This document shows positions 1 to 64,000 of a stretch of DNA of 64,000 nucleotides, in pieces (the first letter of the stretch is position 1; each line of letters starts with the position of its first letter). This stretch comes from Brachycybe producta. Lineage: Eukaryota > Arthropoda > Diplopoda > Playtdesmida > Andrognathidae. The stretch lies in contig JAUPFP010000002.1 in assembly GCA_036925085.1 (NCBI GenBank), forward strand, positions 9,884,321-9,948,320. The letters run 5' to 3'. The translations under genes were made by a program, and so were the position numbers. Under the pieces are notes generated by a model. That model ran no database searches and was not told the origin of the DNA. It saw only the letters and a program-made list of their open reading frames with translations.

Positions 1-922
1 TTTTGGGGGAATGGAAAAGGCCCCAGTTTTTGTTTACCTTCACTCAGATCTAACAAACACATTGAAGGTTTTTTTGGGTTGTACTCTTAGGGTCATCTCT
101 TCTCCGTAATAACATAAATAAATAGCCACATTTTGATGATGAATTATCAGAGAGAGCAAGAGAGAAAGAAATCTGTTTGTTTCTGATGATTGAATGAGTG
201 GTTGTTATGTTTTTCCATTGTTAGAGAAGATCAGATGAAAAAAAAAAAATGTTTGCCAATTAAATTTGACAACTTTATTCATTTAAAAAAGTGGGTTTTA
301 TTAAAGGCCCTTTAGATTATTATTATTAGTTATATATGTGGTAATCTAATTGAAAGAAAAAATCATATATAAGAGAAAAATTCATTGCACAATTTTAAAA
401 GAAAACACCAGGCTTTAGATTTCTTGAAAAGAAAAATAGGAGGAGAGAAGAGGATGCTGGGAAGATATATATTTTTCAAGCTTTTAATCTGCTTTATTTT
501 CAAGTTTAAAAAAGGCTGCATTCAGAAGATAATATATAGAAAACATATACCACAGCCTAAGATGGATTAGACCTAAAAACTAAATGTATTCTAGTAAAGC
601 TAAACTTGATTGGATCCTGAAAAAACTAATCGAGAAGTTTAATTGAAGCTCTTTTAATAACACTTGATTGAATAAAAGAATGCAAGAAAATAATGTCTAT
701 TATATTTAAAATAGAAGAAGAAAAAAAAAATGTATTTTTCTTGTCTTTTTTTAATTCACGAGTTTTCATTGCCATGGTTTCCCGATTCTGATGAAAAAGG
801 CTAGAATTAAAATATTAAAAGTGAAAAAAATTCTGAAATTTTTTCATTAAGCTATTTTTTTTTCTAACCAAACGTAAATGATGAAAACCGTTTCGTTCTA
901 ATTGAAATAGTTTTAAATTAGG
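1..922. other. AT-rich spacer, nothing recognised
   Basis: Unique-looking AT-rich sequence with A and T homopolymers. A 61-codon open frame at 385-570 is lysine-rich chance reading. No terminal repeats or gene signals were seen. Confidence 0.6.
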
Positions 923-1340
923 AATGATGGGACATTCGAATCCTCGAATCCATCGAATCTTGAAAAATATTCGAAATTATAAAAAACTCGAATCTTCGCG
1001 CTTTTTTCGTCTTTCGAATCTTTCAAATCCTAAAATTAAAAAAAAACTGCTAAAAATTTTGGTAACATTAGTTTGAACTTCATTGACGTCGAATAGAAGC
1101 GTTCACTAACAAAAAAAACCGGCGATTGTTGCAATTTCGGTGGCCGAACTCGGATCACCAATATCACCTTGTGGCGACCCTGAGTGCCACACTGTGTTTT
1201 TTATTATTAATAATTTAATATTTAATATTATTTAATTTATTTGTGTCTTCTTAATGAATAATGTAAGATTCTTTTATGAAGGATTCTAGAACCTTTCAGG
1301 ATTCGGATTCGAGAAAATTTAGGATTCGTCCCACCTGTAG
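923..1340. mobile_element. hAT-like miniature element, copy 1
   Basis: The left end reads GATGGGACATTCGAATCC and the right end GGATTCGTCCCACCTGTAG, so the termini form an inverted repeat of the type CTACAGRTGGGAC..GAATCC. A second copy, similar over its whole length, lies at 42402-42816. Both contain the internal segment TTGTGGCGACCCTGAGTGCC. No coding sequence is present, so it is non-autonomous. No clear target duplication is visible for this copy. Confidence 0.65.
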
Positions 1341-1515
1341 TTTTTGAACTGGAGCTTGTTTTCTCCATTTTTTCAAGAGATAGAAAGCAAAAATGGCGGA
1401 CTTTTTTCCGCTCGTTCGAGCGTTTTTTTTTTATCGAGCGACGACTTTTTATCACTCGATGTGCTCGACGAGCAGCTCTATTTTACCGGCTCTATTCGAG
1501 CAGATTTTTTTTAAA

Positions 1516-1590
1516 TTTGGTGTTTAGATTCCTAAGCACAACAAATTTGTTCGAGGAGTTTCAAAAGTGCTTAGGAACTGAACGCACCTA
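1516..1590. mobile_element. Very short palindromic element with GGTGCGTTCAG-type ends
   Basis: GGTGTTTAGATTCCTAAGCA at the left is the approximate inverse of TGCTTAGGAACTGAACGCAC at the right, leaving only about 30 bases between the arms. The same terminal motif borders the 24.2-24.8 kb higher-order repeat, so both belong to one terminal-repeat family. Confidence 0.5.
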
Positions 1591-1602
1591 TTGTTTTCAC
1601 TA

Positions 1603-2483
1603 GGGTTACCATATCCTCCTCGCTAGAAGGACGCTTAAAAATCTCTCTAACATGAAAAATGATTTATTTTTTAATTTTACGGTATTTACATTGTAGCTTG
1701 TGATATATTGTAATCATTGTACAGTCGGTCATCACTTGTTGTTTTGCTTTTTTTTTCTGTGCTGCCATCTTTTATCAATTACAGAAACTTATGATGTGTA
1801 AGTTTATGTTACTTATGTAATTCGCAAAACAAGTTAGTAATAGTAGCGAAACAGAAAGGAAAAAAACAAAAACCCAGAAATGTGCTTGTATTTTTAAAAA
1901 AATCCGGAAATATTCTTGTATTTTAAAAAAAATCTTGAAATTTTTTTTGTATTTTAAAAAAATCTTGAAATTTTTTTTGTATTTTAAAAAAAATCTTGAA
2001 ATTTTTTTTTGTTAAATACAAAAAAAACCCGGAAATTTTCTTGTATTTTAAAAAAATTCGAAAATTTTCTTGTAATTTAAAAAAATCCGAAAATTTTCTT
2101 GTAATTTAAAAAAATCCGAAAATTTTCTTGTAATATAAAAAAATCCGAAAATTTTCTTGTAATTTAAAAAAATCCGAAAATTTTCTTGTATTTTAAAAAA
2201 TCTGGAAATTTTCTTGTATTTTAAAAAACCTGGAAATTTTTTTTGTATTTTAAAAAAACCCGGAAATTTTTTTTGCATTTTAAAAAAAAACGGAAATTTT
2301 CTTGTATTTAAAAAAAACCAGAAATTTTCTTGTATTTAAAAAAACCGGAAAAATTCTTGTATTATAAAAAATCCGAAAATTTTCTTGTATTTTAAAAAAA
2401 TCCACCCGGACAAAAACTTAAGGGCCAAAAACAGGACATGTTCGCCGGGGGGGGGGCGGGGGAAGAGGACGTATGGTAATCTT
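1603..2483. mobile_element. Terminal-inverted-repeat element carrying an internal minisatellite
   Basis: The left end is CTAGGGTTACCATATCCTCC and the right end GAGGACGTATGGTAATCTTA. They are inverted copies of a TTACCATAYGTCCTC-type terminus. The right end also holds GGACATGTTCGCC and a G10 run. Inside is a tandem array (1880-2402). No transposase frame is present. Elements with TTACCATACGTCC ends are widespread in animals; I do not assign a superfamily. Confidence 0.6.
1880..2402. repeat. 28-31 base minisatellite, about 17 units
   Basis: Units resemble TCCGAAAATTTTCTTGTATTT plus an A-run. Subtypes carry CCCGGAAA, TCCGAAAA or TCTTGAAA at the start. The array lies wholly inside the terminal-repeat element at 1603-2483. 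The 76-codon minus-strand frame here is only the repeat translated. Confidence 0.85.
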
Positions 2484-3230
2484 ATTTCCGCTTATACTCA
2501 TGCAATATAGATTCGTGAGTTTTGAGTGGAAACGTTCCTTTGAGAAGTTTAACAAAGAAGCAAAGGAAGAAAAGCAAGAGTGGAAAAAGTTGTATTTTTT
2601 ATTACTTTCATTTGCTATCAATATATTGGTACTTTACCACAAGTAAAAACATAAGTTTTGAGTTTATATATACCCAGAAAACACACCTCAAAAAAGAAAC
2701 AAAAAGAGGGTTTAGAGGGGGGGGGGGGGTTAGAGGAGATAGGCGTGTGTGAGTGATTGGTCTTAAGTTGCGGAACAACAAGAGGTAGATAATGTCTTTT
2801 GAGCACAAGTATTAAAGCCTCAGAGTGAAACAACACTTGTGAGATATTGGATATCGATTGAGATGTAGCCAGAAAAAAAAAGGAACCACCAACAACAACA
2901 AGAAAAAAAAGACAAAAGCCAAAAGCTAGCTTTAAATCATCTTACCCCTGTGTATCCATAAAGATATTAAGGGGCTGTTATGAGCATTGGAAGAGAGTAC
3001 AAAATAGGATATTTCGCACCCTCCTTCTAAATGAGTCTTGTTGCCAATCTAACAATTTAGTGTCTGAGACATATTTAAAACAAAACATGCCACACCTGAT
3101 TTAGACACTTATCTATCACAAGAAAATACGGATTTATTTCTTTTAAGAAAACTTTGTCTTATTGGAAGCAAGTATTGTCTTAATTATGGTTAGTCTTTTA
3201 AAGTAATTAAAAACTAATTTTAAGTGTCGT
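2484..3230. other. AT-rich spacer with a G10 run
   Basis: Contains a G-run at about 2719-2729 and A-rich stretches. Short overlapping open frames on both strands carry no recognisable domain. Nothing else is supported. Confidence 0.5.
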
Positions 3231-3231
3231 G

Positions 3232-3640
3232 TAGTGTGAATGAATCTTTAAAATTTGGTTTATGAACAGCTCATTTTCCATTTCTTGATTATCATTTGTC
3301 ATATTTATAAGACAAATGACAGTGTTTGTCATAATAATATTTTGTAATTTGCTTTTGTGATTGTTATAAGATTATTATGATTTAGTGTCATATTATTTGT
3401 TATCTGTAGTAAAGGCTCAGAATAATATGACAGTCATGAAATAATCGCTCACAAGAAATGACATCATTAGGTAGGATTGTCATAATATTATGACCTTTTT
3501 TTCTGAAATGAGCCGCCTAGTTAAGATGGTTTATGAACAGCTTATTTACGAACTCTTGATTATTCTAGAAAAAACTAGAAAATATTATAGATAAATTGAC
3601 AAAATCAAATAAAAAGCTAATTTTGAAAGAAATCAGCATA
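3232..3640. repeat. Region of short inverted motifs related to a 48.2 kb hairpin
   Basis: Repeated GTCATATTATTTG / CATAATATTATGAC and TTTGTGATTGTTATAAGATT motifs occur in both orientations. The same TGTGATTGTTACAAGATTAT-type core forms a tight hairpin at 48218-48312. TTTATGAACAGCT occurs near both ends. This is probably an old, decayed palindromic element. Confidence 0.4.
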
Positions 3641-3936
3641 AAAATACTCTGAGTAATTGAGCTGCTCTTCTAATATCTAAAACACATTCAAGTTTCTCTT
3701 TGTTTTGCACCTGAAAAATAGAGAAAAAAATCAAAGGTCGAATAGCCTTTATAAACTGCTTTATTAAGAAGCAACAATTAACCTCCGTATTCTAAAAAAA
3801 ACGTTGCTTAAAATAAAAGTATGTCCTTTTATTGTCACACCAAATGATACAAGTAAACTTTTTGGTCAGCCCCTGTCACGTCCCAATTAAAAGTTAAAGC
3901 TAATCGACTTTGAGTCGTATTTTTAATGACTGCTAA

Positions 3937-4017
3937 GTCAAAGGTAGTGCTAAACTCATCAGCTTTTGATAGGAAGCTTTATGTAAAAATTGATGAGTTT
4001 AGCATTAACTTTGACTT
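3937..4017. repeat. Inverted repeat, TCAAAGGTAGTGCTAAACTC arms
   Basis: The left arm TCAAAGGTAGTGCTAAACTC matches the inverse of GAGTTTAGCATTAACTTTGA, with a spacer of about 35 bases. A related copy lies at 41860-41930. Confidence 0.6.
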
Positions 4018-4051
4018 GGCTAAATCATTTAAGAAATACAACTTTTATAGC

Positions 4052-4160
4052 AGCTTTCAGTGATTGCTGAACTTCAGGGGAAACAAGAATAAAAAGTGTA
4101 TTGATTGTAAACACGAAACAATTCTATGTGCCCCCTGTAGACAAGCAATCACTGAAAGCT
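4052..4160. repeat. Inverted repeat, GCTTTCAGTGATTGC arms
   Basis: AGCTTTCAGTGATTGC at the left is exactly inverted at the right end (GCAATCACTGAAAGCT), with a loop of about 75 bases. Related CAGTGATTGC motifs occur at 41160 and in the 38-base tandem repeat at 26.7 kb. Confidence 0.65.
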
Positions 4161-4500
4161 AAAACTACGAAAACTATGATTTAGCAGTTTTGTTGTTGAT
4201 CATAAATTGCATAGGTTGCATATTTTGAAACCGTTGGTTTTATGTTAGTTAACATGAAAACAATTCAGAATTATCTTCATAAACATGAGAAGGTCAAAGG
4301 TTAATGTGACGTCACTGACTTTTATCTCAATGCTCCTTTTTTATTGTCAACGTAATGGGTGGAAATCTCATCTCAAGTTAGAGAGAGAGAGAGAGAGAAT
4401 TGTGTTATATCTCATATGGATTCCATCATAAACGACGAGGAGGACTGGAGGTAGAGGCTAGAAATGTTTCTACGTAATATGTTTGGAGTATGCAGTTGAG

Positions 4501-5092
4501 GTTTTAAAATGTAAATTCCTCTCGAACTCTGATAATTCTGTCTTTCAGTTGCTGAATAAAGAGAAACTTGAATGTGTTTTAGAAACTAGAAGAGCAACTC
4601 AATCACCTAATACCTTGTACTCACACATGAGTTAAATGAATTCAAATTAAATGTGTTTAGGTGAATTATACGGAATCCAATTAAAATTGACTTTAATATT
4701 AATATTTTAAATTAAAATACTAAATCAGTATTTTGTCAATAGTTTATATACGAGTATTATAATTTAAGTATTAACTCAATATTTTGAGATTATTAACTGA
4801 ATAAATTGAATTCGAAATATTGTTTGTTTGCCCTTCACAGGGGGCTCTGTAGAACACCGTTTATTATTTAAATGCATTTAAATTATCATCTGTGTACTAG
4901 GGTATTTTCATGTTGACATTTTTCAAAATAAACTTTTTATAATGAAAGATATCAACATGAAAATACATTTAAATGATTAAGCTACCTTTCTAGTTTCTAA
5001 AATACTTCATAGTTTCACTTAATTTTGCACTCCTGAATAAAACATCAAAAGTTCAATAATCAGCTAGCTGTTCATAAACCATCTTAATGTAA
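4501..5092. mobile_element. Family A palindromic element, split by a family E insertion
   Basis: Family A is a long-inverted-repeat MITE. Its arms run from a CTTAAGRTGGTTTT end, through TTTTAGAAACTAGAAGGGTA and CAATCACTTAAGGGTATTTT, to the centre. Here the left arm (to about 4612) stops at CAATCACCTAA, and the continuation GGTATTTTCATGTTGAC resumes at 4901. The right end CATCTTAATG closes at 5092. The intervening 290 bases are a complete family E copy. Confidence 0.75.
4613..4902 (+). mobile_element. Family E MITE, copy 1 (nested in family A)
   Basis: Ends are CCTTGTACTCACACATGA and TCATCTGTGTACTAGG, inverted copies of CCTWGTACACAC. The interior includes GAATTATACGGAATCC, a stretch rich in TAATATTTTAAAT, and GAATTCGA..TGTTTGTTTG. 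TA precedes the left end. There is no coding capacity. A TA target suggests the Tc1/mariner group, but this is not proven. Confidence 0.75.
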
Positions 5093-5407
5093 TCTTCTAA
5101 TAGCTAGCCTCCACTTCGAACCCTCTTCGTTGCTTGAGATGAAAACAGCCAATTTAGCCTGAAAAACAGAAAATAGAGAGAGGCTTATGAACTTTTAACT
5201 AATTCTATCAAGAGTGATTGTCATTTTTGTCTACATTCCTGATTTCCAATTCAGGACAAAAAAATTAACAATAAATCAAAAAAGTAAAAGATGGAGAGAA
5301 AAAAAATAGAACTCATACCGAGAAATAACAATTTTATGACATTTCTCAGTAGATATTAAATAATAAAAAATATATCTTATCTATTTAACCCTTTCTTCTT
5401 TTTATGT

Positions 5408-5563
<156 letters not shown>

Positions 5564-5599
5564 AGTGCTGTTCATTTTTACAATAGAAGGGAGGGGTCA

Positions 5600-6600
5600 C
5601 CCCTATTGTTCTTAAGTCAAATTAAAGAAGCCGGGTGGTAAGAGTGTGTTTCATTTTTATGGGAATTGGAACTTCCCCCGTCCTCCCTCCCTCCCTCTCC
5701 GTAACCATTGATTGTAAAACGAAATGTCCCATTTTAAAACACCCTAACTAACCCTCCTCACTTCCCATCACTATATGTTTCAAAGAACATTTTTGCTTCT
5801 TCTTATTCTTTCCACTTTCTATAAAAATTGTTACAACATTTTGTAAATAGCATCACGTTTGTGGGGGGGAAAACAACATTGTGAAAATAGTAAAGATATC
5901 GAGAGAAAAAATCCATTGGTGCAATGCATGATGGGACACTTTACTTGAACTAGTATTACTAGTCTAGTAAAACATAGAAGTGAAAGAGGGGTGTTGGATA
6001 AGAAATAAAGAGAGAGAGAGAGGGAGAGATTCTGAAAATGTAGTTTATTTGAAAAAGTAAAAAGGGTGGGGGTGGGGAGAGACTAAGAAAAATCCCTTTC
6101 ATTTCTACTTTTACAGCAAAAACTGTAAAAGCGGCAATGAACAACATAAAATCTTTTTTTTACAGACAAATAGTAAAAAAAAAAATGATGAAAGGGTTTA
6201 AGAGTGTGTTTTGAGATGTGAAGAGGAGGAGGAGGGTATTTTATCCCCTCCGACCCCTCTTTTTTTATTTCAGTGACCCACGGGAGAAAAAAAAGTACCT
6301 CAGTGACAAATACGCACACTGAAAAACAAAATCGGCTGAACAGATGTAATCTATAGACCATCATTGACCATAATAGCTGTTAACAGAACTTGTATTTTCA
6401 ACCCTTTGTTATTTTGTTCGGTTTACGTGCAGATTTTTAAGGCACGTGTTTTTTTAACGTTGGTTATATCACCTTATTTTTACGCTATTGTTAATAAGGA
6501 AACTCAACATCAGTTCAGTTATTTTTTTGGGGGGTTCCTTTTATGGCAGTTTGAAAATGTGCCAAAATTCGTTTATAAATTAACCAACGTGGGTTATATA
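5600..6600. other. Spacer with simple-sequence patches
   Basis: Contains a C/T-rich patch (5675-5700), a short (GA)n at 6010-6030, and a 91-codon plus-strand frame (6364-6639) with no recognisable domain. I see no supported gene. Confidence 0.5.
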
Positions 6601-6602
6601 GT

Positions 6603-6834
6603 CAGTGCCGGATTAAACCATGTGGAGAGAGGCCTCTAGGCAGTCGAAACCCCTGTAACGAAACTGTGAACCTTCACTTTTCTTGATTTTTTTTTTGTTG
6701 TGAAATCTTCTGGAAACAATTTAAGAAAGTTTGATTGTAATTTTCTTTCAATATCAAATCAATATTATTTTGATCCGTTGTTGTGAGGTCCATAGGCCCG
6801 ATGCCTACTCTGCCTATTTGGTAATCCGGCACTG
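6603..6834. mobile_element. hAT-like MITE with CAGTGCCGGATTA ends
   Basis: The left CAGTGCCGGATTA is the inverse of the right TAATCCGGCACTG. The interior has GAGGCCTCTAGGCAG near the left and TAGGCCCGATGCCTACTCTG near the right, a second layer of inverted similarity. CAGTG-type ends of this kind are typical of hAT elements. Flanks on both sides contain GTTAT, but no clean 8-base duplication could be read. Confidence 0.7.
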
Positions 6835-6869
6835 GTTATGGTAAAAGGTCACCTTTGATTTCCCAATTT

Positions 6870-7070
6870 ACCTTGGTAGCAAAATTGGTAATATGTCTTT
6901 GGTAGAGAAGTGAGAGGTCATTGGTTCAAGCTCTGGATGGAGTTTTTGTGTAATTAATTTTTTTTTCAATGCAAGGGCAGGGCTTATACCAGGATCAAGC
7001 AAAGTAGTTACTTGAAATGTATATCTCGAAATGTTCTCAATCTGAGATATTATGTAAAGCCAGGGACACA
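6870..7070 (+). mobile_element. tRNA-derived SINE head (or tRNA pseudogene)
   Basis: TAGCAAAATTGG at 6877-6888 fits an RNA polymerase III A box, and GGTTCAAGCTC at 6923-6933 fits a B box. They start 46 bases apart, the normal spacing in a tRNA gene. The acceptor and T stems pair poorly, so this is not a working tRNA. The sequence continues into an unrelated tail, as a SINE would. I saw no second copy in this window. Confidence 0.5.
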
Positions 7071-7324
7071 CGTGCAGAAAACGTAAAAGAAAACAGACAA
7101 TTGTTCTGTTTTCAAGTGCAAGAAACAGAACAGAATTTGTGATACTGTAGAGCTTTGCTCTACCTTTTCTGTTCTTTGCTGCTTTCTGTTATAAATGAAC
7201 CAATAGGATTGTAGCTTACATGACATCATCAAAACATTTTTGTAGACTCAAAGCAAACAACATTATTACAATGGTATGTTGCAACTACTGTTTGATCATC
7301 CATCTTGATTAGCCTGTGGAACAC

Positions 7325-7526
7325 ACAGGCAGTTAGAAATCGGGGAGAACTTCAGTTGGCTCCGCCCTTGTTATGACGACTGGCAACTTCTAATTGGTTT
7401 GTTGTGTGGTTCGATATTGAAAAGGGCGGAGCATGTGATGTCAGACTACATAACCAATTACAAGTTGCCAGTCGTCATAACAAGGGCGGAGCCAACTGAA
7501 GTTCTCCCCAATTTCTAACTGCCTGT
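7325..7526. mobile_element. Mutator-like MITE, copy 1, with perfect 9-base target duplication
   Basis: Ends ACAGGCAGTTAGAAAT and ATTTCTAACTGCCTGT are exact inverted repeats. The 9 bases GTGGAACAC occur immediately before (7316-7324) and after (7527-7535). The arms contain GCTCCGCCCTTGTTATGACG and its inverse. A 9-base duplication is characteristic of Mutator-like (MULE) transposition. No coding sequence. Confidence 0.85.
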
Positions 7527-7539
7527 GTGGAACACGTGT

Positions 7540-8660
7540 TGTTTGTGTTTCACAATAGATGGCGTGTCGCATTTCTGTTCTGCATGTGTGTTCAATCACA
7601 TTTCAAACAGAAAAAGTTGCAGTGATTTTCTTGTATGTTTTCTGTTGTATGTTTTTTTTTCTGCATGTGTCTCTCTGACTATCACACCCATCGTCGAAGA
7701 CGGGCTTTCGTTCTAGTAACTTTATAAACTCCATCATATCAGGACAATGACATAAGCCTATCTTTTTTGATGAATCCCTCTCTGACGTCACAAGCTTCAA
7801 GTTAGATTTTGTGAGCCACATTTTGAGCCTTTTATGTTGAACATGGAATAAATTTACCTAAACTTTTTTTTATTCTTCTTTTGCTTTTATATTTTATTTC
7901 CAATGATTCTAAATCGTTTTTTTTTTTCTCCCATCTTTTTTGAGAATGTGGCTAAGAATAAATAATAGCAAAGAGAATAGGAAAAAAAAACTGAGATTTT
8001 TTTGTGTGTGTTATGTGCTCGTTGTAATTTCACAGGTCGCAAGTTCTTTTTTTTTCCTACCTCTTCTTTTTTTTTAATCCCCTGAAGAAACGCCAAAGTG
8101 AATTTAGTAATGGGTTAAAAAGTAATGGGAGCCTCCAGGTCTGCCAAAATATAAAAAATATATAGACCCTCTTGAGGTGTGTGCTATAGATAGGCACAAA
8201 TAAATCTTTTGTTGTGATGAGGTAAAAAGAAGAATAGGAGAAGAAAAAAAACATACTCAAAAAAAAGGAAGGAAGGAAAAAGGGGGGAAAAATGCGTCGT
8301 CGTCGTCGTCTACCTCAGAAAAATAATCTTAAGAAACACAACTACTATCTTAAGACACCATTTTTTTCTTCTCTCTTTCGCTTTCCTTCAACTCTCACAA
8401 TTTCAGATTGAATAGACGTTTATCTATTGTAACGTTTCAACTAATAGTTCTCATAAATTTCGGCATTTTTTTAAATACATTTTAGACAACAAAAACAACA
8501 GAAAAGCTTTGAAAATATCTAATGTTAAAGAAATGATTAAAACGGATGTCTGAAGTTTACAACAAAACAAAATCACACTTTTTTTTCAATAAAAAAAATG
8601 CCAGACTGAAAACTTGTCAACTCAAGATTACTGGTTGGTATATGAAAATGGTGAGTTCAT
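7540..8660. other. AT-rich spacer
   Basis: Contains T-runs, a short (CGT)n-like patch at about 8295-8312 (CGTCGTCGTCGTC), and several short chance frames. Nothing else is supported. Confidence 0.5.
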
Positions 8661-8669
8661 TTTCTTATA

Positions 8670-8927
8670 CCTAGTTCACACTTGATATAATTTAAATGCA
8701 ATTTAAATAATGTGTTCTACAGAGCCCTGTGAAGGACAAACAAACAATATGTCGAATTCAAATTACTTAAATATAATTTATTGACAAAATATTGATTTAG
8801 TATTTCAATTTAAAATATTAATAATAAAGTCAATTTTTATTTGGTTCCTGGCCTTAACTGGATTCCGTATAATTCACCTAAACACATTTAATTTGAATTC
8901 AATTAACTCCGTGTGTTGTGTACAAGA
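8670..8927 (-). mobile_element. Family E MITE, copy 2 (inverted)
   Basis: Starts CCTAGTTCACACTTGAT after TA and ends GTGTGTTGTGTACAAGA before TA. It matches the complement of the copies at 4613 and 41934, including GAATTCGACATATTG and GATTCCGTATAATTCACC. Confidence 0.75.
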
Positions 8928-8929
8928 TA

Positions 8930-10020
8930 TTAGATAGAAAGAAAAAAAAGATTGCACGATGAACTGATTGGCTCACAATGTTCCAATGACCAATCAGAAA
9001 AATCCATTTTAAGAAAAGTATGGAAGACCATCAAGGTTAAATTGCATATTTGCTTTGCAAATTATGGGATATTTGTGTTTTAATGCATTTTAACAAGTAA
9101 ATAATAGAAAAAACTTACGTTTTTCGATACTCAAGAGCTTTTTATTTCTACTGAGACATTTTTGTTTTTGTTTTTTGAAACTACAGGAGTGTAAATTGTT
9201 TTATTTCATTGAAAAATGAGTTTAATTTAAGGTGTACCCTCCTCCTATAAGGGCGGATCCTGCATGGACAGGTCATTCGAGGATCCTCCGTCAAAATTTG
9301 ACAAGATTAACAGGTGGACTTCTCACTCAAAAAACATGGTTAGAGGCTAGAATTCTAGCATGCAGGATTTTTTGAGTAAAAAAATGCATTTTTCTGACTT
9401 GTCTTTTACTAATCATCTAACTTACAATTTATCGTAATTTAAGGAAAAAATGTACCAGTTATGATACGGCTCATCATAAGAATTCAGTTGATAAATTTTA
9501 TAATTTTAGGTGGAGCTAACTTTCATCAATATAAATAAATATATAGGTTTTTTTTTCAATTCAATCGATTTCACTGTTGATTCATTTCTATTCTATTGAA
9601 AACGGAAACCTCTAAATCTCATCTTCTCCATCTCCTCCTCCTCCCTTTCAAATAATCACTAAACGAAGATTAAAATCATTTCCTGCGCCAATAGCAAATT
9701 GTCTGATTTTTTTTTTTTTTTCACAAAAAAAAAAGGAAAATTCTGAAGGTTGTTCGATTTTCAAAACCTCTAAAGATCATTTAGCTGTTCAAATTAAAAG
9801 CTAAAGCTTTTTTTTTTGGAAAAAAAAAAAGAAGATATAAAGGTTTACAAAACAATATATATTGTTTTCAAAAAAAACATTCATCTCTCTCACCAAAAAG
9901 CATCATTGAAATTAAAGTATATATCTTCGATTTTCTTAACTTGTCTCCATTTTAACAACTCATTTAAGAGAAACTTCACATAAATTTTGTATTCAATGTG
10001 CATTTCATTTATTCTAATTT
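8930..10020. other. AT-rich spacer
   Basis: Contains a GGATCC-bearing imperfect repeat near 9255-9290 and one GAGGCTA motif (9343). No terminal repeats or gene signals could be defined. Confidence 0.45.
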
Positions 10021-10027
10021 CTTATTA

Positions 10028-10135
10028 AATCGAAAATAGGAGGGAGCCTCATTCGTTCTATTTTTTTTTTTTCTAAAACGAATTGTTTCAGAAAAAAAAA
10101 AATAGAACGAATGAGGCTCTCTCCTATTTTCGATT
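10028..10135. repeat. Near-perfect hairpin, about 45-base arms
   Basis: AATCGAAAATAGGAGGGAGC at the left is matched by the inverse at the right (GAGGCTCTCTCCTATTTTCG), with T-run and A-run in the arms and a loop of about 18 bases (CTAAAACGAATTGTTTCA). Few mismatches suggest a young or maintained inverted repeat. Confidence 0.8.
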
Positions 10136-10147
10136 AACTCGAATGAT

Positions 10148-10740
10148 GGCGATTGTTGGAGTTGGAGGCTAGCAGTGGTGTGAAAGTAGCACAACCAAAA
10201 AAATAATCAAATGAGCGGGTTAAATAGCTTGAAGTATGCATTTGGAACAGAATGGAGCACAAAAAAATTACAAATGGTAAAGAATGGATTTAAATTGAAA
10301 TAGAATAGAGTCCGGATTATCCGGACCAGCTTGGATATGGTCAATTTGGATGGGAAAAAACTAGCTCGAATAACACGGAACCTTTGATTTGATATTATTT
10401 TGAGATAAATTAGCAGTCCTTTTATCTTGTCACTCCTGTGACAATCTGGTTTAGGTACCCAACACCAAAATGGTGGGTGCAGACGAAATCCCAGTGGCAT
10501 CTGCTCCATTGCTTGGTAAGCAATGGAGAACCACCATGGTGTGTCCAGTCTAGGATTCTTCCTTGGCTACCTGTATGTAACCAAGGTGATATTTTGCACT
10601 CCATTTTGGTTCTGTAAATCCGCTCCAATTGCATATGCTTTTTGCTATTTACCCGCTCATCTGTTTATAATTGTTTCGCTACCACATGTCACTGTTAGCC
10701 TCCACCTCCAGCCCACGTAATCATCTCAGATGGGATACAG
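10148..10740. mobile_element. Large palindromic element with GTTGGAGGCTA / TAGCCTCCA ends
   Basis: The left side has GTTGGAGGCTAGCAGTGGTG, then AAATAGC, TATGCAT and GGAACAGAATGGAGC. The right side carries the inverse order (CTCCATTTTGGTTCTG, CGCTCCAATTGCATATGC, TTTGCTATTTACCCGCTCAT, TTAGCCTCCACCTCC). A nested TCCGGATTATCCGGA palindrome lies at about 10311. A related half lies at 14095-14230. Confidence 0.6.
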
Positions 10741-11516
10741 CCAAGTACGGTCTTTAGCTTCTATTATACAGTACTGTGTGGTTCTCCTGATAATCATGAC
10801 TATTGAGTGCACATTTTATAGTCTTGTTTTGGAAATTTCCAGGGGGAGAGGGTTACTAGTATTTTTTTTTATTTCTTCTTCTAGAATTGGATATTTTTAA
10901 GGGTCCTTTTTAGACTTAAGAAAACCTGCATGGTTTATTACATCTGCATAATGTGTTTTTGTTTTTGTAACCTTTTCTACATATCCTTAGATGATACACC
11001 ATGTCTCAAAAATGATATTTTTTTACATTCCCTTTGCACCTTTACGATTATTTATTTTTTGTGCTGTGTAGACACATATTACTTGTATGACGTCATTTGG
11101 CAATTGTCTGGATAAGAAGAAAAAACAACAAACTATTATAATAGCTTGTTATGGCTATGAATGCATCCCATGTTGCGTTTATTTATTCGGTAGGCTATGT
11201 AATATATTCTTTGTGTGTGTGTATATGTTTTAATTCTTTATAACACACACACCCTGTATAAATAGCAACCTTAATACAGGCAATTTGTTTCTTGGTTCCA
11301 GCAAAATAACCAAAACCCTTTTCTTTTTCCTTCATTTAACTCGATTTCAGGAAAGGGTACCTCAAATGCTTGTTGTCGTTTTAGAAACAAACTTTCAGTT
11401 GTATTATTTTAAAGTCAACGTGGAAATGGAAATTTAGCCATTGTACAGAATGCCTAAATGAGTTAAGATGTTGCTTCACCAAACAACTGATTTTTGAATT
11501 CTGATTAATTCTGTCC

Positions 11517-11765
11517 TTCAGAAACAAAATTAAGAGAAACTTAGTGTTTTGGAATGGTAGCATAATCAATTAAACGTATTTTCATGTTGATATCTTTCAA
11601 TATGAACTTTTTAAATGAAAAAATTAATCATCTGTTTAAAGTTGGGCCATTTTCAAACTCACATAAAAAGCTTATTTTAAAAAATATCAACATGAAAAAT
11701 AACCCTTAAGTGATTGAGATATACCCTTCTAGTTTCTAAAACACGTTCAAGGCATTTATACTTTT
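11517..11765. mobile_element. Family A element, partial
   Basis: Contains both arms around the centre: GTTGATATCTTTCAATATGA with its inverse AAAAATATCAACATGAAAA, and CCCTTCTAGTTTCTAAAACA near the right. The outer ends are eroded. Confidence 0.65.
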
Positions 11766-11884
11766 AAAACTATTTTAAATCAAGAAAACACGCAGAAAAA
11801 AACTTTAATAACTTAATTTAAATAATGTATTCTATTTATTTTCATTTTTTCTGCCAAATAAACAGAATGGAATTATTTAAGATG

Positions 11885-11963
11885 TTTTTTCATGAGTTTT
11901 GAAACTTCTGAAACTGCAGAATATGCAGTTTCAGAAGTTTCAAATCACAACACTCATGAAAAA
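11885..11963. repeat. Hairpin, GAAACTTCTGAAACTGCA arms
   Basis: TTTTGAAACTTCTGAAACTG is followed almost at once by its inverse CAGTTTCAGAAGTTTCAAA; CATGAG and CTCATG sit further out. A half-copy (TCAGAAGTTTCCAAATCAAC) occurs near 43545. Confidence 0.75.
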
Positions 11964-11974
11964 TTGTGTTTTAT

Positions 11975-12185
11975 AAACTAGAACTAGCTGAAACATTTAA
12001 TAGCAATTTCATGTTTGATATCTTTCAAAATAAACATTTTGTAGACAAAAAAAAAACAATCTTGTCATTTTCAAACTCATTTAAAAATCTTAGTTTGAAA
12101 GATATCAACATTCAAATACGCTCTTAAGTGATTGAGCTACCCTTCTAGTTTCTTAACAAAATACTTTCCATGTTTCTCTTAATTT
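11975..12185. mobile_element. Family A element, partial
   Basis: TTGATATCTTTCAAAATAAA and TTGAAAGATATCAACATTC form the inner palindrome. The right arm CTACCCTTCTAGTTTCTTA and TTTCTCTTAATTTTG matches the family. The left outer arm is missing. Confidence 0.65.
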
Positions 12186-12882
12186 TGATCTATAGAGAGA
12201 GATCTAATAGAAAATTGGTGATTTTACACATTGTCTAGTAATTATGTGTACTAATTGATTTTCTCAAAACACACCTTTGACGAAATATAGCCTCTAAGTG
12301 TTTTTTTTTTCTTTCTAGTTTTTTATCAAGATTTTGCTTTTAATTATAAACGTTAAACTAAGAAGGGTAGAGAGAAGTATTAAAAGAAGAAGAGAAAGCC
12401 AAATAATAAAATGTTAAGTTCTTTATGCCCTTAAAGATTAACTTCCTACTCAAAAAAGGAAAGGATTTTTTTTAGATTTCTTCTTCTTTTAGGGCAATCA
12501 CTAGAGGATATTATTATTATTATTACATGTATTTTTATTGCTAGCATCTTCATTCATTCACTTTCCATTGCTTTGAATTGTTAGAAAAATAGGGAGAATG
12601 GAACGAAGGTTTTTCTTCTTATTCTTTTGGTATAAAGAGATGAAAAGTAATGAATGTTAGAAGAGACCCCCAAATAGACCTACTTTAGAACAATTTGTCT
12701 TTAGAAAAAAAAAATACATCCTCTTTTTTATTATCTATCAGTTTTCTTATTTCTTATCATATAATATCTTATTATATTTCTCTCTCTTTGTAATTTACTC
12801 CAGAGAGAATTTTTGACTAAGTTCTCACAGGTATCTTTTAAAACCTTCCCCCCCCCCCCTCTCATTTTTTTTAGGTATATAT

Positions 12883-13172
12883 GTTACTGTCAATCTGCGG
12901 AATCAGTCAATCTGCAGGTTACCTAGGGAATTCTGCAAAACAACCAACCTGCTAGTGAATCTGCAAAATTCAATGCATTTTAGATGTTGAATTTTGCAGA
13001 TTCACTAGCAAGTTGGTGGTTATGCAATCTGCAAATCCACCAAACTCCTAGTCAATCTGCAAAATTCAATGCATTTTAGGTGTTGAATTTTGCAAATTCA
13101 CTAGCAGATTGGTTGTTTTGCAGATTGCTTAGGCAATACGCAGATTGACTGATTCCGCAGATTGACAGTAAC
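12883..13172. mobile_element. Family B palindrome with GTTACTGTCAATCTGCGG ends, copy 1
   Basis: The left GTTACTGTCAATCTGCGGAA is exactly inverted at the right (TTCCGCAGATTGACAGTAAC). The interior is built almost wholly from AATCTGCAA/TTGCAGATT units and CACTAGCA motifs in both orientations. Flanks are TATATA on both sides. Confidence 0.8.
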
Positions 13173-13847
13173 CTATATATAAATATAATTCTGTTCGTTA
13201 TTGTCTTTTATGTTTAATTAATGCAGTTTTTATTGTCTTTTTTGGTCTAAGATCTGGTCTATTGTTTGATGTGTTGTTGTTTTTTTTCGTCTTCTTTTGA
13301 ATAAGAAAAAAAACCATCATCATAATATCATAATAATAATCATAAGCGTCTATTCTTTATATGAAACTCAATTATTTAATGGTTTGTTTTTAGGTTTTGA
13401 TGTTTGAAAGTTAAAAAAAAGGGGGAGAGAAAGAAAATGGTGTTTAAAGGTGTATGTAATGTTGTTCATTTATGTATGTAAGTACTAAGTAGGCCCTACT
13501 TTTCATTAAAACATGATAAAAGGTAATGTTAAGACTGTAATATAAGCAAATAGATTTTCCCCCCTTTTTTCTCTCCCTGAAGAATATCATGTATTACACA
13601 CACATACATAGTTTACTTTTAATGTCTTAAAGTATTTATGCCCATTGTAATAGCGTGTCCTTATATAAAATTCCTAAAGGGGTCATGTGGACTAACATCA
13701 ACAATCAATTCTAAAAGGTGTTTTTCTGTTTGTCTGTTTACAAGCAAACAACCAACTACCACATTTGGAAAATGTTCTTTAAGCTTGTTGAAGATGCACT
13801 TCATTTCTAGTTTATTTTGGACGTTTTCGTTAATGGGCTTTCATTGC

Positions 13848-13849
<2 letters not shown>

Positions 13850-13894
<45 letters not shown>

Positions 13895-13918
13895 ATTCTC
13901 TCTCTCTCTCTCTCTTTT
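13850..13918. repeat. (CT)n microsatellite
   Basis: Two CT tracts separated by GCCATT. Pyrimidines are on the plus strand. Confidence 0.9.
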
Positions 13919-14094
13919 CCCCTCTTAGTACAACAGTTTTTAATTAGTTTAGGTCCTAAATCCAAACCTGGTTCATTTGAAACCATTATAATAATTAGAA
14001 TTTTAAATCATTAGGTTTTATGCTGTGTTTATAGTTGGTATTTCCACAAGGACCGATTCGTATTGGTGTATTCCAGCTGGAACGATTCTAACTG

Positions 14095-14440
14095 GGACTA
14101 CAGCAAGGGTTGGAGATAGAGGCTAACAACTTAAATAGCATAAATCATATGCATTTGTAGCGGAATAAAGCGCAAATAAATAGGATTTCCAAATGGTAAG
14201 GAATGGATTTAAATTTGAAATAGTTTATTTTAAAACACAAATTTTAGTAGGCCTACTTTTGGGGTTAAATTCGTTCCACTTACTATTTCAGTTGCAGCAG
14301 AAGACATTGCAATTGTTATTGGGTTTATATATCTTTGGGTTTTGACAATGCATTTCGCATGCTGCAATTAGACTTTTTTCCCTCTGCCATAGGTCTTCTT
14401 GGCTGCTTGCAGAGTAATTTTTGAAATTGTCATATGTTGT
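14095..14440. mobile_element. Half copy of the 10.1 kb palindrome plus family G repeat
   Basis: GGTTGGAGATAGAGGCTAAC and AAATGGTAAGGAATGGATTT match the left half of the element at 10148. It continues into a segment (14285-14440: ACAATGCATTTCGCATG, CTTGGCTGCTTGCAGA) that recurs at 34275-34400. Confidence 0.5.
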
Positions 14441-14539
14441 GCAATTTGAATTTAAGTCTAGGAGGACGTCATTGTGAAATGTGGACTATAAACGCGGCAG
14501 TTGTTGTTCTACTCTCATCACAAGTAATTTTTTAGAAGA

Positions 14540-15040
14540 AATTCAAAGTTTATTAGAAACTAGAAGAGTAAAGAAATCAAATAGAAGTAATGTAATGAAA
14601 ATATTTTTGTTTCTCCAAATAAATGTTATATTCTAGTTTGTAACATCAAATTTAATGAAAAAACATTAAATCTTGTCTTTGAAAAATTCAATGTTTTATT
14701 ATAAACTAGAATATAAAAATAAGAGTGACTTAAAATTAATCTATCTTAATTTATCTTTCAAAATAAATGTTTTATGGTTTAAGGCAAAAAAGAATCATGT
14801 TTTTTCAACCAATTAGGCTGCTTAGAGGCTAGATCTCTTTTATTGCGTGGACTTAGAATTAACTTCAGATTTCACCTAGAGTTAAGCCTCTAACCAGTCT
14901 TCTTTGATTGCAAAAAGCATAATTATTTTTTTGCCTTTAAACAATGTAACATTCATTTTTGAAAGATAAAATTATGAAATTAGTTTCAAGTCATTCTTAT
15001 TTCTATTCTAGTTTATAATAAAACACTGAGGTTGTTTTTC
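14540..15040. repeat. Long diverged inverted repeat
   Basis: TTATTATAAACTAGAATA, AAATAAGAGTGACTT and TTTATCTTTCAAAATAAATG on the left are mirrored on the right by TTCATTTTTGAAAGATAAA, AAGTCATTCTTATTT and TTCTAGTTTATAATAAAACA. Near the centre, AGAGGCTAG is mirrored by TAAGCCTCT. Confidence 0.65.
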
Positions 15041-15671
15041 CCATTCTAGTTAAGATGAAATTTACTATTTTTCTAATGCCGCAATAAATAAAATAATTCA
15101 AGAAATTTCATTTTGATTCATTTTTAGCATTTGTTAACTTTCTAGTTTTTTGTCATTACTACAACTGTTATGCCATCTAGTGAATTTTTATGTAAGCTAC
15201 ATTTTGATATTATTTTTTGATCTTATTATGGGTTATATTCGAATGGCCATTAAATTCAGTTTTTTTTTTAAAAAAAACGTGTTTCATGGCAACAAACGAC
15301 TTTGAACAGAAATGAATTTATATTTTTCTAGTTTTTTATGTCCTGTAGAAATATTTTTGTTTCAATAACTATGCATAATGATGTTTATGCAAATCCTTAA
15401 TAGAGAGTGAGAGAGAACCCAGTCTGGATGTGTTTTTTTTTTCCTTTCTTCAATTCCATCCTTTTTTTTTTTCATTCTTCCTCATCATTTCAGTTTTTCA
15501 AAAAAATAACAATCTCCAAAATTAGCCAACAAATATATATTTTTTTTCATCTTCTTTTTCTGTATTTACTGATGCAGAATCCTCCATAAGTTCCAGTACA
15601 TTTAATTTACTCGGTCTTGCGTTGATAATGGTAACCCAAATTATCTCCGTATTTAGCATCGTCGTTTTTAC

Positions 15672-15708
<37 letters not shown>
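15672..15708. repeat. (TA)n microsatellite
   Basis: Uninterrupted TA run, followed by CACATATTG. Confidence 0.9.
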
Positions 15709-15710
<2 letters not shown>

Positions 15711-15904
15711 ATATTGAAAAGAGTTGACACATGTGTGTGTGGGTCCTTTTTCCTTTTACTTTCTATTCAAAATTTCCATCAATAGAATTCATTCTATTTT
15801 ATATACTTTATATAAAAAGCACATTTTTTAAAAAAGTTTTATTGTAATAATTTAGACAGCTGTTGACAGAAAATACCTTTTTTAAATCATTTTTAATGTT
15901 GTTT

Positions 15905-16265
15905 TTTACTCTTCTAGTTTTGAAAATACTTCAGAAGCAACATTAAGAAGATTCGGAAAGTGTTTTTAAAACTAGAAAAGCAAATGAATTACTTAAGATG
16001 GGGTTGAAGTGTAAACGCCCTTCGAGGTCTGTTAGTTTTTGCTCTTCTAGTTTCTAAAATACTTCAGAAGCAACATTAAGAAGAAATACAAAGTGTTTTG
16101 AAAACTAGAAAAGCAAATGAATTACTTAAGATGGTTTTGTGTAAAAGCTCTTCGAGCTCTGCTAGTTTTTACTCTTCTAGTTTCTAGAATACTTCAGAAG
16201 CAACATTAAGAAGAAACTGAAAGTGTTTTTAAAACTAGAAAAGTAAATCAAGAAGCAACTCAAGA
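15905..16265. repeat. Three tandem units of about 130 bases, family A derived
   Basis: CTCTTCTAGTTT recurs at about 15909, 16042 and 16172. Each is followed by ATACTTCAGAAGCAACATTA, AAACTAGAAAAGCAAATGAA and, in the first two units, TACTTAAGATGG and CTTCGAG. The pieces are family A arm sequences, so the array grew from a family A fragment. Confidence 0.75.
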
Positions 16266-16269
16266 AGCT

Positions 16270-17255
16270 TGCTAAGTATGAGGCGCCTTTAATGTCAAAA
16301 TTTCAGTAATTGATCAAAAATTGAATTACTCCTGAAAAAATTTGTCTGAAAATATTGCGTTGACATTAAAAAAAAAACATCTCACCTTCTGGATTCGCTT
16401 CAAAAGCGCTAACGAAGTGAAAGCAAGCATTTGCGTGGGTGTAAACGATTGTGTTGCACTTTCAAGCACTTTCTTTTCATATTTGTGGCTCAAAAGGTCA
16501 TTCAGCTTGACCACCCCCTTTTTTTTATAGGCCTTTAAGGCATCGTTGTCCGTCCATATATCTGTATCAAGTTGATATCGGTGTAAACTGAATAATAATA
16601 TTACAATTGATGCTTTTCTTTGCGTTTTCTTGTTGCCATTGGTATGAATTTTATATAGAAACTATACAGAAGGGAGAACACATAACAATGGGTACATTGA
16701 CATTGATATAAAAAAAATAGTGATGGGCAATCTTATGAGATTTATTTTATTGAAATATTTCATGAAATTTATGAAATATATCAACAAACTTCTTAAATAC
16801 AATTTAAAATAATTTCTGTCACTACTTCTAGCTTTAAAATTTGAGGAGAAAATTTGACTGGAATTTAAGTTGCATTTTCTGAAAAGCTATTTTTTCTACT
16901 ACACACACACTATATATGCATAATGACAGATGTGTGTGACGTGTACAAAGTGGAAGATGCAACCCAATTGTGTGAATCTCTTTTCTTTATGATTAATGGA
17001 TGGGGGAGATTCTTTAACAGGTTCGAGCGCAAATTTAGTACTTCCTTGATTTCCTCATCGATTTGCGTATTTTTCTATGTAAAAAAATATACAGTAGCAG
17101 CTGCTACTGCTACTGTTAAAACATTTGTACAAGCTGAGAAACGATCGTACTTGGTTAGTGGTTGTCTTTAAAAAGTAAGCAGAAAGTACGGCATCTTTTT
17201 TTGTTTTTATCATTATACTAAGAGTGGTGCTGGTAAAACATCCGAGTTGTCTTAT
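16270..17255. other. Spacer, no supported gene
   Basis: Opposing frames at 16326-16530 and an 82-codon frame at 16923-17171 have no recognisable domain. CAGTAGCAGCTGCTACTGCTACTG at about 17093 is a short palindromic CAG/CTG patch. Confidence 0.4.
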
Positions 17256-17686
17256 GGCGCAGTCACACTAGGCTGGTTTCCCAGCCGCTGGTTGCTGCTG
17301 GCTGGTTGTAGCGCTCTAGCAGCATAGTCTGAACTGCTACTAGCAGCTGCTTTCTCCAGCGGGCTAGTGATTTTAACAGCGGCTGGTGAAGTTGGACATG
17401 TCCAACTTTAGCAGCTACCAGCTGGTCATGTGACTCCCTTCCTGCTGCTTCCATCTAGTGTGAACTTTTTGTTGCTAGTAGTGGCACTAGTGGGCAGTTG
17501 AAACTCCACTGCTTGGGTTGGTTGTTGTTAGAGTTTGTGTTTTTGCAAGACGGTGATTGGATGACTTGCACTGCTAATACCATCAGTGACTGGACAAGTG
17601 CGAACCCAAAGCAGCTGCTGCTTGCTGTTGCTGCTAATAGCCAGCAGCAACCAGTGGCTTGTAAACCAGCCTAGTGTGACTGCGCC
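17256..17686. mobile_element. Terminal-inverted-repeat element with GGCGCAGTCACACTAG ends
   Basis: GGCGCAGTCACACTAGGCTG on the left is the exact inverse of CAGCCTAGTGTGACTGCGCC on the right. The interior is rich in GCTGCTGG/CAGCAGC motifs and has the central palindrome AGTTGGACATGTCCAACT. The GC content is clearly above that of the surroundings. No transposase frame. Confidence 0.75.
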
Positions 17687-17689
17687 TTT

Positions 17690-18040
17690 AGAGACTTTTG
17701 CATACGAACCACTTTCGAACCACTTGCTCGTGTGCGAAGGCCCGACGTCTTTTTATAGCAATACATCGTCAACCACAGTTCAGCCACTGACGACAACATT
17801 TTGCAGTCAAACTTGACCACTCAAAAGTGGTCCAAGTGCCAAGGCTCTTAGAGCTTTCACACATGAACCACTTTTCAGTTGTCGAATTCGACTGCAAAAT
17901 GAAGCGAGCGTTGTTGCTCGTATTGAAAGGTCTGAAGGATTTTCATAGCAATACATTGTCAACGACAGATCAACCACCGGTTGTCGTTTTCGACATCATT
18001 TTGTAGTCGAACTCAACCACTCAAAAGTGGTTCGTGTGCC
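17690..18040. mobile_element. Family F repeats, two or more inverted units
   Basis: Units pair CACACGAACCACTTTT-type and CAAAAGTGGTTCGTGTGCC-type ends around GACTGCAAAATGAAG / ACATTTTGCAGTC. Related sequence forms the outer part of the 44.3 kb palindrome and lies near 22220 and 26870. Confidence 0.55.
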
Positions 18041-18044
18041 TTAA

Positions 18045-18378
18045 AGACTCTTATAAGGTGCAAACGCTCCCTTCGAATTCAGTGATTATTTTGTCTTTGA
18101 GGAGCAAAAAATAAGGGGAAACTAGAAAGTGTTTTAGAAACTAGAATGGTAGCTTCATCACTTAAGGGTATTTTTATCTTTTAAAAATAAACTTTATTTC
18201 AAATTGACATATAAAGCTTATTTTGTAAGGTATCAACATGAAAATACATTTTAAGTGCTGGAGCTACCTTTCTAGTTTCTAAAACACAATTGAGTTTCTC
18301 TTCATTTTGCATCTGAAAGACAGAACAATCAAGATATCGAGAAGCGCGTTGACACTTTAAAAACCACCTTAAGATAGT
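18045..18378. mobile_element. Family A element
   Basis: A fairly complete copy. Left arm AAACTAGAAAGTGTTTTAGA and ATCACTTAAGGGTATTTTTA; centre; then TATCAACATGAAAATACATT, CTACCTTTCTAGTTTCTAAA and right terminus TTAAAAACCACCTTAAG. Confidence 0.75.
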
Positions 18379-18389
18379 CATTTTTTATA

Positions 18390-19015
18390 ATAAGACTAGA
18401 CGTTTTACGTGCCCATTCTAGTAAATAAGAGCACTAAGAAGCGATTTTTTTTATTAAAAAAATCTGTTGTGTTGGAACTTTGAAGAAGAAGAAGAAGAAG
18501 GAGGAAGGAAAAGGGTAATTCTTCTTAAGATAAATCTGCAATGGCGCTCCATTTTATAACATCCCACCACCCAGGGTTAAATCACCATTGATTTTTTTTC
18601 ATCTCTGGGTATTTTTTTCTTCTTAGGCAGACAGTTTTTTCTTTTTAGCTCTTCAAATAATATGGCAGTTTGAAGCATTAGGCCCATTCATTTATCACTT
18701 TTTTTTGCTTTAAGATGTAGCATCCCTGTTATTATTAGAAAAAAGCAAAAAAAAAACCTATTTACTCGGTAGAGGGCGTATTTGATACATCTAATTTATC
18801 CTCAATAAAAGAGATAAAGATGGGAGGGGGGGTAAATGTTGTTTAATTTTTTTTTTGTCTTCTGTTTTTGTTTTCAGGTGGGGATTTAGAAGATAAAACC
18901 ACCAACTGTTTGTACAAATTGCATATTAAAATACAGGATGTTTTCAAAACATACACTATTTGTATAACAATGGCAACATAAAAAATGTTTTTTTTTCATT
19001 TAAGAATGCAAGTAA
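18390..19015. other. AT-rich spacer
   Basis: Short GAA-rich patch at 18483-18510 and a G-run near 18825. Nothing else supported. Confidence 0.5.
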
Positions 19016-19021
19016 GATCAT

Positions 19022-19318
19022 TTATTTTGTCCCTGTAGCTTTTAGATGGCGCCACTAGCCCCACTTCTTCCTTTTTTTCCACGTGGCAAACTTTTAATTG
19101 CTTTAATTCTACACGTGCTCTCTCTTCACTTATATTGTGTTCTGGGTAAGTTTGTCACGTGCTTATAATTAAGATTGTTTTGGACGTGGCTTTTACAGCT
19201 AAAAGACTACATTCTATTTCAACTAATTGGCGACGAGTGTAGTTTGCCACCTCAGCGGAGGTTGCAGGCGCCATCTACCTTGCAATTTACACAAGTATTT
19301 TGTCAGTGGAACCCCTTT
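19022..19318 (-). mobile_element. Family D element, copy 1 (inverted)
   Basis: Family D is a roughly 300-base non-coding repeat. In this orientation it runs from TAGATGGCGCCACTAGCC through CCACGTGGCAAACTTTTAAT, ACACGTGCTCTCTCTTCAC and GTTTGTCACGTGCTTATAAT to GCAGGCGCCATCTACCTTGC. AGATGGCGCC near each end is inverted. It recurs at 23083, 31788, 49163 and 51918. Confidence 0.75.
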
Positions 19319-19839
19319 TAATTTATTTCCTTTAGTAGCACCTTGTATTCTGATTATATGAAAACAATTTCAAGATAATGTAATAAAGGGAATTGAGTTT
19401 CACATTAAAAAAAACTAGGCTTTTAGACAAATAAAATTAAGTTTTTTTTTCAGCTCTTGTTGTTAAATTGTTTATTTTAATTGGCCTTTTTTTCTTACAA
19501 TTTTTCTTTGCAATTTTATTTTTTTGAAGATCTATTCGATTTTTCAAATATTAAAAGACCAATAATAGTTTATAAACCCAGACTACTTGAGTTTCTTTTT
19601 AAGTAAAAAAAAAAATGCAAAAATGTAGAATGGCTTTTGTATAAGGATTAAGAAATCTAGGCTTATGTTTATTGATGTGTTATTTCTGAGCTTTTTGTTT
19701 TAAATATAAAAACAGCATCAGAGAGTATTAATAGATAAAAGTACTCTCTCTTTTTTGGTTAGTTCAATGTGAAATGAATTCAATGGAGAAAAGAGAAAAG
19801 ATAAAGATTGCTCATAAAAGTTGTATTTGTGTTTTAAGA

Positions 19840-19840
<1 letters not shown>

Positions 19841-19922
<82 letters not shown>
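19841..19922. repeat. (CT)n microsatellite, about 80 bases
   Basis: Nearly perfect CT tract with pyrimidines on the plus strand. The 72-codon frame over it is a repeat translation. Confidence 0.95.
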
Positions 19923-19924
<2 letters not shown>

Positions 19925-20388
19925 TATGTCTTTTTAGTCTTTTTCTTAGAGACAAAGAAAATAATATTGTTTGTTTGGAATTGATCTGCTAACTTTTCTT
20001 TTAACAAAACAACAAAAATCCACCATTTGTTTTCATCAATTTCAATCCTTCTTTTTCCTTGTCGTTTTTTTTTCTTCTTCTGAGCAAATTAATCATGTGA
20101 TTCTTAGGTGTATTTTTCTAATTAGAAACCTCATTTCTTTGAAGACAAGATTAAGATTAGTTTGGAAATAAGTTTTAGCTTAAAAAACAGGATCTTTTTT
20201 TTGTTTTGTTTTTCCTGTTAAGTTTCACACACCTCAACCCTTGTTGTTTTACTATGAGAGCGCCAAATTCGGAAACTTAAAGACTTATTTCTTTGTACTG
20301 TGTTAACAATCTTGAAGGTTGATTGATCTGCTTTTCTATACACAAACAATAAAGAATTTCCGGATGAGCTTAATTATGTCATGTTCAT

Positions 20389-20390
<2 letters not shown>

Positions 20391-20442
<52 letters not shown>

Positions 20443-20443
20443 A
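20391..20443. repeat. (TA)n microsatellite
   Basis: TA run ending TATGTATATA. Confidence 0.9.
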
Positions 20444-20584
20444 GGCCAACGAAAACCTCATATGATTTAAGAGGTCATTGGTGCAAAAATGACGTCTACA
20501 CATATCTGATCTTTTTCACACTTGAAGGTCACTATATTTAATATAATTTTCTCAAGAAAACAAGTATGCAAATTGCTGTGTTCC

Positions 20585-20862
20585 TTTCCGGTCGAAATTA
20601 TTTCGGTCGACAAGCCTCAGGGATTGGATTTGAGGCTAACAGTGACGTCAATAAAAAGTAATAGGGAGCGGTGAGGAGCAAAATAGTTAGGTTCGGTTCG
20701 GTTTGGTTTGATTAGGATAGGTTAGGGAGAAAGGGTTATATTTTTTTTGGTAGCTCTTTCATTCACAACTCCCTATTACTTTTTATTGACGTCACTGTTA
20801 GCCTCCAAACCAATCCATGAGGCTTGTTGACCGAAATAATTTCGACCCAAAAGGATACCGCC
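20585..20862. mobile_element. Palindromic element with CRE octamer in both arms
   Basis: CGGTCGAAATTATTTCGGTC, AAGCCTC, GAGGCTAACAGTGACGTCAA and AAAGTAATAGGGAG on the left are inverted on the right (CTCCCTATTACTTTTT, TTGACGTCACTGTTAGCCTC, GACCGAAATAATTTCGACC). The arms are about 85 bases and the loop is TTGGTTTGATTAGG-like. Each arm holds TGACGTCA. Confidence 0.75.
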
Positions 20863-20969
20863 ATGCGAATTATTAGACGAATGGTTCCTTGAGAAGAGTA
20901 GGTGGAGTTAGTATAGTTTCCGGGGACGGGGTAAACGTCTATATGACGATACTGACTAATCAGTATCAT

Positions 20970-21160
20970 CATAGAAAGTGTGGAAATTAAAGAATTTTCA
21001 GGCCGATACAGAGTCCACTCTGTATTGGTATGAATTTTTCTCATTTTTCAACATTTTTATGGCTATTTTGTCTGTATAATATGGCAGACGTTTTCACCAT
21101 AAAAACCGCGCAAATTAAAAAATTTTCTGGCCGATACAGAGTCCATTCTATATCGTCATG
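20970..21160. repeat. Two direct repeats around GGCCGATACAGAGTCCA
   Basis: GGCCGATACAGAGTCCACTC at about 21001 and GGCCGATACAGAGTCCATTC at about 21130, each preceded by AAATTAAAGAATTTTC-like sequence. Each unit contains an ATACAGAGT/ACTCTGTAT inverted motif. Confidence 0.6.
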
Positions 21161-21254
21161 AAAATTCTTTACATTGCCGCACTTTCTAGTTCGTCCCTAG
21201 TTTCCGGACATGTTTTTTCCCCCAAATGCGCCCTGTATAACAATGATTCATATA

Positions 21255-21585
21255 CAGTGGAAACAGCTTGAAAGGACCAAAATATTTTTTTCGTGTTAAC
21301 CAATCTTCGTGTTAAAAAGAATTTGAACAACATATTGTATAATATATTTATGGTAAAACAAATAATGCGATAATTTAACTCGGTCTTAAAACATTTTCGT
21401 GTTTAAAAAAGGATTTTAAATAGATTTTTATTCATGAGACTAAAACATTTCTTTGTGTAATCCGAATATTTTCGTGTTATTCGTTTCGTCTTAAACGAAT
21501 TAAAATATATGAAAACCCTACTGAAGTACGGAACTGAACATATATATTTCGTGTTATTTTTTTCGTGTTAAAAGGTTTTCATTTT
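21255..21585. mobile_element. TACAGTGGAAAC element with many internal TTCGTGTTAA motifs
   Basis: TA precedes CAGTGGAAACAGCTTG. The right end AAAAGGTTTTCATTTTA is a mutated inverse (a better right end, AACGGTTTTCACTG then TA, occurs at 41126-41142). TTCGTGTTAA or close variants recur about eight times inside. TA target and CAGTG ends suggest a pogo/mariner relative. Confidence 0.55.
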
Positions 21586-21589
21586 ATTG

Positions 21590-22128
21590 TTAAAATAGAA
21601 TTTTGTAGTTAAAAAAAGGGAAGTTTTTCATTTGTCACTTGTGTGTCAGTAAATATAGAGTGTGGTCTTGCTTTTGGTCTTTTTTTTGTGTGTTGGTCTT
21701 CTACTGACCAATGGCTAGATGTGTCAATAGTGACATAAGACTAAACAGGTGACAAATTGAGCGAGTCACAATGTTAAAATGTTCTGTTCCCTCCTATACC
21801 CACATGTGTGACACAAAAAAAACCCCTTAAAAACCCTCCCAACTCCTTCTCACAAAAAAAGTCGTGGCTTTTGGAAGCAACCAATCAGGTCAAAAGCTGA
21901 GAATCCTCTAACCACAGACTATTTTTTTTTCTGCAGAAAAAGACAGAAAACCTGTGGGTGAATGAGGTGGAAGAGGAGGAAATGAAAAAGTCTATTACTA
22001 AGCTCTATGAAGAAGATAGTTTCTTAAAAGACAAATACACAAGTTGTAAATCAATCAAGATATTTTGGAAAGGGGGACCAAATTTCGAGTGTTTTTAGAG
22101 ACATCTATTGGTCAATAAAGAAACCATT
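21590..22128. other. Spacer
   Basis: No terminal repeats or gene signals recognised. Purine-rich patch near 21960-22000. Confidence 0.45.
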
Positions 22129-22130
22129 TA

Positions 22131-22613
22131 CAGTAGAATCTCGATTATCCGGAGTAAATTGAATCAGATGTACTGAAAGTCCAGATAATCCGGAAAATCG
22201 CTTTTTTTTACTTTAAGGGCTTTGGCACACAGGCCGTTTTTGAAACACTTTTCGACAATAAAAAGCTTGAAGGTCTGACACCGCAATGTATTTTCTATGA
22301 AAAGACGCCATCCTTGACAGACAGGCGCGGAGATTCAAGAGATTTAAGAGTTAAGGAAAGTGAGGTAATTTGAAAAAAGACGCCATTTTGCATCGATGAC
22401 AAAAAAGAAAACCATAAGAATGTTTCTTTTTCAAGTGTTGAGCTAAACAACAAACGACGTCCACACATCGTAAGCCTCAATCAAACAGATAAAGAACTAA
22501 ATCGTTTAAACGATGAACACATCGTAGAGTTTAAGGAAAGTTAGGTATGATAAAGGTCAGTCCAGATTATCCGGAAGTCCGGATTATCAAGAGTCAAGAT
22601 CTAATCGATATTC
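22131..22613. mobile_element. Tigger/pogo-like MITE, CAGTAGAATCTCGATTATCC end, with insert
   Basis: TA (22129-22130) precedes CAGTAGAATCTCGATTATCC. The right end is degenerate (CCGGATTATC..ATCGATATTCTAC). A second inner pair AGATAATCCGG / CCGGATTATC supports a terminal inverted repeat. Family F-like sequence (22218-22320) lies inside and is probably a later insertion. This terminus type is well known in pogo/Tigger elements. No transposase frame. Confidence 0.6.
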
Positions 22614-23082
22614 TACAATACTTGAATAGAACATAAACCTTTACCTATTTCCACCAATCACACTTAATAATTATTGTTCGTTCTAGACTGTAAACTAGTT
22701 AATTTAATCAAAATTGATTGAAACTGTACTAGTTTCTCTTTTCCTTTATGCGGTTGTTTACCCATTTATAAATCAATATCATTAATTAAAACAGGGTTTT
22801 TGTCTTTCTTTATTTCTTTCTTTCTTTCAAGAGATAAAAGTAGCAACAATAACAAGAAGAAGAGCGAAAAACTTTCAGAAAAGTTTAATTAACAAATGTA
22901 ATTTAAAGAAAACATTTTGCAATTAATCTGGAACTTTTCACTTTTCCCTGTCTTTAATTAGAAATCTATTCACGATTTTAAGCTTAAACTTTCAAGACAA
23001 ATTCTCTTTCTCTCTCTCTCTCACACCTGCTGTAATTTATATTGTTCATTTTCCTAAATTAGTAAAAACTTAAGAGGACTCC

Positions 23083-23392
23083 ATAGAAAAATACTTGGAA
23101 GGTAGATGGCGCTTGCAACCTCCTTAGATGACAAACTACACTCGCCACCAAATAAGTTGAAATAGAATGCAGCCTTTTTTAGCTCTAAAAGCGTCCAAAA
23201 TAACCTTAATTATCAGAGCAACGTGACAAACTTAACCCCAGAACACAATATAAGTGAAGAGAGAGCACGTGTAGAAATATGCAATGACGCAATTAAAAGT
23301 TTGCCACGTGGAAAAAAAAGGGAAGAAGGTGTGAAGTGTCACGTACATTTTTTATTGGAGGAGGGCAAGTGGCTCCATCTAATGCTACACGC
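23083..23392 (+). mobile_element. Family D element, copy 2
   Basis: Begins CATAGAAAAATACTTGGAAG, with GTAGATGGCGCTTGCAACC, GAGAGAGCACGTGTAGAAAT and GTTTGCCACGTGGAAAAA; ends near TCTAATGCTACACG. Confidence 0.75.
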
Positions 23393-24199
23393 ACAATAAA
23401 TAGGATTTTTATGTTTTAATATTATTTTCAGAGGGTTTAAGTTTTCTTTTCTTGAATTTTCTCCTAAATTTTGTCCTAAATTTTGAAATCGTTGCCAAGA
23501 AAGCAAAAAAAAAGTCAACATTTGTGTTTTGTATAAGAAATTCACGTTTGAATGTCTATTGTTATAGTCAGTACTGTAAGTAGTCCATTTTTATCATGTA
23601 CTAGTCACACCCTAGTTGCTTTTTGGCAACACCATTGGCTAAAGTGTGTCTATCTCTCTCTCTCTCTTTTGCTGGCCAAAATGTTTTCATTTTTACGTCT
23701 TTTTCTTGTATTGCCAGTTACTTCCACACTCTTATCGAATCAAGCACTTCCTAATCTTTCATTATGGGGGTCACAAAACGACACTGAGATGACTTTTTAG
23801 ACCAGTTTTTCTTTTGCTTTTTTTCTCTCCCTACGCGATCTCTCTATTTTTAACACTCCCATCTTTCTCTTACCATTTATTTGACTTTAACTCGGATCTT
23901 TTCGTCGCTTTTTTTCTTCTTCTTCTTCTTCAGAGTTTCTAACGGACACAACGAAAGAATGACACCGACCTTAATATAGATTTTTAGGCGACTTTTCTAT
24001 GTATATTCATACTTACATATATCTATATACACTTATATATAGCTGACAAACTGAATAAATTCAATTTCATTTTTATATATAATAATCAGGTTAAAGAGCA
24101 AAAAGACTGGACTAGTTGGCCAAACAATAACTGAACAAAATATGAGACTGAACCTTGGTTAGAGAGATAAACATCATAATATAATTTATGGTGTCATTT

Positions 24200-24827
24200 T
24201 GGAACGTTCAGTTTCTAAGCACTTTTAAAGCAGCTCAAACAGCTTGAAACTGAATGATTGCACTCCAGATCAATGGGCATTCATGAAGGTACGTTCAGTT
24301 TCTATAAGCATATTTGAAGAAGCTCAAACAGCTTGAAACTCAATGAATGCATTCTTGGTCATTCATATGTACCGTTCAGTTTCTAAGCACTTTTAAAGCA
24401 GCTCAAACAGCTTGAAACTGAATGATTGCACTCCAGATCAATGGGCATTCATGAAGGTACGTTCAGTTTCTATAAGCATATTTGAAGAAGCTCAAACAGC
24501 TTGAAACTCAATGAATGCATTCTTGGTCATTCATATGTACCGTTCAGTTTCTAAGCACTTTTAAAGCAGCTCAAACAGCTTGAAACTGAATGAATGCATC
24601 CTTGGTCTTTCATATGTACCGTTCAGTTTCTAAGCATATTTCAGGAAGCTCAAATAGCTTGTTGTGTATGAGACACATTTCTTGTTTTATTACTATAGGC
24701 CAAATTGTTTTATATACATGTAAATGATTCAAATCTGATCAATTAATAGTAGTTTCACATTATCGGCGCCTCATACTCTTGGTGTTTTTTTTTTCTTTTC
24801 AAAAAGCGCTATGAAACTGAACGCACC
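24200..24827. mobile_element. Terminal-repeat element with 168-base higher-order tandem repeat
   Basis: CGTTCAGTTTCTAAGC starts units at 24206, 24374 and 24542, exactly 168 bases apart. Each unit has two halves of about 87 and 81 bases. Each half is itself a small palindrome (GTTCAGTTTCT..GCTTGAAACTGAAT). The whole array is bounded by GGAACGTTCAGTTTC and GAAACTGAACGCACC. The 168-base units look almost identical, implying recent expansion. Confidence 0.8.
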
Positions 24828-24981
24828 TTTTGTTATTCATGTATACGAGCGTAAATTTGTGTTTATCTATTTTTCTGTGCTTTATCTTTGTCTTTTGTGT
24901 TGTGTGGTATATATATTTCTTTACATTTGCGTTGTGAATTTGTATTGCCATGTTTGAATAGGTTATTTTCACAATGTATTA

Positions 24982-25495
24982 CAGGCAGTCCCCAGATTTA
25001 CAAACGAGTTCCGTTCTCAAGAATCTTCTTTTAAGTCGAATTTGTATGTAAAAGTCTGGCTGCGATTATGCAACTAAGTATGGTGCCAACGGCAATACAG
25101 AATAGTGACGTCACTTTCAGCCAAAGTCGTGTATCTCAATGACGTCACTATTCCGTATTGCCATTTGCGCCACACTTAGTCGTATAATTGCAGCCAGACC
25201 GTTACATAAAAATTCGACTTAACCTGGGACTTATCTTGGAACCCGTTGTAACCCATGCAAAAAGCTAGTGGTGTAGATGGCGCTGATGTTAATTACCCCT
25301 GTAGTGCCCACAGGCAAGTGTGCCCAGCACTAAAATTTCGTTTATCCCGCTCTTTTATGAGCACCATCAATTTCTAATTGATTTGTTACTTGGTCTGATG
25401 TCATAAAAGGGCGGGGCAAACGAAACCTTGTGTGCCTGTGTAGTGTCCCAGTATGTTTCTGTGGAATGATATAAGTCAGACTCGGGAACTGTCTG
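24982..25495. mobile_element. Tigger-like element flanked by TA, with nested MITE
   Basis: TA then CAGGCAGTCCCCAGATTTAC at the left; GAACTGTCTG then TA (25496-25497) at the right. The CAGGCAGTCCCC terminus is typical of Tigger/pogo-group elements. An internal palindrome contains TGACGTCA twice (25100-25150). The ACAGGCAA MITE at 25310-25439 interrupts it. Confidence 0.7.
25310..25439. mobile_element. ACAGGCAA-type MITE nested in a Tigger-like element
   Basis: Ends ACAGGCAAGTGTGCC and GTGTGCCTGT. Flanks GTAGTGCCC and GTAGTGTCC match at 8 of 9 positions, so it too made a 9-base duplication. Its core (CCGCCC..TTTATGA, TTCTAATTG, GGTCTGATGTCATAAAAG) is a shorter relative of the 7325-type MITE. 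Confidence 0.75.
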
Positions 25496-25499
25496 TATT

Positions 25500-26710
25500 T
25501 ATGCAGTTTCTAGACGTCTCTCTGAAGTAGGTCTTTTGAGCTACTTACAGAGAGTAATTATTCAAATTGAAAAATTCTCTTGATATTTATTTATGTGTAA
25601 CCTTTTTTTTCTGTTTGTTTCTTAAGTTGTTTTGAAGAAACTTCACTTGAATTAATTTTTAAAAAATGCAGAAAAACAAATTGCTTTTTCTTAAAAGAAA
25701 ACCACCCCAAAAATACCTAGTTTTTTTTTTTTCTAAACGTTTTGTTGAAGTTCCAATTTCAATGTTTAGTATATATTTTTCTGGGTACTTTCAATTCACA
25801 ATTTAAAAGCTAATTTGAATGTGCTAAGTTTCACATCAAATGCTTCATTTAAATAAATCCTTTCTTTTATCTGTTTTCCGTTTTTTTTTTCATTTCAAAT
25901 CGAAACAAAAAAAAGTTTTATTTTCTACGATTACAATAAATATACTGAAATAAAAAGAAATACTCTCTCAATACTAACAAGAAAATAATGTTTCTTTCCA
26001 CAGTTGGAAAACAGGAGGAGGCGGAGGAGGTTTTTTTTGTGTTCATCCTTGTTTTCTGTGAGCTTAAAGTAAGATGGTCAACCATAGATATATAAGGAGC
26101 CACATATGGCCCCCAATGCCACATTTCTAATATCATGTGGCTGAAGCTTCCAAAAACAAAAGTTGGTCCACCATCAACCACACCCATAGCTTTTATTCCC
26201 ATATATTGTGAAATACAATATCTACTCGATTGTATATTCTAAACCTTTAGAAGAGAACATCACTTTTTTCACTTTAAAACCGATTTCATATAAAAAAAAG
26301 TAGAAAAAGACAGGATTTGCGACAAAGGATTTTGAGATTATGGAATGAGAAATGATAGATCTAAGTCTTAAAACTTTTTCAGAGTTGCCAAAAAGTGGAA
26401 TACAGAAAAAGATGACCTGAAAGGTGGATTTTTCGATGCTATTTTAAAATATCAAACTAAAATCTTGAAAGAAAAACCCCCCAAAATGACCATTGTCCTT
26501 CGAGACTAGGATGACAATTCAATAGATTTTATTTCCCTTGAGTGCTTATTGTCGTTTTTTAGTCCTGAGAACTCAGTTCTCATGGCATTAGTCTGTCTGC
26601 GTGTTATTGTCTGTTACCACTAGAACACACCAGGTGTACTATCAATTTTTATGTAAATTATTATTATTTTAGAACGTGTGTGGTGAAAAAAGTGCAATTT
26701 GAAAACAGAA
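25500..26710. other. AT-rich spacer
   Basis: A 94-codon minus-strand frame (25918-26202) has no recognised domain. Nothing else could be defined. Confidence 0.45.
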
Positions 26711-26714
26711 AAAA

Positions 26715-26870
26715 GTTACCCCTTGTAAGGACGCAATCATTGCTAACACTGAGCTACCCCTTGAAAACAAGCAATCACTGCTAACACTGAGCTACCCCTT
26801 GAAAATATGCAATCACTGATAACACTAAGCTACGCCTTGAAAGGACGCAATCACTCACTGCTACGTTGAC
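26715..26870. repeat. 38-base tandem repeat, four units
   Basis: GAGCTACCCCTTGAAAA-type units start near 26715, 26753, 26791 and 26829, each containing GCAATCACTGCTAACACT. CAATCACTG is shared with the 4.05 kb hairpin arms. Confidence 0.85.
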
Positions 26871-27397
26871 AGTCCAGCGACCTTCGACTTCATTTTGTCA
26901 CCAAAAAGTCTTTCAAAAGTCGCCTGTTTGTTCCGACCTTAATAGTTTCTAACGGCATTTGAAGTCCATGTCAAAATTTGCTTATGTTAAGCGATTTTTC
27001 CTTCTATCTTTTTGCAAGTGGTCAATAATTACCATGAGGTGTTCTACTTTTGTATAATTTTACTGAGTAGTTATTATGTGTTGCAATAACAATGGCTTTC
27101 GTTTGACTATCACCAACATGGTATATTATAATATGAAGGTACTTTTTTAATGAAGCTATTTTGTGTGTTTTTTTTAAATCCTGAAGTGAAAGAAACACAA
27201 AAGGCTGTGAAAGTCACTTATTGCATCTCATTAAGTTTGGCTAAAGTCTTGTTATTAAAATGAAGCCACCTTTTGAGGTCAGCCATTGAGGTGAAATGGA
27301 GAAGAATTGAAATGCAAATTATGTATAATTTTGTACAATATATTATATATTAAACGACTTCATTTCTTGAATTACCGCTTTCTAAAATCCAACCCTC

Positions 27398-28075
27398 ATT
27401 TCTCTCTCCTTCAGTCTTTCTCTCTCCTTCAGTCTCTTTCTCTCTCTCCTTCAGTCTCTTTCTCTCTCTCCTTCAGTCTCTTTCTCTCCTTTAGTCTCTC
27501 TTTCTCTCCTTTAGTCTCTCTTTCTCTCCTTTAGTCTCTCTTTCTCTCCTTTAGTCTCTCTTTCTCTCCTTTAGTCTCTTTCTCTCCTTTAGTCTCTCTT
27601 TCTCTCCTTTAGTCTCTCTTTCTCTCCTTCAGTCCCTCTCTCTCCTTCAATCCCTCTCTCTCTCCTTCAGTCCCTCTTTCTCCTTCAATCCCTCTCTCCT
27701 TCAGTCCCTCTCTCTTTCTCCTTCAATCCCTCTCTCCTTCAGTCCCTCTCTCTTTCTCCTTCAGTCCCTCTCTCTCCTTCAGTCCCTCTCTCTCCTTCAG
27801 TCCCTCTCTCTCTCTCTCTCCTTCAGTCCCTCTCTCTCTCTCTCCTTCAGTCCCTCTCTCTCTCTCCTTCAGTCCATCTCTCTCTCTCTCCTTCAGTCCA
27901 TCTCTCTCTCTCTCCTGTATTCTATCTTTTAGTCTTTCTATCTCCTTCAGTCTCTCTCTCGCTACCTAAACTATCTCTCTCTTTTTCAGTCTCTCTTTCG
28001 GTTTTTTTCTCTACCTATCTCTCTCTCTCTCTCTCCCTATAACTCTTCCTCATAGTCTCTCTTTCTCACTTGAGT
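27398..28075. repeat. Pyrimidine minisatellite, CTCTCCTTCAGTC units
   Basis: About 650 bases of CTCTCTTTCTCTCCTTTAGT and CCTTCAGTCCCTCTCT units, 17-25 bases each, with progressive variant types from left to right. Purely pyrimidine-rich on the plus strand. Confidence 0.9.
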
Positions 28076-28079
28076 TCTA

Positions 28080-28344
28080 AATTACAATTTATTTCACGAA
28101 GATTTGAAGCTTAATTTCACAATTTGGAAGAAGAAAAAAAGAAAACATCCTTGTGGCCAGTTAGTTAGTTTGATGTGAATTCTGAACCTTACTTTTGATG
28201 GTTGGGGGTTTACTATCTTTTAGAAGTTTTTAACCCATCAATGGAGAGAGGGGGAGTCTCTCTCTTTTGTATGGTCATCATAAAATGGGGGTTGGATTTT
28301 TTTCTTCTTCTTCTTGTATGTGTGAAGACAAGAAGCTTTTTGAA

Positions 28345-28378
<34 letters not shown>

Positions 28379-29590
28379 GGTTCCTTTTTTTTCTTCTTCT
28401 TTCATTTTAGTTAGATTGACATATCATTTCTCTCTAAAGTGATGAATAGAGCTGTCATTTTGACTAGTGCCCAGTGTCCATCATGTTGTTTCTATCCTCG
28501 TTATCTGAAAATTCGTTGCCCATTATGGATGATCATCGTTCGTTGGTGGGCTCTCTTAAGATTTCTTAGAATCCTTCTTCTTCTTACCCCTAAAGTGTGT
28601 AATATGTTCATTTGTCCGCTAACAGAGTAAGAGAGAGAGAGAGAAGAATGTGATGAAAAACCATGACGTCATCGTACTTTATAAGAAGTTTCATATATAT
28701 TTCTTATGTATCACCCTCCTCCCTCCCCAAAAAGATGAATTTTTCATGTGAACGATGTAGTTTTATGGCTTTCGAATAGCCAATTCTTTTAAGACTTTCA
28801 TAAAGATTACTTTGTATATAGAAGAAGAGAAGGGGTGGGTAGTTAGATACAATATACTGTCAAAGTGTAAAATTCAGTCATTTTGTAAAAATCATTAGTC
28901 ATTTTGTAAAAATCGTTAGTCATTTTGTAAAAATCATTAGTCACTTTACGAAATCACTAATTCCAGGTGAAGATTTCCAATTCACAGAAAACACAGAAAG
29001 AAGTCATTTTCGTAAAGTTACTAGCTAATTTTCGAAAACTATCATTTCAGTATCACTGAATTAAAATTGTAGACATTGTTCAAAATATACGATTGAAATG
29101 TAAAATTTTAATCTGGAAATTGTCATAAGAAAAGCATTATGTAGATTTTCGGCCACGGTCACACACACGCACGCAGAAAACACCAACTGTAAATAGGAAT
29201 TTATCTAAATTAAATATTTCTGTTGTATTTATTTTGCATTTTTTTTTCTGCTAAATAAATAGAATAGAATTATTTCAATTGGATGAATTCTATTTTCAGT
29301 TGGCATTTTCTTGCTTTGTAGGCCTTTAGAAGAAAATCTGCACATTCTTAAGCTTTATGACAAACTTCCAGAATGAATTTTAAACTTGAATCGTGCATTT
29401 TGAACATTATGCCTACAATTATATTCAATGCAACTGAATTGGTGGTTTGAGAAAATGAGTTAGTCGCTTTGCGGAAAACGATATCAGTCGGTGTTTTTGC
29501 TTGTGGAGATCTTAGCGTTAGAAAAGAATCACACATGCTGAAAAACGAAATAAAAAAAGATGTGTTCCAATTTGGAATTTTCTTTTTTCA
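28080..29590. other. Spacer with short patches
   Basis: (CT)n at 28346-28372, (GA)n at 28630-28645, and three tandem ATTTTGTAAAAATCRTTAGTC units at about 28880-28945. Frames of 60-70 codons here show no recognisable domain. Confidence 0.5.
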
Positions 29591-29603
29591 GCTTGTGTTT
29601 GTG

Positions 29604-29800
29604 ACAGGCAGTTAGAAATAGGTGAAAACTTCAGTTGGCTCCGCCATTGTTATGACGACCGGCAACTTCTAATTGGCTGGTTATGCAGTCTGACGTTGAA
29701 AAGGGAGGAGCATGTGACGTCAGACTTCATAACCAGCCAAGTCAGTCGTCATAATAAGGGCGGAGCCAACTGAAGTTTTCACCTATTTCTAACTACTTGT
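29604..29800. mobile_element. Mutator-like MITE, copy 2, with perfect 9-base target duplication
   Basis: Left end ACAGGCAGTTAGAAAT and slightly mutated right end ATTTCTAACTACTTGT. GTGTTTGTG flanks both sides (29595-29603 and 29801-29809). Body matches the copies at 7325 and 30543. Confidence 0.85.
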
Positions 29801-30307
29801 GTGTTTGTGTTATTCTTTTCTTAATATGGATTTACTGGTTTCGTTAACTAACTGGTGATTTTACAGAATGACTGTATTTTTCACTTTGACGGCTCTAAAC
29901 TATAGGTATTTTGTTATCATGTCTATAAAAAACGAAAAGATGAACGAAAATAAAAGCCACAAAACAACAGTCGATTGCAATAAATTGTAAGTCTGTATAA
30001 TCGTATCATCGCGTCAAGATATATTGGAAGCCTCAAGCTTCAATGTGATTTTTTTTTTGTCTTTATTCTCTTTCTCTCTTTCTATCTATTGTTATATATC
30101 TTTGTAAAAACAAACAACTCTTATTATAGTTATACTACAAGTTGTCAAAATCAAAATTACATTTTAAAAAAATTGTGTTTATTACACGCCTCATGAGATA
30201 AAAACTCATAAATGAAAAATGACCGGAAGTTTTTTTTTTTTCGGTGGAAGGGCTTGGACCTTGTGTATTTTAATCTATAAAGTTTGTCAAAAGCCTTAAA
30301 AATCAGG

Positions 30308-30376
30308 TGTGGCCCGCGAGCCGAATGAAACAGGCCTTGTGTTGTCCTCGTTTAGAAACGAGTTTCAGATCACTGG
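30308..30376. mobile_element. Fragment of a hAT-like element end
   Basis: GTGTGGCCCGCGAGCCG is followed by GAGTTTCAGATCACTGG. This matches the general layout of truncated hAT termini (CAGTGATCTGAAACTC with a GGCCCGCGAGCC motif). Only one end is present. Confidence 0.4.
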
Positions 30377-30542
30377 TTTAGAATTTCAGAATAAAGTTTC
30401 CATATTTTTTTTTGTTTATTACCTCCAGAAATTTCTTTTCAAAATATTCTCAAAAAAAAATTAAAAATGAAGTGACTTTTCCTGAGTCATTAAACGACGC
30501 CATTTTAAATTTCCAAAAACGAAAGTCTCCCCCCTATTTTTG

Positions 30543-30745
30543 ACAGGCAGTTAGAAATCGGGGAGAACTTCAGTTGGCTCCGCCCTTGTTATGACGACCA
30601 GCAACTTCTAATTGGTTTGTTGTGTGGTTCGATGTTGAAAAGGGCGGAGCATGTGACGTGAGACTACATAACCAACCAATTACAAGTTGCCGGTCATAAC
30701 AAGGGCGGCGACAACTGAAGTTCTCCCAGATTTCTAACTGCCTGT
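30543..30745. mobile_element. Mutator-like MITE, copy 3, with perfect 9-base target duplication
   Basis: Ends ACAGGCAGTTAGAAAT and ATTTCTAACTGCCTGT. CTATTTTTG flanks both sides (30534-30542 and 30746-30754). It lies less than 800 bases from copy 2. Confidence 0.85.
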
Positions 30746-30759
30746 CTATTTTTGTGGCA

Positions 30760-31785
30760 AAGGTTCCTCACATTTCCAGAATTCCTTAACGAAATATAGG
30801 TATTCCCTATTCGTATTCAACTCAAGACAACTTTCCAGGTGGAATAATTCAAATATTAAATCCATGGTAGATTCAATTGAAACTAGTATGAGGAGTATAC
30901 TTTGGGAGGTTTTTGTTGCTAATGTCTGTTGTTTGGTGGCGCATCTGTCTGATAAAGTTCATTTCACATGAAGTCAACTGATTTTTAATTTTTTTAATTA
31001 TATTAATGACATTTTAAATTTTAAAAATCGTTTTTTTTGGTAATTGTTGAATAATTCTTGACAATATTTTGACAATAAATTTCTGGAGGTAATGGGGGTC
31101 TCTAAATTGAATTTCCGAACTGCAAATCTAATGAAGTGCGAAAGAAACATTTTCGCAAATTATAAAAAAAGCAGAAAAAGTTCATTTATAAAAATTTGCT
31201 GGTTTCTGAAGTCCATTCATGTTTTTTGGGTTTTTTTTTTCAAATACTTTTTTTTTTTAAAAAGTAGGTCTAAGTGGCGACAGTGAGGCTCGACAATTTT
31301 CAAAGGGTTTTTAGAGGCTACTATCTCACAATTCTTTTCTTTTCATAAACATTATCCTGTATATAATGTATTTATATATTTTATATATATAATAATATAG
31401 GCTATATATATATATATATATACATATATACAGTATTATAGTCTCTGATGTATATAATATAAAGAAAGCAACAACAAAAAAATTGCATTCGTTTTTTCCT
31501 GTTTCCGTCTACATATTCTTCTTTCCCTGGACAATTTTCCGCTATGTTGAACATCAGTGAATCTCGTTTTGTATATGTATATAATGTGTGTATGGACTGG
31601 ACCTAACAAAAATACGATAACTGATCAATCATCTCAAAACTCTGAAACTCAAAAGGAACCATTTTTCTATAAGTCTTTTTTCATATTTTTGTGGTTTTTT
31701 TTATGTTTTTCTTCTTAAGCCAAGATCCTACGTGCAGAAAAGAAAAACCTCACTAAAAACAGAATTTATCTAATTTAAGAAAGTT
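30760..31785. other. AT-rich spacer
   Basis: Includes a (TA)n patch at 31380-31430. No genes or terminal repeats defined. Confidence 0.5.
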
Positions 31786-31787
31786 TC

Positions 31788-32108
31788 ATAGAAAAATACT
31801 TGTGTACCTGCAAGGTAGATGGCGCCTGCAACATCCTTAGAAGTGGCAAACTATACTCGCCACCAATTAGTTGAAATAGAATGCAGCCTTTTAGCTCTTA
31901 AAGCGTCCAAAATAACCTTAATTATCAGCACGTGACAAACTAACACCCAAAACATAATATGTGAAGAGAGAGAGCACGTGTAGAAATAGCGATGACGCAA
32001 TTAAAAGTTTGCCACGTGATAAAAAGGAAGAAGGTGAGTCAAGCGTTTGAAGAAGTGTCAGTGCATTTCTATGGGAGGGGGTTAGTGGCGCCATCTAACG
32101 CTACATGA
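31788..32108 (+). mobile_element. Family D element, copy 3
   Basis: Begins CATAGAAAAATACTTGTGTA and ends TGGCGCCATCTAACGCTACA. Contains the CACGTG motifs and AAGTTTGCCACGTG of the family. Confidence 0.75.
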
Positions 32109-32612
32109 ACAAAATAAATGATCTAATTGCAATTCTCAAATCAGATAAATTATATTTTCAATCAGATTTTCAGAGAGCGTTTTCTGCATGTGGAACTTAG
32201 CCTTAGTGTGCTTGTGTGTTTTCTCTCTTGAGGGTTTTTCACTCACTCACTCACTCTGTATGTGGTCCGTCATTTCTCATACAAAATAAGAAGAAAAAAA
32301 CTTAACCCCAACTTAGAACCAAACTCTATTGAAGAAGAATCGAGTTTTTAGATTAATTTATTAAATTTGACAGATGTGGCGTAAGTTGGGGTCTTAACCT
32401 AACGAATTAATCACTCATTATTGCAATTGCTCCATTTAAAAACAAACAACGAACGATGCCTGTGTTTGAAAACTGAATTTGATTTTTTTGCGTTTTGCCT
32501 TTTGCCTTTGATTTCAACATGGGGGAGTTGCTTTAATACCTTTATAAATATATCTTGTTTTATCTAATAAAACTAGTGGGATAACCCGTCATAAATGACG
32601 GGAGCGAAACTC

Positions 32613-32755
32613 ACAGGCAATTGTGCCCAGCATTAGAATGTCTTTTCCTCCGCCCTTTTATGACGTCAGACTAAGTAACAAACCAATTAGAAAATTGATG
32701 ACGTTCATGAAAGGGCGGAGGAAAAGAAATTCTAATGCTGGGCATAATTGCCTGT
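32613..32755. mobile_element. ACAGGCAA-type MITE nested in Helitron copy 1
   Basis: Ends ACAGGCAATTGTGCCCAGC and its inverse, with GTCTGACGTCA-like and GGGCGGAGG motifs inside. It sits just inside the 3' end of the Helitron. The equivalent MITE occupies the same place in the Helitron copy at 36 kb. Confidence 0.75.
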
Positions 32756-32857
32756 GATAAATTCTAGTTTAATTTTGCTACTGTTATTTCCTCCTCTCCG
32801 TTTTCTCTGGTGTGCACATGCGCGTCGTTTGTTCCTTTTATTACTCCTTTCGTTCGA

Positions 32858-32905
32858 TGGGGAGAGCGCAACATATAGTTGACCTTGAGAAAAAAAGCGG
32901 TTCAT
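32858..32905 (-). pseudogene. Relic of Helitron helicase C-terminal motif
   Basis: The minus-strand translation FFSQGQLYVALSPS corresponds to the helicase motif usually seen as F-S-H-G-Q-L-Y-V-A-L-S-R in Helitron RepHel. The following residues diverge and upstream sequence is non-coding, so only a vestige remains. The T-run before SQGQL differs in length between the two copies (7 versus 9). Confidence 0.6.
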
Positions 32906-33019
32906 TTATTCATTTTAAACTTATATAAATTCCGATGTGGTTCAAGGTTTTTGTCCTTAATTGTTTGTACAGCGTTACTCAAAGAAGGAAATAAGTAAAC
33001 ATCGAAGGATAGACGGGGC

Positions 33020-34270
33020 TTATAATGTATAAATAATATATTTATTTATAATAATTTGGTTGAACTGACCAACCGACTGCTGTGTAGTCCTTTAGCTAAC
33101 ACCTGTGATTGGCTACTGCGGAAATACGTCATGGGCGATAGCAAAAATAAAATCCAAGGTTTTAGACGTTATTATCAAATACCGTTTACTCATTGGTTTA
33201 TATATTGCTAAATTACCGTACTTTGTACGGGCGTTATTCTAAATTCGGGAAGAAAAATACAAGAGATTTATTGGAAAAATAAATTTCGATTAGCTAAAAA
33301 AAAAACACACACACACACAGAAAAAACCACACATACGCCATTAAGAATATAATCTTAAAAAGTATTTTACCCATATTAATGAGACATGAAAAATATCTTA
33401 ATGAAGTGAGGTAATTAGTTAATTGTTGGCGTTTTTTCTCTCTCAAAAGTAGCTCAATAGATGTATTTAAAATGGGTTCTGCTTTATCTCAAGCATATTT
33501 TTCTCTACTTGTTTTTAGATGTTTAAATAGATGGCGGCGGCATAGAGAAAATCCCCCCTTGTTCCATTAAACGTTCAACGCCACAGACGTGATTAAGTTA
33601 ACCCCCTTTTTGCTAACTTAATAAATAACCATCAAATAGGACCCTGTTTTACCAAACCCATTCAATGTTTCTTTAAAAAGAGGAGGCTTTTTTTCCCATC
33701 TTCTTCAGAGTTGTTTCGATGATAAAAATAAGCAAATTTCTCTTCTCGTTTTCCTCACATTTTACTTGCCGATGTTGTTATTTGTTTCTTTGGCCATTTA
33801 GTAAGAGAGAGAGAGTAATGGCATCGATAATACAACATTTTTTTTGGTTATTTTGCATTTTCTTTTCAAAAAGAAAAGCAACACTGCTGCAATATGCAAA
33901 GTGTGTTTTATGATACATGAATTTTAAGTTAATAATGAATGAAATAAAATGATGTCTTTATGATAATATCTTTCAAAAAATATATACCATTTTATGATAA
34001 GTTTGTATAATGCGTCAATTTTCTTTTGAAGTGACTTTTCAAACTGAAATAAAACATTTATAAACATGAAAAAATTACTTTTAACATGGTTTTTAATGTG
34101 TAAACCGCGCCTCCTTAAACTCTGCTTATATTCTGTCTTTTAGAAGCAAAATTTAGAGAAACTAGAAGGGCACTTCTGCTTTTCAATTAAGATGCATCAA
34201 AACGCGATGCTACTAAAAAGCAACGCAAAGCTTAGCTTTAAAGCTACAGAAAGCAAAATATTCACTCTGG
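33020..34270. other. Spacer
   Basis: A (CA)n patch at 33305-33320, a GGCGGCGG patch near 33535, and a weak family A-like right arm near 34100-34190 (AAAATTTAGAGAAACTAGAA). No gene supported. Confidence 0.45.
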
Positions 34271-34274
34271 TCTT

Positions 34275-34400
34275 TATTCAACCCTGGTTTAGACATTGCA
34301 TTTCACACGTTACAATTGAATTCTTGTGCCTTTGACACAGGCCTGCTTGGCTGCTTGCGAATTCATTTTTCAAATTCTCAAATTGTTTCCAAGTGAAGCA
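34275..34400. repeat. Family G repeat, second copy
   Basis: Shares GACATTGCATTTCACACG, the TTGACACAGG-like segment and CTTGGCTGCTTGCGAA with the copy at 14285-14440. Its biological nature is unknown. Confidence 0.5.
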
Positions 34401-34869
34401 TTCCTCAATAACATTTTTTTATACCGAAAGTTTATCTGATAAGACGTGTGAGAGAAAGATAAAGATGGGCGGAAAAGAAGAAGAAAAGGTGTTTTTTTAT
34501 CCGGAATGAAATAATAAATAATCACTGTCAATAAGTTTGATGGCTTTTATTTTACGGAGAGAAGAAAAAAAAAACCCGGCACAATATGTCTCACTCTTGT
34601 TCCTTTTTTTGATTTTTTTTTTTCACCACATGTCACTGCATATCCATCAAAACCCTCATAGTCATTCGCCTCATCTCCAACCCTCTTCCCTTTCCCTTCA
34701 ATCCTTCTTCAAATTCCCCATCATTATTGTCATCATCATCACTAAGAATAAAAAAAGATGCTCCAAAGAAGGAGAAAAAAAGTAAATGCCCGCATTGCGA
34801 ACAATGCAATATGTAAGAAAAAAAAGGATCAAAACCTCTTCATCATCATCATCATCATCGCCATCTAGT

Positions 34870-34923
<54 letters not shown>

Positions 34924-34925
<2 letters not shown>

Positions 34926-35135
34926 TACTGTCAATCTGCGGAATCAGTCAATCTGCAGATTACCTAGGCAATCTGCAAAACAACCAAACTGCTAGTGAGT
35001 CTACACCTAAACTGTATTAAATTTTGCAGATTCACTTACAGGTTTGGTGGTTTTGCAGATTCACTGGCAGTTTGGTGGTTTTGCAGATTGCCTAGGTAAT
35101 CTGCAGATTGACTGATTCCACAGATTGACAGTAAC
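34924..35135. mobile_element. Family B palindrome, copy 2, inside a TA microsatellite
   Basis: Same ends as the copy at 12883 (right end CCACAGATTGACAGTAAC, with one change). It begins at the end of a roughly 45-base (TA)n tract and is followed by ATATATAC, so it either inserted into, or generated, TA repeats. Confidence 0.8.
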
Positions 35136-35139
35136 ATAT

Positions 35140-35845
35140 ATACTTGTATTTTATAAAGAGAGAGAGAGAAAAAAATTCTCATCCGATTATTATGCATTTT
35201 ATACATAGATGCTCCTTATATACATTGACGCCTTTTGGTGATGTTCTCATCTTTTGACGTTTTTTTTTCAAGAAAGGAACATTCTTTTTCCTGTGTTCTT
35301 TTCTAGTCTTCAGACAAAATAAGATGATGATGATTTCTATAAAAAGGATGGGTATATATACTTCACCCATGCACCCCTCGCCTCTTAGCTTTTCTCTCTC
35401 TATATCTCTCTCTCTATACAGTATTATAAGCATCTTTTTTTTTCTGATTCTCAAACCATCTTTTCTTGTCATTTTTTTTTGTTGTTGAAAGAAAATTGCA
35501 ACTTCACCCCTTTTTTTGCTTCTTACTTTATTCTGCTTCTTGTTTCATGTTTTATTCTTCTTCTAGAAAGAGAGATTATTGTAATACATTTCAAACTAAT
35601 ACTGAACAACTAATACTCACTGACATCTATCTTACATAAGTTGTGATAACTAATATATCGTCATTTAAGAAGTGATACCACGTAACTAACAAAATAATAG
35701 AAATTTTATAAGAGGAACAAAAAAATGTTGTTGTAATGCAAATTTAAGGCTTTTTTACACAATTTTCTTTTGCTAATAAAATTATTTGGACGGTTTTGGG
35801 CCATTATATATATTAAGCCAGGTCTGTGTGTGTGATTAATGCTGT
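35140..35845. other. AT-rich spacer
   Basis: Short GA/CT patches at 35157-35170 and 35393-35415. The 97-codon minus-strand frame is low complexity. Nothing else. Confidence 0.5.
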
Positions 35846-35849
35846 ACAA

Positions 35850-36354
35850 ACAAGGACAAAAACCTTGAAGCACGTCAGAATTTATATAAAATTAAATGAA
35901 TAAATGAACCGCTTTTTTTTTCTCAAGGTCAACTACATGTTGCACACTCCCCATCCAAGAACCCCATGATATTAAATTGGAGAGGGGGAAAAGGTTGGAA
36001 AGTGTAGAAGGGGGGGAGAAACGTGTAGGGGGTGACTGAGATTGAAATGAAAGGAGTAAAAAAAGAACAAACGACGCGCATGCGCACACCAGAGAAAATG
36101 AAAAACTCATTTTCTCTTTCAAATATAAAAAGGGAGGGGCTAATAGTAGCAAAATTAAACAACAGTTTATCACAGGCAATTGTTCCCAGCATTAGAATTT
36201 CTTTTGCTCCGCCCTTTTATGAACGTCATCAATTTCTAATTGGGTTTGTTACTTGGTCTGACGTCATAAAAGGGTGGAGGAAAAGAAATTCTAATGCTGG
36301 GCACAATTGCCTGTGAATTTTGCTCCCGTCATTTATGACGGGTTACCCCACTAG
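35850..36354 (+). mobile_element. Helitron 3' end, copy 2, with helicase relic
   Basis: The plus strand carries the same hairpin (36325-36342), then TTACCCCA, then CTAG (36351-36354), followed by T. The relic frame at about 35909-35956 reads PLFFSQGQLHVAHS. The element is inverted relative to copy 1 and holds the same nested MITE at 36172-36314. Decayed and non-autonomous. Confidence 0.75.
36172..36314. mobile_element. ACAGGCAA-type MITE nested in Helitron copy 2
   Basis: Ends ACAGGCAATTGTTCCCAGC and its inverse; contains TGACGTCA and two inverted GC-box motifs. Its position relative to the Helitron end matches that of the copy at 32613, so the insertion predates amplification of this Helitron. 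Confidence 0.75.
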
Positions 36355-36565
36355 TAATTAGTATAATTATGTTACGTACATGACATCACATACAATTTTT
36401 TCTCTCTAAATATTCGCAAAAATCACATTAAATGAATTTGAACATTCTCTACCAGTCAATATTTTTTTAAATAAATTTCGCGACATTTTCCGAATGATGC
36501 ACTTTTTTTTCTGATATTTTTTTTAATGCGAAAACCTCAAAATCACCAAAAATGTCAGTCACATG

Positions 36566-36751
36566 TAGGTTTGCCACCTTTCCTCCATTCGGAAGAAATG
36601 TCCTCCGACTAGGACCGTCGTCCTCCACGAATGCAAACATGTCCTCCACACAATAAATTGTATACAAATTTAAATACGTTCGTGGAAGATGGTCCTGGCC
36701 GGAGGACAGTTCTTCCGAATGGAGGACTGTCCTCCACAGGTGGCAAGCCTA
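36566..36751. mobile_element. Short MITE with TAGGYTTGCCACCT ends and 8-base duplication
   Basis: TAGGTTTGCCACCT at the left is inverted as AGGTGGCAAGCCTA at the right. The arms contain CCTCCATTCGGAAGAA and its inverse TTCTTCCGAATGGAGG. Flanks GTCACATG (36558-36565) and GTTACATG (36752-36759) match at 7 of 8. An 8-base duplication fits the hAT group. Confidence 0.75.
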
Positions 36752-37208
36752 GTTACATGATATATAGAAAGATGTTGTGATGATGACCATTAGAAAGTAT
36801 ACCAGAAAAATATCCATGTTTTTGTTATTTAAGATCACTTTTATAAAGTGTAAACGTATCGTGATCTACAGACCTACATTTTGGTATTTAAAAAAAATTC
36901 AGGCTCAGGCCTTAGAAGTAGCTTATACACGGTCAATTTTGGCTTGGCTTTTTTCAAAGTCAAAAAGGAATATCCTCAGTTAAGTAGTGATACCACGTAA
37001 CTAATAAAATATAAATTTTAAAAGAGGAACAAAAAAAACGTTTCAATGCAAATTTGAGGTTGTGTTATGCAATATTGTTTTCGAAAGTTTTGCGAAATCG
37101 CATTAAAAAGATTTCAAAAGTTATGACCTCTAAATTGACGATTATAAACACGGTTTTACTTGATTCTAAAACACTTATAATGTGTTTTAGTGAAACGCAA
37201 AAATAACC

Positions 37209-37566
37209 AGTGCCATCTTAATGGGGAGCCCAACTGGGCCCTGGCTCAGGGCCTCCGTCTAAACTAGGGCCTCAGTCAGTTAATTGTCCCCTATTTTCTG
37301 TATTTTTAAATCTTTAATTTCAATTTATCCGACATCAAAAACATTTTACTATTTAAAAAAAAAATAGGCCTATTCACTTATGTGATTTACTTCATAAAAG
37401 TCCTGTTCCAATATATACAATGGAAATCATCATGAAATCATCAATACTTTTTATATATAGAACACAGGTTCCTTCGGGGGGAAAATGAGTTTATTTGTAA
37501 GGCATGGTTGGGGGCCTCAAATAAATCTTGTGACAGGGGCCAGAAAAGACTTAAAGACGGCCCTGA
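37209..37566. mobile_element. hAT-like MITE with CAGTGCCATCTTAA / CAGGGCCGTCTTTAA ends
   Basis: Left CAGTGCCATCTTAATGG and right CTTAAAGACGGCCCTG are imperfect inverted repeats. Inner GGGCCCTGGCTCAGGGCCTC and GGGGGCCTCAA are further mirrored motifs. Flanks AAAATAAC and AAATTAAG match at 6 of 8, a possible decayed duplication. Confidence 0.65.
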
Positions 37567-37977
37567 AATTAAGCAAAGTTCGATTATAAGCTCGTTTGTA
37601 TACTTTACAATTTCAAAATGATAAGTTTCGAGCTCACCTTGTACTGTAATTTCAGGTGTAATTTATGCTAAATGTAATTACTATTTGAAGGTAAAGAGTG
37701 AAGTTACTTTTAAGATTGAAGAATGACATTCGTTTTTAATGAGAACTAGTTACCAATGCACGGATATTAGTAGGCTCAAGAAGGGAAAACCTGCTGATGA
37801 GCCTCTCTCGTATGTCTTTTTTATTTCGTGGTCGAATTAATCGTTTTTCTCTCTCTGTCTTAGCCTCATTTAGTTCTAATAGGAAAACCATTAATAAGAA
37901 TAAAGATCGTATAAATTAAGGCTACTTGTTGTAACTGGGAAGTCTTATATATAAAAAAAGACCCATAGTAATTTCTT

Positions 37978-38155
37978 AAGGTGTTTTATGAACAATCTAG
38001 CTGATTAGTCTACTTTTCAAAAGGAAAATGAAAGTGTTAGAAACTAGAACGGGTAGATGAATCAATTCATAGTTATTTTCATCGTTGAAGAGAAATTGCA
38101 TCATTTTCAAACGCACATAAAAAGCTTATTTTGAAAGATATCAACAAGAAAAAAC
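37978..38155. mobile_element. Family A element, right end missing
   Basis: Starts TTCTTAAGGTGTTTTATGAA, has AGTGTTAGAAACTAGAACGG and the centre TTTTGAAAGATATCAACAAG, then breaks off at CTTACGCC. Confidence 0.65.
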
Positions 38156-38159
38156 TTAC

Positions 38160-39040
38160 GCCACATGGACTGTATCAAGTGGACAAAACAAAAACAAAAC
38201 AGGAACTCAATGTTTCGAGACAAATAGGCGACAATTCTAAAACATTTCTACCTTTTTTCTGGTTTATTTTTTGTTTTGTCTACAATTTTTCTTAAGAGCA
38301 TATATGTGTGACGCCATTTTGAATATTAGTAGATGACAGTTATAGTTCCACTTTTCGCCGTTTAGTGGCGCCCCACAGCTAAGCCATTGAAGCAAATGAG
38401 AAAGAGAAATTCCTATTTTAAAAAAATACATGGTTCAGGCAAATGTTTTGTTTTCTGCAACAAAAATTGTTATTTTCAAAATTCAAATTGCAATATGTAC
38501 ATAACAATATTGCTCATTTAGTGATAAGTTGGTAAAAATTCTTAATTAGTTTTTCTATTTTTAATTTCCTTTTTAAATCTCGTATTTTTTTAGCTCATGT
38601 TAAATCCCATAGGCCACAAAAGCTCCTTCGTTTATACATTTTATAGGATCTAAATTTCCCACTAACCATAAGTTTCATGATACCCTAAAATTTGACCACT
38701 AATTGTATACGACTCAAATTACTCACCATTGTAGACCAAAAGATCTAAAATAGATGGGTAGATCTAAAATATACCCACTTCTATCCATCGATAAAAGAAA
38801 AGATGGCGGACAAAAATGTATCAAAATTGAAATTTTTGTCATAAGTTGACGTCACAGCTACAGAAGCGCCTACATTGCTCTTAAACGATTCCGTGCCCCA
38901 GCTCAAGTCGGTTAACATCAAAAGGTTTTCTTGTTTTGTTTCTGTATTATGCAACATTTTGTCAACTCTTGACTGTGCAGTTGTGGATATAGTTAATATT
39001 AAAACAACAACAGAACAGTTGCGTAATTTTTACGTAAGAC
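38160..39040. other. Spacer
   Basis: CAAACA and TGACGTCA (38849) motifs; a pair of AGATCTAAAATA direct repeats near 38740-38765. No gene supported. Confidence 0.45.
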
Positions 39041-39104
39041 AGCTATAGAAACACAAAACAAAACCCAATTTGTTTATATTGTGTCACACAAATTTGTTGT
39101 GGTT

Positions 39105-39585
39105 TTGTTTTGATGTGGACCCAGCCTATTGTCACATATTTGTTGCTTTTTTATCTTGAATACTGCTGACAGTTGTTTTAGATTTGTTTTATTTTCAAAA
39201 TCTGCTTTTTGCTGGCGTTTTTTGTGTGTTTTTGTTTCGTACTCGGATTGTACTTTTGTCAGTATGATGTGGACCCGGCCTTGTGTAACGTATTTGTTGT
39301 GGTTTTGTCTTGAGTTCTACTGACAATTGTTTCAGATTTGTTTTATTTTTAAAATCTGCTTTTTTTCTGGCATTTTTGTTGTGTTTTTGTTTCGTACTCG
39401 GAGTGCACTTTTATTAGCTCGATGTGGACCTGGCCCTGTGTCATATATTTGTTATGGTTTTGTCTTGAATACTGGACAGTTGTTTCAGGTTTATTCCATT
39501 TTCTAAATCTGTTTTTTTCTTGGCAGTTTTGTTGTACTTTTGTCACAAACTCATGTTGCACTTTTGTCAGCTTGATGTGCATGGG
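39105..39585. repeat. 154-base tandem repeat, about three units
   Basis: GATGTGGACC-type starts lie at 39112, 39266 and 39421, with GATGTGCATG closing at 39574 (spacings 154, 155, 153). Each unit contains TTGTTGTGGTTTTGTCTTGA, GACAGTTGTTTCAGATTTGT and TTTTTGTTTCGTACTCGGA. CACAAATTTGTTGTGGTTTTG at 39087 is a partial fourth. Confidence 0.85.
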
Positions 39586-39589
39586 GAAT

Positions 39590-40375
39590 TAAGATCTAGT
39601 TTTCTAAAACACACAAATTTCTCTTAATTTTGAAATTTTTGAAAATAATCAGAATATGAAGAACGTTTATATTTTAAAACCACCTTAAGATTCTTATGTA
39701 TTCATGTGGTGAGCTAAACACACCTTGAAGAAAAAAAAAATGTTGAAAAACACAGGTGAAAATAAATATATTAAACTTAGATGTGAACATACTGTATATA
39801 TCTTGTTCTATGTAATATATGTTTGTGTGTTGTCTATCCCAATTTGTATTTTCTTATTTGATACGGTTTTTTTCTTCCCCCTTTGTAATATGTAATAAGT
39901 TATGAAGAAATTCGTTCTGTTTTTCTTATTTGTTTTTTTTTTTCAATTCTTTTTCTTAAAAAAAATGAGGAAAAAGAGTTTGAAATGAAACAATAGGATT
40001 TCTGTTTTATCTTGTAAGCAATACACGTTGTAAGACAATGTTCAATATCATCATCATTGTTATATATGTATGTGTGTGTGTTATCAATGAACCAAGGTGG
40101 AGAGAGGAGGAGGAGGAGGAGATATAGTGAAAATATACAACATATATAAGTTTTTAAAGAAGACTAGAAAAGACATAAAAAGAAAGCTGGAGTAACTGAA
40201 GAAGCCTCCTCAATGCTCACATTTCGAACATAATTTCTCTTTGGCTTCAGAAAGACAATGAGAAAAGAAAACAAATGAAAAAATAATAAAAACAAGTTTT
40301 AAAAGTTTATCTACACAAAATATAATAGTTATATTTCTTTTCATCTTTTTTTATTTTATGTTATTTTTTTCTTCT
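39590..40375. other. AT-rich spacer
   Basis: Starts with a short family A right-arm fragment (TTCTAAAACACACAAATTTC at about 39602). Includes GGAGGAGGAGG at 40106. No gene supported. Confidence 0.45.
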
Positions 40376-40377
40376 AG

Positions 40378-40690
40378 TTTTTAAGGTGGTTTTAAAGTGT
40401 AAATGCACCTCAAAATGAAGAGAAACTTGAAAGTATTTTTTTTTTAGAAATTAGGAGTGTAGGTCAATCACTTAAAGGTTATTTCATTGTTGATATTTTT
40501 CAAAATAAACTATTCATAGGTAAAAAATATCATAAAAAAAATATCGTCTGCTTATTGCTCATTGCAAACTCAAACAAAAAGCATATTTTGAAAGATAATC
40601 ACTGTTAATCAGCATGAAAATAATATTAAGTGACTCAGCTACCCTTCTAGTTTCTAAAACTCTTTCAAGTTTCTTTTTCTCTGTATAATA
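40378..40690. mobile_element. Family A element
   Basis: Left terminus TTTTAAGGTGGTTTTAAAGT, left arm ACTTGAAAGTATTTTTTTTT, centre, then CTACCCTTCTAGTTTCTAAA. Followed immediately by another copy. Confidence 0.7.
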
Positions 40691-41065
40691 TGGTTTATAA
40701 AACAGCTGATTTTCGAACTCTTTAATTATTTTGTCTTTCTGAAGAGCAAAATTCAGATAAAATAGTGTTTTAGAAACTAGAAAGGGTAGCTCAATCACTT
40801 AATGGTATTTTTCATAATGCTATCTTTCAAAATAAACTTTTCATAGGCAAAAATTAACAAAATATCATCTGCTTAAAATTGGGCCATTTGTAAACTCATA
40901 AAAAGTTTATTTTGAAAGATATCAACATGATAATACTCTAGAGTAATCGAGTTGCTCTTCAAGTTTCTAAAACTCTTTCAAGTTTCTCTTAATTTTGCAC
41001 CTGAAAAACAAGAATAATCAAAAGTTCGATAGAGGTGTTTACATTTTAAAAACACCTTAAATGAA
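40690..41065. mobile_element. Family A element, tandem neighbour
   Basis: Near-complete copy: GGTTTATAAAACAGCTGATT, TGTTTTAGAAACTAGAAAGG, TCAATCACTTAATGGTATTT, then TGAAAGATATCAACATGATA, AGTTTCTAAAACTCTTTCAA and right terminus TTTAAAAACACCTTAA. Confidence 0.75.
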
Positions 41066-41125
41066 TTTTGTGTTCAAAAATGATTTTTATACTAGTCTGA
41101 GAGATCTTAACTGATTTTTCGTGTT

Positions 41126-41142
41126 AAACGGTTTTCACTGTA
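41126..41142. mobile_element. Isolated terminus of the CAGTG..TTCGTGTTAA element family
   Basis: TTTTTCGTGTTAAACGGTTTTCACTG followed by TA is the intact version of the right end of the 21255-21585 element. The rest of the element on its left side is short or lost. Confidence 0.45.
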
Positions 41143-41244
41143 CTTGCTTGTAATGTTTGCAGTGATTGCCTAACGTCAGGGGGGGAAATTGAAAGCCAAC
41201 GGTTCAATTGAAACTTGTGACGTCAAAAGGGTTAGACAGACTTT

Positions 41245-41575
41245 CAGAAGCCAAAATGAAGAGAAACTGAAAATTGTTTTAGAAACTAGAATGGTAGCTT
41301 AATCTCTTAAGAAGGTATTTTCACATTGATATATTTTAAAATAAGCGTAGCTAAGTTAGTCGTTAAGTCAGTTTCAAACTGACTTAACGTTAAGCAGATG
41401 ATATTTTTGTTCATTTTTTTTGCAAAGATGTCAAAATGGAATTACTATTGAAATGATTCAGCTACCGTTCTAGTTTTTAACCACATTTTCAATTTCTCCT
41501 TAGTGTTGCTTTTCTAAAACGCTGAGCAATCAAAATATTTGAAAATCAGCCATTCAGAAAACACATTATTACGAA
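41245..41575. mobile_element. Family A element
   Basis: AAAATGAAGAGAAACTGAAA and TTTTAGAAACTAGAATGGTA lead to a central palindrome AGTTTCAAACTGACTT region, then ATTCAGCTACCGTTCTAGTT and the eroded right end. Confidence 0.65.
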
Positions 41576-41933
41576 TAAAGAGAGGGGGGGGGGAAAGGCG
41601 GGATTAATGTTAATGTAAAATGTATATTTTAAAATCGATATTGATGTCCAATTATAAATGGTATATAAACATATATAAATGGTTGGATAAAGGGTAATAT
41701 TTTAAGCATGAATCCTCATTACAGTAGGATTCTGTGGTTTGTGTGTTTGTTTGTTTAAATGGAAATCAATGAAAATCAGCTATTAGAGACTTCATAAAAT
41801 TTTGATGATAATTTCAGATGAAGAAAAATGCAAATTTACAGTGAAACTCACTGATGAAGAGCTAAACTCATCTATTTTTACATGAAACTTATTATTAAAA
41901 GTTCATTGAGTTTAGCACTACCTTTGACTAATA

Positions 41934-42231
41934 CCTTGTACACACATGAGTTAAATGAATTCAAATTAAATGTGTTTAGGTGAATTATACGGAATCCAGT
42001 TAAGGACATGAACACCAAATAAAAATTGACTTTATTATTAATATTTTAAATTGAAATACTAAATCAATATTTTGTCAATAGTTTATATAATTATATTTAA
42101 GTATTAACTCAATATTTTGAGATTATTAACTGAATAAATTGAATTCGACATATTGTTTGTTTGTCCTTCACAGGGCTCTGTAGAACACGTTTATTATTTA
42201 AATGCATTTAAATTATCAGGTGTGTACTAGG
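41934..42231 (+). mobile_element. Family E MITE, copy 3, flanked by TA
   Basis: The left end CCTTGTACACACATGAG is preceded by TA (41932-41933), and the right end GTGTGTACTAGG is followed by TA (42232-42233). This is the cleanest copy. It sits directly after the inverted repeat ending CACTACCTTTGAC. Confidence 0.8.
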
Positions 42232-42263
42232 TATAAGGATACGACCCATAATTATAAATTAAT

Positions 42264-42390
42264 ACACACGAGTTAAATGAATTTAAATTAAATATGTTTA
42301 GGTGTGAATTATACGGAATCCAGTTAAGGACATGAACCAAATAAAAATTAACTTTATTATTAATATGTTAAATTGAAATACTAAAACATA
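42264..42390 (+). mobile_element. Truncated family E copy
   Basis: Starts at ACACACGAGTTAAATGAATT and follows the family E left arm through GAATTATACGGAATCC to AAATTGAAATACTAAA, then breaks off at the hAT-like element at 42402. The right half of family E is missing. Confidence 0.65.
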
Positions 42391-42401
42391 GGTTTTTTTT
42401 A

Positions 42402-42816
42402 CAGATGGTACATTCGAATCCTCGAATCCCACAAATCTTGAAAAATATTCGAGATTCGAAAACTCGAATCTTCGCTCTTTTTTTCGTCTTTCGAATCTTT
42501 CAAAACATAAAATTAAAAAAAAAACTGTTAAAAACTTTGGTGAAATTAGCTTGAACTCCATTGATGCCCAATAGAAGCGTTCACTAACAAAAAAAACCGG
42601 CGATTGTTGCAATTTCGGTAGTCGGACCCAGATCACCAATGGATCACCTTGTGGCGACCCTGAGTGCCACACTGTTTATTATTAATAATTTAATATTTAA
42701 TAGTATTTCTTTTATTTGAATCTGCTTAATGAATAATATAGGATTCTTATATAAAGGATTTGAGAACCTTTTTAGGATTCGGATTCGAGAAAATTTAGGA
42801 TTCGTCCCATCTCTAG
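42402..42816. mobile_element. hAT-like miniature element, copy 2
   Basis: Same family as the copy at 923-1340, with left end ACAGATGGTACATTCGAATC and right end GATTCGTCCCATCTCTAG. The flanks on both sides read G-T8-A (left 42392-42401; right at about 42816-42825). This is consistent with an 8-10 base target duplication, although the low complexity makes it weak evidence. It interrupts or abuts a truncated family E copy. A 124-codon minus-strand frame across it is a chance frame. Confidence 0.65.
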
Positions 42817-42914
42817 TTTTTTTTATGTTTACTTGTTTTTTATATATAATTTTGTAAAAAATATATAATTTTTGGCTTACTTTGTAATTATGCTTTCATT
42901 TCTAATTATTTGTG

Positions 42915-43345
42915 CTTGTTTCTTTCTCTCTTTCTCATTTTCTCTCTCATTTTCTCTCTCTTTCTCTCTCATTTTCTCTCTTTCTCTCCCTCATTTTCTC
43001 TCTTTCTCTCTCTCATTTTCTCTCTTTCTCTCTCTCATTTTCTCTCTTTCTCTCTCTCTCTCATTTTCTCTCTCACACTCTCATTTCTCTCTCTCACTCT
43101 CTCATTTTCTCTCTCTCACTCTCTCATTTTCTCTCTCTCACTCTCTCTCATTTTCTCTCTCTCACTCTCTCATTTTCTCTCTCTCACTCTCTCACTCTCT
43201 CATTTTCTCTCTCTCACTCTCTCATTTTCTCTCTCTCACTCTCTCATTTTCTCTCTCTCACTCTCATTTTCTCTCTCTCACTCTCTCATTTTCTCTCTCT
43301 CACTCTCTCATTTTCTCTCTCTCACTCTCTCTCTCATTTTCTATT
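42915..43345. repeat. (CT)-rich minisatellite, CTCTCACTCTCTCATTTT units
   Basis: About 430 bases of 17-22 base units with CATTTT every unit. Three overlapping plus-strand frames up to 177 codons (all SLS/FSL/LIF) are repeat translations. Confidence 0.95.
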
Positions 43346-43764
43346 CTATTCATCATAAAAAAAGTGTCAAAAAAGTGATGATGTATATTTATTTATTTTT
43401 CACTATATACAAAGATAATTATGAAAAAAAGAGAGAAAACTGAAGAAAAAAAAAAGAGAAAACCTGTTTATATTTTTTGAGTGACTGTGACTTTTGAATT
43501 GAAATATAAACAGAATAAAGATGAAAATTGGAGCCATGTCAAGTTCAGAAGTTTCCAAATCAACACTTTTTTATGAATAATAATAATAATGATAATAATT
43601 GAAAAAAAAAATGATGAAATTCACTTTTTTTTTGTATGTTTATCATAAAAAGGTCTATGTGTGTATTTAGCCTCTAATATTATCTGTCAAATGCAGATTT
43701 TTCTTGAAGCTTTTTCTAGTCAGAAAAAAAAAATAAGAGTAAAAAATTCTTCCTGATATTTTTT

Positions 43765-44040
43765 GTATGATGGTGTTTTAGAAACTAGAAGGGTAGTCCA
43801 ATCACTTAAACGTATTTTCATGTTGATATCTTTGAAAATAAACTTTTCATAGGCAAAAATTAACAAAATATAATCTGCTTGAAGTTGGGCCATTATGAAA
43901 CGCACTGAAAAAGCTTATTTTGAAAGATATCAACAAGAAAATACTCTGAATGATTAAGCAACCCTTCTAGTTTCTAAGACACTTTCTAGTTTCTCTTCAT
44001 TTTGCACCTGAAAAACACAATAATTAAGAGCTCAAGAGGG
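43765..44040. mobile_element. Family A element
   Basis: GGTGTTTTAGAAACTAGAAG, CAATCACTTAAACGTATTTT, centre GGGCCATTATGAAAC, GAAAGATATCAACAAGAAAA, ACCCTTCTAGTTTCTAAGAC. Right end near GAGCTCAAGAGGGCC. Confidence 0.75.
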
Positions 44041-44057
44041 CCTGAGAAAAACACAAT

Positions 44058-44271
44058 TTAAGCTTGTAGCACACTACATTGAAACGGAACGTTCGGAATG
44101 GAACGAATCGGACTATTTTGATAACAAGCATTTTAGTGGAGAGCCCCCCAGCCAACGTATCGTTCCTGATCCGATCCAAGCTAGTGTGCAGGAGGGTTCC
44201 GTTGAAATGCTTGTTATTAAAATATTCTGATTTGTTCCGTTTCGATCCGATGTAGTGTGCTGCAAGCTTTA
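44058..44271. mobile_element. MITE with AAGCTTGTAGCACACTACAT ends
   Basis: TAAGCTTGTAGCACACTACA is inverted at the right as TGTAGTGTGCTGCAAGCTTTA. Inner arms GAAACGGAAC, AACAAGCATTT and their inverses GTTCCGTTTC, AAATGCTTGTT. Its ends resemble the TAGTGTG-bearing ends of the 17256 element. Confidence 0.7.
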
Positions 44272-44289
44272 CAATGTGCTTAGAATTTA

Positions 44290-44755
44290 GGCTCTTGGCA
44301 CATAGACCACTTTTTGACTGCAAAATGAAGTCGGATTATCGCTAAAACCAACCACCTTGATTCTTTCTACGGAAAATACATTGCAACCACATTGCAAATA
44401 CAGCTCAAAACACAGGCAAGTGTAGCCAGCACTAGCTTTTCGTTTGCTCCGCCCTTTTATGAGCGTCATCGATATCTAATTAGTTTGTTATTTGGTCTAA
44501 TGTTACATGCTCGGCCCTTATCAATTTCTTAATTGGTTGATATTTGGTCTGACGCTCATAAAAGGGCGGAGCAAACGAAAAGCAAGTGCTGGCTATACTT
44601 GCCTGTGTTTTGAGCTGTATTTGCAATGTGGTTGCAATGTATTTTCCGTAGAAAGAATCAAGATGGTTGGTTTTAGCGATAATCCGACTTCATTTTGCAG
44701 TCAAAAAGTGTTTCAAAAGTGGTCCGAGTGTGTATTCCAACTCTTACACTGAATG
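44290..44755. mobile_element. Near-perfect palindrome, about 160-base arms, with MITE termini inside
   Basis: The left arm 44311-44470 and right arm 44550-44707 are almost identical inverted copies. Frames on opposite strands give the same peptide (SKRKASAGYTCLCFELYLQC). Outer parts are family F (GACTGCAAAATGAAG). Inner parts end in ACAGGCAAG MITE termini. The immediate flanks of those termini are inverted (GCTCAAAAC and GTTTTGAGC), not direct, so this is not a simple nested insertion. Confidence 0.8.
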
Positions 44756-44759
44756 GATG

Positions 44760-45460
44760 ATGATATTTTTTTCGTAGACACACTTTGTATTCGTATGAAG
44801 GCCTACGATTTTAATCATTATTGCCAAATCAAAAGCAAGAAAAAAAATTTGCTGAATCAACTTTTTAATAATAAGTAAAGCAAGACATTTTTTTCTTCTT
44901 CTATAAATCACAACCCGTCAACTTTTGTGTATTTCAATCAATATTAAGTCATCATTTTTTTTAAAAAAAAAACGAAGAATCTGATCCCGTTTCTATATTA
45001 GGGGGGGGAGGTTATATAATATTTTGATGGTGGATGAAGAACAATCCTAAATAGACCCACCCGATCCCCCACTCACCGAAATTTCCCCTCAAAATTCCCC
45101 CATTTCGAAAATAAAGAGGTTTCATCACGATGACTCGCATCAAAACTATGCCCCATTATAATCACAACCATGATTTTCATGTTTTCAGCTTAAAAAATAT
45201 ACTCTCGAGGAACTTGTATCTGAATCTCATATAACATCATGCGTCTATTTTATTATTGCCAATCCATTAGGTTTCGTCCGCTATTAGCATACATTTCCTG
45301 TTCCTGTGGCGGCTCTAAACTGTGTCTGGTATATTAATCTCTGTGTATGTGTTCTCCATCATTGTGTCTGTCTGTCTGTCTTGTCTCCAGGTTCTTGTTC
45401 AATTGCATTTTGTGTGTGTGATTTTATGTATTGACGCTCTAAAGGCTGGTTTAGCAGTGT
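44760..45460. other. Spacer
   Basis: A G-run at 45001-45008 and C-rich patches (45060-45100). No gene supported. Confidence 0.5.
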
Positions 45461-45461
45461 A

Positions 45462-46192
45462 ATGAAGATGAACGTTTTATAGCTAAAGATGAACATTTTC
45501 TAGCTGAAGATGCACATTTTCTAGCTGAAGATGAACATTTTCTAGCTGAAGATGAACATTTTCTAGCTGAAGATGAACATTTTCTAGCTGAAGATGAACA
45601 TTTTCTAGCTGAAAATGAACATTTTATAGCTGACGATGAACATTTTCTAGCTGAAGATGCACATTTTCTAGCTGAAGATGCATATTTCCTAGCTGAAGAT
45701 GCATATTTCCTAGCTGAAGATGCATATTTCCTAGCTGAAGATGCATATTTTCTAGCTGAAGATGCATATTTTCTAGCTGAAGATGCATATTTTCTAGCTG
45801 AAGATGCACATTTTCTAGCTGAAGATGCACATTTTCTAGCTGAAGATGCACATTTCCTACCTGAAGATGGACGTTTCCTACCTGAAGTTGGACGTTTTCT
45901 AGCTGAAGATGAACTATTTTCTAGCTGAAAATGAACGATTTTCTAGCTGAAAATGAACGAGTTTCTAGCTGAAGATGCACATTTTCTAGCTGAAGATGCA
46001 CATTTTCTAGCTGAAGATGAACATTTTCTAGCTGAAGATGCATATTTCCTAGCTGAAGATGCATACTTTCTAGCTGAAGATGCATATTTCCTAGCTGACG
46101 ATGCATATTTCCTAGCTGAAGATGGACGTTTTCTGCCTGATGATGAACATTTTCTAGCTGAAGATGAACTATTTTCTAGCTGAAGAATAACA
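45462..46192. repeat. 21-base minisatellite, about 34 units, inside a family A relic
   Basis: Unit TTTTCTAGCTGAAGATGCACA with GAACA, CATAT and GGACG subtypes grouped in blocks. Because 21 is a multiple of 3, frames stay open on both strands (FLAEDA on plus, MHLQLEN on minus). The array passes at its right end into TTTTCTAAAACATATTCAAG and TTTTGCACCTGAAAAACA (to about 46260), which is the right end of family A. Confidence 0.9.
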
Positions 46193-46269
46193 TTTTCTAA
46201 AACATATTCAAGTTTTTCTTCATTTTGCACCTGAAAAACAAAATAAATAAGAATTTGATAGGCAACGCT

Positions 46270-46960
46270 AAACTAGCGACCAAACTTCTTAAAACAAGGT
46301 GTGTTGTTCGTTCCTAACTAGAAAACGTCACATTTTTTGCACTGAGAGAAAAGAGAAAACGAACTGTAATTGCACTTATGTGAAATCTAATTACCGTCTT
46401 ACCACACTCACAAGGGAGAGATCAATTGATTTATGAATGTTCGTATAGTTGAGGCGTGGCTTAAGAAAAGTTGCCAAATTAACTTTTCAAAATGAGATAA
46501 TTGGGGAGGAGTTTTCTATCTACTTCCAAATTTCCGAATAGTAACCTTCCCTCCACCACCACCACCACCACCACCACTCAAAAACATACTTAAAAGTCCT
46601 TATTATAACAATATAAACCCTATAAATACCTAAGATCTGTACTTAAATTTAAGTGCAATTCAAATGATTATCTATTATAAATTGAATTGTTAAATGTAGC
46701 CTCATTTATCATGTATATAATATATATATATACGAGCGTATATAATGTATATACAGTCGAATTAGTTTTTATAAAGGTTTTTTAGGCGTTTCTAGTATAA
46801 TAATAATCATGTTACAAGACGACCTGAATTCTAAGGGGAGTTTTATATAAAATTGGATTGGGAAAAGAAGTAGAAGAACAATGAAAAAACTTCTCTCATC
46901 TAATAAATTAAACTTAACACAAATTTGCATCAACGACAATTCAATTTGGGGCTCAACTTT
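46270..46960. other. Spacer
   Basis: (CCA)n-like CACCACCACC at 46554-46577 and short TA patches near 46715-46735. Nothing else. Confidence 0.5.

Positions 46961-46961
<1 letters not shown>

Positions 46962-47004
<43 letters not shown>
46962..47004. repeat. (CT)n microsatellite
   Basis: About 40 bases, pyrimidines on plus. Confidence 0.9.
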
Positions 47005-47161
47005 TGTTTCTTCTTTGAAATTCAGTTTAGTGTGTAACTAACTGACTGGTCGACGAAAAATGAACTAAAATTGTTCATTTTAGGTCATTTAAAAGTGCAC
47101 CACAATGTTTTGAGTGGATGCATTCATAATGATGATTATGTTATGTGGTGTGTCCACTCTG

Positions 47162-47165
<4 letters not shown>

Positions 47166-47221
<56 letters not shown>
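47166..47221. repeat. (CT)n microsatellite
   Basis: About 50 bases, pyrimidines on plus. Confidence 0.9.
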
Positions 47222-47520
47222 GTTGTTTTGTTATTTTCTACTAAAATCTAGACCTTTTAATTTTCACCAAACGTAAGCTTTCATATTCATTTGCGGGCTT
47301 TATGTGGTTTATTCTGTTCCATTGCACACAACAAACGGTAGGCTGACCATGTGTAAGTTTTGAACATCACTGAAAATCATCATTTTTTCCATTCGCAATT
47401 GTTAAAAGGAATGTGTCCATCCATATATACATTTATGGCATTTCAGTGCTCTCACTCTCTCTCTCTTTACTAGTATCATGTAATTGATATAACATGGTCG
47501 ACATGGATTTTGTGTGTGTG

Positions 47521-47816
<296 letters not shown>

Positions 47817-48217
47817 AGCTTTTGTATGTATTTTTAATGTTCCTCCATTCAGAAACAAGAAACTTCCTTCTCCTCCAGTTTTCCGTCACAAATGTAAATT
47901 CAACACCAAAAGCAACCCCTTTAATGTAGCTTAACCGACATACATTTGAAATAACTCAATTTCAATCTATCATAAAGAGTAAGGAGGGTTTAGATTTTCC
48001 CCCAAAAAAAACTTTAAAACTAAAATACACGAAGGAAATAAAACACTGAAACTACAACTTGAATCGTTTTTAAAACCGGTTTTATTTACTTATTCTTGAA
48101 CCTCATTACAGAAAAAAAGTCATAAAATTGTGACAATCACACCTTATTATAGAGCAGTTTATTATTTTGCACACCAGTCAATGGGCAAGTCATATGACAC
48201 CATTTATATTTTAATAA

Positions 48218-48312
48218 TATTTCTGTAATTTTGATTTTGTGACTGTAACAAGATTATAAGCATCAAACTCATAATCTTGTAACAATCACAAAATCAAAAT
48301 TACAAAATATTT
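48218..48312. repeat. Tight hairpin, about 40-base arms
   Basis: TGTAATTTTGATTTTGTGAC and TGTAACAAGATTATAAG are followed, after a few bases, by CTCATAATCTTGTAACAATC and ACAAAATCAAAATTACA. Few mismatches. Confidence 0.8.
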
Positions 48313-48710
48313 TATTAAAATAAACTGATTAATTATCTTTCTGTAATGTGGCCTCAAGGTTTTTTTTTTTCTATGTTGTTGGGTTCAAGTGTCACGTTTC
48401 CATCTTGAATTTATGAATAAGATGACCATCATTGATCACATTTTCAACTCTCATATTTGCAACATATGTCCTTTAGTTATATTTCGAATAAAACATGGAT
48501 CACATCTTTTTTTTTTGTTATCGAATTGTTAGGGTTTTTTTCACATTTGAGAATCTTTCAATTGTGGGGTGGATTTTTGAAAGAAGGAGAAGATGTATGA
48601 TGACCCCTCTACTCTCTTATTTTAAATGAAAATGGTTTCTTCTCAATCCCAGCTAAATAAAAAAAAAGAAGTCTGAATCAAATATCTCAAATATGACGAA
48701 ATTAAATCAC

Positions 48711-48848
48711 ATCTCTCTCTCTCTCTCCCTGTCTCTTTCTTTCTCTCTCTATCTCTCTCTCTATTTCTCTCTCTATCTATCTCTCGCTCTCTCTCTATTT
48801 CTCTCTCTATCTGTCTATCTCTCCCTCTATCTCTCTCTCTCTCTCGTC
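48711..48848. repeat. (CT)-rich microsatellite with CTAT variants
   Basis: About 135 bases of CT with CTATCT and CTGTCT interruptions. Pyrimidines on plus. Confidence 0.9.
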
Positions 48849-49162
48849 TCGATCTTTTTGCATAAAATATATTCTCGTCGAGGACATTAAGGTGAAATGC
48901 TGTAATAAATCTACGAGTTCAACCCACTCCCCCTTCCTTTTACCCTCTTTCTCTCTTTCCTTCCTTCCATCCATTCTTAGCTTGACGAGCAAAATAAGAG
49001 ATTTTTTTTTCGTTATATTTTGCATGTTTTGATAAAATTCCTTTGCTTCTTCTCTTTTTTTTTTCTATGGCCCCTTACTGTTATGAAGCTAGCAATTTGA
49101 TTGTGCAATGCATTTCAGTAGTAAACATGTATGAAATTCATTAGAAAAGCTCTTTTTTCTAA

Positions 49163-49493
49163 GAAAAATACTTGTGTAAATACAAGGTAGATGGCGCCTA
49201 CAACCTCCATAGGTGGCAAACTACACTCTTCGCCAATTAGTTGAAATAGAATGCAGCCTCCTTTTAGCTCTAAAAGCCACGTCCAAAACAACCTTAATTA
49301 TCAGAGCACGTGACAAACTTACTCCCAGAACACAATATAAGTGAAGAGAGAGAGAGAGCACGTGCAGAAATAGCGATGACGCAAATTAAAAGTTTGCCAC
49401 GTGAAAAAAAAGGAAGGAAGGTGAGTCAAGAGTTGAACAGTGTCAGCAGTACATTTCTATGGAAGGAGGGCTAGTGGCGTCATCTAATGCTAC
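49163..49493 (+). mobile_element. Family D element, copy 4
   Basis: Begins AGAAAAATACTTGTGTAAAT and ends GGCGTCATCTAATGCTACAG. Carries an expanded GA tract (AGTGAAGAGAGAGAGAGAGC) within the element. Confidence 0.75.
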
Positions 49494-49725
49494 AGGAATG
49501 AAGAAAATAGCATAATTTTTTGGCGTTTTTTAACATTTTCCAATCCATATTTTTCAAAAGAAAATTTATGAAGTAACTTTTATCATATCATAAGACTCAT
49601 AAAGTTCAATTGTTAGTGATGTGTGGTTGATCAGAAAGAGAAAAAAATATCTTAAGATTTCTTTTTATTTCAAGTGTTGTAAATATTTATACATTTTTTT
49701 TTATTATTTTTCTGTATATTTTCCG

Positions 49726-49793
<68 letters not shown>

Positions 49794-49823
49794 TTCTCTC
49801 TCTCTCTTTCTCTCTCTCTCTCT
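49726..49823. repeat. (CT)n microsatellite
   Basis: About 95 bases with occasional TTTCTC. Pyrimidines on plus. Confidence 0.95.
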
Positions 49824-50408
49824 GTTTTTGTTGATCACAACCGAAGCATGGCAAAATTATTTTCATCATTTATGAATCTGGCGTCTCCATAAATAGCATA
49901 CAACTTATGTAAAATAGGTCCTTTTGCATAAGCAGTATGTGTCTTATGATTGTATGTACATGTATTAACAATATAGGGCCTTTTTTTGCATTGTGTGTTA
50001 AAAGAAAGGAAATTTCTGTTCTTCTGCTCAGTTTCTTTGATATTATTACATAAACTCAACTGAAATTCCACTTTTTTGTTTTTCACCGCACATGAATAGA
50101 AAAATGTGGCTAATAGTTTGGCCAATTTCCAAGTCTTTGACTTTTTTTTAATATTATTTTTCTGTTTTTAAATTTAGAAGAAGAACAGAAAAAAAAAATG
50201 CAGAAATTATTTGTAAATATATTAGTCAATGTCAAATATTTTTTGAAATAGATGACGATTTTAGGAGATTTTTCTAAAGAAAAAATCAATGTTTGAATTT
50301 TTAAAGAGATCTCTCATTTAACTATACTTGTATATTAAACTTGATTTTCCAATAATCAATCAATCTTAGCTATTTCAATATGCGAATCTCGACTGTCATT
50401 TATTATTA

Positions 50409-50800
50409 GAGCTCAGATTTTTTTTATGCAAAATATCAAGCAAATGTTGTTCTCAATTTATGGCTAGAGATGTCGATGGTTCGAATTACTGGAACTGATA
50501 GAACCGGTTCGTCAGTATAGGTGTTCAACCGTTGCCACCTCAATTTGTGACAAAAGTGCCAATTGCCAAGTAATCAATCATCATTAGAGTAACTGCAATT
50601 ATGTTTTTTTAATCAAAAAAATGTTGGTTAGAGGCTAAGATGTCTGGTAGTATTAGTTGCCAACTAGAATTTTAGCCTGTTTTGATTAGAAAAAGCATAA
50701 TTGCAGTGGCTTTAATGATGATAATGATTACTTCACAATTGGCACTTGAGCCACAAATTGAGAACATTTGCTTTGATATTTTGCATAAAAATCCGAGCCC
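50409..50800. mobile_element. Family J palindromic element, copy 1
   Basis: Left GAGCTCAGATTTTTTTTATG, CAAAATATCAAGCAAATG and TCAATTTATGGC; right AAATTGAGAACATTTGCTTT, GATATTTTGCATAAAAATCC and GAGCCC. Central arms TAATCATCATTAGAG..AACTGCAATTATG are mirrored by CATAATTGCAGTGGCTTTAA and TGATGATAATGATTA. Holds GAGGCTA at the loop. Confidence 0.75.
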
Positions 50801-50879
50801 TACTGATTATACTTCAAACCCATATAAACTGAAGTTGAGTTTTCATACTAAGCTCTGTTTTTTTTTGACAGTGGGTTGT

Positions 50880-51900
50880 GTGCTATACGCTTGAATTGTT
50901 TGCTGTGTCACACGAATCCACGATCATGTGACCACCACTCTTAAGCGTCACAGCTTCAGCAATAATTTAAAGCTTTGGCCTTGTGGTACTTTGTGTCAGA
51001 CCCAATGGTTAAAAAGAGATCGGTGCTGCATGTCCGTTTACGTAGAAACGCTGAAAGCCGATGGTCCAACTCTTTGATTATGAAAATGCACACACGCTGT
51101 GAGTTGTGCGCTGTTTTGTTTTCGAAAGCGCACAGCTCAAAGCTTAAATTTGGGAGCTCAAAACTGAATCCACTGATCAGAGGCAAACATAAAAAGACAT
51201 CGGTCAAGAATACTCAATAAAGACCGTTTTTTTTCTGTGTTGAAGCTGTGTTCAAAATTGAAGTACTCCTAAGTGTCTTTCTTGAATTTGGACCTTAGTA
51301 GCTCAGCATTCGGGCATCTTTGCGTATCTTTGGCTTTTATGATCTTACGCACACACACACCAAGTGTGTTTTGTGAAGAAAATGGTGTGTTTAGTAATGT
51401 GCTCTAGATATGAAATATGCAAAAAGACTTTTTTTTTCTGAATTATGCATAAGAGCTAAAAATATTTTGTAAAATTTGGAAGTAGATAAAAACGACCTTT
51501 TTTTTTTCTCAGAATATATCCATGTTGCGTTTGCTCTAATGGTGGGATACCATGTTTTAGGAGTAAATAATCCTGAGGTTGGCTAAATCCACTAATGGTC
51601 CACTCAAATACTTAAGGCTTTTCTAAATTTCTAGCTGGTTACCCAAATAGCTCGTTATTCAGTGTAGACAACTAAAGGATATTTACCTACCCTGGGTTTA
51701 GTTTTCATGGAGTTATGGATTTATCCTAGTAATATAAGTGTTGCAAATATTTACTATGGACCCACATGCCGATAGGCTTTATACCATTTTTTTTCTTTCT
51801 GAAGGCCCATGCCGAGGTGTTAAGTAAAAATCTGGAGCACCATCTGCTATCTGTATTTCTATCTGATTTTGTTTGTGCATCATATCACATCCTTAGTATG
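50880..51900. other. Spacer; short open frames, no domain
   Basis: The stretch 50975-51220 is open on both strands and less AT-rich than its neighbours, but neither peptide resembles a known family. (CA)n at 51350-51362. Confidence 0.4.
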
Positions 51901-51917
51901 GTTGCGTGTAGAATTTT

Positions 51918-52065
51918 TGTCACGTGCTGATAATTAAGGTTGTTTTGGACGCTTTTAGAGCTAAAAGGCTGCGTTCTATTTCAACTAATTGGCGGCTAGT
52001 ATAGTTTGACACCTATGGAGGGTGCAGGCGCCATCTACCTTACATTTACACAAGTATTTTTCTAT
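51918..52065 (-). mobile_element. Family D element, copy 5, 5'-half only
   Basis: From TTGTCACGTGCTGATAATTA to GGCGCCATCTACCTTAC and ACACAAGTATTTTTCTA. The other half, with the further CACGTG motifs, is missing. Confidence 0.65.
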
Positions 52066-52069
52066 TGAG

Positions 52070-52835
52070 TCTTCTTAATTCACTTTACTTATGGCTTCAT
52101 TTTTTATTAAATTGGTTTGACCGGGTTATTCAGTGAGATGAATATTTTTGAACTTACAGTAACTTGGTTCATTTAGCCTCTATGTACAGCTCTTTTACTT
52201 CATGGCGCGCCACGTCACTTTATAATATATAACAACAACTCCATAGTTAAAGTTTGGAGGCTAAAATGGTTCCTATTTTTGATAGTTTTAGTGAACTTTA
52301 ATCTTAGAATTTGGCAGTTATTCAGTTTGGTGGTTCCTTTTTTTTTCAATTTGGCTCTTGTTCACTTTGGCGTTTATTCCAACTGGCGCTTGTTATATTC
52401 GGCGCTAGATCAACGTAATTTTTACTCATTTATGCATGACCATTCTATTGAGTTATATATAAATGTCTCTGATGTAAATAAATGCGTGTTGAGTACAAAT
52501 TAGACTATTTTTTTGTTGTTGTTGTTGCAACAAAAAATGTACACAAAATGAATTAAGAGATGTGCATAAACAATAAAACAGTATAATAAAGAAGAAATTG
52601 AGTAAAACAAGTGTCTCTCTCTCTATCTCTCGGTTGTTCTATTTTGAACGGTTGCCTAATGGATTTTTCGAATGGTTTTTTAGAAAAAGAGGCGTCGTCA
52701 CCTACGTCAAATTTGTTGTTGTTGTTAGTATGGGCACATAATAAATAGCCTAATGGGAATCTCTTTCTCCATCTTATTTGGAAACAAATTTGTAGGAAAG
52801 GCACATAAAGTAATTTCCACATTATTTAATGTTGT
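52070..52835. other. Spacer
   Basis: Two GAGGCTA motifs (52174, 52257) flank a short stretch containing GGCGCGCC. Frames of 74-89 codons have no recognised domain. Confidence 0.4.
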
Positions 52836-52843
52836 TGTCTTTA

Positions 52844-53293
52844 CAGTGGCGTAGGTACGGGGGGCGGATATAGGGGTTTTAGACCCCCCCCCCCCCACCA
52901 AAGGCTTAAAAAAACGAAAAAAGGGGGTCGGTTCGCTCTGGGCGACACTTTTTTTTGGAACATCACCAACGAAAAAACGTCTTTAAGTCTGGAAAACAGA
53001 CAATTGAGTAAAAATGAAAATTGATCTTTGATAAGTAATTACTATCGGGTACTGGTTTATTTAATAATTTCATAATTAATATAAAGTTCTATAAACCATT
53101 TCAATCACTCGATATCGATAATATCGATTGCTCCCTATCAGACCAGAATCCTGGTTGTGCCATTGATGTGTATTGTGTCGTGTTTTTTGTGAGGGAGGGG
53201 TGGCAAACTCAGGGACCATCCAGGACAGCGCAAACTCTAGCTACGCCATTGATTCCCCCCCCCCCCAAGAGGAAAATCCTACCTACGCTACTG
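52844..53293. mobile_element. hAT MITE with perfect 8-base target duplication
   Basis: CAGTGGCGTAGGTA at the left and TACCTACGCTACTG at the right are inverted repeats. TGTCTTTA flanks both sides exactly (52836-52843 and 53294-53301). Next to each end are G-run and C-run tracts. An internal CTAGCTACGCCATTG at about 53240 is a second, inward copy of the terminus, suggesting a composite. No transposase. Confidence 0.9.
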
Positions 53294-53551
53294 TGTCTTT
53301 ATGTTTTTAAGTTGCAGCTTAAATAAACAACAACAAAACTTTTGTCCAATTTTTCTGTCTCCATTTAGAATTTTTAATTTTAACCTGAGGTGAGGCTTTC
53401 ACCTGGACAATAACTTCCATCTATTGTGTGTATACTTGTGTAACTGCTTATCTGTTAAAGGTATATTTTGTAAATGTACACCCTTCCTGGTTATTAAGTA
53501 TAATTATAGTTTCTGCTGTGCGTAACGCACGAATGAGAGCAGGTGATGAAT

Positions 53552-53860
53552 AGGGTTCGGATTTTTATGAAATTTCAAGCAAATGTTTCACAATTTGTGA
53601 GCCCAAGTGTCAATTGTGACGTAATCATCATTAGAGCAACTAATGCTTCTTCTAATTAAAAAAAAGCTGATTAGAGGCTAGATGTCTGGTTACTACTAGT
53701 TACTCTGGTTACTTCTAGCCTCCAACTCATGTTTTTTTTTATTGAAAAACAAAAAAAACAATACTGTTGGTTGGTCTAAATGATATTGTTACTTCATAAT
53801 TGGCTCTTGAGCCACAGATTGAGAAACTTTTGCTTGATTATTGTATATAAATCAGAGCCC
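53552..53860. mobile_element. Family J palindromic element, copy 2
   Basis: Left AGGGTTCGGATTTTTATGAA and CAAGCAAATGTTTCACAATT; right CACAGATTGAGAAACTTTTG and ATATAAATCAGAGCCC. GAGGCTAG and CTAGCCTCC flank the loop. A third, half copy follows at 53914-53970 (TTTATGCAAAATCAAGTAAA). Confidence 0.7.
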
Positions 53861-53974
53861 CTTCCCTACTCATTAGTTATGTACTCATCCTTTCTTGCTC
53901 CCCTTTACTTTTCAATTGGATTTTTTTATGCAAAATCAAGTAAATGTTTCTCAGTTTGTGGCCAAACATTCCTA

Positions 53975-54790
53975 CAAAATGTTCAAATCACAAAGTATAA
54001 ACCAACGTGTAAACCAACCTTTCTCAGAATCTTGCAGAATTATAGTTGGAAGTCCATAAAAAGAGTGGACTCCCTCCTTTTATATATTACTTTTTCTAAT
54101 GGAGCCATTTCCCCCTCAAAGTAGTAGTAGTAGAAGGACCATTATCTTCTTTTTTTTTTTGTATACCTGACTCATAAAGACAACCAACCCCTGTTTAGCT
54201 AGATTAAAAACCTGGACAGTATATAAAATTTGTACATTTCACGGGATCTCTTTTCTTGTCTGTGATGTGTCTTAAGAAGTGAGTCCTAAAGTAAAGTCCA
54301 GAGGCTATAGTTCCCATTTCTAGTGTCTTACTCAGACTTTTGTCATTGCCATCATCATATAGTTTAATTAAATCTCTACTGATGAACTATTTTTGTGTGT
54401 GTGTGTATATATTGAAATTTGCATAACAGGTGAAAAATAAAAGTGATTCACGTCAAGGGAGTTGTAAGTCGATGTACATAGAAACTACTAATTAAAATAC
54501 GCTGAATGAGCAAAGTTAGATATTTCAACATCACTTCTGGGCAAAGAAAGATTAGGGGGAACGCCTGAAACGCTCAGATAACAATGAATTTAACTATGGT
54601 TATACTGAATATAAAACAGCAGGGCATTAACTAATTTGAGAATTTCTATTAAAGCCAGTGTCATTTGTTTAAAATGGTTTCTTTTTTTTATATTTCACGC
54701 TTATTTTAGAATATTTACTGATTTGATAATTTTTAATTGTTACACATGATGAGTCTGTTTTTGTTTTAGGTTTTTATTCTCATATTCAGT
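53975..54790. other. Spacer
   Basis: AGTAGTAGTAG at 54121 and a (TG)n patch at 54392-54408. Nothing supported. Confidence 0.45.
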
Positions 54791-54861
54791 TTGTGTATTT
54801 TCTATTTTTGTGTGTGCTTTTACTATTTTAATGTGTGTTATCTCTTTCTGTGTGCGTGTGT

Positions 54862-56325
54862 AATGGTCTCATTTTGTGTGTTTTCTTGTTCAGTTTGTGT
54901 GTTTTCTTGTTCTGTTTGTGTGTTTTCTTGTTCTGTTTGTGTGTTTTCTTGTTCTGTTTGTGTGTTTTCTTGTTGTGTGTTTTCTTGTAATGGTCTCATT
55001 TTGTGTGTTTTCTTGTTCTGTTTGTGTGTTTTCTTGTTCTGTTTGTGTGTTTTCTTGTTCTGTTTGTGTGTCTTCTTGTTCTGTTTGTGTGTTTTCTTGT
55101 TCTGATTGTGTGTTTTCTTGTTCTGTTTGTGTGTTTTCTTGTTCTGTTTGTGTGTTTTCTTGTTCTGTTTGTGTGTTTTCTTGTTCTGTTTGTGTGTTTT
55201 CTTGTTCTGATTGTGTGTTTTCTTGTTCTGTTTATGTGTTTTCTTGTTCTGATTGTGTGTTTTCTTGTTCTGTTTGTGTGTTTTCTTGTTCTGTTTGTGT
55301 GTCTTCTTGTTCTGTTTGTGTGTTTTCTTGTTCTGTTTGTGTGTTTTCTTGTTCTGTTTATGTGTCTTCTTGTTCTGTTTGTGTGTTTTCTTGTTCTGAT
55401 TGTGTGTTTTCTTGTTCTGTTTGTGTGTTTTCTTGTTCTGTTTGTGTGTTTTCTTGTTCTGTTTGTGTGTTTTCTTGTTCTGTGTGTGTGTCTTCTTGTT
55501 CTGTTTGTGTGTTTTCTTGTTCTGATTGTGTGTCTTCTTGTTCTGTTTGTGTGTTTTCTTGTTCTGATTGTGTGTTTTCTTGTTCTGATTGTGTGTTTTC
55601 TTGTTCTGATTGTGTGTTTTCTTTTCTGTTTGTGTGTTTTCTTGTTCTGTTTGTTTGTTTTCTTGTTCTGTTTATGTGTCTTCTTGTTCTGTTTGTGTGT
55701 TTTCTTGTTCTGTTTGTGTGTTTTCTTGTTCTGTTTATGTGTCTTCTTGTTTTGTTTGTGTGTTTTCTTGTTCTGTTTGTGTGTTTTCTTGTTCTGATTG
55801 TGTGTTTTCTTGTTCTGTTTGTGTGTTTTCTTGTTCTGTGTGTGTGTCTTCTTGTTCTGATTGTGTGTTTTCTTGTTCTGTGTGTGTGTCTTCTTGTTCT
55901 GATTGTGTGTTTTCTTGTTCTGTTTATGTGTTTTCTTGTTCTGATTGTGTGTTTTCTTGTTTTGATTGTGTGTTTTCTTGTTCTGTTTGTGTGTTTTCTT
56001 GTTCTGTTTGTGTGTTTTCTTGTTCTGTTTGTGTGTTTTATTGTTCTGTTTGTGTGTTTTCTTGTTCTGATTGTGTGTTTTCTTGTTCTGTTTGTGTGTT
56101 TTCTTGTTCTGTTTGTGTGTTTTCTTGTTCTGTTTGTGTGTTTTCTTGTTCTGTTTGTGTGTTTTCTTGTTCTGTTTGTGTGTTTTCTTGTTCTGTTTGT
56201 GTGTTTTCTTGTTCTGATTGTGTGTTTTCTTGTTCTGTTTGTGTGTTTTCTTATTCTGTTTGTGTGTTTTCTTGTTTGTTTATGTGTCTTCTTGTTCTGT
56301 TCGTGTGTTCTTCGTTTCTGTGAGT
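54862..56325. repeat. 21-base minisatellite TGTGTGTTTTCTTGTTCTGTT, nearly 70 units
   Basis: Units are highly uniform, with GTT/GAT and TTTTCTT/TCTTCTT variants. All three plus-strand frames are largely open because the unit is 21 bases, giving a 528-codon frame (heptad CVFSCSV, then CFLVLFV after a 1-base-off unit near 55620). No start context, splice signal or domain, so not called as a gene. Degenerate TGTGTGTTT-rich relatives continue to about 57000. Confidence 0.95.
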
Positions 56326-56999
56326 CTTTTTTTCGTTTCTGTGCGCGTTATTTTATTTTTTTTTATGTGTGTTATTTTCATTTATGTGTATTTATATCTA
56401 TGCATTTATTATTTTTGTGTTTGATTTTCAATTCTGTATGTGTGTTTATTATTCCTGTGTAGTTTTCATTATTTGTGTGTGTAGTTTTCATTTCTGTGCG
56501 TGTTTCTCCATTTGTGTGTTTGTTATATCTGATGTGTTTTTTTTCTTTCATTTCTGTATGTGTGTTGTTAGTTTTCTGTATGTGTGTGTTCATCGTTTCT
56601 TGTCTGTTAATCTCTATGTATTCGTAATGTTTGTGCTTGGATTTCATATCTGTATGTGTGTACATTATTTCTGTTAGTAGCTTTGATTTTTGTGTGCGTG
56701 TTTTTTTTCATTTCTGTTCGTGTATTTTTGTTTTATTTCAGTGTACGTTCATTATTTCCGTACGTGTGTTTTAATTTCGATGTATGTTCATTATTTATGT
56801 GTGTATCCTTTATTTCTGTATGTGTTCTTTTAAACTCCTGTCTGTTTGTGTCAACTCTCCTTTGTGAATTTTCTTATTCTGTTTGTGTGTTCTCTCTTTA
56901 TTGTGTCCACTCTGTGTGTTTTATCATTGTGTGTGTTTTTTTTCCTTTCTCATTCTTTTCTGTTATATTTTCTTTATGTGTGTTCTCTCCATGCCAGAA

Positions 57000-58180
57000 T
57001 GATGCTATCTGATGGGAGAGAGTTATTTAGGTAGAAAAAAAGGGTTATTTAAAGTTGAGTATCTTTAAGACTCCGTTACAGTGGTTCTCTCTCTTCCTCC
57101 ACTTATAAGTTTCATAATATTTTTTTTAAACTGTGGTTGAACTTTTGTATTTTCAACGTAAGAAATATAGTTTCATTTTTATATGGAGCCAACAAAAGAA
57201 CACTTATTATTTTTCTCTCTTTCTTTTTTTCCATCATTGAAATATGTAAAAAAAAAAAGTCACAACACATACTGATGCATTATGGGTAACTCCATTAATC
57301 ATGCATTAGGGCTGTCTCTCTCTCCATATAAGCCATCAAGAAAAGAAGAATAGCTTTCAATAGATTTATTTTGTGTGTGTGTGTCAGAAATAAGAGAAAA
57401 AGAAAGAATGAAAATTCCTGAATTGAATAAAGTCATAAGAAAGAAAAAAGAAGAACCTTTCAATTTTTCTTCTTCTTAGTTTAGAAATTATAAAAAGTGT
57501 GATTTCCTCCATCCCCTTTTCCAATCTTATCGATATAAAATCGATTCAAACTTTTAAAAATGGTCGATATTGTGTAAACCGCCCTCCTTATTTTGATGGT
57601 TTAGTAAATAATTTAAATAACTTGTTGGGGTTTTTCTCTCCCTCCTTTTTATCTTTTATCCCCTCACCTCCCCTTTCCCCCCCTTAGACCAGAAAAGACT
57701 AACTGATAATCTTTCTCCCCCCCCTCCCATCCTCTTTCCCTTATTTTGGTTGCTGTAGTAGTTGTAGTAGTAATGGTAGTAATAGTCTAGTAGTAGCAAT
57801 TGGTCGATATCATATGATATATGATTGTATAGAGAAAAGCTTATAAAAATTGTTCATTTGGGCAGATGGAAGATGGGAAGGGGGAGAAAAAGGGGACAAG
57901 GAAAGGTGAATATGTGGGATGCTAAAGGGGGAGATTAAAAGAGAGGAAGAGAGGGGAGAGAAGATCTGTTTAATGAGAAGTGTTGGAGGAAAAAGTGGCG
58001 AAATTGGAAGGGGAGCCCTGTAGTCATATCAATAATAATTAAATTTGCATGCATGCTCATAAGACATTTGTATGTGATGTCCAGTTACATGTTAATTTGG
58101 CTCTCATGAGGATTATTTTCGTCAATGACGTCACTAATTCTCCATCTGCGTGTCTGTTAATATTTTTTAATTTTCTAAAA
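57000..58180. other. Spacer with skewed patches
   Basis: Pyrimidine-rich 57620-57740 (C-runs), GTAGTAGTAG-like patch 57755-57800, then purine-rich 57865-57965. No gene supported. Confidence 0.5.
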
Positions 58181-58194
58181 AAATATTAACTTTT

Positions 58195-58870
58195 AAGCTT
58201 TTTTTTCGGGGGGGGGGGGGGGGTTGTTGTGTCCTTTTCAGGAGATTCAAGCACTTAAAATATGTTGTCCATTTTTAGAATATTTGTTCCCATTTTTTTA
58301 AATTTTAAAAATTCTTGAATTTTTTTATATTTTGAAGCTTTTTTGGGACTTCCCGGGGGCCAATTGAAGTCTCCTGAGCCCCCCTTTTCAGGGCATTTAC
58401 TTATTTAGGCAATTTTTAAAATTGAAAATTTTAAATATTCTTGAATTTTCTTATTATTTAAAAGTAATTCCTGAGGCATTTAACCACTTTTCGAATTTTG
58501 CCCATTTTTTGACTTTTTTCTCCATTTCTTTTTTTAAATAATTTTACTCTCTTGCATTTTTGTGTCCTGATTTATTTTCAGGACATTTAAACATTTTTTT
58601 TAATTTCGTCCATTTTTAGATTAATTCTTACTATTTTTTAATTTAAAAATTAGTAAATTTGTGTACATTCTGAAGCTTTTGGGGAGCAGTTAGTTGCGTC
58701 TTTCTGAGGCATTTTCAGGGCATTTATATAACATTTCGAATTTTGGTTTATTTTTCGACTTGATCTTTTTCCTTATTTTTTTTTCTTTCAAAATTTTAAA
58801 AATTCTTGAATTTTGAGACTACTGAGACCAGTTGATCCCTCTTGAGGCATTTTCAGGATTTGATATTTGG
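58195..58870. repeat. Old degenerate tandem array, roughly 110-150 base units
   Basis: TTTTCAGGGCATTTA-type motifs near 58238, 58385, 58575, 58712 and 58850 are each followed by CATTTTTCGAATTTTG-like and AAAATTCTTGAATTTT-like blocks and often AGCTTTTTTGGG. A G17 run at about 58208 marks the left side. Confidence 0.5.
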
Positions 58871-59038
58871 TTATTTTTTTGTTGTTGTTGAGCAAAAAAA
58901 AAACACAAAAAACACATCAGAAAACTGAAAATCTACTTCAGCTTCGAATGATTTGGTCCTTTAATGTTATAAATGTGTGTCCAACTAAAAAGAAATCCTA
59001 CTCTCGAATGACCACAACCTCGGCATAAGTTTAGATTT

Positions 59039-59653
59039 ATGTTTATTTTTCTTTTCTTCCTGTTTTTTTTTTGTAATAAGTATATTTTTGTGTCCACTCA
59101 TTGTTCTTTTTTTTTGAGGAGGTTTAAAAAAAGCCTATTTTTTTGTTTCTTTCAGTCGTATTGGAATGAAATGATGACGGTTATTTCGGACAGCACTTAT
59201 GGTCAGTTTGAAGTATTGGTCACTAAGCCACTCTCTCTCTCTCTATTTTTTTTATACAGAAAAAAGAGAAATAAGAAATCTCCCGCAGATTGGACAAATA
59301 TCGTTCCAGAGTTTGTCCGTTCATTTTTCCATCCAATCTTTAAAGTACTTCTTTCTCATTCTGTCTATCCATTTCACATTATTGGTCACATATTGTCCAC
59401 TCCCTCAAGACCCCCTTTAAACCCTCTCCCATCTTCTCATCCCTTACAAAATAACCCCACTAACCAAACAAAACAAAAATACAAGAATTTTCTTTTAAAA
59501 TTTCGGCTATATCATATTGATTATTTGGATGTCAACATTGCATTTCATTTAGGATTCTGTTTTGAGAGATTTCAAACCCTATCCCCCTCCTCCTCCCTTT
59601 TACCCTTAACCCTTTACTTTCCTTTCTTTAACCCAACATATTCCAATCTATAA
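59039..59653 (+). CDS. 204-codon open frame, doubtful gene
   Basis: This is the longest open frame here that is not made of tandem repeats. Its first 40 residues are a Phe-rich translation of T-runs. The part after a possible acceptor (TTTGTTTCTTTCAG at about 59155) reads SYWNEMMTVISDSTYGQFEV and continues through a (CT)n patch to NPTYSNL. I recognise no domain, and the composition (Phe, Ser, Pro, Leu) matches T- and C-rich DNA. Most likely chance. Confidence 0.12.
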   Translation: MFIFLFFLFFFCNKYIFVSTHCSFFLRRFKKSLFFCFFQSYWNEMMTVISDSTYGQFEVLVTKPLSLSLFFLYRKKRNKKSPADWTNIVPEFVRSFFHPIFKVLLSHSVYPFHIIGHILSTPSRPPLNPLPSSHPLQNNPTNQTKQKYKNFLLKFRLYHIDYLDVNIAFHLGFCFERFQTLSPSSSLLPLTLYFPFFNPTYSNL

Positions 59654-59741
59654 AGAGGATGAAATCGACGAAAAAAGGTGTCTTTTGAAAATACGTTTTC
59701 CTTATCCTCAAACCTCTTATTTAGTTGTTCAAATGTTTTTC

Positions 59742-60108
59742 TTTCTTAAGATGGTTTTTTTAAAGTGTCAAGTTCCCCTCAGACTCTTATTATTGTATTT
59801 CAGGTGCAAAAACGAAGATAAACTTGAATGTTTTGTAGAAACTAGAAAGGTAAATAAATCACTCAAGGGTATTTTTATGTTGATATCTTTCAAAATAAGC
59901 ATTTTATGTGAGTTTCATAAATAATCCAACTTTGAGCAGCAGGTATTTTTTTAAATTTTTGTATCTATAAAAAGGTTTATTTTGAAAAAAATATCTACCG
60001 GAATATAACCTCAGCTACACTTCTAGTTTCTCTTAATTTTGCTCTTCTGAAAGACAAAATAATCAAAGAGTTTGAAAATCAACTGTTCATAAAACCCTCT
60101 TAAGAAAT
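59742..60108. mobile_element. Family A element
   Basis: Complete copy: CTTAAGATGGTTTTTTTAAA, TGTAGAAACTAGAAAGGTAA, CACTCAAGGGTATTTTTATG, centre, CTACACTTCTAGTTTCTCTT and right end CATAAAACCCTCTTAAG. Confidence 0.75.
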
Positions 60109-60159
60109 TAAAATCAGTAACTTAAAACAGAACCCATTGATTCAGTAATTCATGTTTTT

Positions 60160-61060
60160 TTCAAGACCAGATTATCCGGTTTATAATCAGCTTGTCTACC
60201 ACCATCTAACTAGTTTAACCAGTTTTCGCGTACCTTTTTGTACATCGGATTAAATTTATAAATTTATAGATAATCTGGTTTAGTTTTTTCTGTCAAACAG
60301 ATTGAGCTATTTGCGTATTTCAAGATTCGAACATCTAAAAATGAACTGATTATTCGGGTTTTATTAATACATTGTATTAATTCTGAACATATTTCAGCAC
60401 TTTTCTATGGAATAGATTGAGTTATTTGAGGTTTAAACAAAAAAAAGTGTCGAATTCATAAATAATCTGGTTCAGTATCACACTTCAAAGGCTAGTTTTA
60501 CATATTTTCATCAAATTCTTTCATATCAGATCGAGTTATTCACGTATTTCATGCATAGATTACAAAATAATCCATTATACAAACCCGGAATTTATAAATT
60601 TCGCGACGTTCCATTAGTGTTTTCCAGAATAGACTGAGTTATTCAGTTTACAGATAATCTGGTTCAGTATTAGTATTTTACATTGTAAAGATCGGTTTTT
60701 ACCTATTTTTGTCACATGATTTTGAATCAGATCGAGGTAATCCTGTATACAAACCCGGAATATATTAATTTCGAACTGTTTCGTCCACTTACCTGTATAA
60801 CAGATCGACCTATTGACATTTACAGATCGAGATATATACAGTTTAAGAATAATCTGGTTCAATATTACATTGTAAAAGATCCGGTTTAGTTATTTTCATC
60901 ACATTCGCTTGAATCAGATTGAATTATTCACTTATTTCAAGACAAAATTATAAAAAAAAAATTAACAGATAAATCTATTATATACAAACCGTAATTTATT
61001 AATTTGAAGCGTTTTCGTCATGTTTAGATCAGATCAGATCAAATGTATTATTTATGGTTA
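60160..61060. repeat. Degenerate tandem array, about 190-base units, beside the promoter
   Basis: ATAATCTGGTTCAGTATTA-type motifs occur near 60269, 60467, 60653 and 60849, spaced 186-198 bases. Each is followed by GATCGGTTTTA-like, then CAGATCGAGTTATTCA-like, then ACAAACCCGGAATTTATAAA-like blocks. Units are strongly diverged. Confidence 0.6.
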
Positions 61061-61309
61061 AAAAAAACTAGAATTATCTAATTTATAGATAATACAGTTA
61101 ATTATTGGCTTCTAGACATGGTTTTTTCTATTATCTTGTTTTCTTGTGTGAATTTCGAATTATTTATGATATAAACAGGTTGAGAAAAAGAGATAAGAAA
61201 ATCGTTCAAAGTCAGAACGATGCTAAAAGATAAGCTAGAAAAAATGAAAATGAATCTAAAAACACATTAAAAAAGAAAGAATAATTAACAATAATTACGA
61301 TTTTTTTGG

Positions 61310-61471
61310 TTCACTTTTGATTAAATTATAAGACAGATAAGAAAGGATAAAAAAAAAATGATTAATAAAAATTTCCGAACCTCTTTTTCTTCGGTGGTTC
61401 TGATTCTGTTTTAGTCCCACGCAAAGGGCCTCATAATAACACAGAAATAATCCCAAATAAATCCAACGCAT
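61310..61471 (-). CDS. Candidate first coding exon with signal peptide, minus strand
   Basis: Reading the minus strand from the ATG at 61471 gives MRWIYLGLFLCYYEALCVG followed by LKQNQNHRRKRG. The N-terminus is a strong signal peptide: a charged residue, then a hydrophobic core, then small residues. The RRKR that follows looks like a furin-type processing site. Two in-frame TGA stops lie just upstream, so this ATG is the first possible start in this frame. The reading frame stays open to 61295, but the exon probably ends near the sequence AGAG/GTTCGG at about 61386. That is a weak splice donor and the main reason for doubt. The CpG-richer block at 61.85-62.18 kb lies upstream in this orientation, as expected for a promoter. 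No downstream exon was found in the window, so the protein family is unknown. If real, the first intron could extend leftward through most of the window. Confidence 0.33.
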
Positions 61472-61849
61472 CTTCACTACTTTTGTACAGCATAGTTCTC
61501 ATCACATTCTCTACAATTACAACACCACATTGGTGGTACCTTTACCACTCACTGCTGAAAATAAAACAAAACAAAAAAAACAATAACGAGAAATATATTT
61601 TTTTTAAAAAAACCGAACCGAAAAAAATTTCACAATTTTAGATTATTATTTTTTTTTTTTTTTTTTCACACAGAAAAGGTCCTTTTTTCTGCTTATTTTT
61701 TGTGTTATTTAATTAATTACGTCCAAATATTAGAAAAACATAATATTTTTCATTTTCATCTTCTTCCTTTTTTGCTATAAACGTTTAAAATAAACTCCGA
61801 TTAACAACAACAAAAAAATGGTTCGGATAAACGAGTAATTTTTTTGTTT

Positions 61850-62180
61850 CTCGGACATTCACCGCCGTAATCGCCGCCGACGTCTTTCTTCATTCACGCG
61901 CGTTTTTCTTCATTTTGCGCCCGCGCGCGCCAGCGTGTTTCACTCCAAAAAAAAAAAAAAACGTCACTCTTAATTTATCTTATCTCGGCGTTCGCGCTTT
62001 TTTCTCTCTCTTCTCTCCTCTTTCTGATCTTCTCTCTTTTACGGCTGCTGTCAGATCGTACATATAAACCCCTCAGTTACAACACACGCACACACCAAAA
62101 AAAAAGCCGAACGATGCTTTTGCCTTACTTCCCTCAGCTTCTTCGTCGGCTTCAATACCGGCGACAAAACACAAACCTCA
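61850..62180. promoter_or_regulatory. CpG-richer promoter-like block
   Basis: CpG dinucleotides are dense here (runs such as CGCCGCCGACG, CACGCGCG and GCGCCCGCGCGCGCC), in strong contrast with the CpG-poor DNA to the left. A TATAAA lies at 62063-62068 on the plus strand, and a long pyrimidine-rich stretch at 61998-62040. The block sits between the candidate minus-strand signal-peptide exon and the plus-strand gene at 63740. It may therefore serve one or both genes. Its role is inferred from composition and position. Confidence 0.5.
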
Positions 62181-62189
62181 AAAACGCGC

Positions 62190-62600
62190 CGAGAAGAGAG
62201 AGACAGAGAGACAGAGAGATGCTTGTATGCGTGTGCGTTTTTTTTTTCAGATCAGATTAGCAGAAAAAAAAGAGCATCTCTTTGATACATGTCTGCCATC
62301 TACCGATGAAAATTATCATTGTTTAGCTATATTTTTAATTTTTCTGCATCGTTTTCTGTGATTTTTGTTAAGAAAAAAAAATCGTTCGCTTATAATGTTA
62401 AAGGTAGAATTACACACGCTGAAAACGAGCAGAAAATAGAAATAAAATCTTCTGTGTTCTTTTTGAGCTCAAAGATATACATATCAAGCGATATACCTAA
62501 CAAAGTGAATTTCAGTGGGATTTTATTCAGGGTGTGATGTGATTCTTCAATTTCTCACCCTAATTTTATTGATTTTCGGTTATCTGATGCGTGTTTAGAA
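62190..62600. other. Possible 5' leader sequence, no clear exon
   Basis: Between the CpG-richer block and the direct-repeat segment. A 72-codon frame at 62319-62537 lacks any recognised domain. Confidence 0.35.
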
Positions 62601-62605
62601 TCATT

Positions 62606-62940
62606 ACGTAAACGGCATAACGCAATTGAGCAAGGGGGACGTCATTGGTGGGTGAATCTCGTACGCTTTGTTGTGAATCAGTGAATCTGTAGTGAATCTT
62701 AGTGAATAACAAGTAAATTTTATTGAAACTGTGAATTTCGTACATGATTTTTTATGTTATGTCATCTCCTTTGCAAATCTAGCTAATAACACGGAGGATT
62801 ACATAGAAGTAAATCATTTACGAGATTCACAAAGAGTCACCTACTCCAAGATTCACAAGCTGAAAGTACGTATAGCAGACTGTTTTGCTAGATTCACCCC
62901 CTTGTGTCGTTCCGCTTGTGTAAACAGCATAACGCTAATA
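62606..62940. repeat. About 300-base segment flanked by near-identical 17-base direct repeats
   Basis: GTAAACGGCATAACGC (about 62609) and GTAAACAGCATAACGC (about 62920) are direct repeats differing at one base. Just inside them are inverted CAAGGGGG / CCCCCTTG motifs. Within lie many short GTGAATCT and AGATTCAC motifs in opposite orientations. This looks like a small inserted element with a long target duplication, or a local duplication, close to the promoter of the 63740 gene. Confidence 0.35.
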
Positions 62941-62944
62941 ACTT

Positions 62945-63570
62945 AAAGAGAGGAAAAAACTACGTTTGTATTGGTTCTAATTGTCTCATTTCCGCCGCCG
63001 CCTCCTCCATCTTCAAAGCTTGCAATAGGACAGGCAAACGTATACAATTCGCTATATCGATATTTGAAGCCAGTTGTAACATGAAGAATTAAATTAGAGG
63101 TGCCATAATATGGCGTCTTAAGCACGTAATTGCAGATATACAAACCGCCATATCAGTACACCCATATGCAGTCAAAATCAGGCATAAAAATCGTTATATT
63201 ATGTAACCAAGGTTGGTATGTACCGCTATAGATTAAATGGTATAGGACGCCGCTATTTTTCAACCAATCAAATGAAAAATAACTTCCTCTTTCTAAGGGT
63301 CAATGCAAAAAAGATGAACTATTTGGGCGGCAAAATGACTCACTAAATCTACCATGGTAACAGTAAAGATACATCTTTCAGATTGAAAAAATAATTATGT
63401 TTTAAGTCAGTTGCGGCCTCTTTTTTGTTATAAAATAAATTAACTTACACTTATTCATGTTCACAACTTGATTAACTAAATACTTTTCTGTTTAAACGCG
63501 TAAAATTTAAAGAAATTTCGCGATTAAAGATGCTGACGATAGAAAGATGCTGCGAAGCGAGAGATATGTA
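62945..63570. other. Upstream region of the plus-strand gene
   Basis: Includes CCGCCGCCGCC at about 62992, several GCCATAATATGGC- and CCGCCATAT-like motifs between 63100 and 63170, and GATGCTGACG..GATGCTGCG at 63530-63552. No exon recognised. Confidence 0.4.
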
Positions 63571-63578
63571 TTATGTAG

Positions 63579-63586
63579 TGACGTCA
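63579..63586. promoter_or_regulatory. CRE-like palindrome TGACGTCA upstream of the plus-strand gene
   Basis: The full 8-base palindrome TGACGTCA sits inside the longer palindrome TAGTGACGTCACTA, about 155 bases before the ATG at 63740. This is the classic CREB/ATF binding site and is often found in core promoters. The same octamer also occurs inside several MITEs in this window, so the site may not be functional. Confidence 0.45.
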
Positions 63587-63739
63587 CTAATAGCTATTTG
63601 TTTATTTTTTTTTTAGCAAACAGATGGCAGCACTACCGTCCTGTATAGTTTTTGTCGTCTGCTATTTAGTCATGTTTCATAGAATAATGCGGTTTTTGTT
63701 GCGATTTCTTTTGTTTTTTCGTTAAATTCTAATTTAAAC

Positions 63740-64000
63740 ATGAGTTTACCGAGTGTTGTTCAGTATATGACATTCAATGGTAATGTATGTGCGAGGTTGT
63801 GTTCGATTTCTTGGTCGGAATGCAACGTAATCGCATTTTGTACAGATGAAGGGTTGTATCTAATGGTATTCTGACGTTGTTATTTACAATACTTATTGAA
63901 GTATTCTTATTAAAACTGCTTTCATTTTTTATAGGAACCCTCCATTCACACGTTCTCAGTTGATGCTAGTTTTCCTATATCAATTCATAGGCACTTTCTA
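63740..64000 (+). CDS. 5' end of an unidentified protein gene, two exons visible, runs off window
   Basis: Exon 1 is 63740-63865 (42 codons). A 69-base intron follows at 63866-63934, starting GTATTC and ending TTTTTTATAG, in phase 0. Exon 2 begins at 63935 and stays open to the window end (22 codons). The ATG has A at -3, and an in-frame TAG lies 20 codons upstream at 63680, so this start is well supported. The peptide begins MSLPSVVQYMTFNGNVCARL, continues with a segment containing SISWSECNVIAF and DEGLYLM, and exon 2 starts EPSIHTFSVDASFPISIH. The pattern of a hydrophobic strand, W-S, then IAFCTDEGLYL resembles the first blade of a beta-propeller (WD-type) subunit. This is inference only; I do not recognise the family. 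Its codons are less AT-skewed than the surroundings. A CRE-like site lies about 155 bases upstream. Confidence 0.7.

Follow-up and report, generated by a model that had tools for sequence, protein, structure and literature searches.

The question raised by the window (the whole stretch of 64,000 nucleotides analysed here, from Brachycybe producta contig JAUPFP010000002.1) is which kind of transposase moved three short palindromic elements found within it. An earlier note, made from the sequence alone, had assigned them to the MULE superfamily on the strength of their 9-bp target duplications, and had taken the perfection of these duplications as a sign of fairly recent activity.

Foldback elements of the window

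Copy 1 (7325..7526, 202 bp, palindromic) lies between exact copies of GTGGAACAC at 7316..7324 and 7527..7535, copy 2 (29604..29800, 197 bp) between exact copies of GTGTTTGTG at 29595..29603 and 29801..29809, and copy 3 (30543..30745, 203 bp) between exact copies of CTATTTTTG at 30534..30542 and 30746..30754. The duplications are given on the + strand; the elements, all of type 1, carry no strand assignment. Three foldback MITEs at these positions, each with perfect 9-bp flanking direct repeats, were confirmed in the sequence, and their identity as MITEs is certain. The 16-mer said to be common to their ends was found exactly at five of the six; the right end of copy 2 reads ACAAGTAGTTAGAAAT, with two mismatches. 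With up to three mismatches allowed, the 16-mer matched the window 6 times, as against a mean of 0.90 and a maximum of 4 in 100 shuffles. Taken as a single strand, copy 1 was predicted to form a near-complete hairpin of −91.2 kcal/mol (shuffle mean −22.3, z −23).

Four more relatives in the window have an ACAGGCA left end, and none was assigned a strand. The first (25310..25425, left end ACAGGCAAGTGTGCCC) is degraded, and a duplication was looked for around it and not found. Two type 3 copies (32613..32755, starting ACAGGCAATTGTGCCCAGCA, and 36172..36314) are without duplications and have flanks similar to those of other type 3 copies. A type 4 copy (ACAGGCAAGTGTAGCC, 44412..44606) forms the centre of a longer palindrome, which extends 104 bp into the flanks with a flank junction unique to the site.

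The family in the genome and its target duplications

The assembly searched comprised 295.3 Mb in 442 contigs. With at most one mismatch, the 16-mer end was found 13,406 times (6,647 forward and 6,759 reverse), and the reversed pattern, used as a control, twice (once on each strand). The window insertions belong to a genome family of thousands of small mobile copies. A sample of 43 copies was assembled from 40 regions of contig C1 (the first 51 of 100 places listed) and the three window copies; 35 were two-ended, seven were without an acceptable second end and one was a poor pair. The two-ended copies are 187–216 bp long, and their inverted arms align over 54–91 bp at 77–99% identity when the outer 90 bp are compared. 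The family thus has the properties of MITEs, being short, with terminal inverted repeats (TIRs), a high copy number and no coding capacity.

Target-site duplications of 8–10 bp, exact or with one mismatch, were present in 29 of the 35 two-ended copies and absent from six. Nine bases were the commonest length, exact in 16 copies (13 of 32 when the window copies are set aside) and with eight of nine matching in five; 8-bp duplications were exact in four and matched at seven of eight in two, and 10-bp duplications were exact in one and matched at nine of ten in one. At least eight of nine flank bases matched in 21/35 elements, as against 2/980 comparisons in which the flanks were displaced by 10–23 bases. 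The earlier note had named other duplication lengths as evidence against its assignment; a mode of 9 was borne out by the tabulation, but 8 and 10 bp also occur. These lengths are compatible with a MULE because they fall within the 8–11 bp given for the superfamily in the excerpted text of PMC6446971, a range to which the sampled copies conform. As a separate observation, the 21 nine-base duplications prefer G as first and C as last base (19 of 42 positions, strands pooled; binomial p ~1e-5 at 16.5% per base, calculated post hoc on a small sample).

Kimura two-parameter (K2P) distances to the majority consensus of the 35 copies, somewhat inflated by subfamilies, ranged from 0.015 to 0.139 (mean 0.073, median 0.066). 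The window copies lie at 0.040, 0.041 and 0.116, and the most diverged of them also has a perfect duplication; a perfect 9-bp repeat is therefore no sign of recent insertion, and the recency drawn from it was abandoned.

The fetched loci also hold MITEs with other bodies and the same start as type 1, or a similar one: type 3 starts ACAGGCAATTGTGCCCAGCA, type 4 ACAGGCAAGTGTG, type 5 ACAGGCATCTGTAGAC and type 6 ACAGGCAAGTGGGCGC. Exact duplications flank a type 4 copy in L102 (8 bp) and a type 5 copy in L105 (9 bp). Three type 3 copies were checked, the two of the window and one in L056; they have flanking sequence in common and are without duplications. Eleven type 6 places were fetched, and a script that allowed slight sliding of the ends returned an informative exact 8-bp duplication in one (L108), a one-mismatch duplication in four (L113, L115, L116 and L117), a duplication consisting of A only in L111 and none in five; L116 and L117 look like one place present on two contigs. 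Type 6 ends are variable (ACAGGCA, ACAAGCA, ACAGGGA and AGAAGCA): the best duplication, that of L108, lies beside ends ACAAGCA and ACAGGGA, and other places have AGAAGCA at one end.

MULE genes and the search for a coding source

The MULE domain model PF10551 gave 21 matches in the genome. By protein comparison, 10 fell in one clade (frames of 719–814 aa) and seven in a second (frames of 428–1,088 aa, with minisatellite flanks), leaving three short, mutually similar frames and one divergent match. Five first-clade proteins and one second-clade protein were scanned for domains, and the MULE domain was above cut-off in all six. C2H2-type finger models were matched with E no higher than 0.001 in four first-clade proteins and above the curated cut-off in two (L057 and L058); in L055 the alignment alone showed the finger, as C..C..H..H, and in the second-clade protein L060 a PHD-finger match was below cut-off. 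The D-D-E positions are kept in 9 of 13 aligned transposases, and together with the C of C-x2-H in five (L054, L102, L055, L036 and L060). By a simple count, dN/dS was 0.20–0.71 in seven of eight transposase pairs, the eighth being saturated. The C89 transposase used as a protein query gave at least 33 matches, with 60 of 108 candidates scored. Fourteen MULE-related loci were read at length, leaving aside, among others, C98, C9, C19, the fragments on C5 and at C1:11.6 Mb, and the second clade's outer ends. Most copy pairs of the second clade are 99.5–100% identical, a near-identity that suggests recent spread. Open frames derived from MULEs and without a catalytic core are present on C15 (534 aa), C80 (602 aa), C54 (434 aa) and C33 (297 aa).

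The only complete MULE found lies on C28 (2720786-2724979; 4,194 bp) and has an open 796-aa frame of the zinc-finger clade. Its TIR, ACTAGCGT(T/C)TGGAGGC..., starts ACTAGCG, so that its ends differ from those of the MITEs. The element is flanked by an exact 9-bp duplication (ATCTTCTTT); first-clade MULEs therefore make 9-bp duplications in this genome. A twin on C13, with 99.97% identity in the 3,012 bp that were compared, has the duplication CCTTTTATC/CCTATTATC with one mismatch. To judge from their identity, the pair is young.

In the partial genome searches, no coding element bounded by the type 1 ends, ACAGGCAGTTAGAAAT, was found. Inner bases unlike those of the MITEs followed the 16-mer at 24 places, four of which were read at length, and at a further 47 places seen as matched strings; by eye these were mostly MITE ends with indels or rearrangements, and the exclusion patterns, which pass only part of truly different sequences, made the search less than exhaustive. 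In the window and the fetched loci of at least 3 kb, ACAGGCA ends 0.4–9 kb apart and bordered by duplications were found in two cases, neither a coding source: L004 is a nested MITE, and L015 is a 743-bp copy with an AT-rich insert and an exact 8-bp duplication (AAAGGTCC). L103 (C1:3083800-3090800) has half a MITE followed by 22-bp minisatellites and no transposase among the frames printed; a nearby exon is presumably protein-kinase-like. The surroundings of seven MULE loci were searched mechanically for inverted ends beside exact 8–10-bp duplications; nothing convincing came of it, and the C13 element, with its one-mismatch duplication, was missed. The MITE end directly upstream of the C89 gene (L054/L102) was rejected as its TIR and read as an old insertion in a local duplication, because it faces outwards and is shared by both copies; a right TIR in the right flank of L102 was likewise dropped, since the same junction recurs elsewhere. 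The 93.5 kb of 14 loci around MULE genes, four of them without any, held 21 merged MITE elements, as against seven in the 64-kb window; an enrichment is not claimed, because the single control is biased and the loci were chosen by hand. Among open-licence literature, the sole match to the MITE end strings was a 12-mer in a paper unrelated by its title.

The C15 locus (L104) provides what appears, from sequence comparison, to be the best link between MULE genes and the ACAGGCA-ended MITEs. Its 534-aa frame, which has no catalytic domain, matches residues 24–253 (57% identity) and 673–728 (43%) of the C89 transposase and is flanked by 115-bp inverted repeats of 87% identity. The right repeat is split by a nested type 4 MITE (duplication AGCGCCCAC/GGCGCCCAC), beyond which, by eye, it terminates in TTGCCTGT, which read inwards is ACAGGCAAGTGGGCGC; the left repeat starts GCAGGCAACCC, deviating from ACAGGCAAGTGGGCGC. 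No outer duplication was recognisable by eye. The repeat occurs at at least 43 places (40 of 152 candidates scored), several of them pairs 300–500 bp apart, and four start exactly ACAGGCAAGTGGGCGC, two of these being perhaps one place. Since the frame lies between repeats with a ACAGGCAAGTGGGCGC end, a gene derived from the first clade thus lies within ends of the ACAGGCA kind. By extension, the link may also apply to the type 1 MITEs.

Candidate transposases and known systems

MULE is the best-supported superfamily for the family, because of the 8–10-bp duplications with a mode of 9, the presence of MULE-domain genes, the 9-bp duplication of the C28 element and the C15 link; in this respect the earlier assignment held, whereas its recency did not. 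The type 1 MITEs are accordingly graded as likely MULE-type. Their long TIRs agree with this placement, although they stay below 100 bp and are shorter than the repeats of more than 100 bp called typical in the excerpted part of PMC5225508. Two further points weigh against this placement. The ACAGGCA common to the MITE types is seven bases only, and the MITE ends start ACA, whereas most arthropod MULE TIRs have a conserved G/C within the first three bases according to the portion of PMC13359780 used here; the C28 MULE itself, however, starts ACT.

We consider it probable that the foldback MITEs are moved in trans, with a 9-bp stagger, by a MULE transposase, for which the zinc-finger (C2H2-type) clade is the likeliest origin. 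Two TIRs of about 80–90 bp around a short centre make up the non-autonomous element, whose palindromic body may have arisen by internal deletion of a longer one. A transposase of the zinc-finger clade would bind the long TIRs in trans, cut at the ACAGGC ends and join the excised MITE to a target with a stagger of 9 bp, sometimes of 8 or 10. That this clade acts on ACAGGCA ends is what we infer, and each step of the reaction would follow from known MULE biology.

Another possibility, which we entertain tentatively, is that the source of the family has been lost from the assembly and that present transposases do not recognise its ends; a MULE origin is compatible with this account, and a living source is denied. 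A coding element with the family ends was indeed not found in the partial source search, and the copies lie about 7% from their consensus, but the genome has MULE genes that have kept D-D-E and C-x2-H. A more doubtful proposal is that a clan of MITE families, unlike in body but alike in an ACAGGCA-like terminus, is served by zinc-finger MULEs, and that this lineage has repeatedly given rise to core-less frames (those on C15, C80, C54 and C33) that retain the zinc-finger and C-terminal portions; their products could bind MITE or MULE ends uncut and act as repressors, by analogy with truncated P-element proteins, which are repressors. If true, such products would explain why many MITEs coexist with no active source.

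Merlin elements make duplications of 8–9 bp, and a Merlin-type transposase, although compatible with the duplication length alone, is an unlikely mover, since the exact 10-bp case and the long TIRs fit a MULE better, going by the general features of Merlin. The odds are longer still for the second, Rehavkus-like MULE clade (L047-L053 and L060; minisatellite flanks and a weak match to a PHD finger), even though most of its copy pairs are near-identical, D-D-E and C-x2-H are both kept in L060, and 9-bp duplications are listed for Rehavkus in the excerpt of PMC6446971; the 9 kb of L060, whose outer ends lie beyond the sequence read, matched neither the 16-mer, with three mismatches allowed, nor the MITE library. 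Transposases of the hAT or P type, whose duplications are mostly 8 bp, could account for the 8-bp cases (four exact and two near among 35 copies), but nine bases is the commonest length (16 exact and five near), which makes them very improbable.

What emerges is an abundant MITE family, probably of MULE type, whose duplication lengths were measured on a sample of copies, with the zinc-finger clade as candidate mover; its missing coding source and the core-less open frames derived from MULEs are points of specialist interest. The family is of a known kind, an ordinary genomic parasite. Tm1, a Mutator/Foldback family of root-knot nematodes, is comparable, as described in the excerpted text of PMC3169594, in its MITE-like members, inverted repeats and animal MULE transposase, and its duplications are mostly of 9 bp (8–10 bp) in 45 of 53 elements. 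Its composite TIRs with short repeats, its terminal motifs and its coding member of Phantom type are different, whereas the partial searches made here returned no coding relative sharing the family ends. The Spectre group of MULEs, as far as the excerpt of PMC6446971 describes it, joins a MULE transposase to a C2H2 zinc finger, has TIRs of about 75 bp and in these respects resembles what is seen here, kinship of the transposases not being implied; it differs in the 8-bp duplication given for it. The genome's second clade resembles Rehavkus, described in the same excerpt, through the weak PHD-finger match and the minisatellite flanks, and no link of that clade to these MITEs was found. Muta1, proven to be active in yeast, and other Aedes MULEs share with the present family duplications of 8 or 9 bp, long TIRs and non-autonomous derivatives, of which there are hundreds in Aedes (PMC5225508, in excerpt). 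Most TIRs of the Aedes elements exceed 100 bp and subterminal tandem repeats are present, again according to that excerpt, whereas the family described here consists of thousands of short foldback copies.

Palindromes involving MITE sequences

A type 4 MITE, whose body differs from that of the type 1 family and which has an ACAGGCA-like start, was located at the centre of a palindrome (44308-44710) with arms of 161 bp and 98% identity, which take in 104 bp of flanking sequence. When the flank junction was searched for in the genome (≤2 mismatches), two matches were recovered, both at 44308-44710 itself. The structure looks like a local inverted duplication and not a normal insertion.

At L121 (C43:354400-354600), two copies of the 16-mer that ends the type 1 MITEs were found at positions 83-116, separated by 2 bases (34 bp in total) and enclosed by inverted flanks of about 24 bp. 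This is a palindromic rearrangement resembling the one at 44308-44710; no direct duplication was present around the joined ends.

Type 3 flanks and tandem repeats

The type 3 MITEs at 32613-32755 and 36172-36314 had flanks in common, of the kind CCCGTCATAAATGACGGGAGC. At L102, a C89 locus, a flank of this kind (CCCGTCATAAATGACGGGAGC) ran into an apparent Penelope-like element, as read by eye. Long tandem repeats at 54838-56462 and 45451-45942 gave repetitive open frames on both strands.

MULE-derived frames and gene pairs

Four open frames, none of them among the matches to the transposase domain (PF10551), have retained the zinc-finger region of a MULE transposase: L104:2408-4009 (C15), L118:1352-3157 (C80), L119:1197-2498 (C54) and L120:1019-1909 (C33). 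By protein comparison, the C-terminal part of the transposase was also matched by the C15 and C80 frames; in the C54 and C33 frames it was recognised by eye.

At L060 (C5:5399500-5408500), a palindrome with arms of 4 kb (99.75% identity) and minisatellite flanks contains a pair of second-clade MULE genes that are almost the same in sequence. Divergent pairs, judged by position, were also present on C2 and C38. The second clade is Rehavkus-like.
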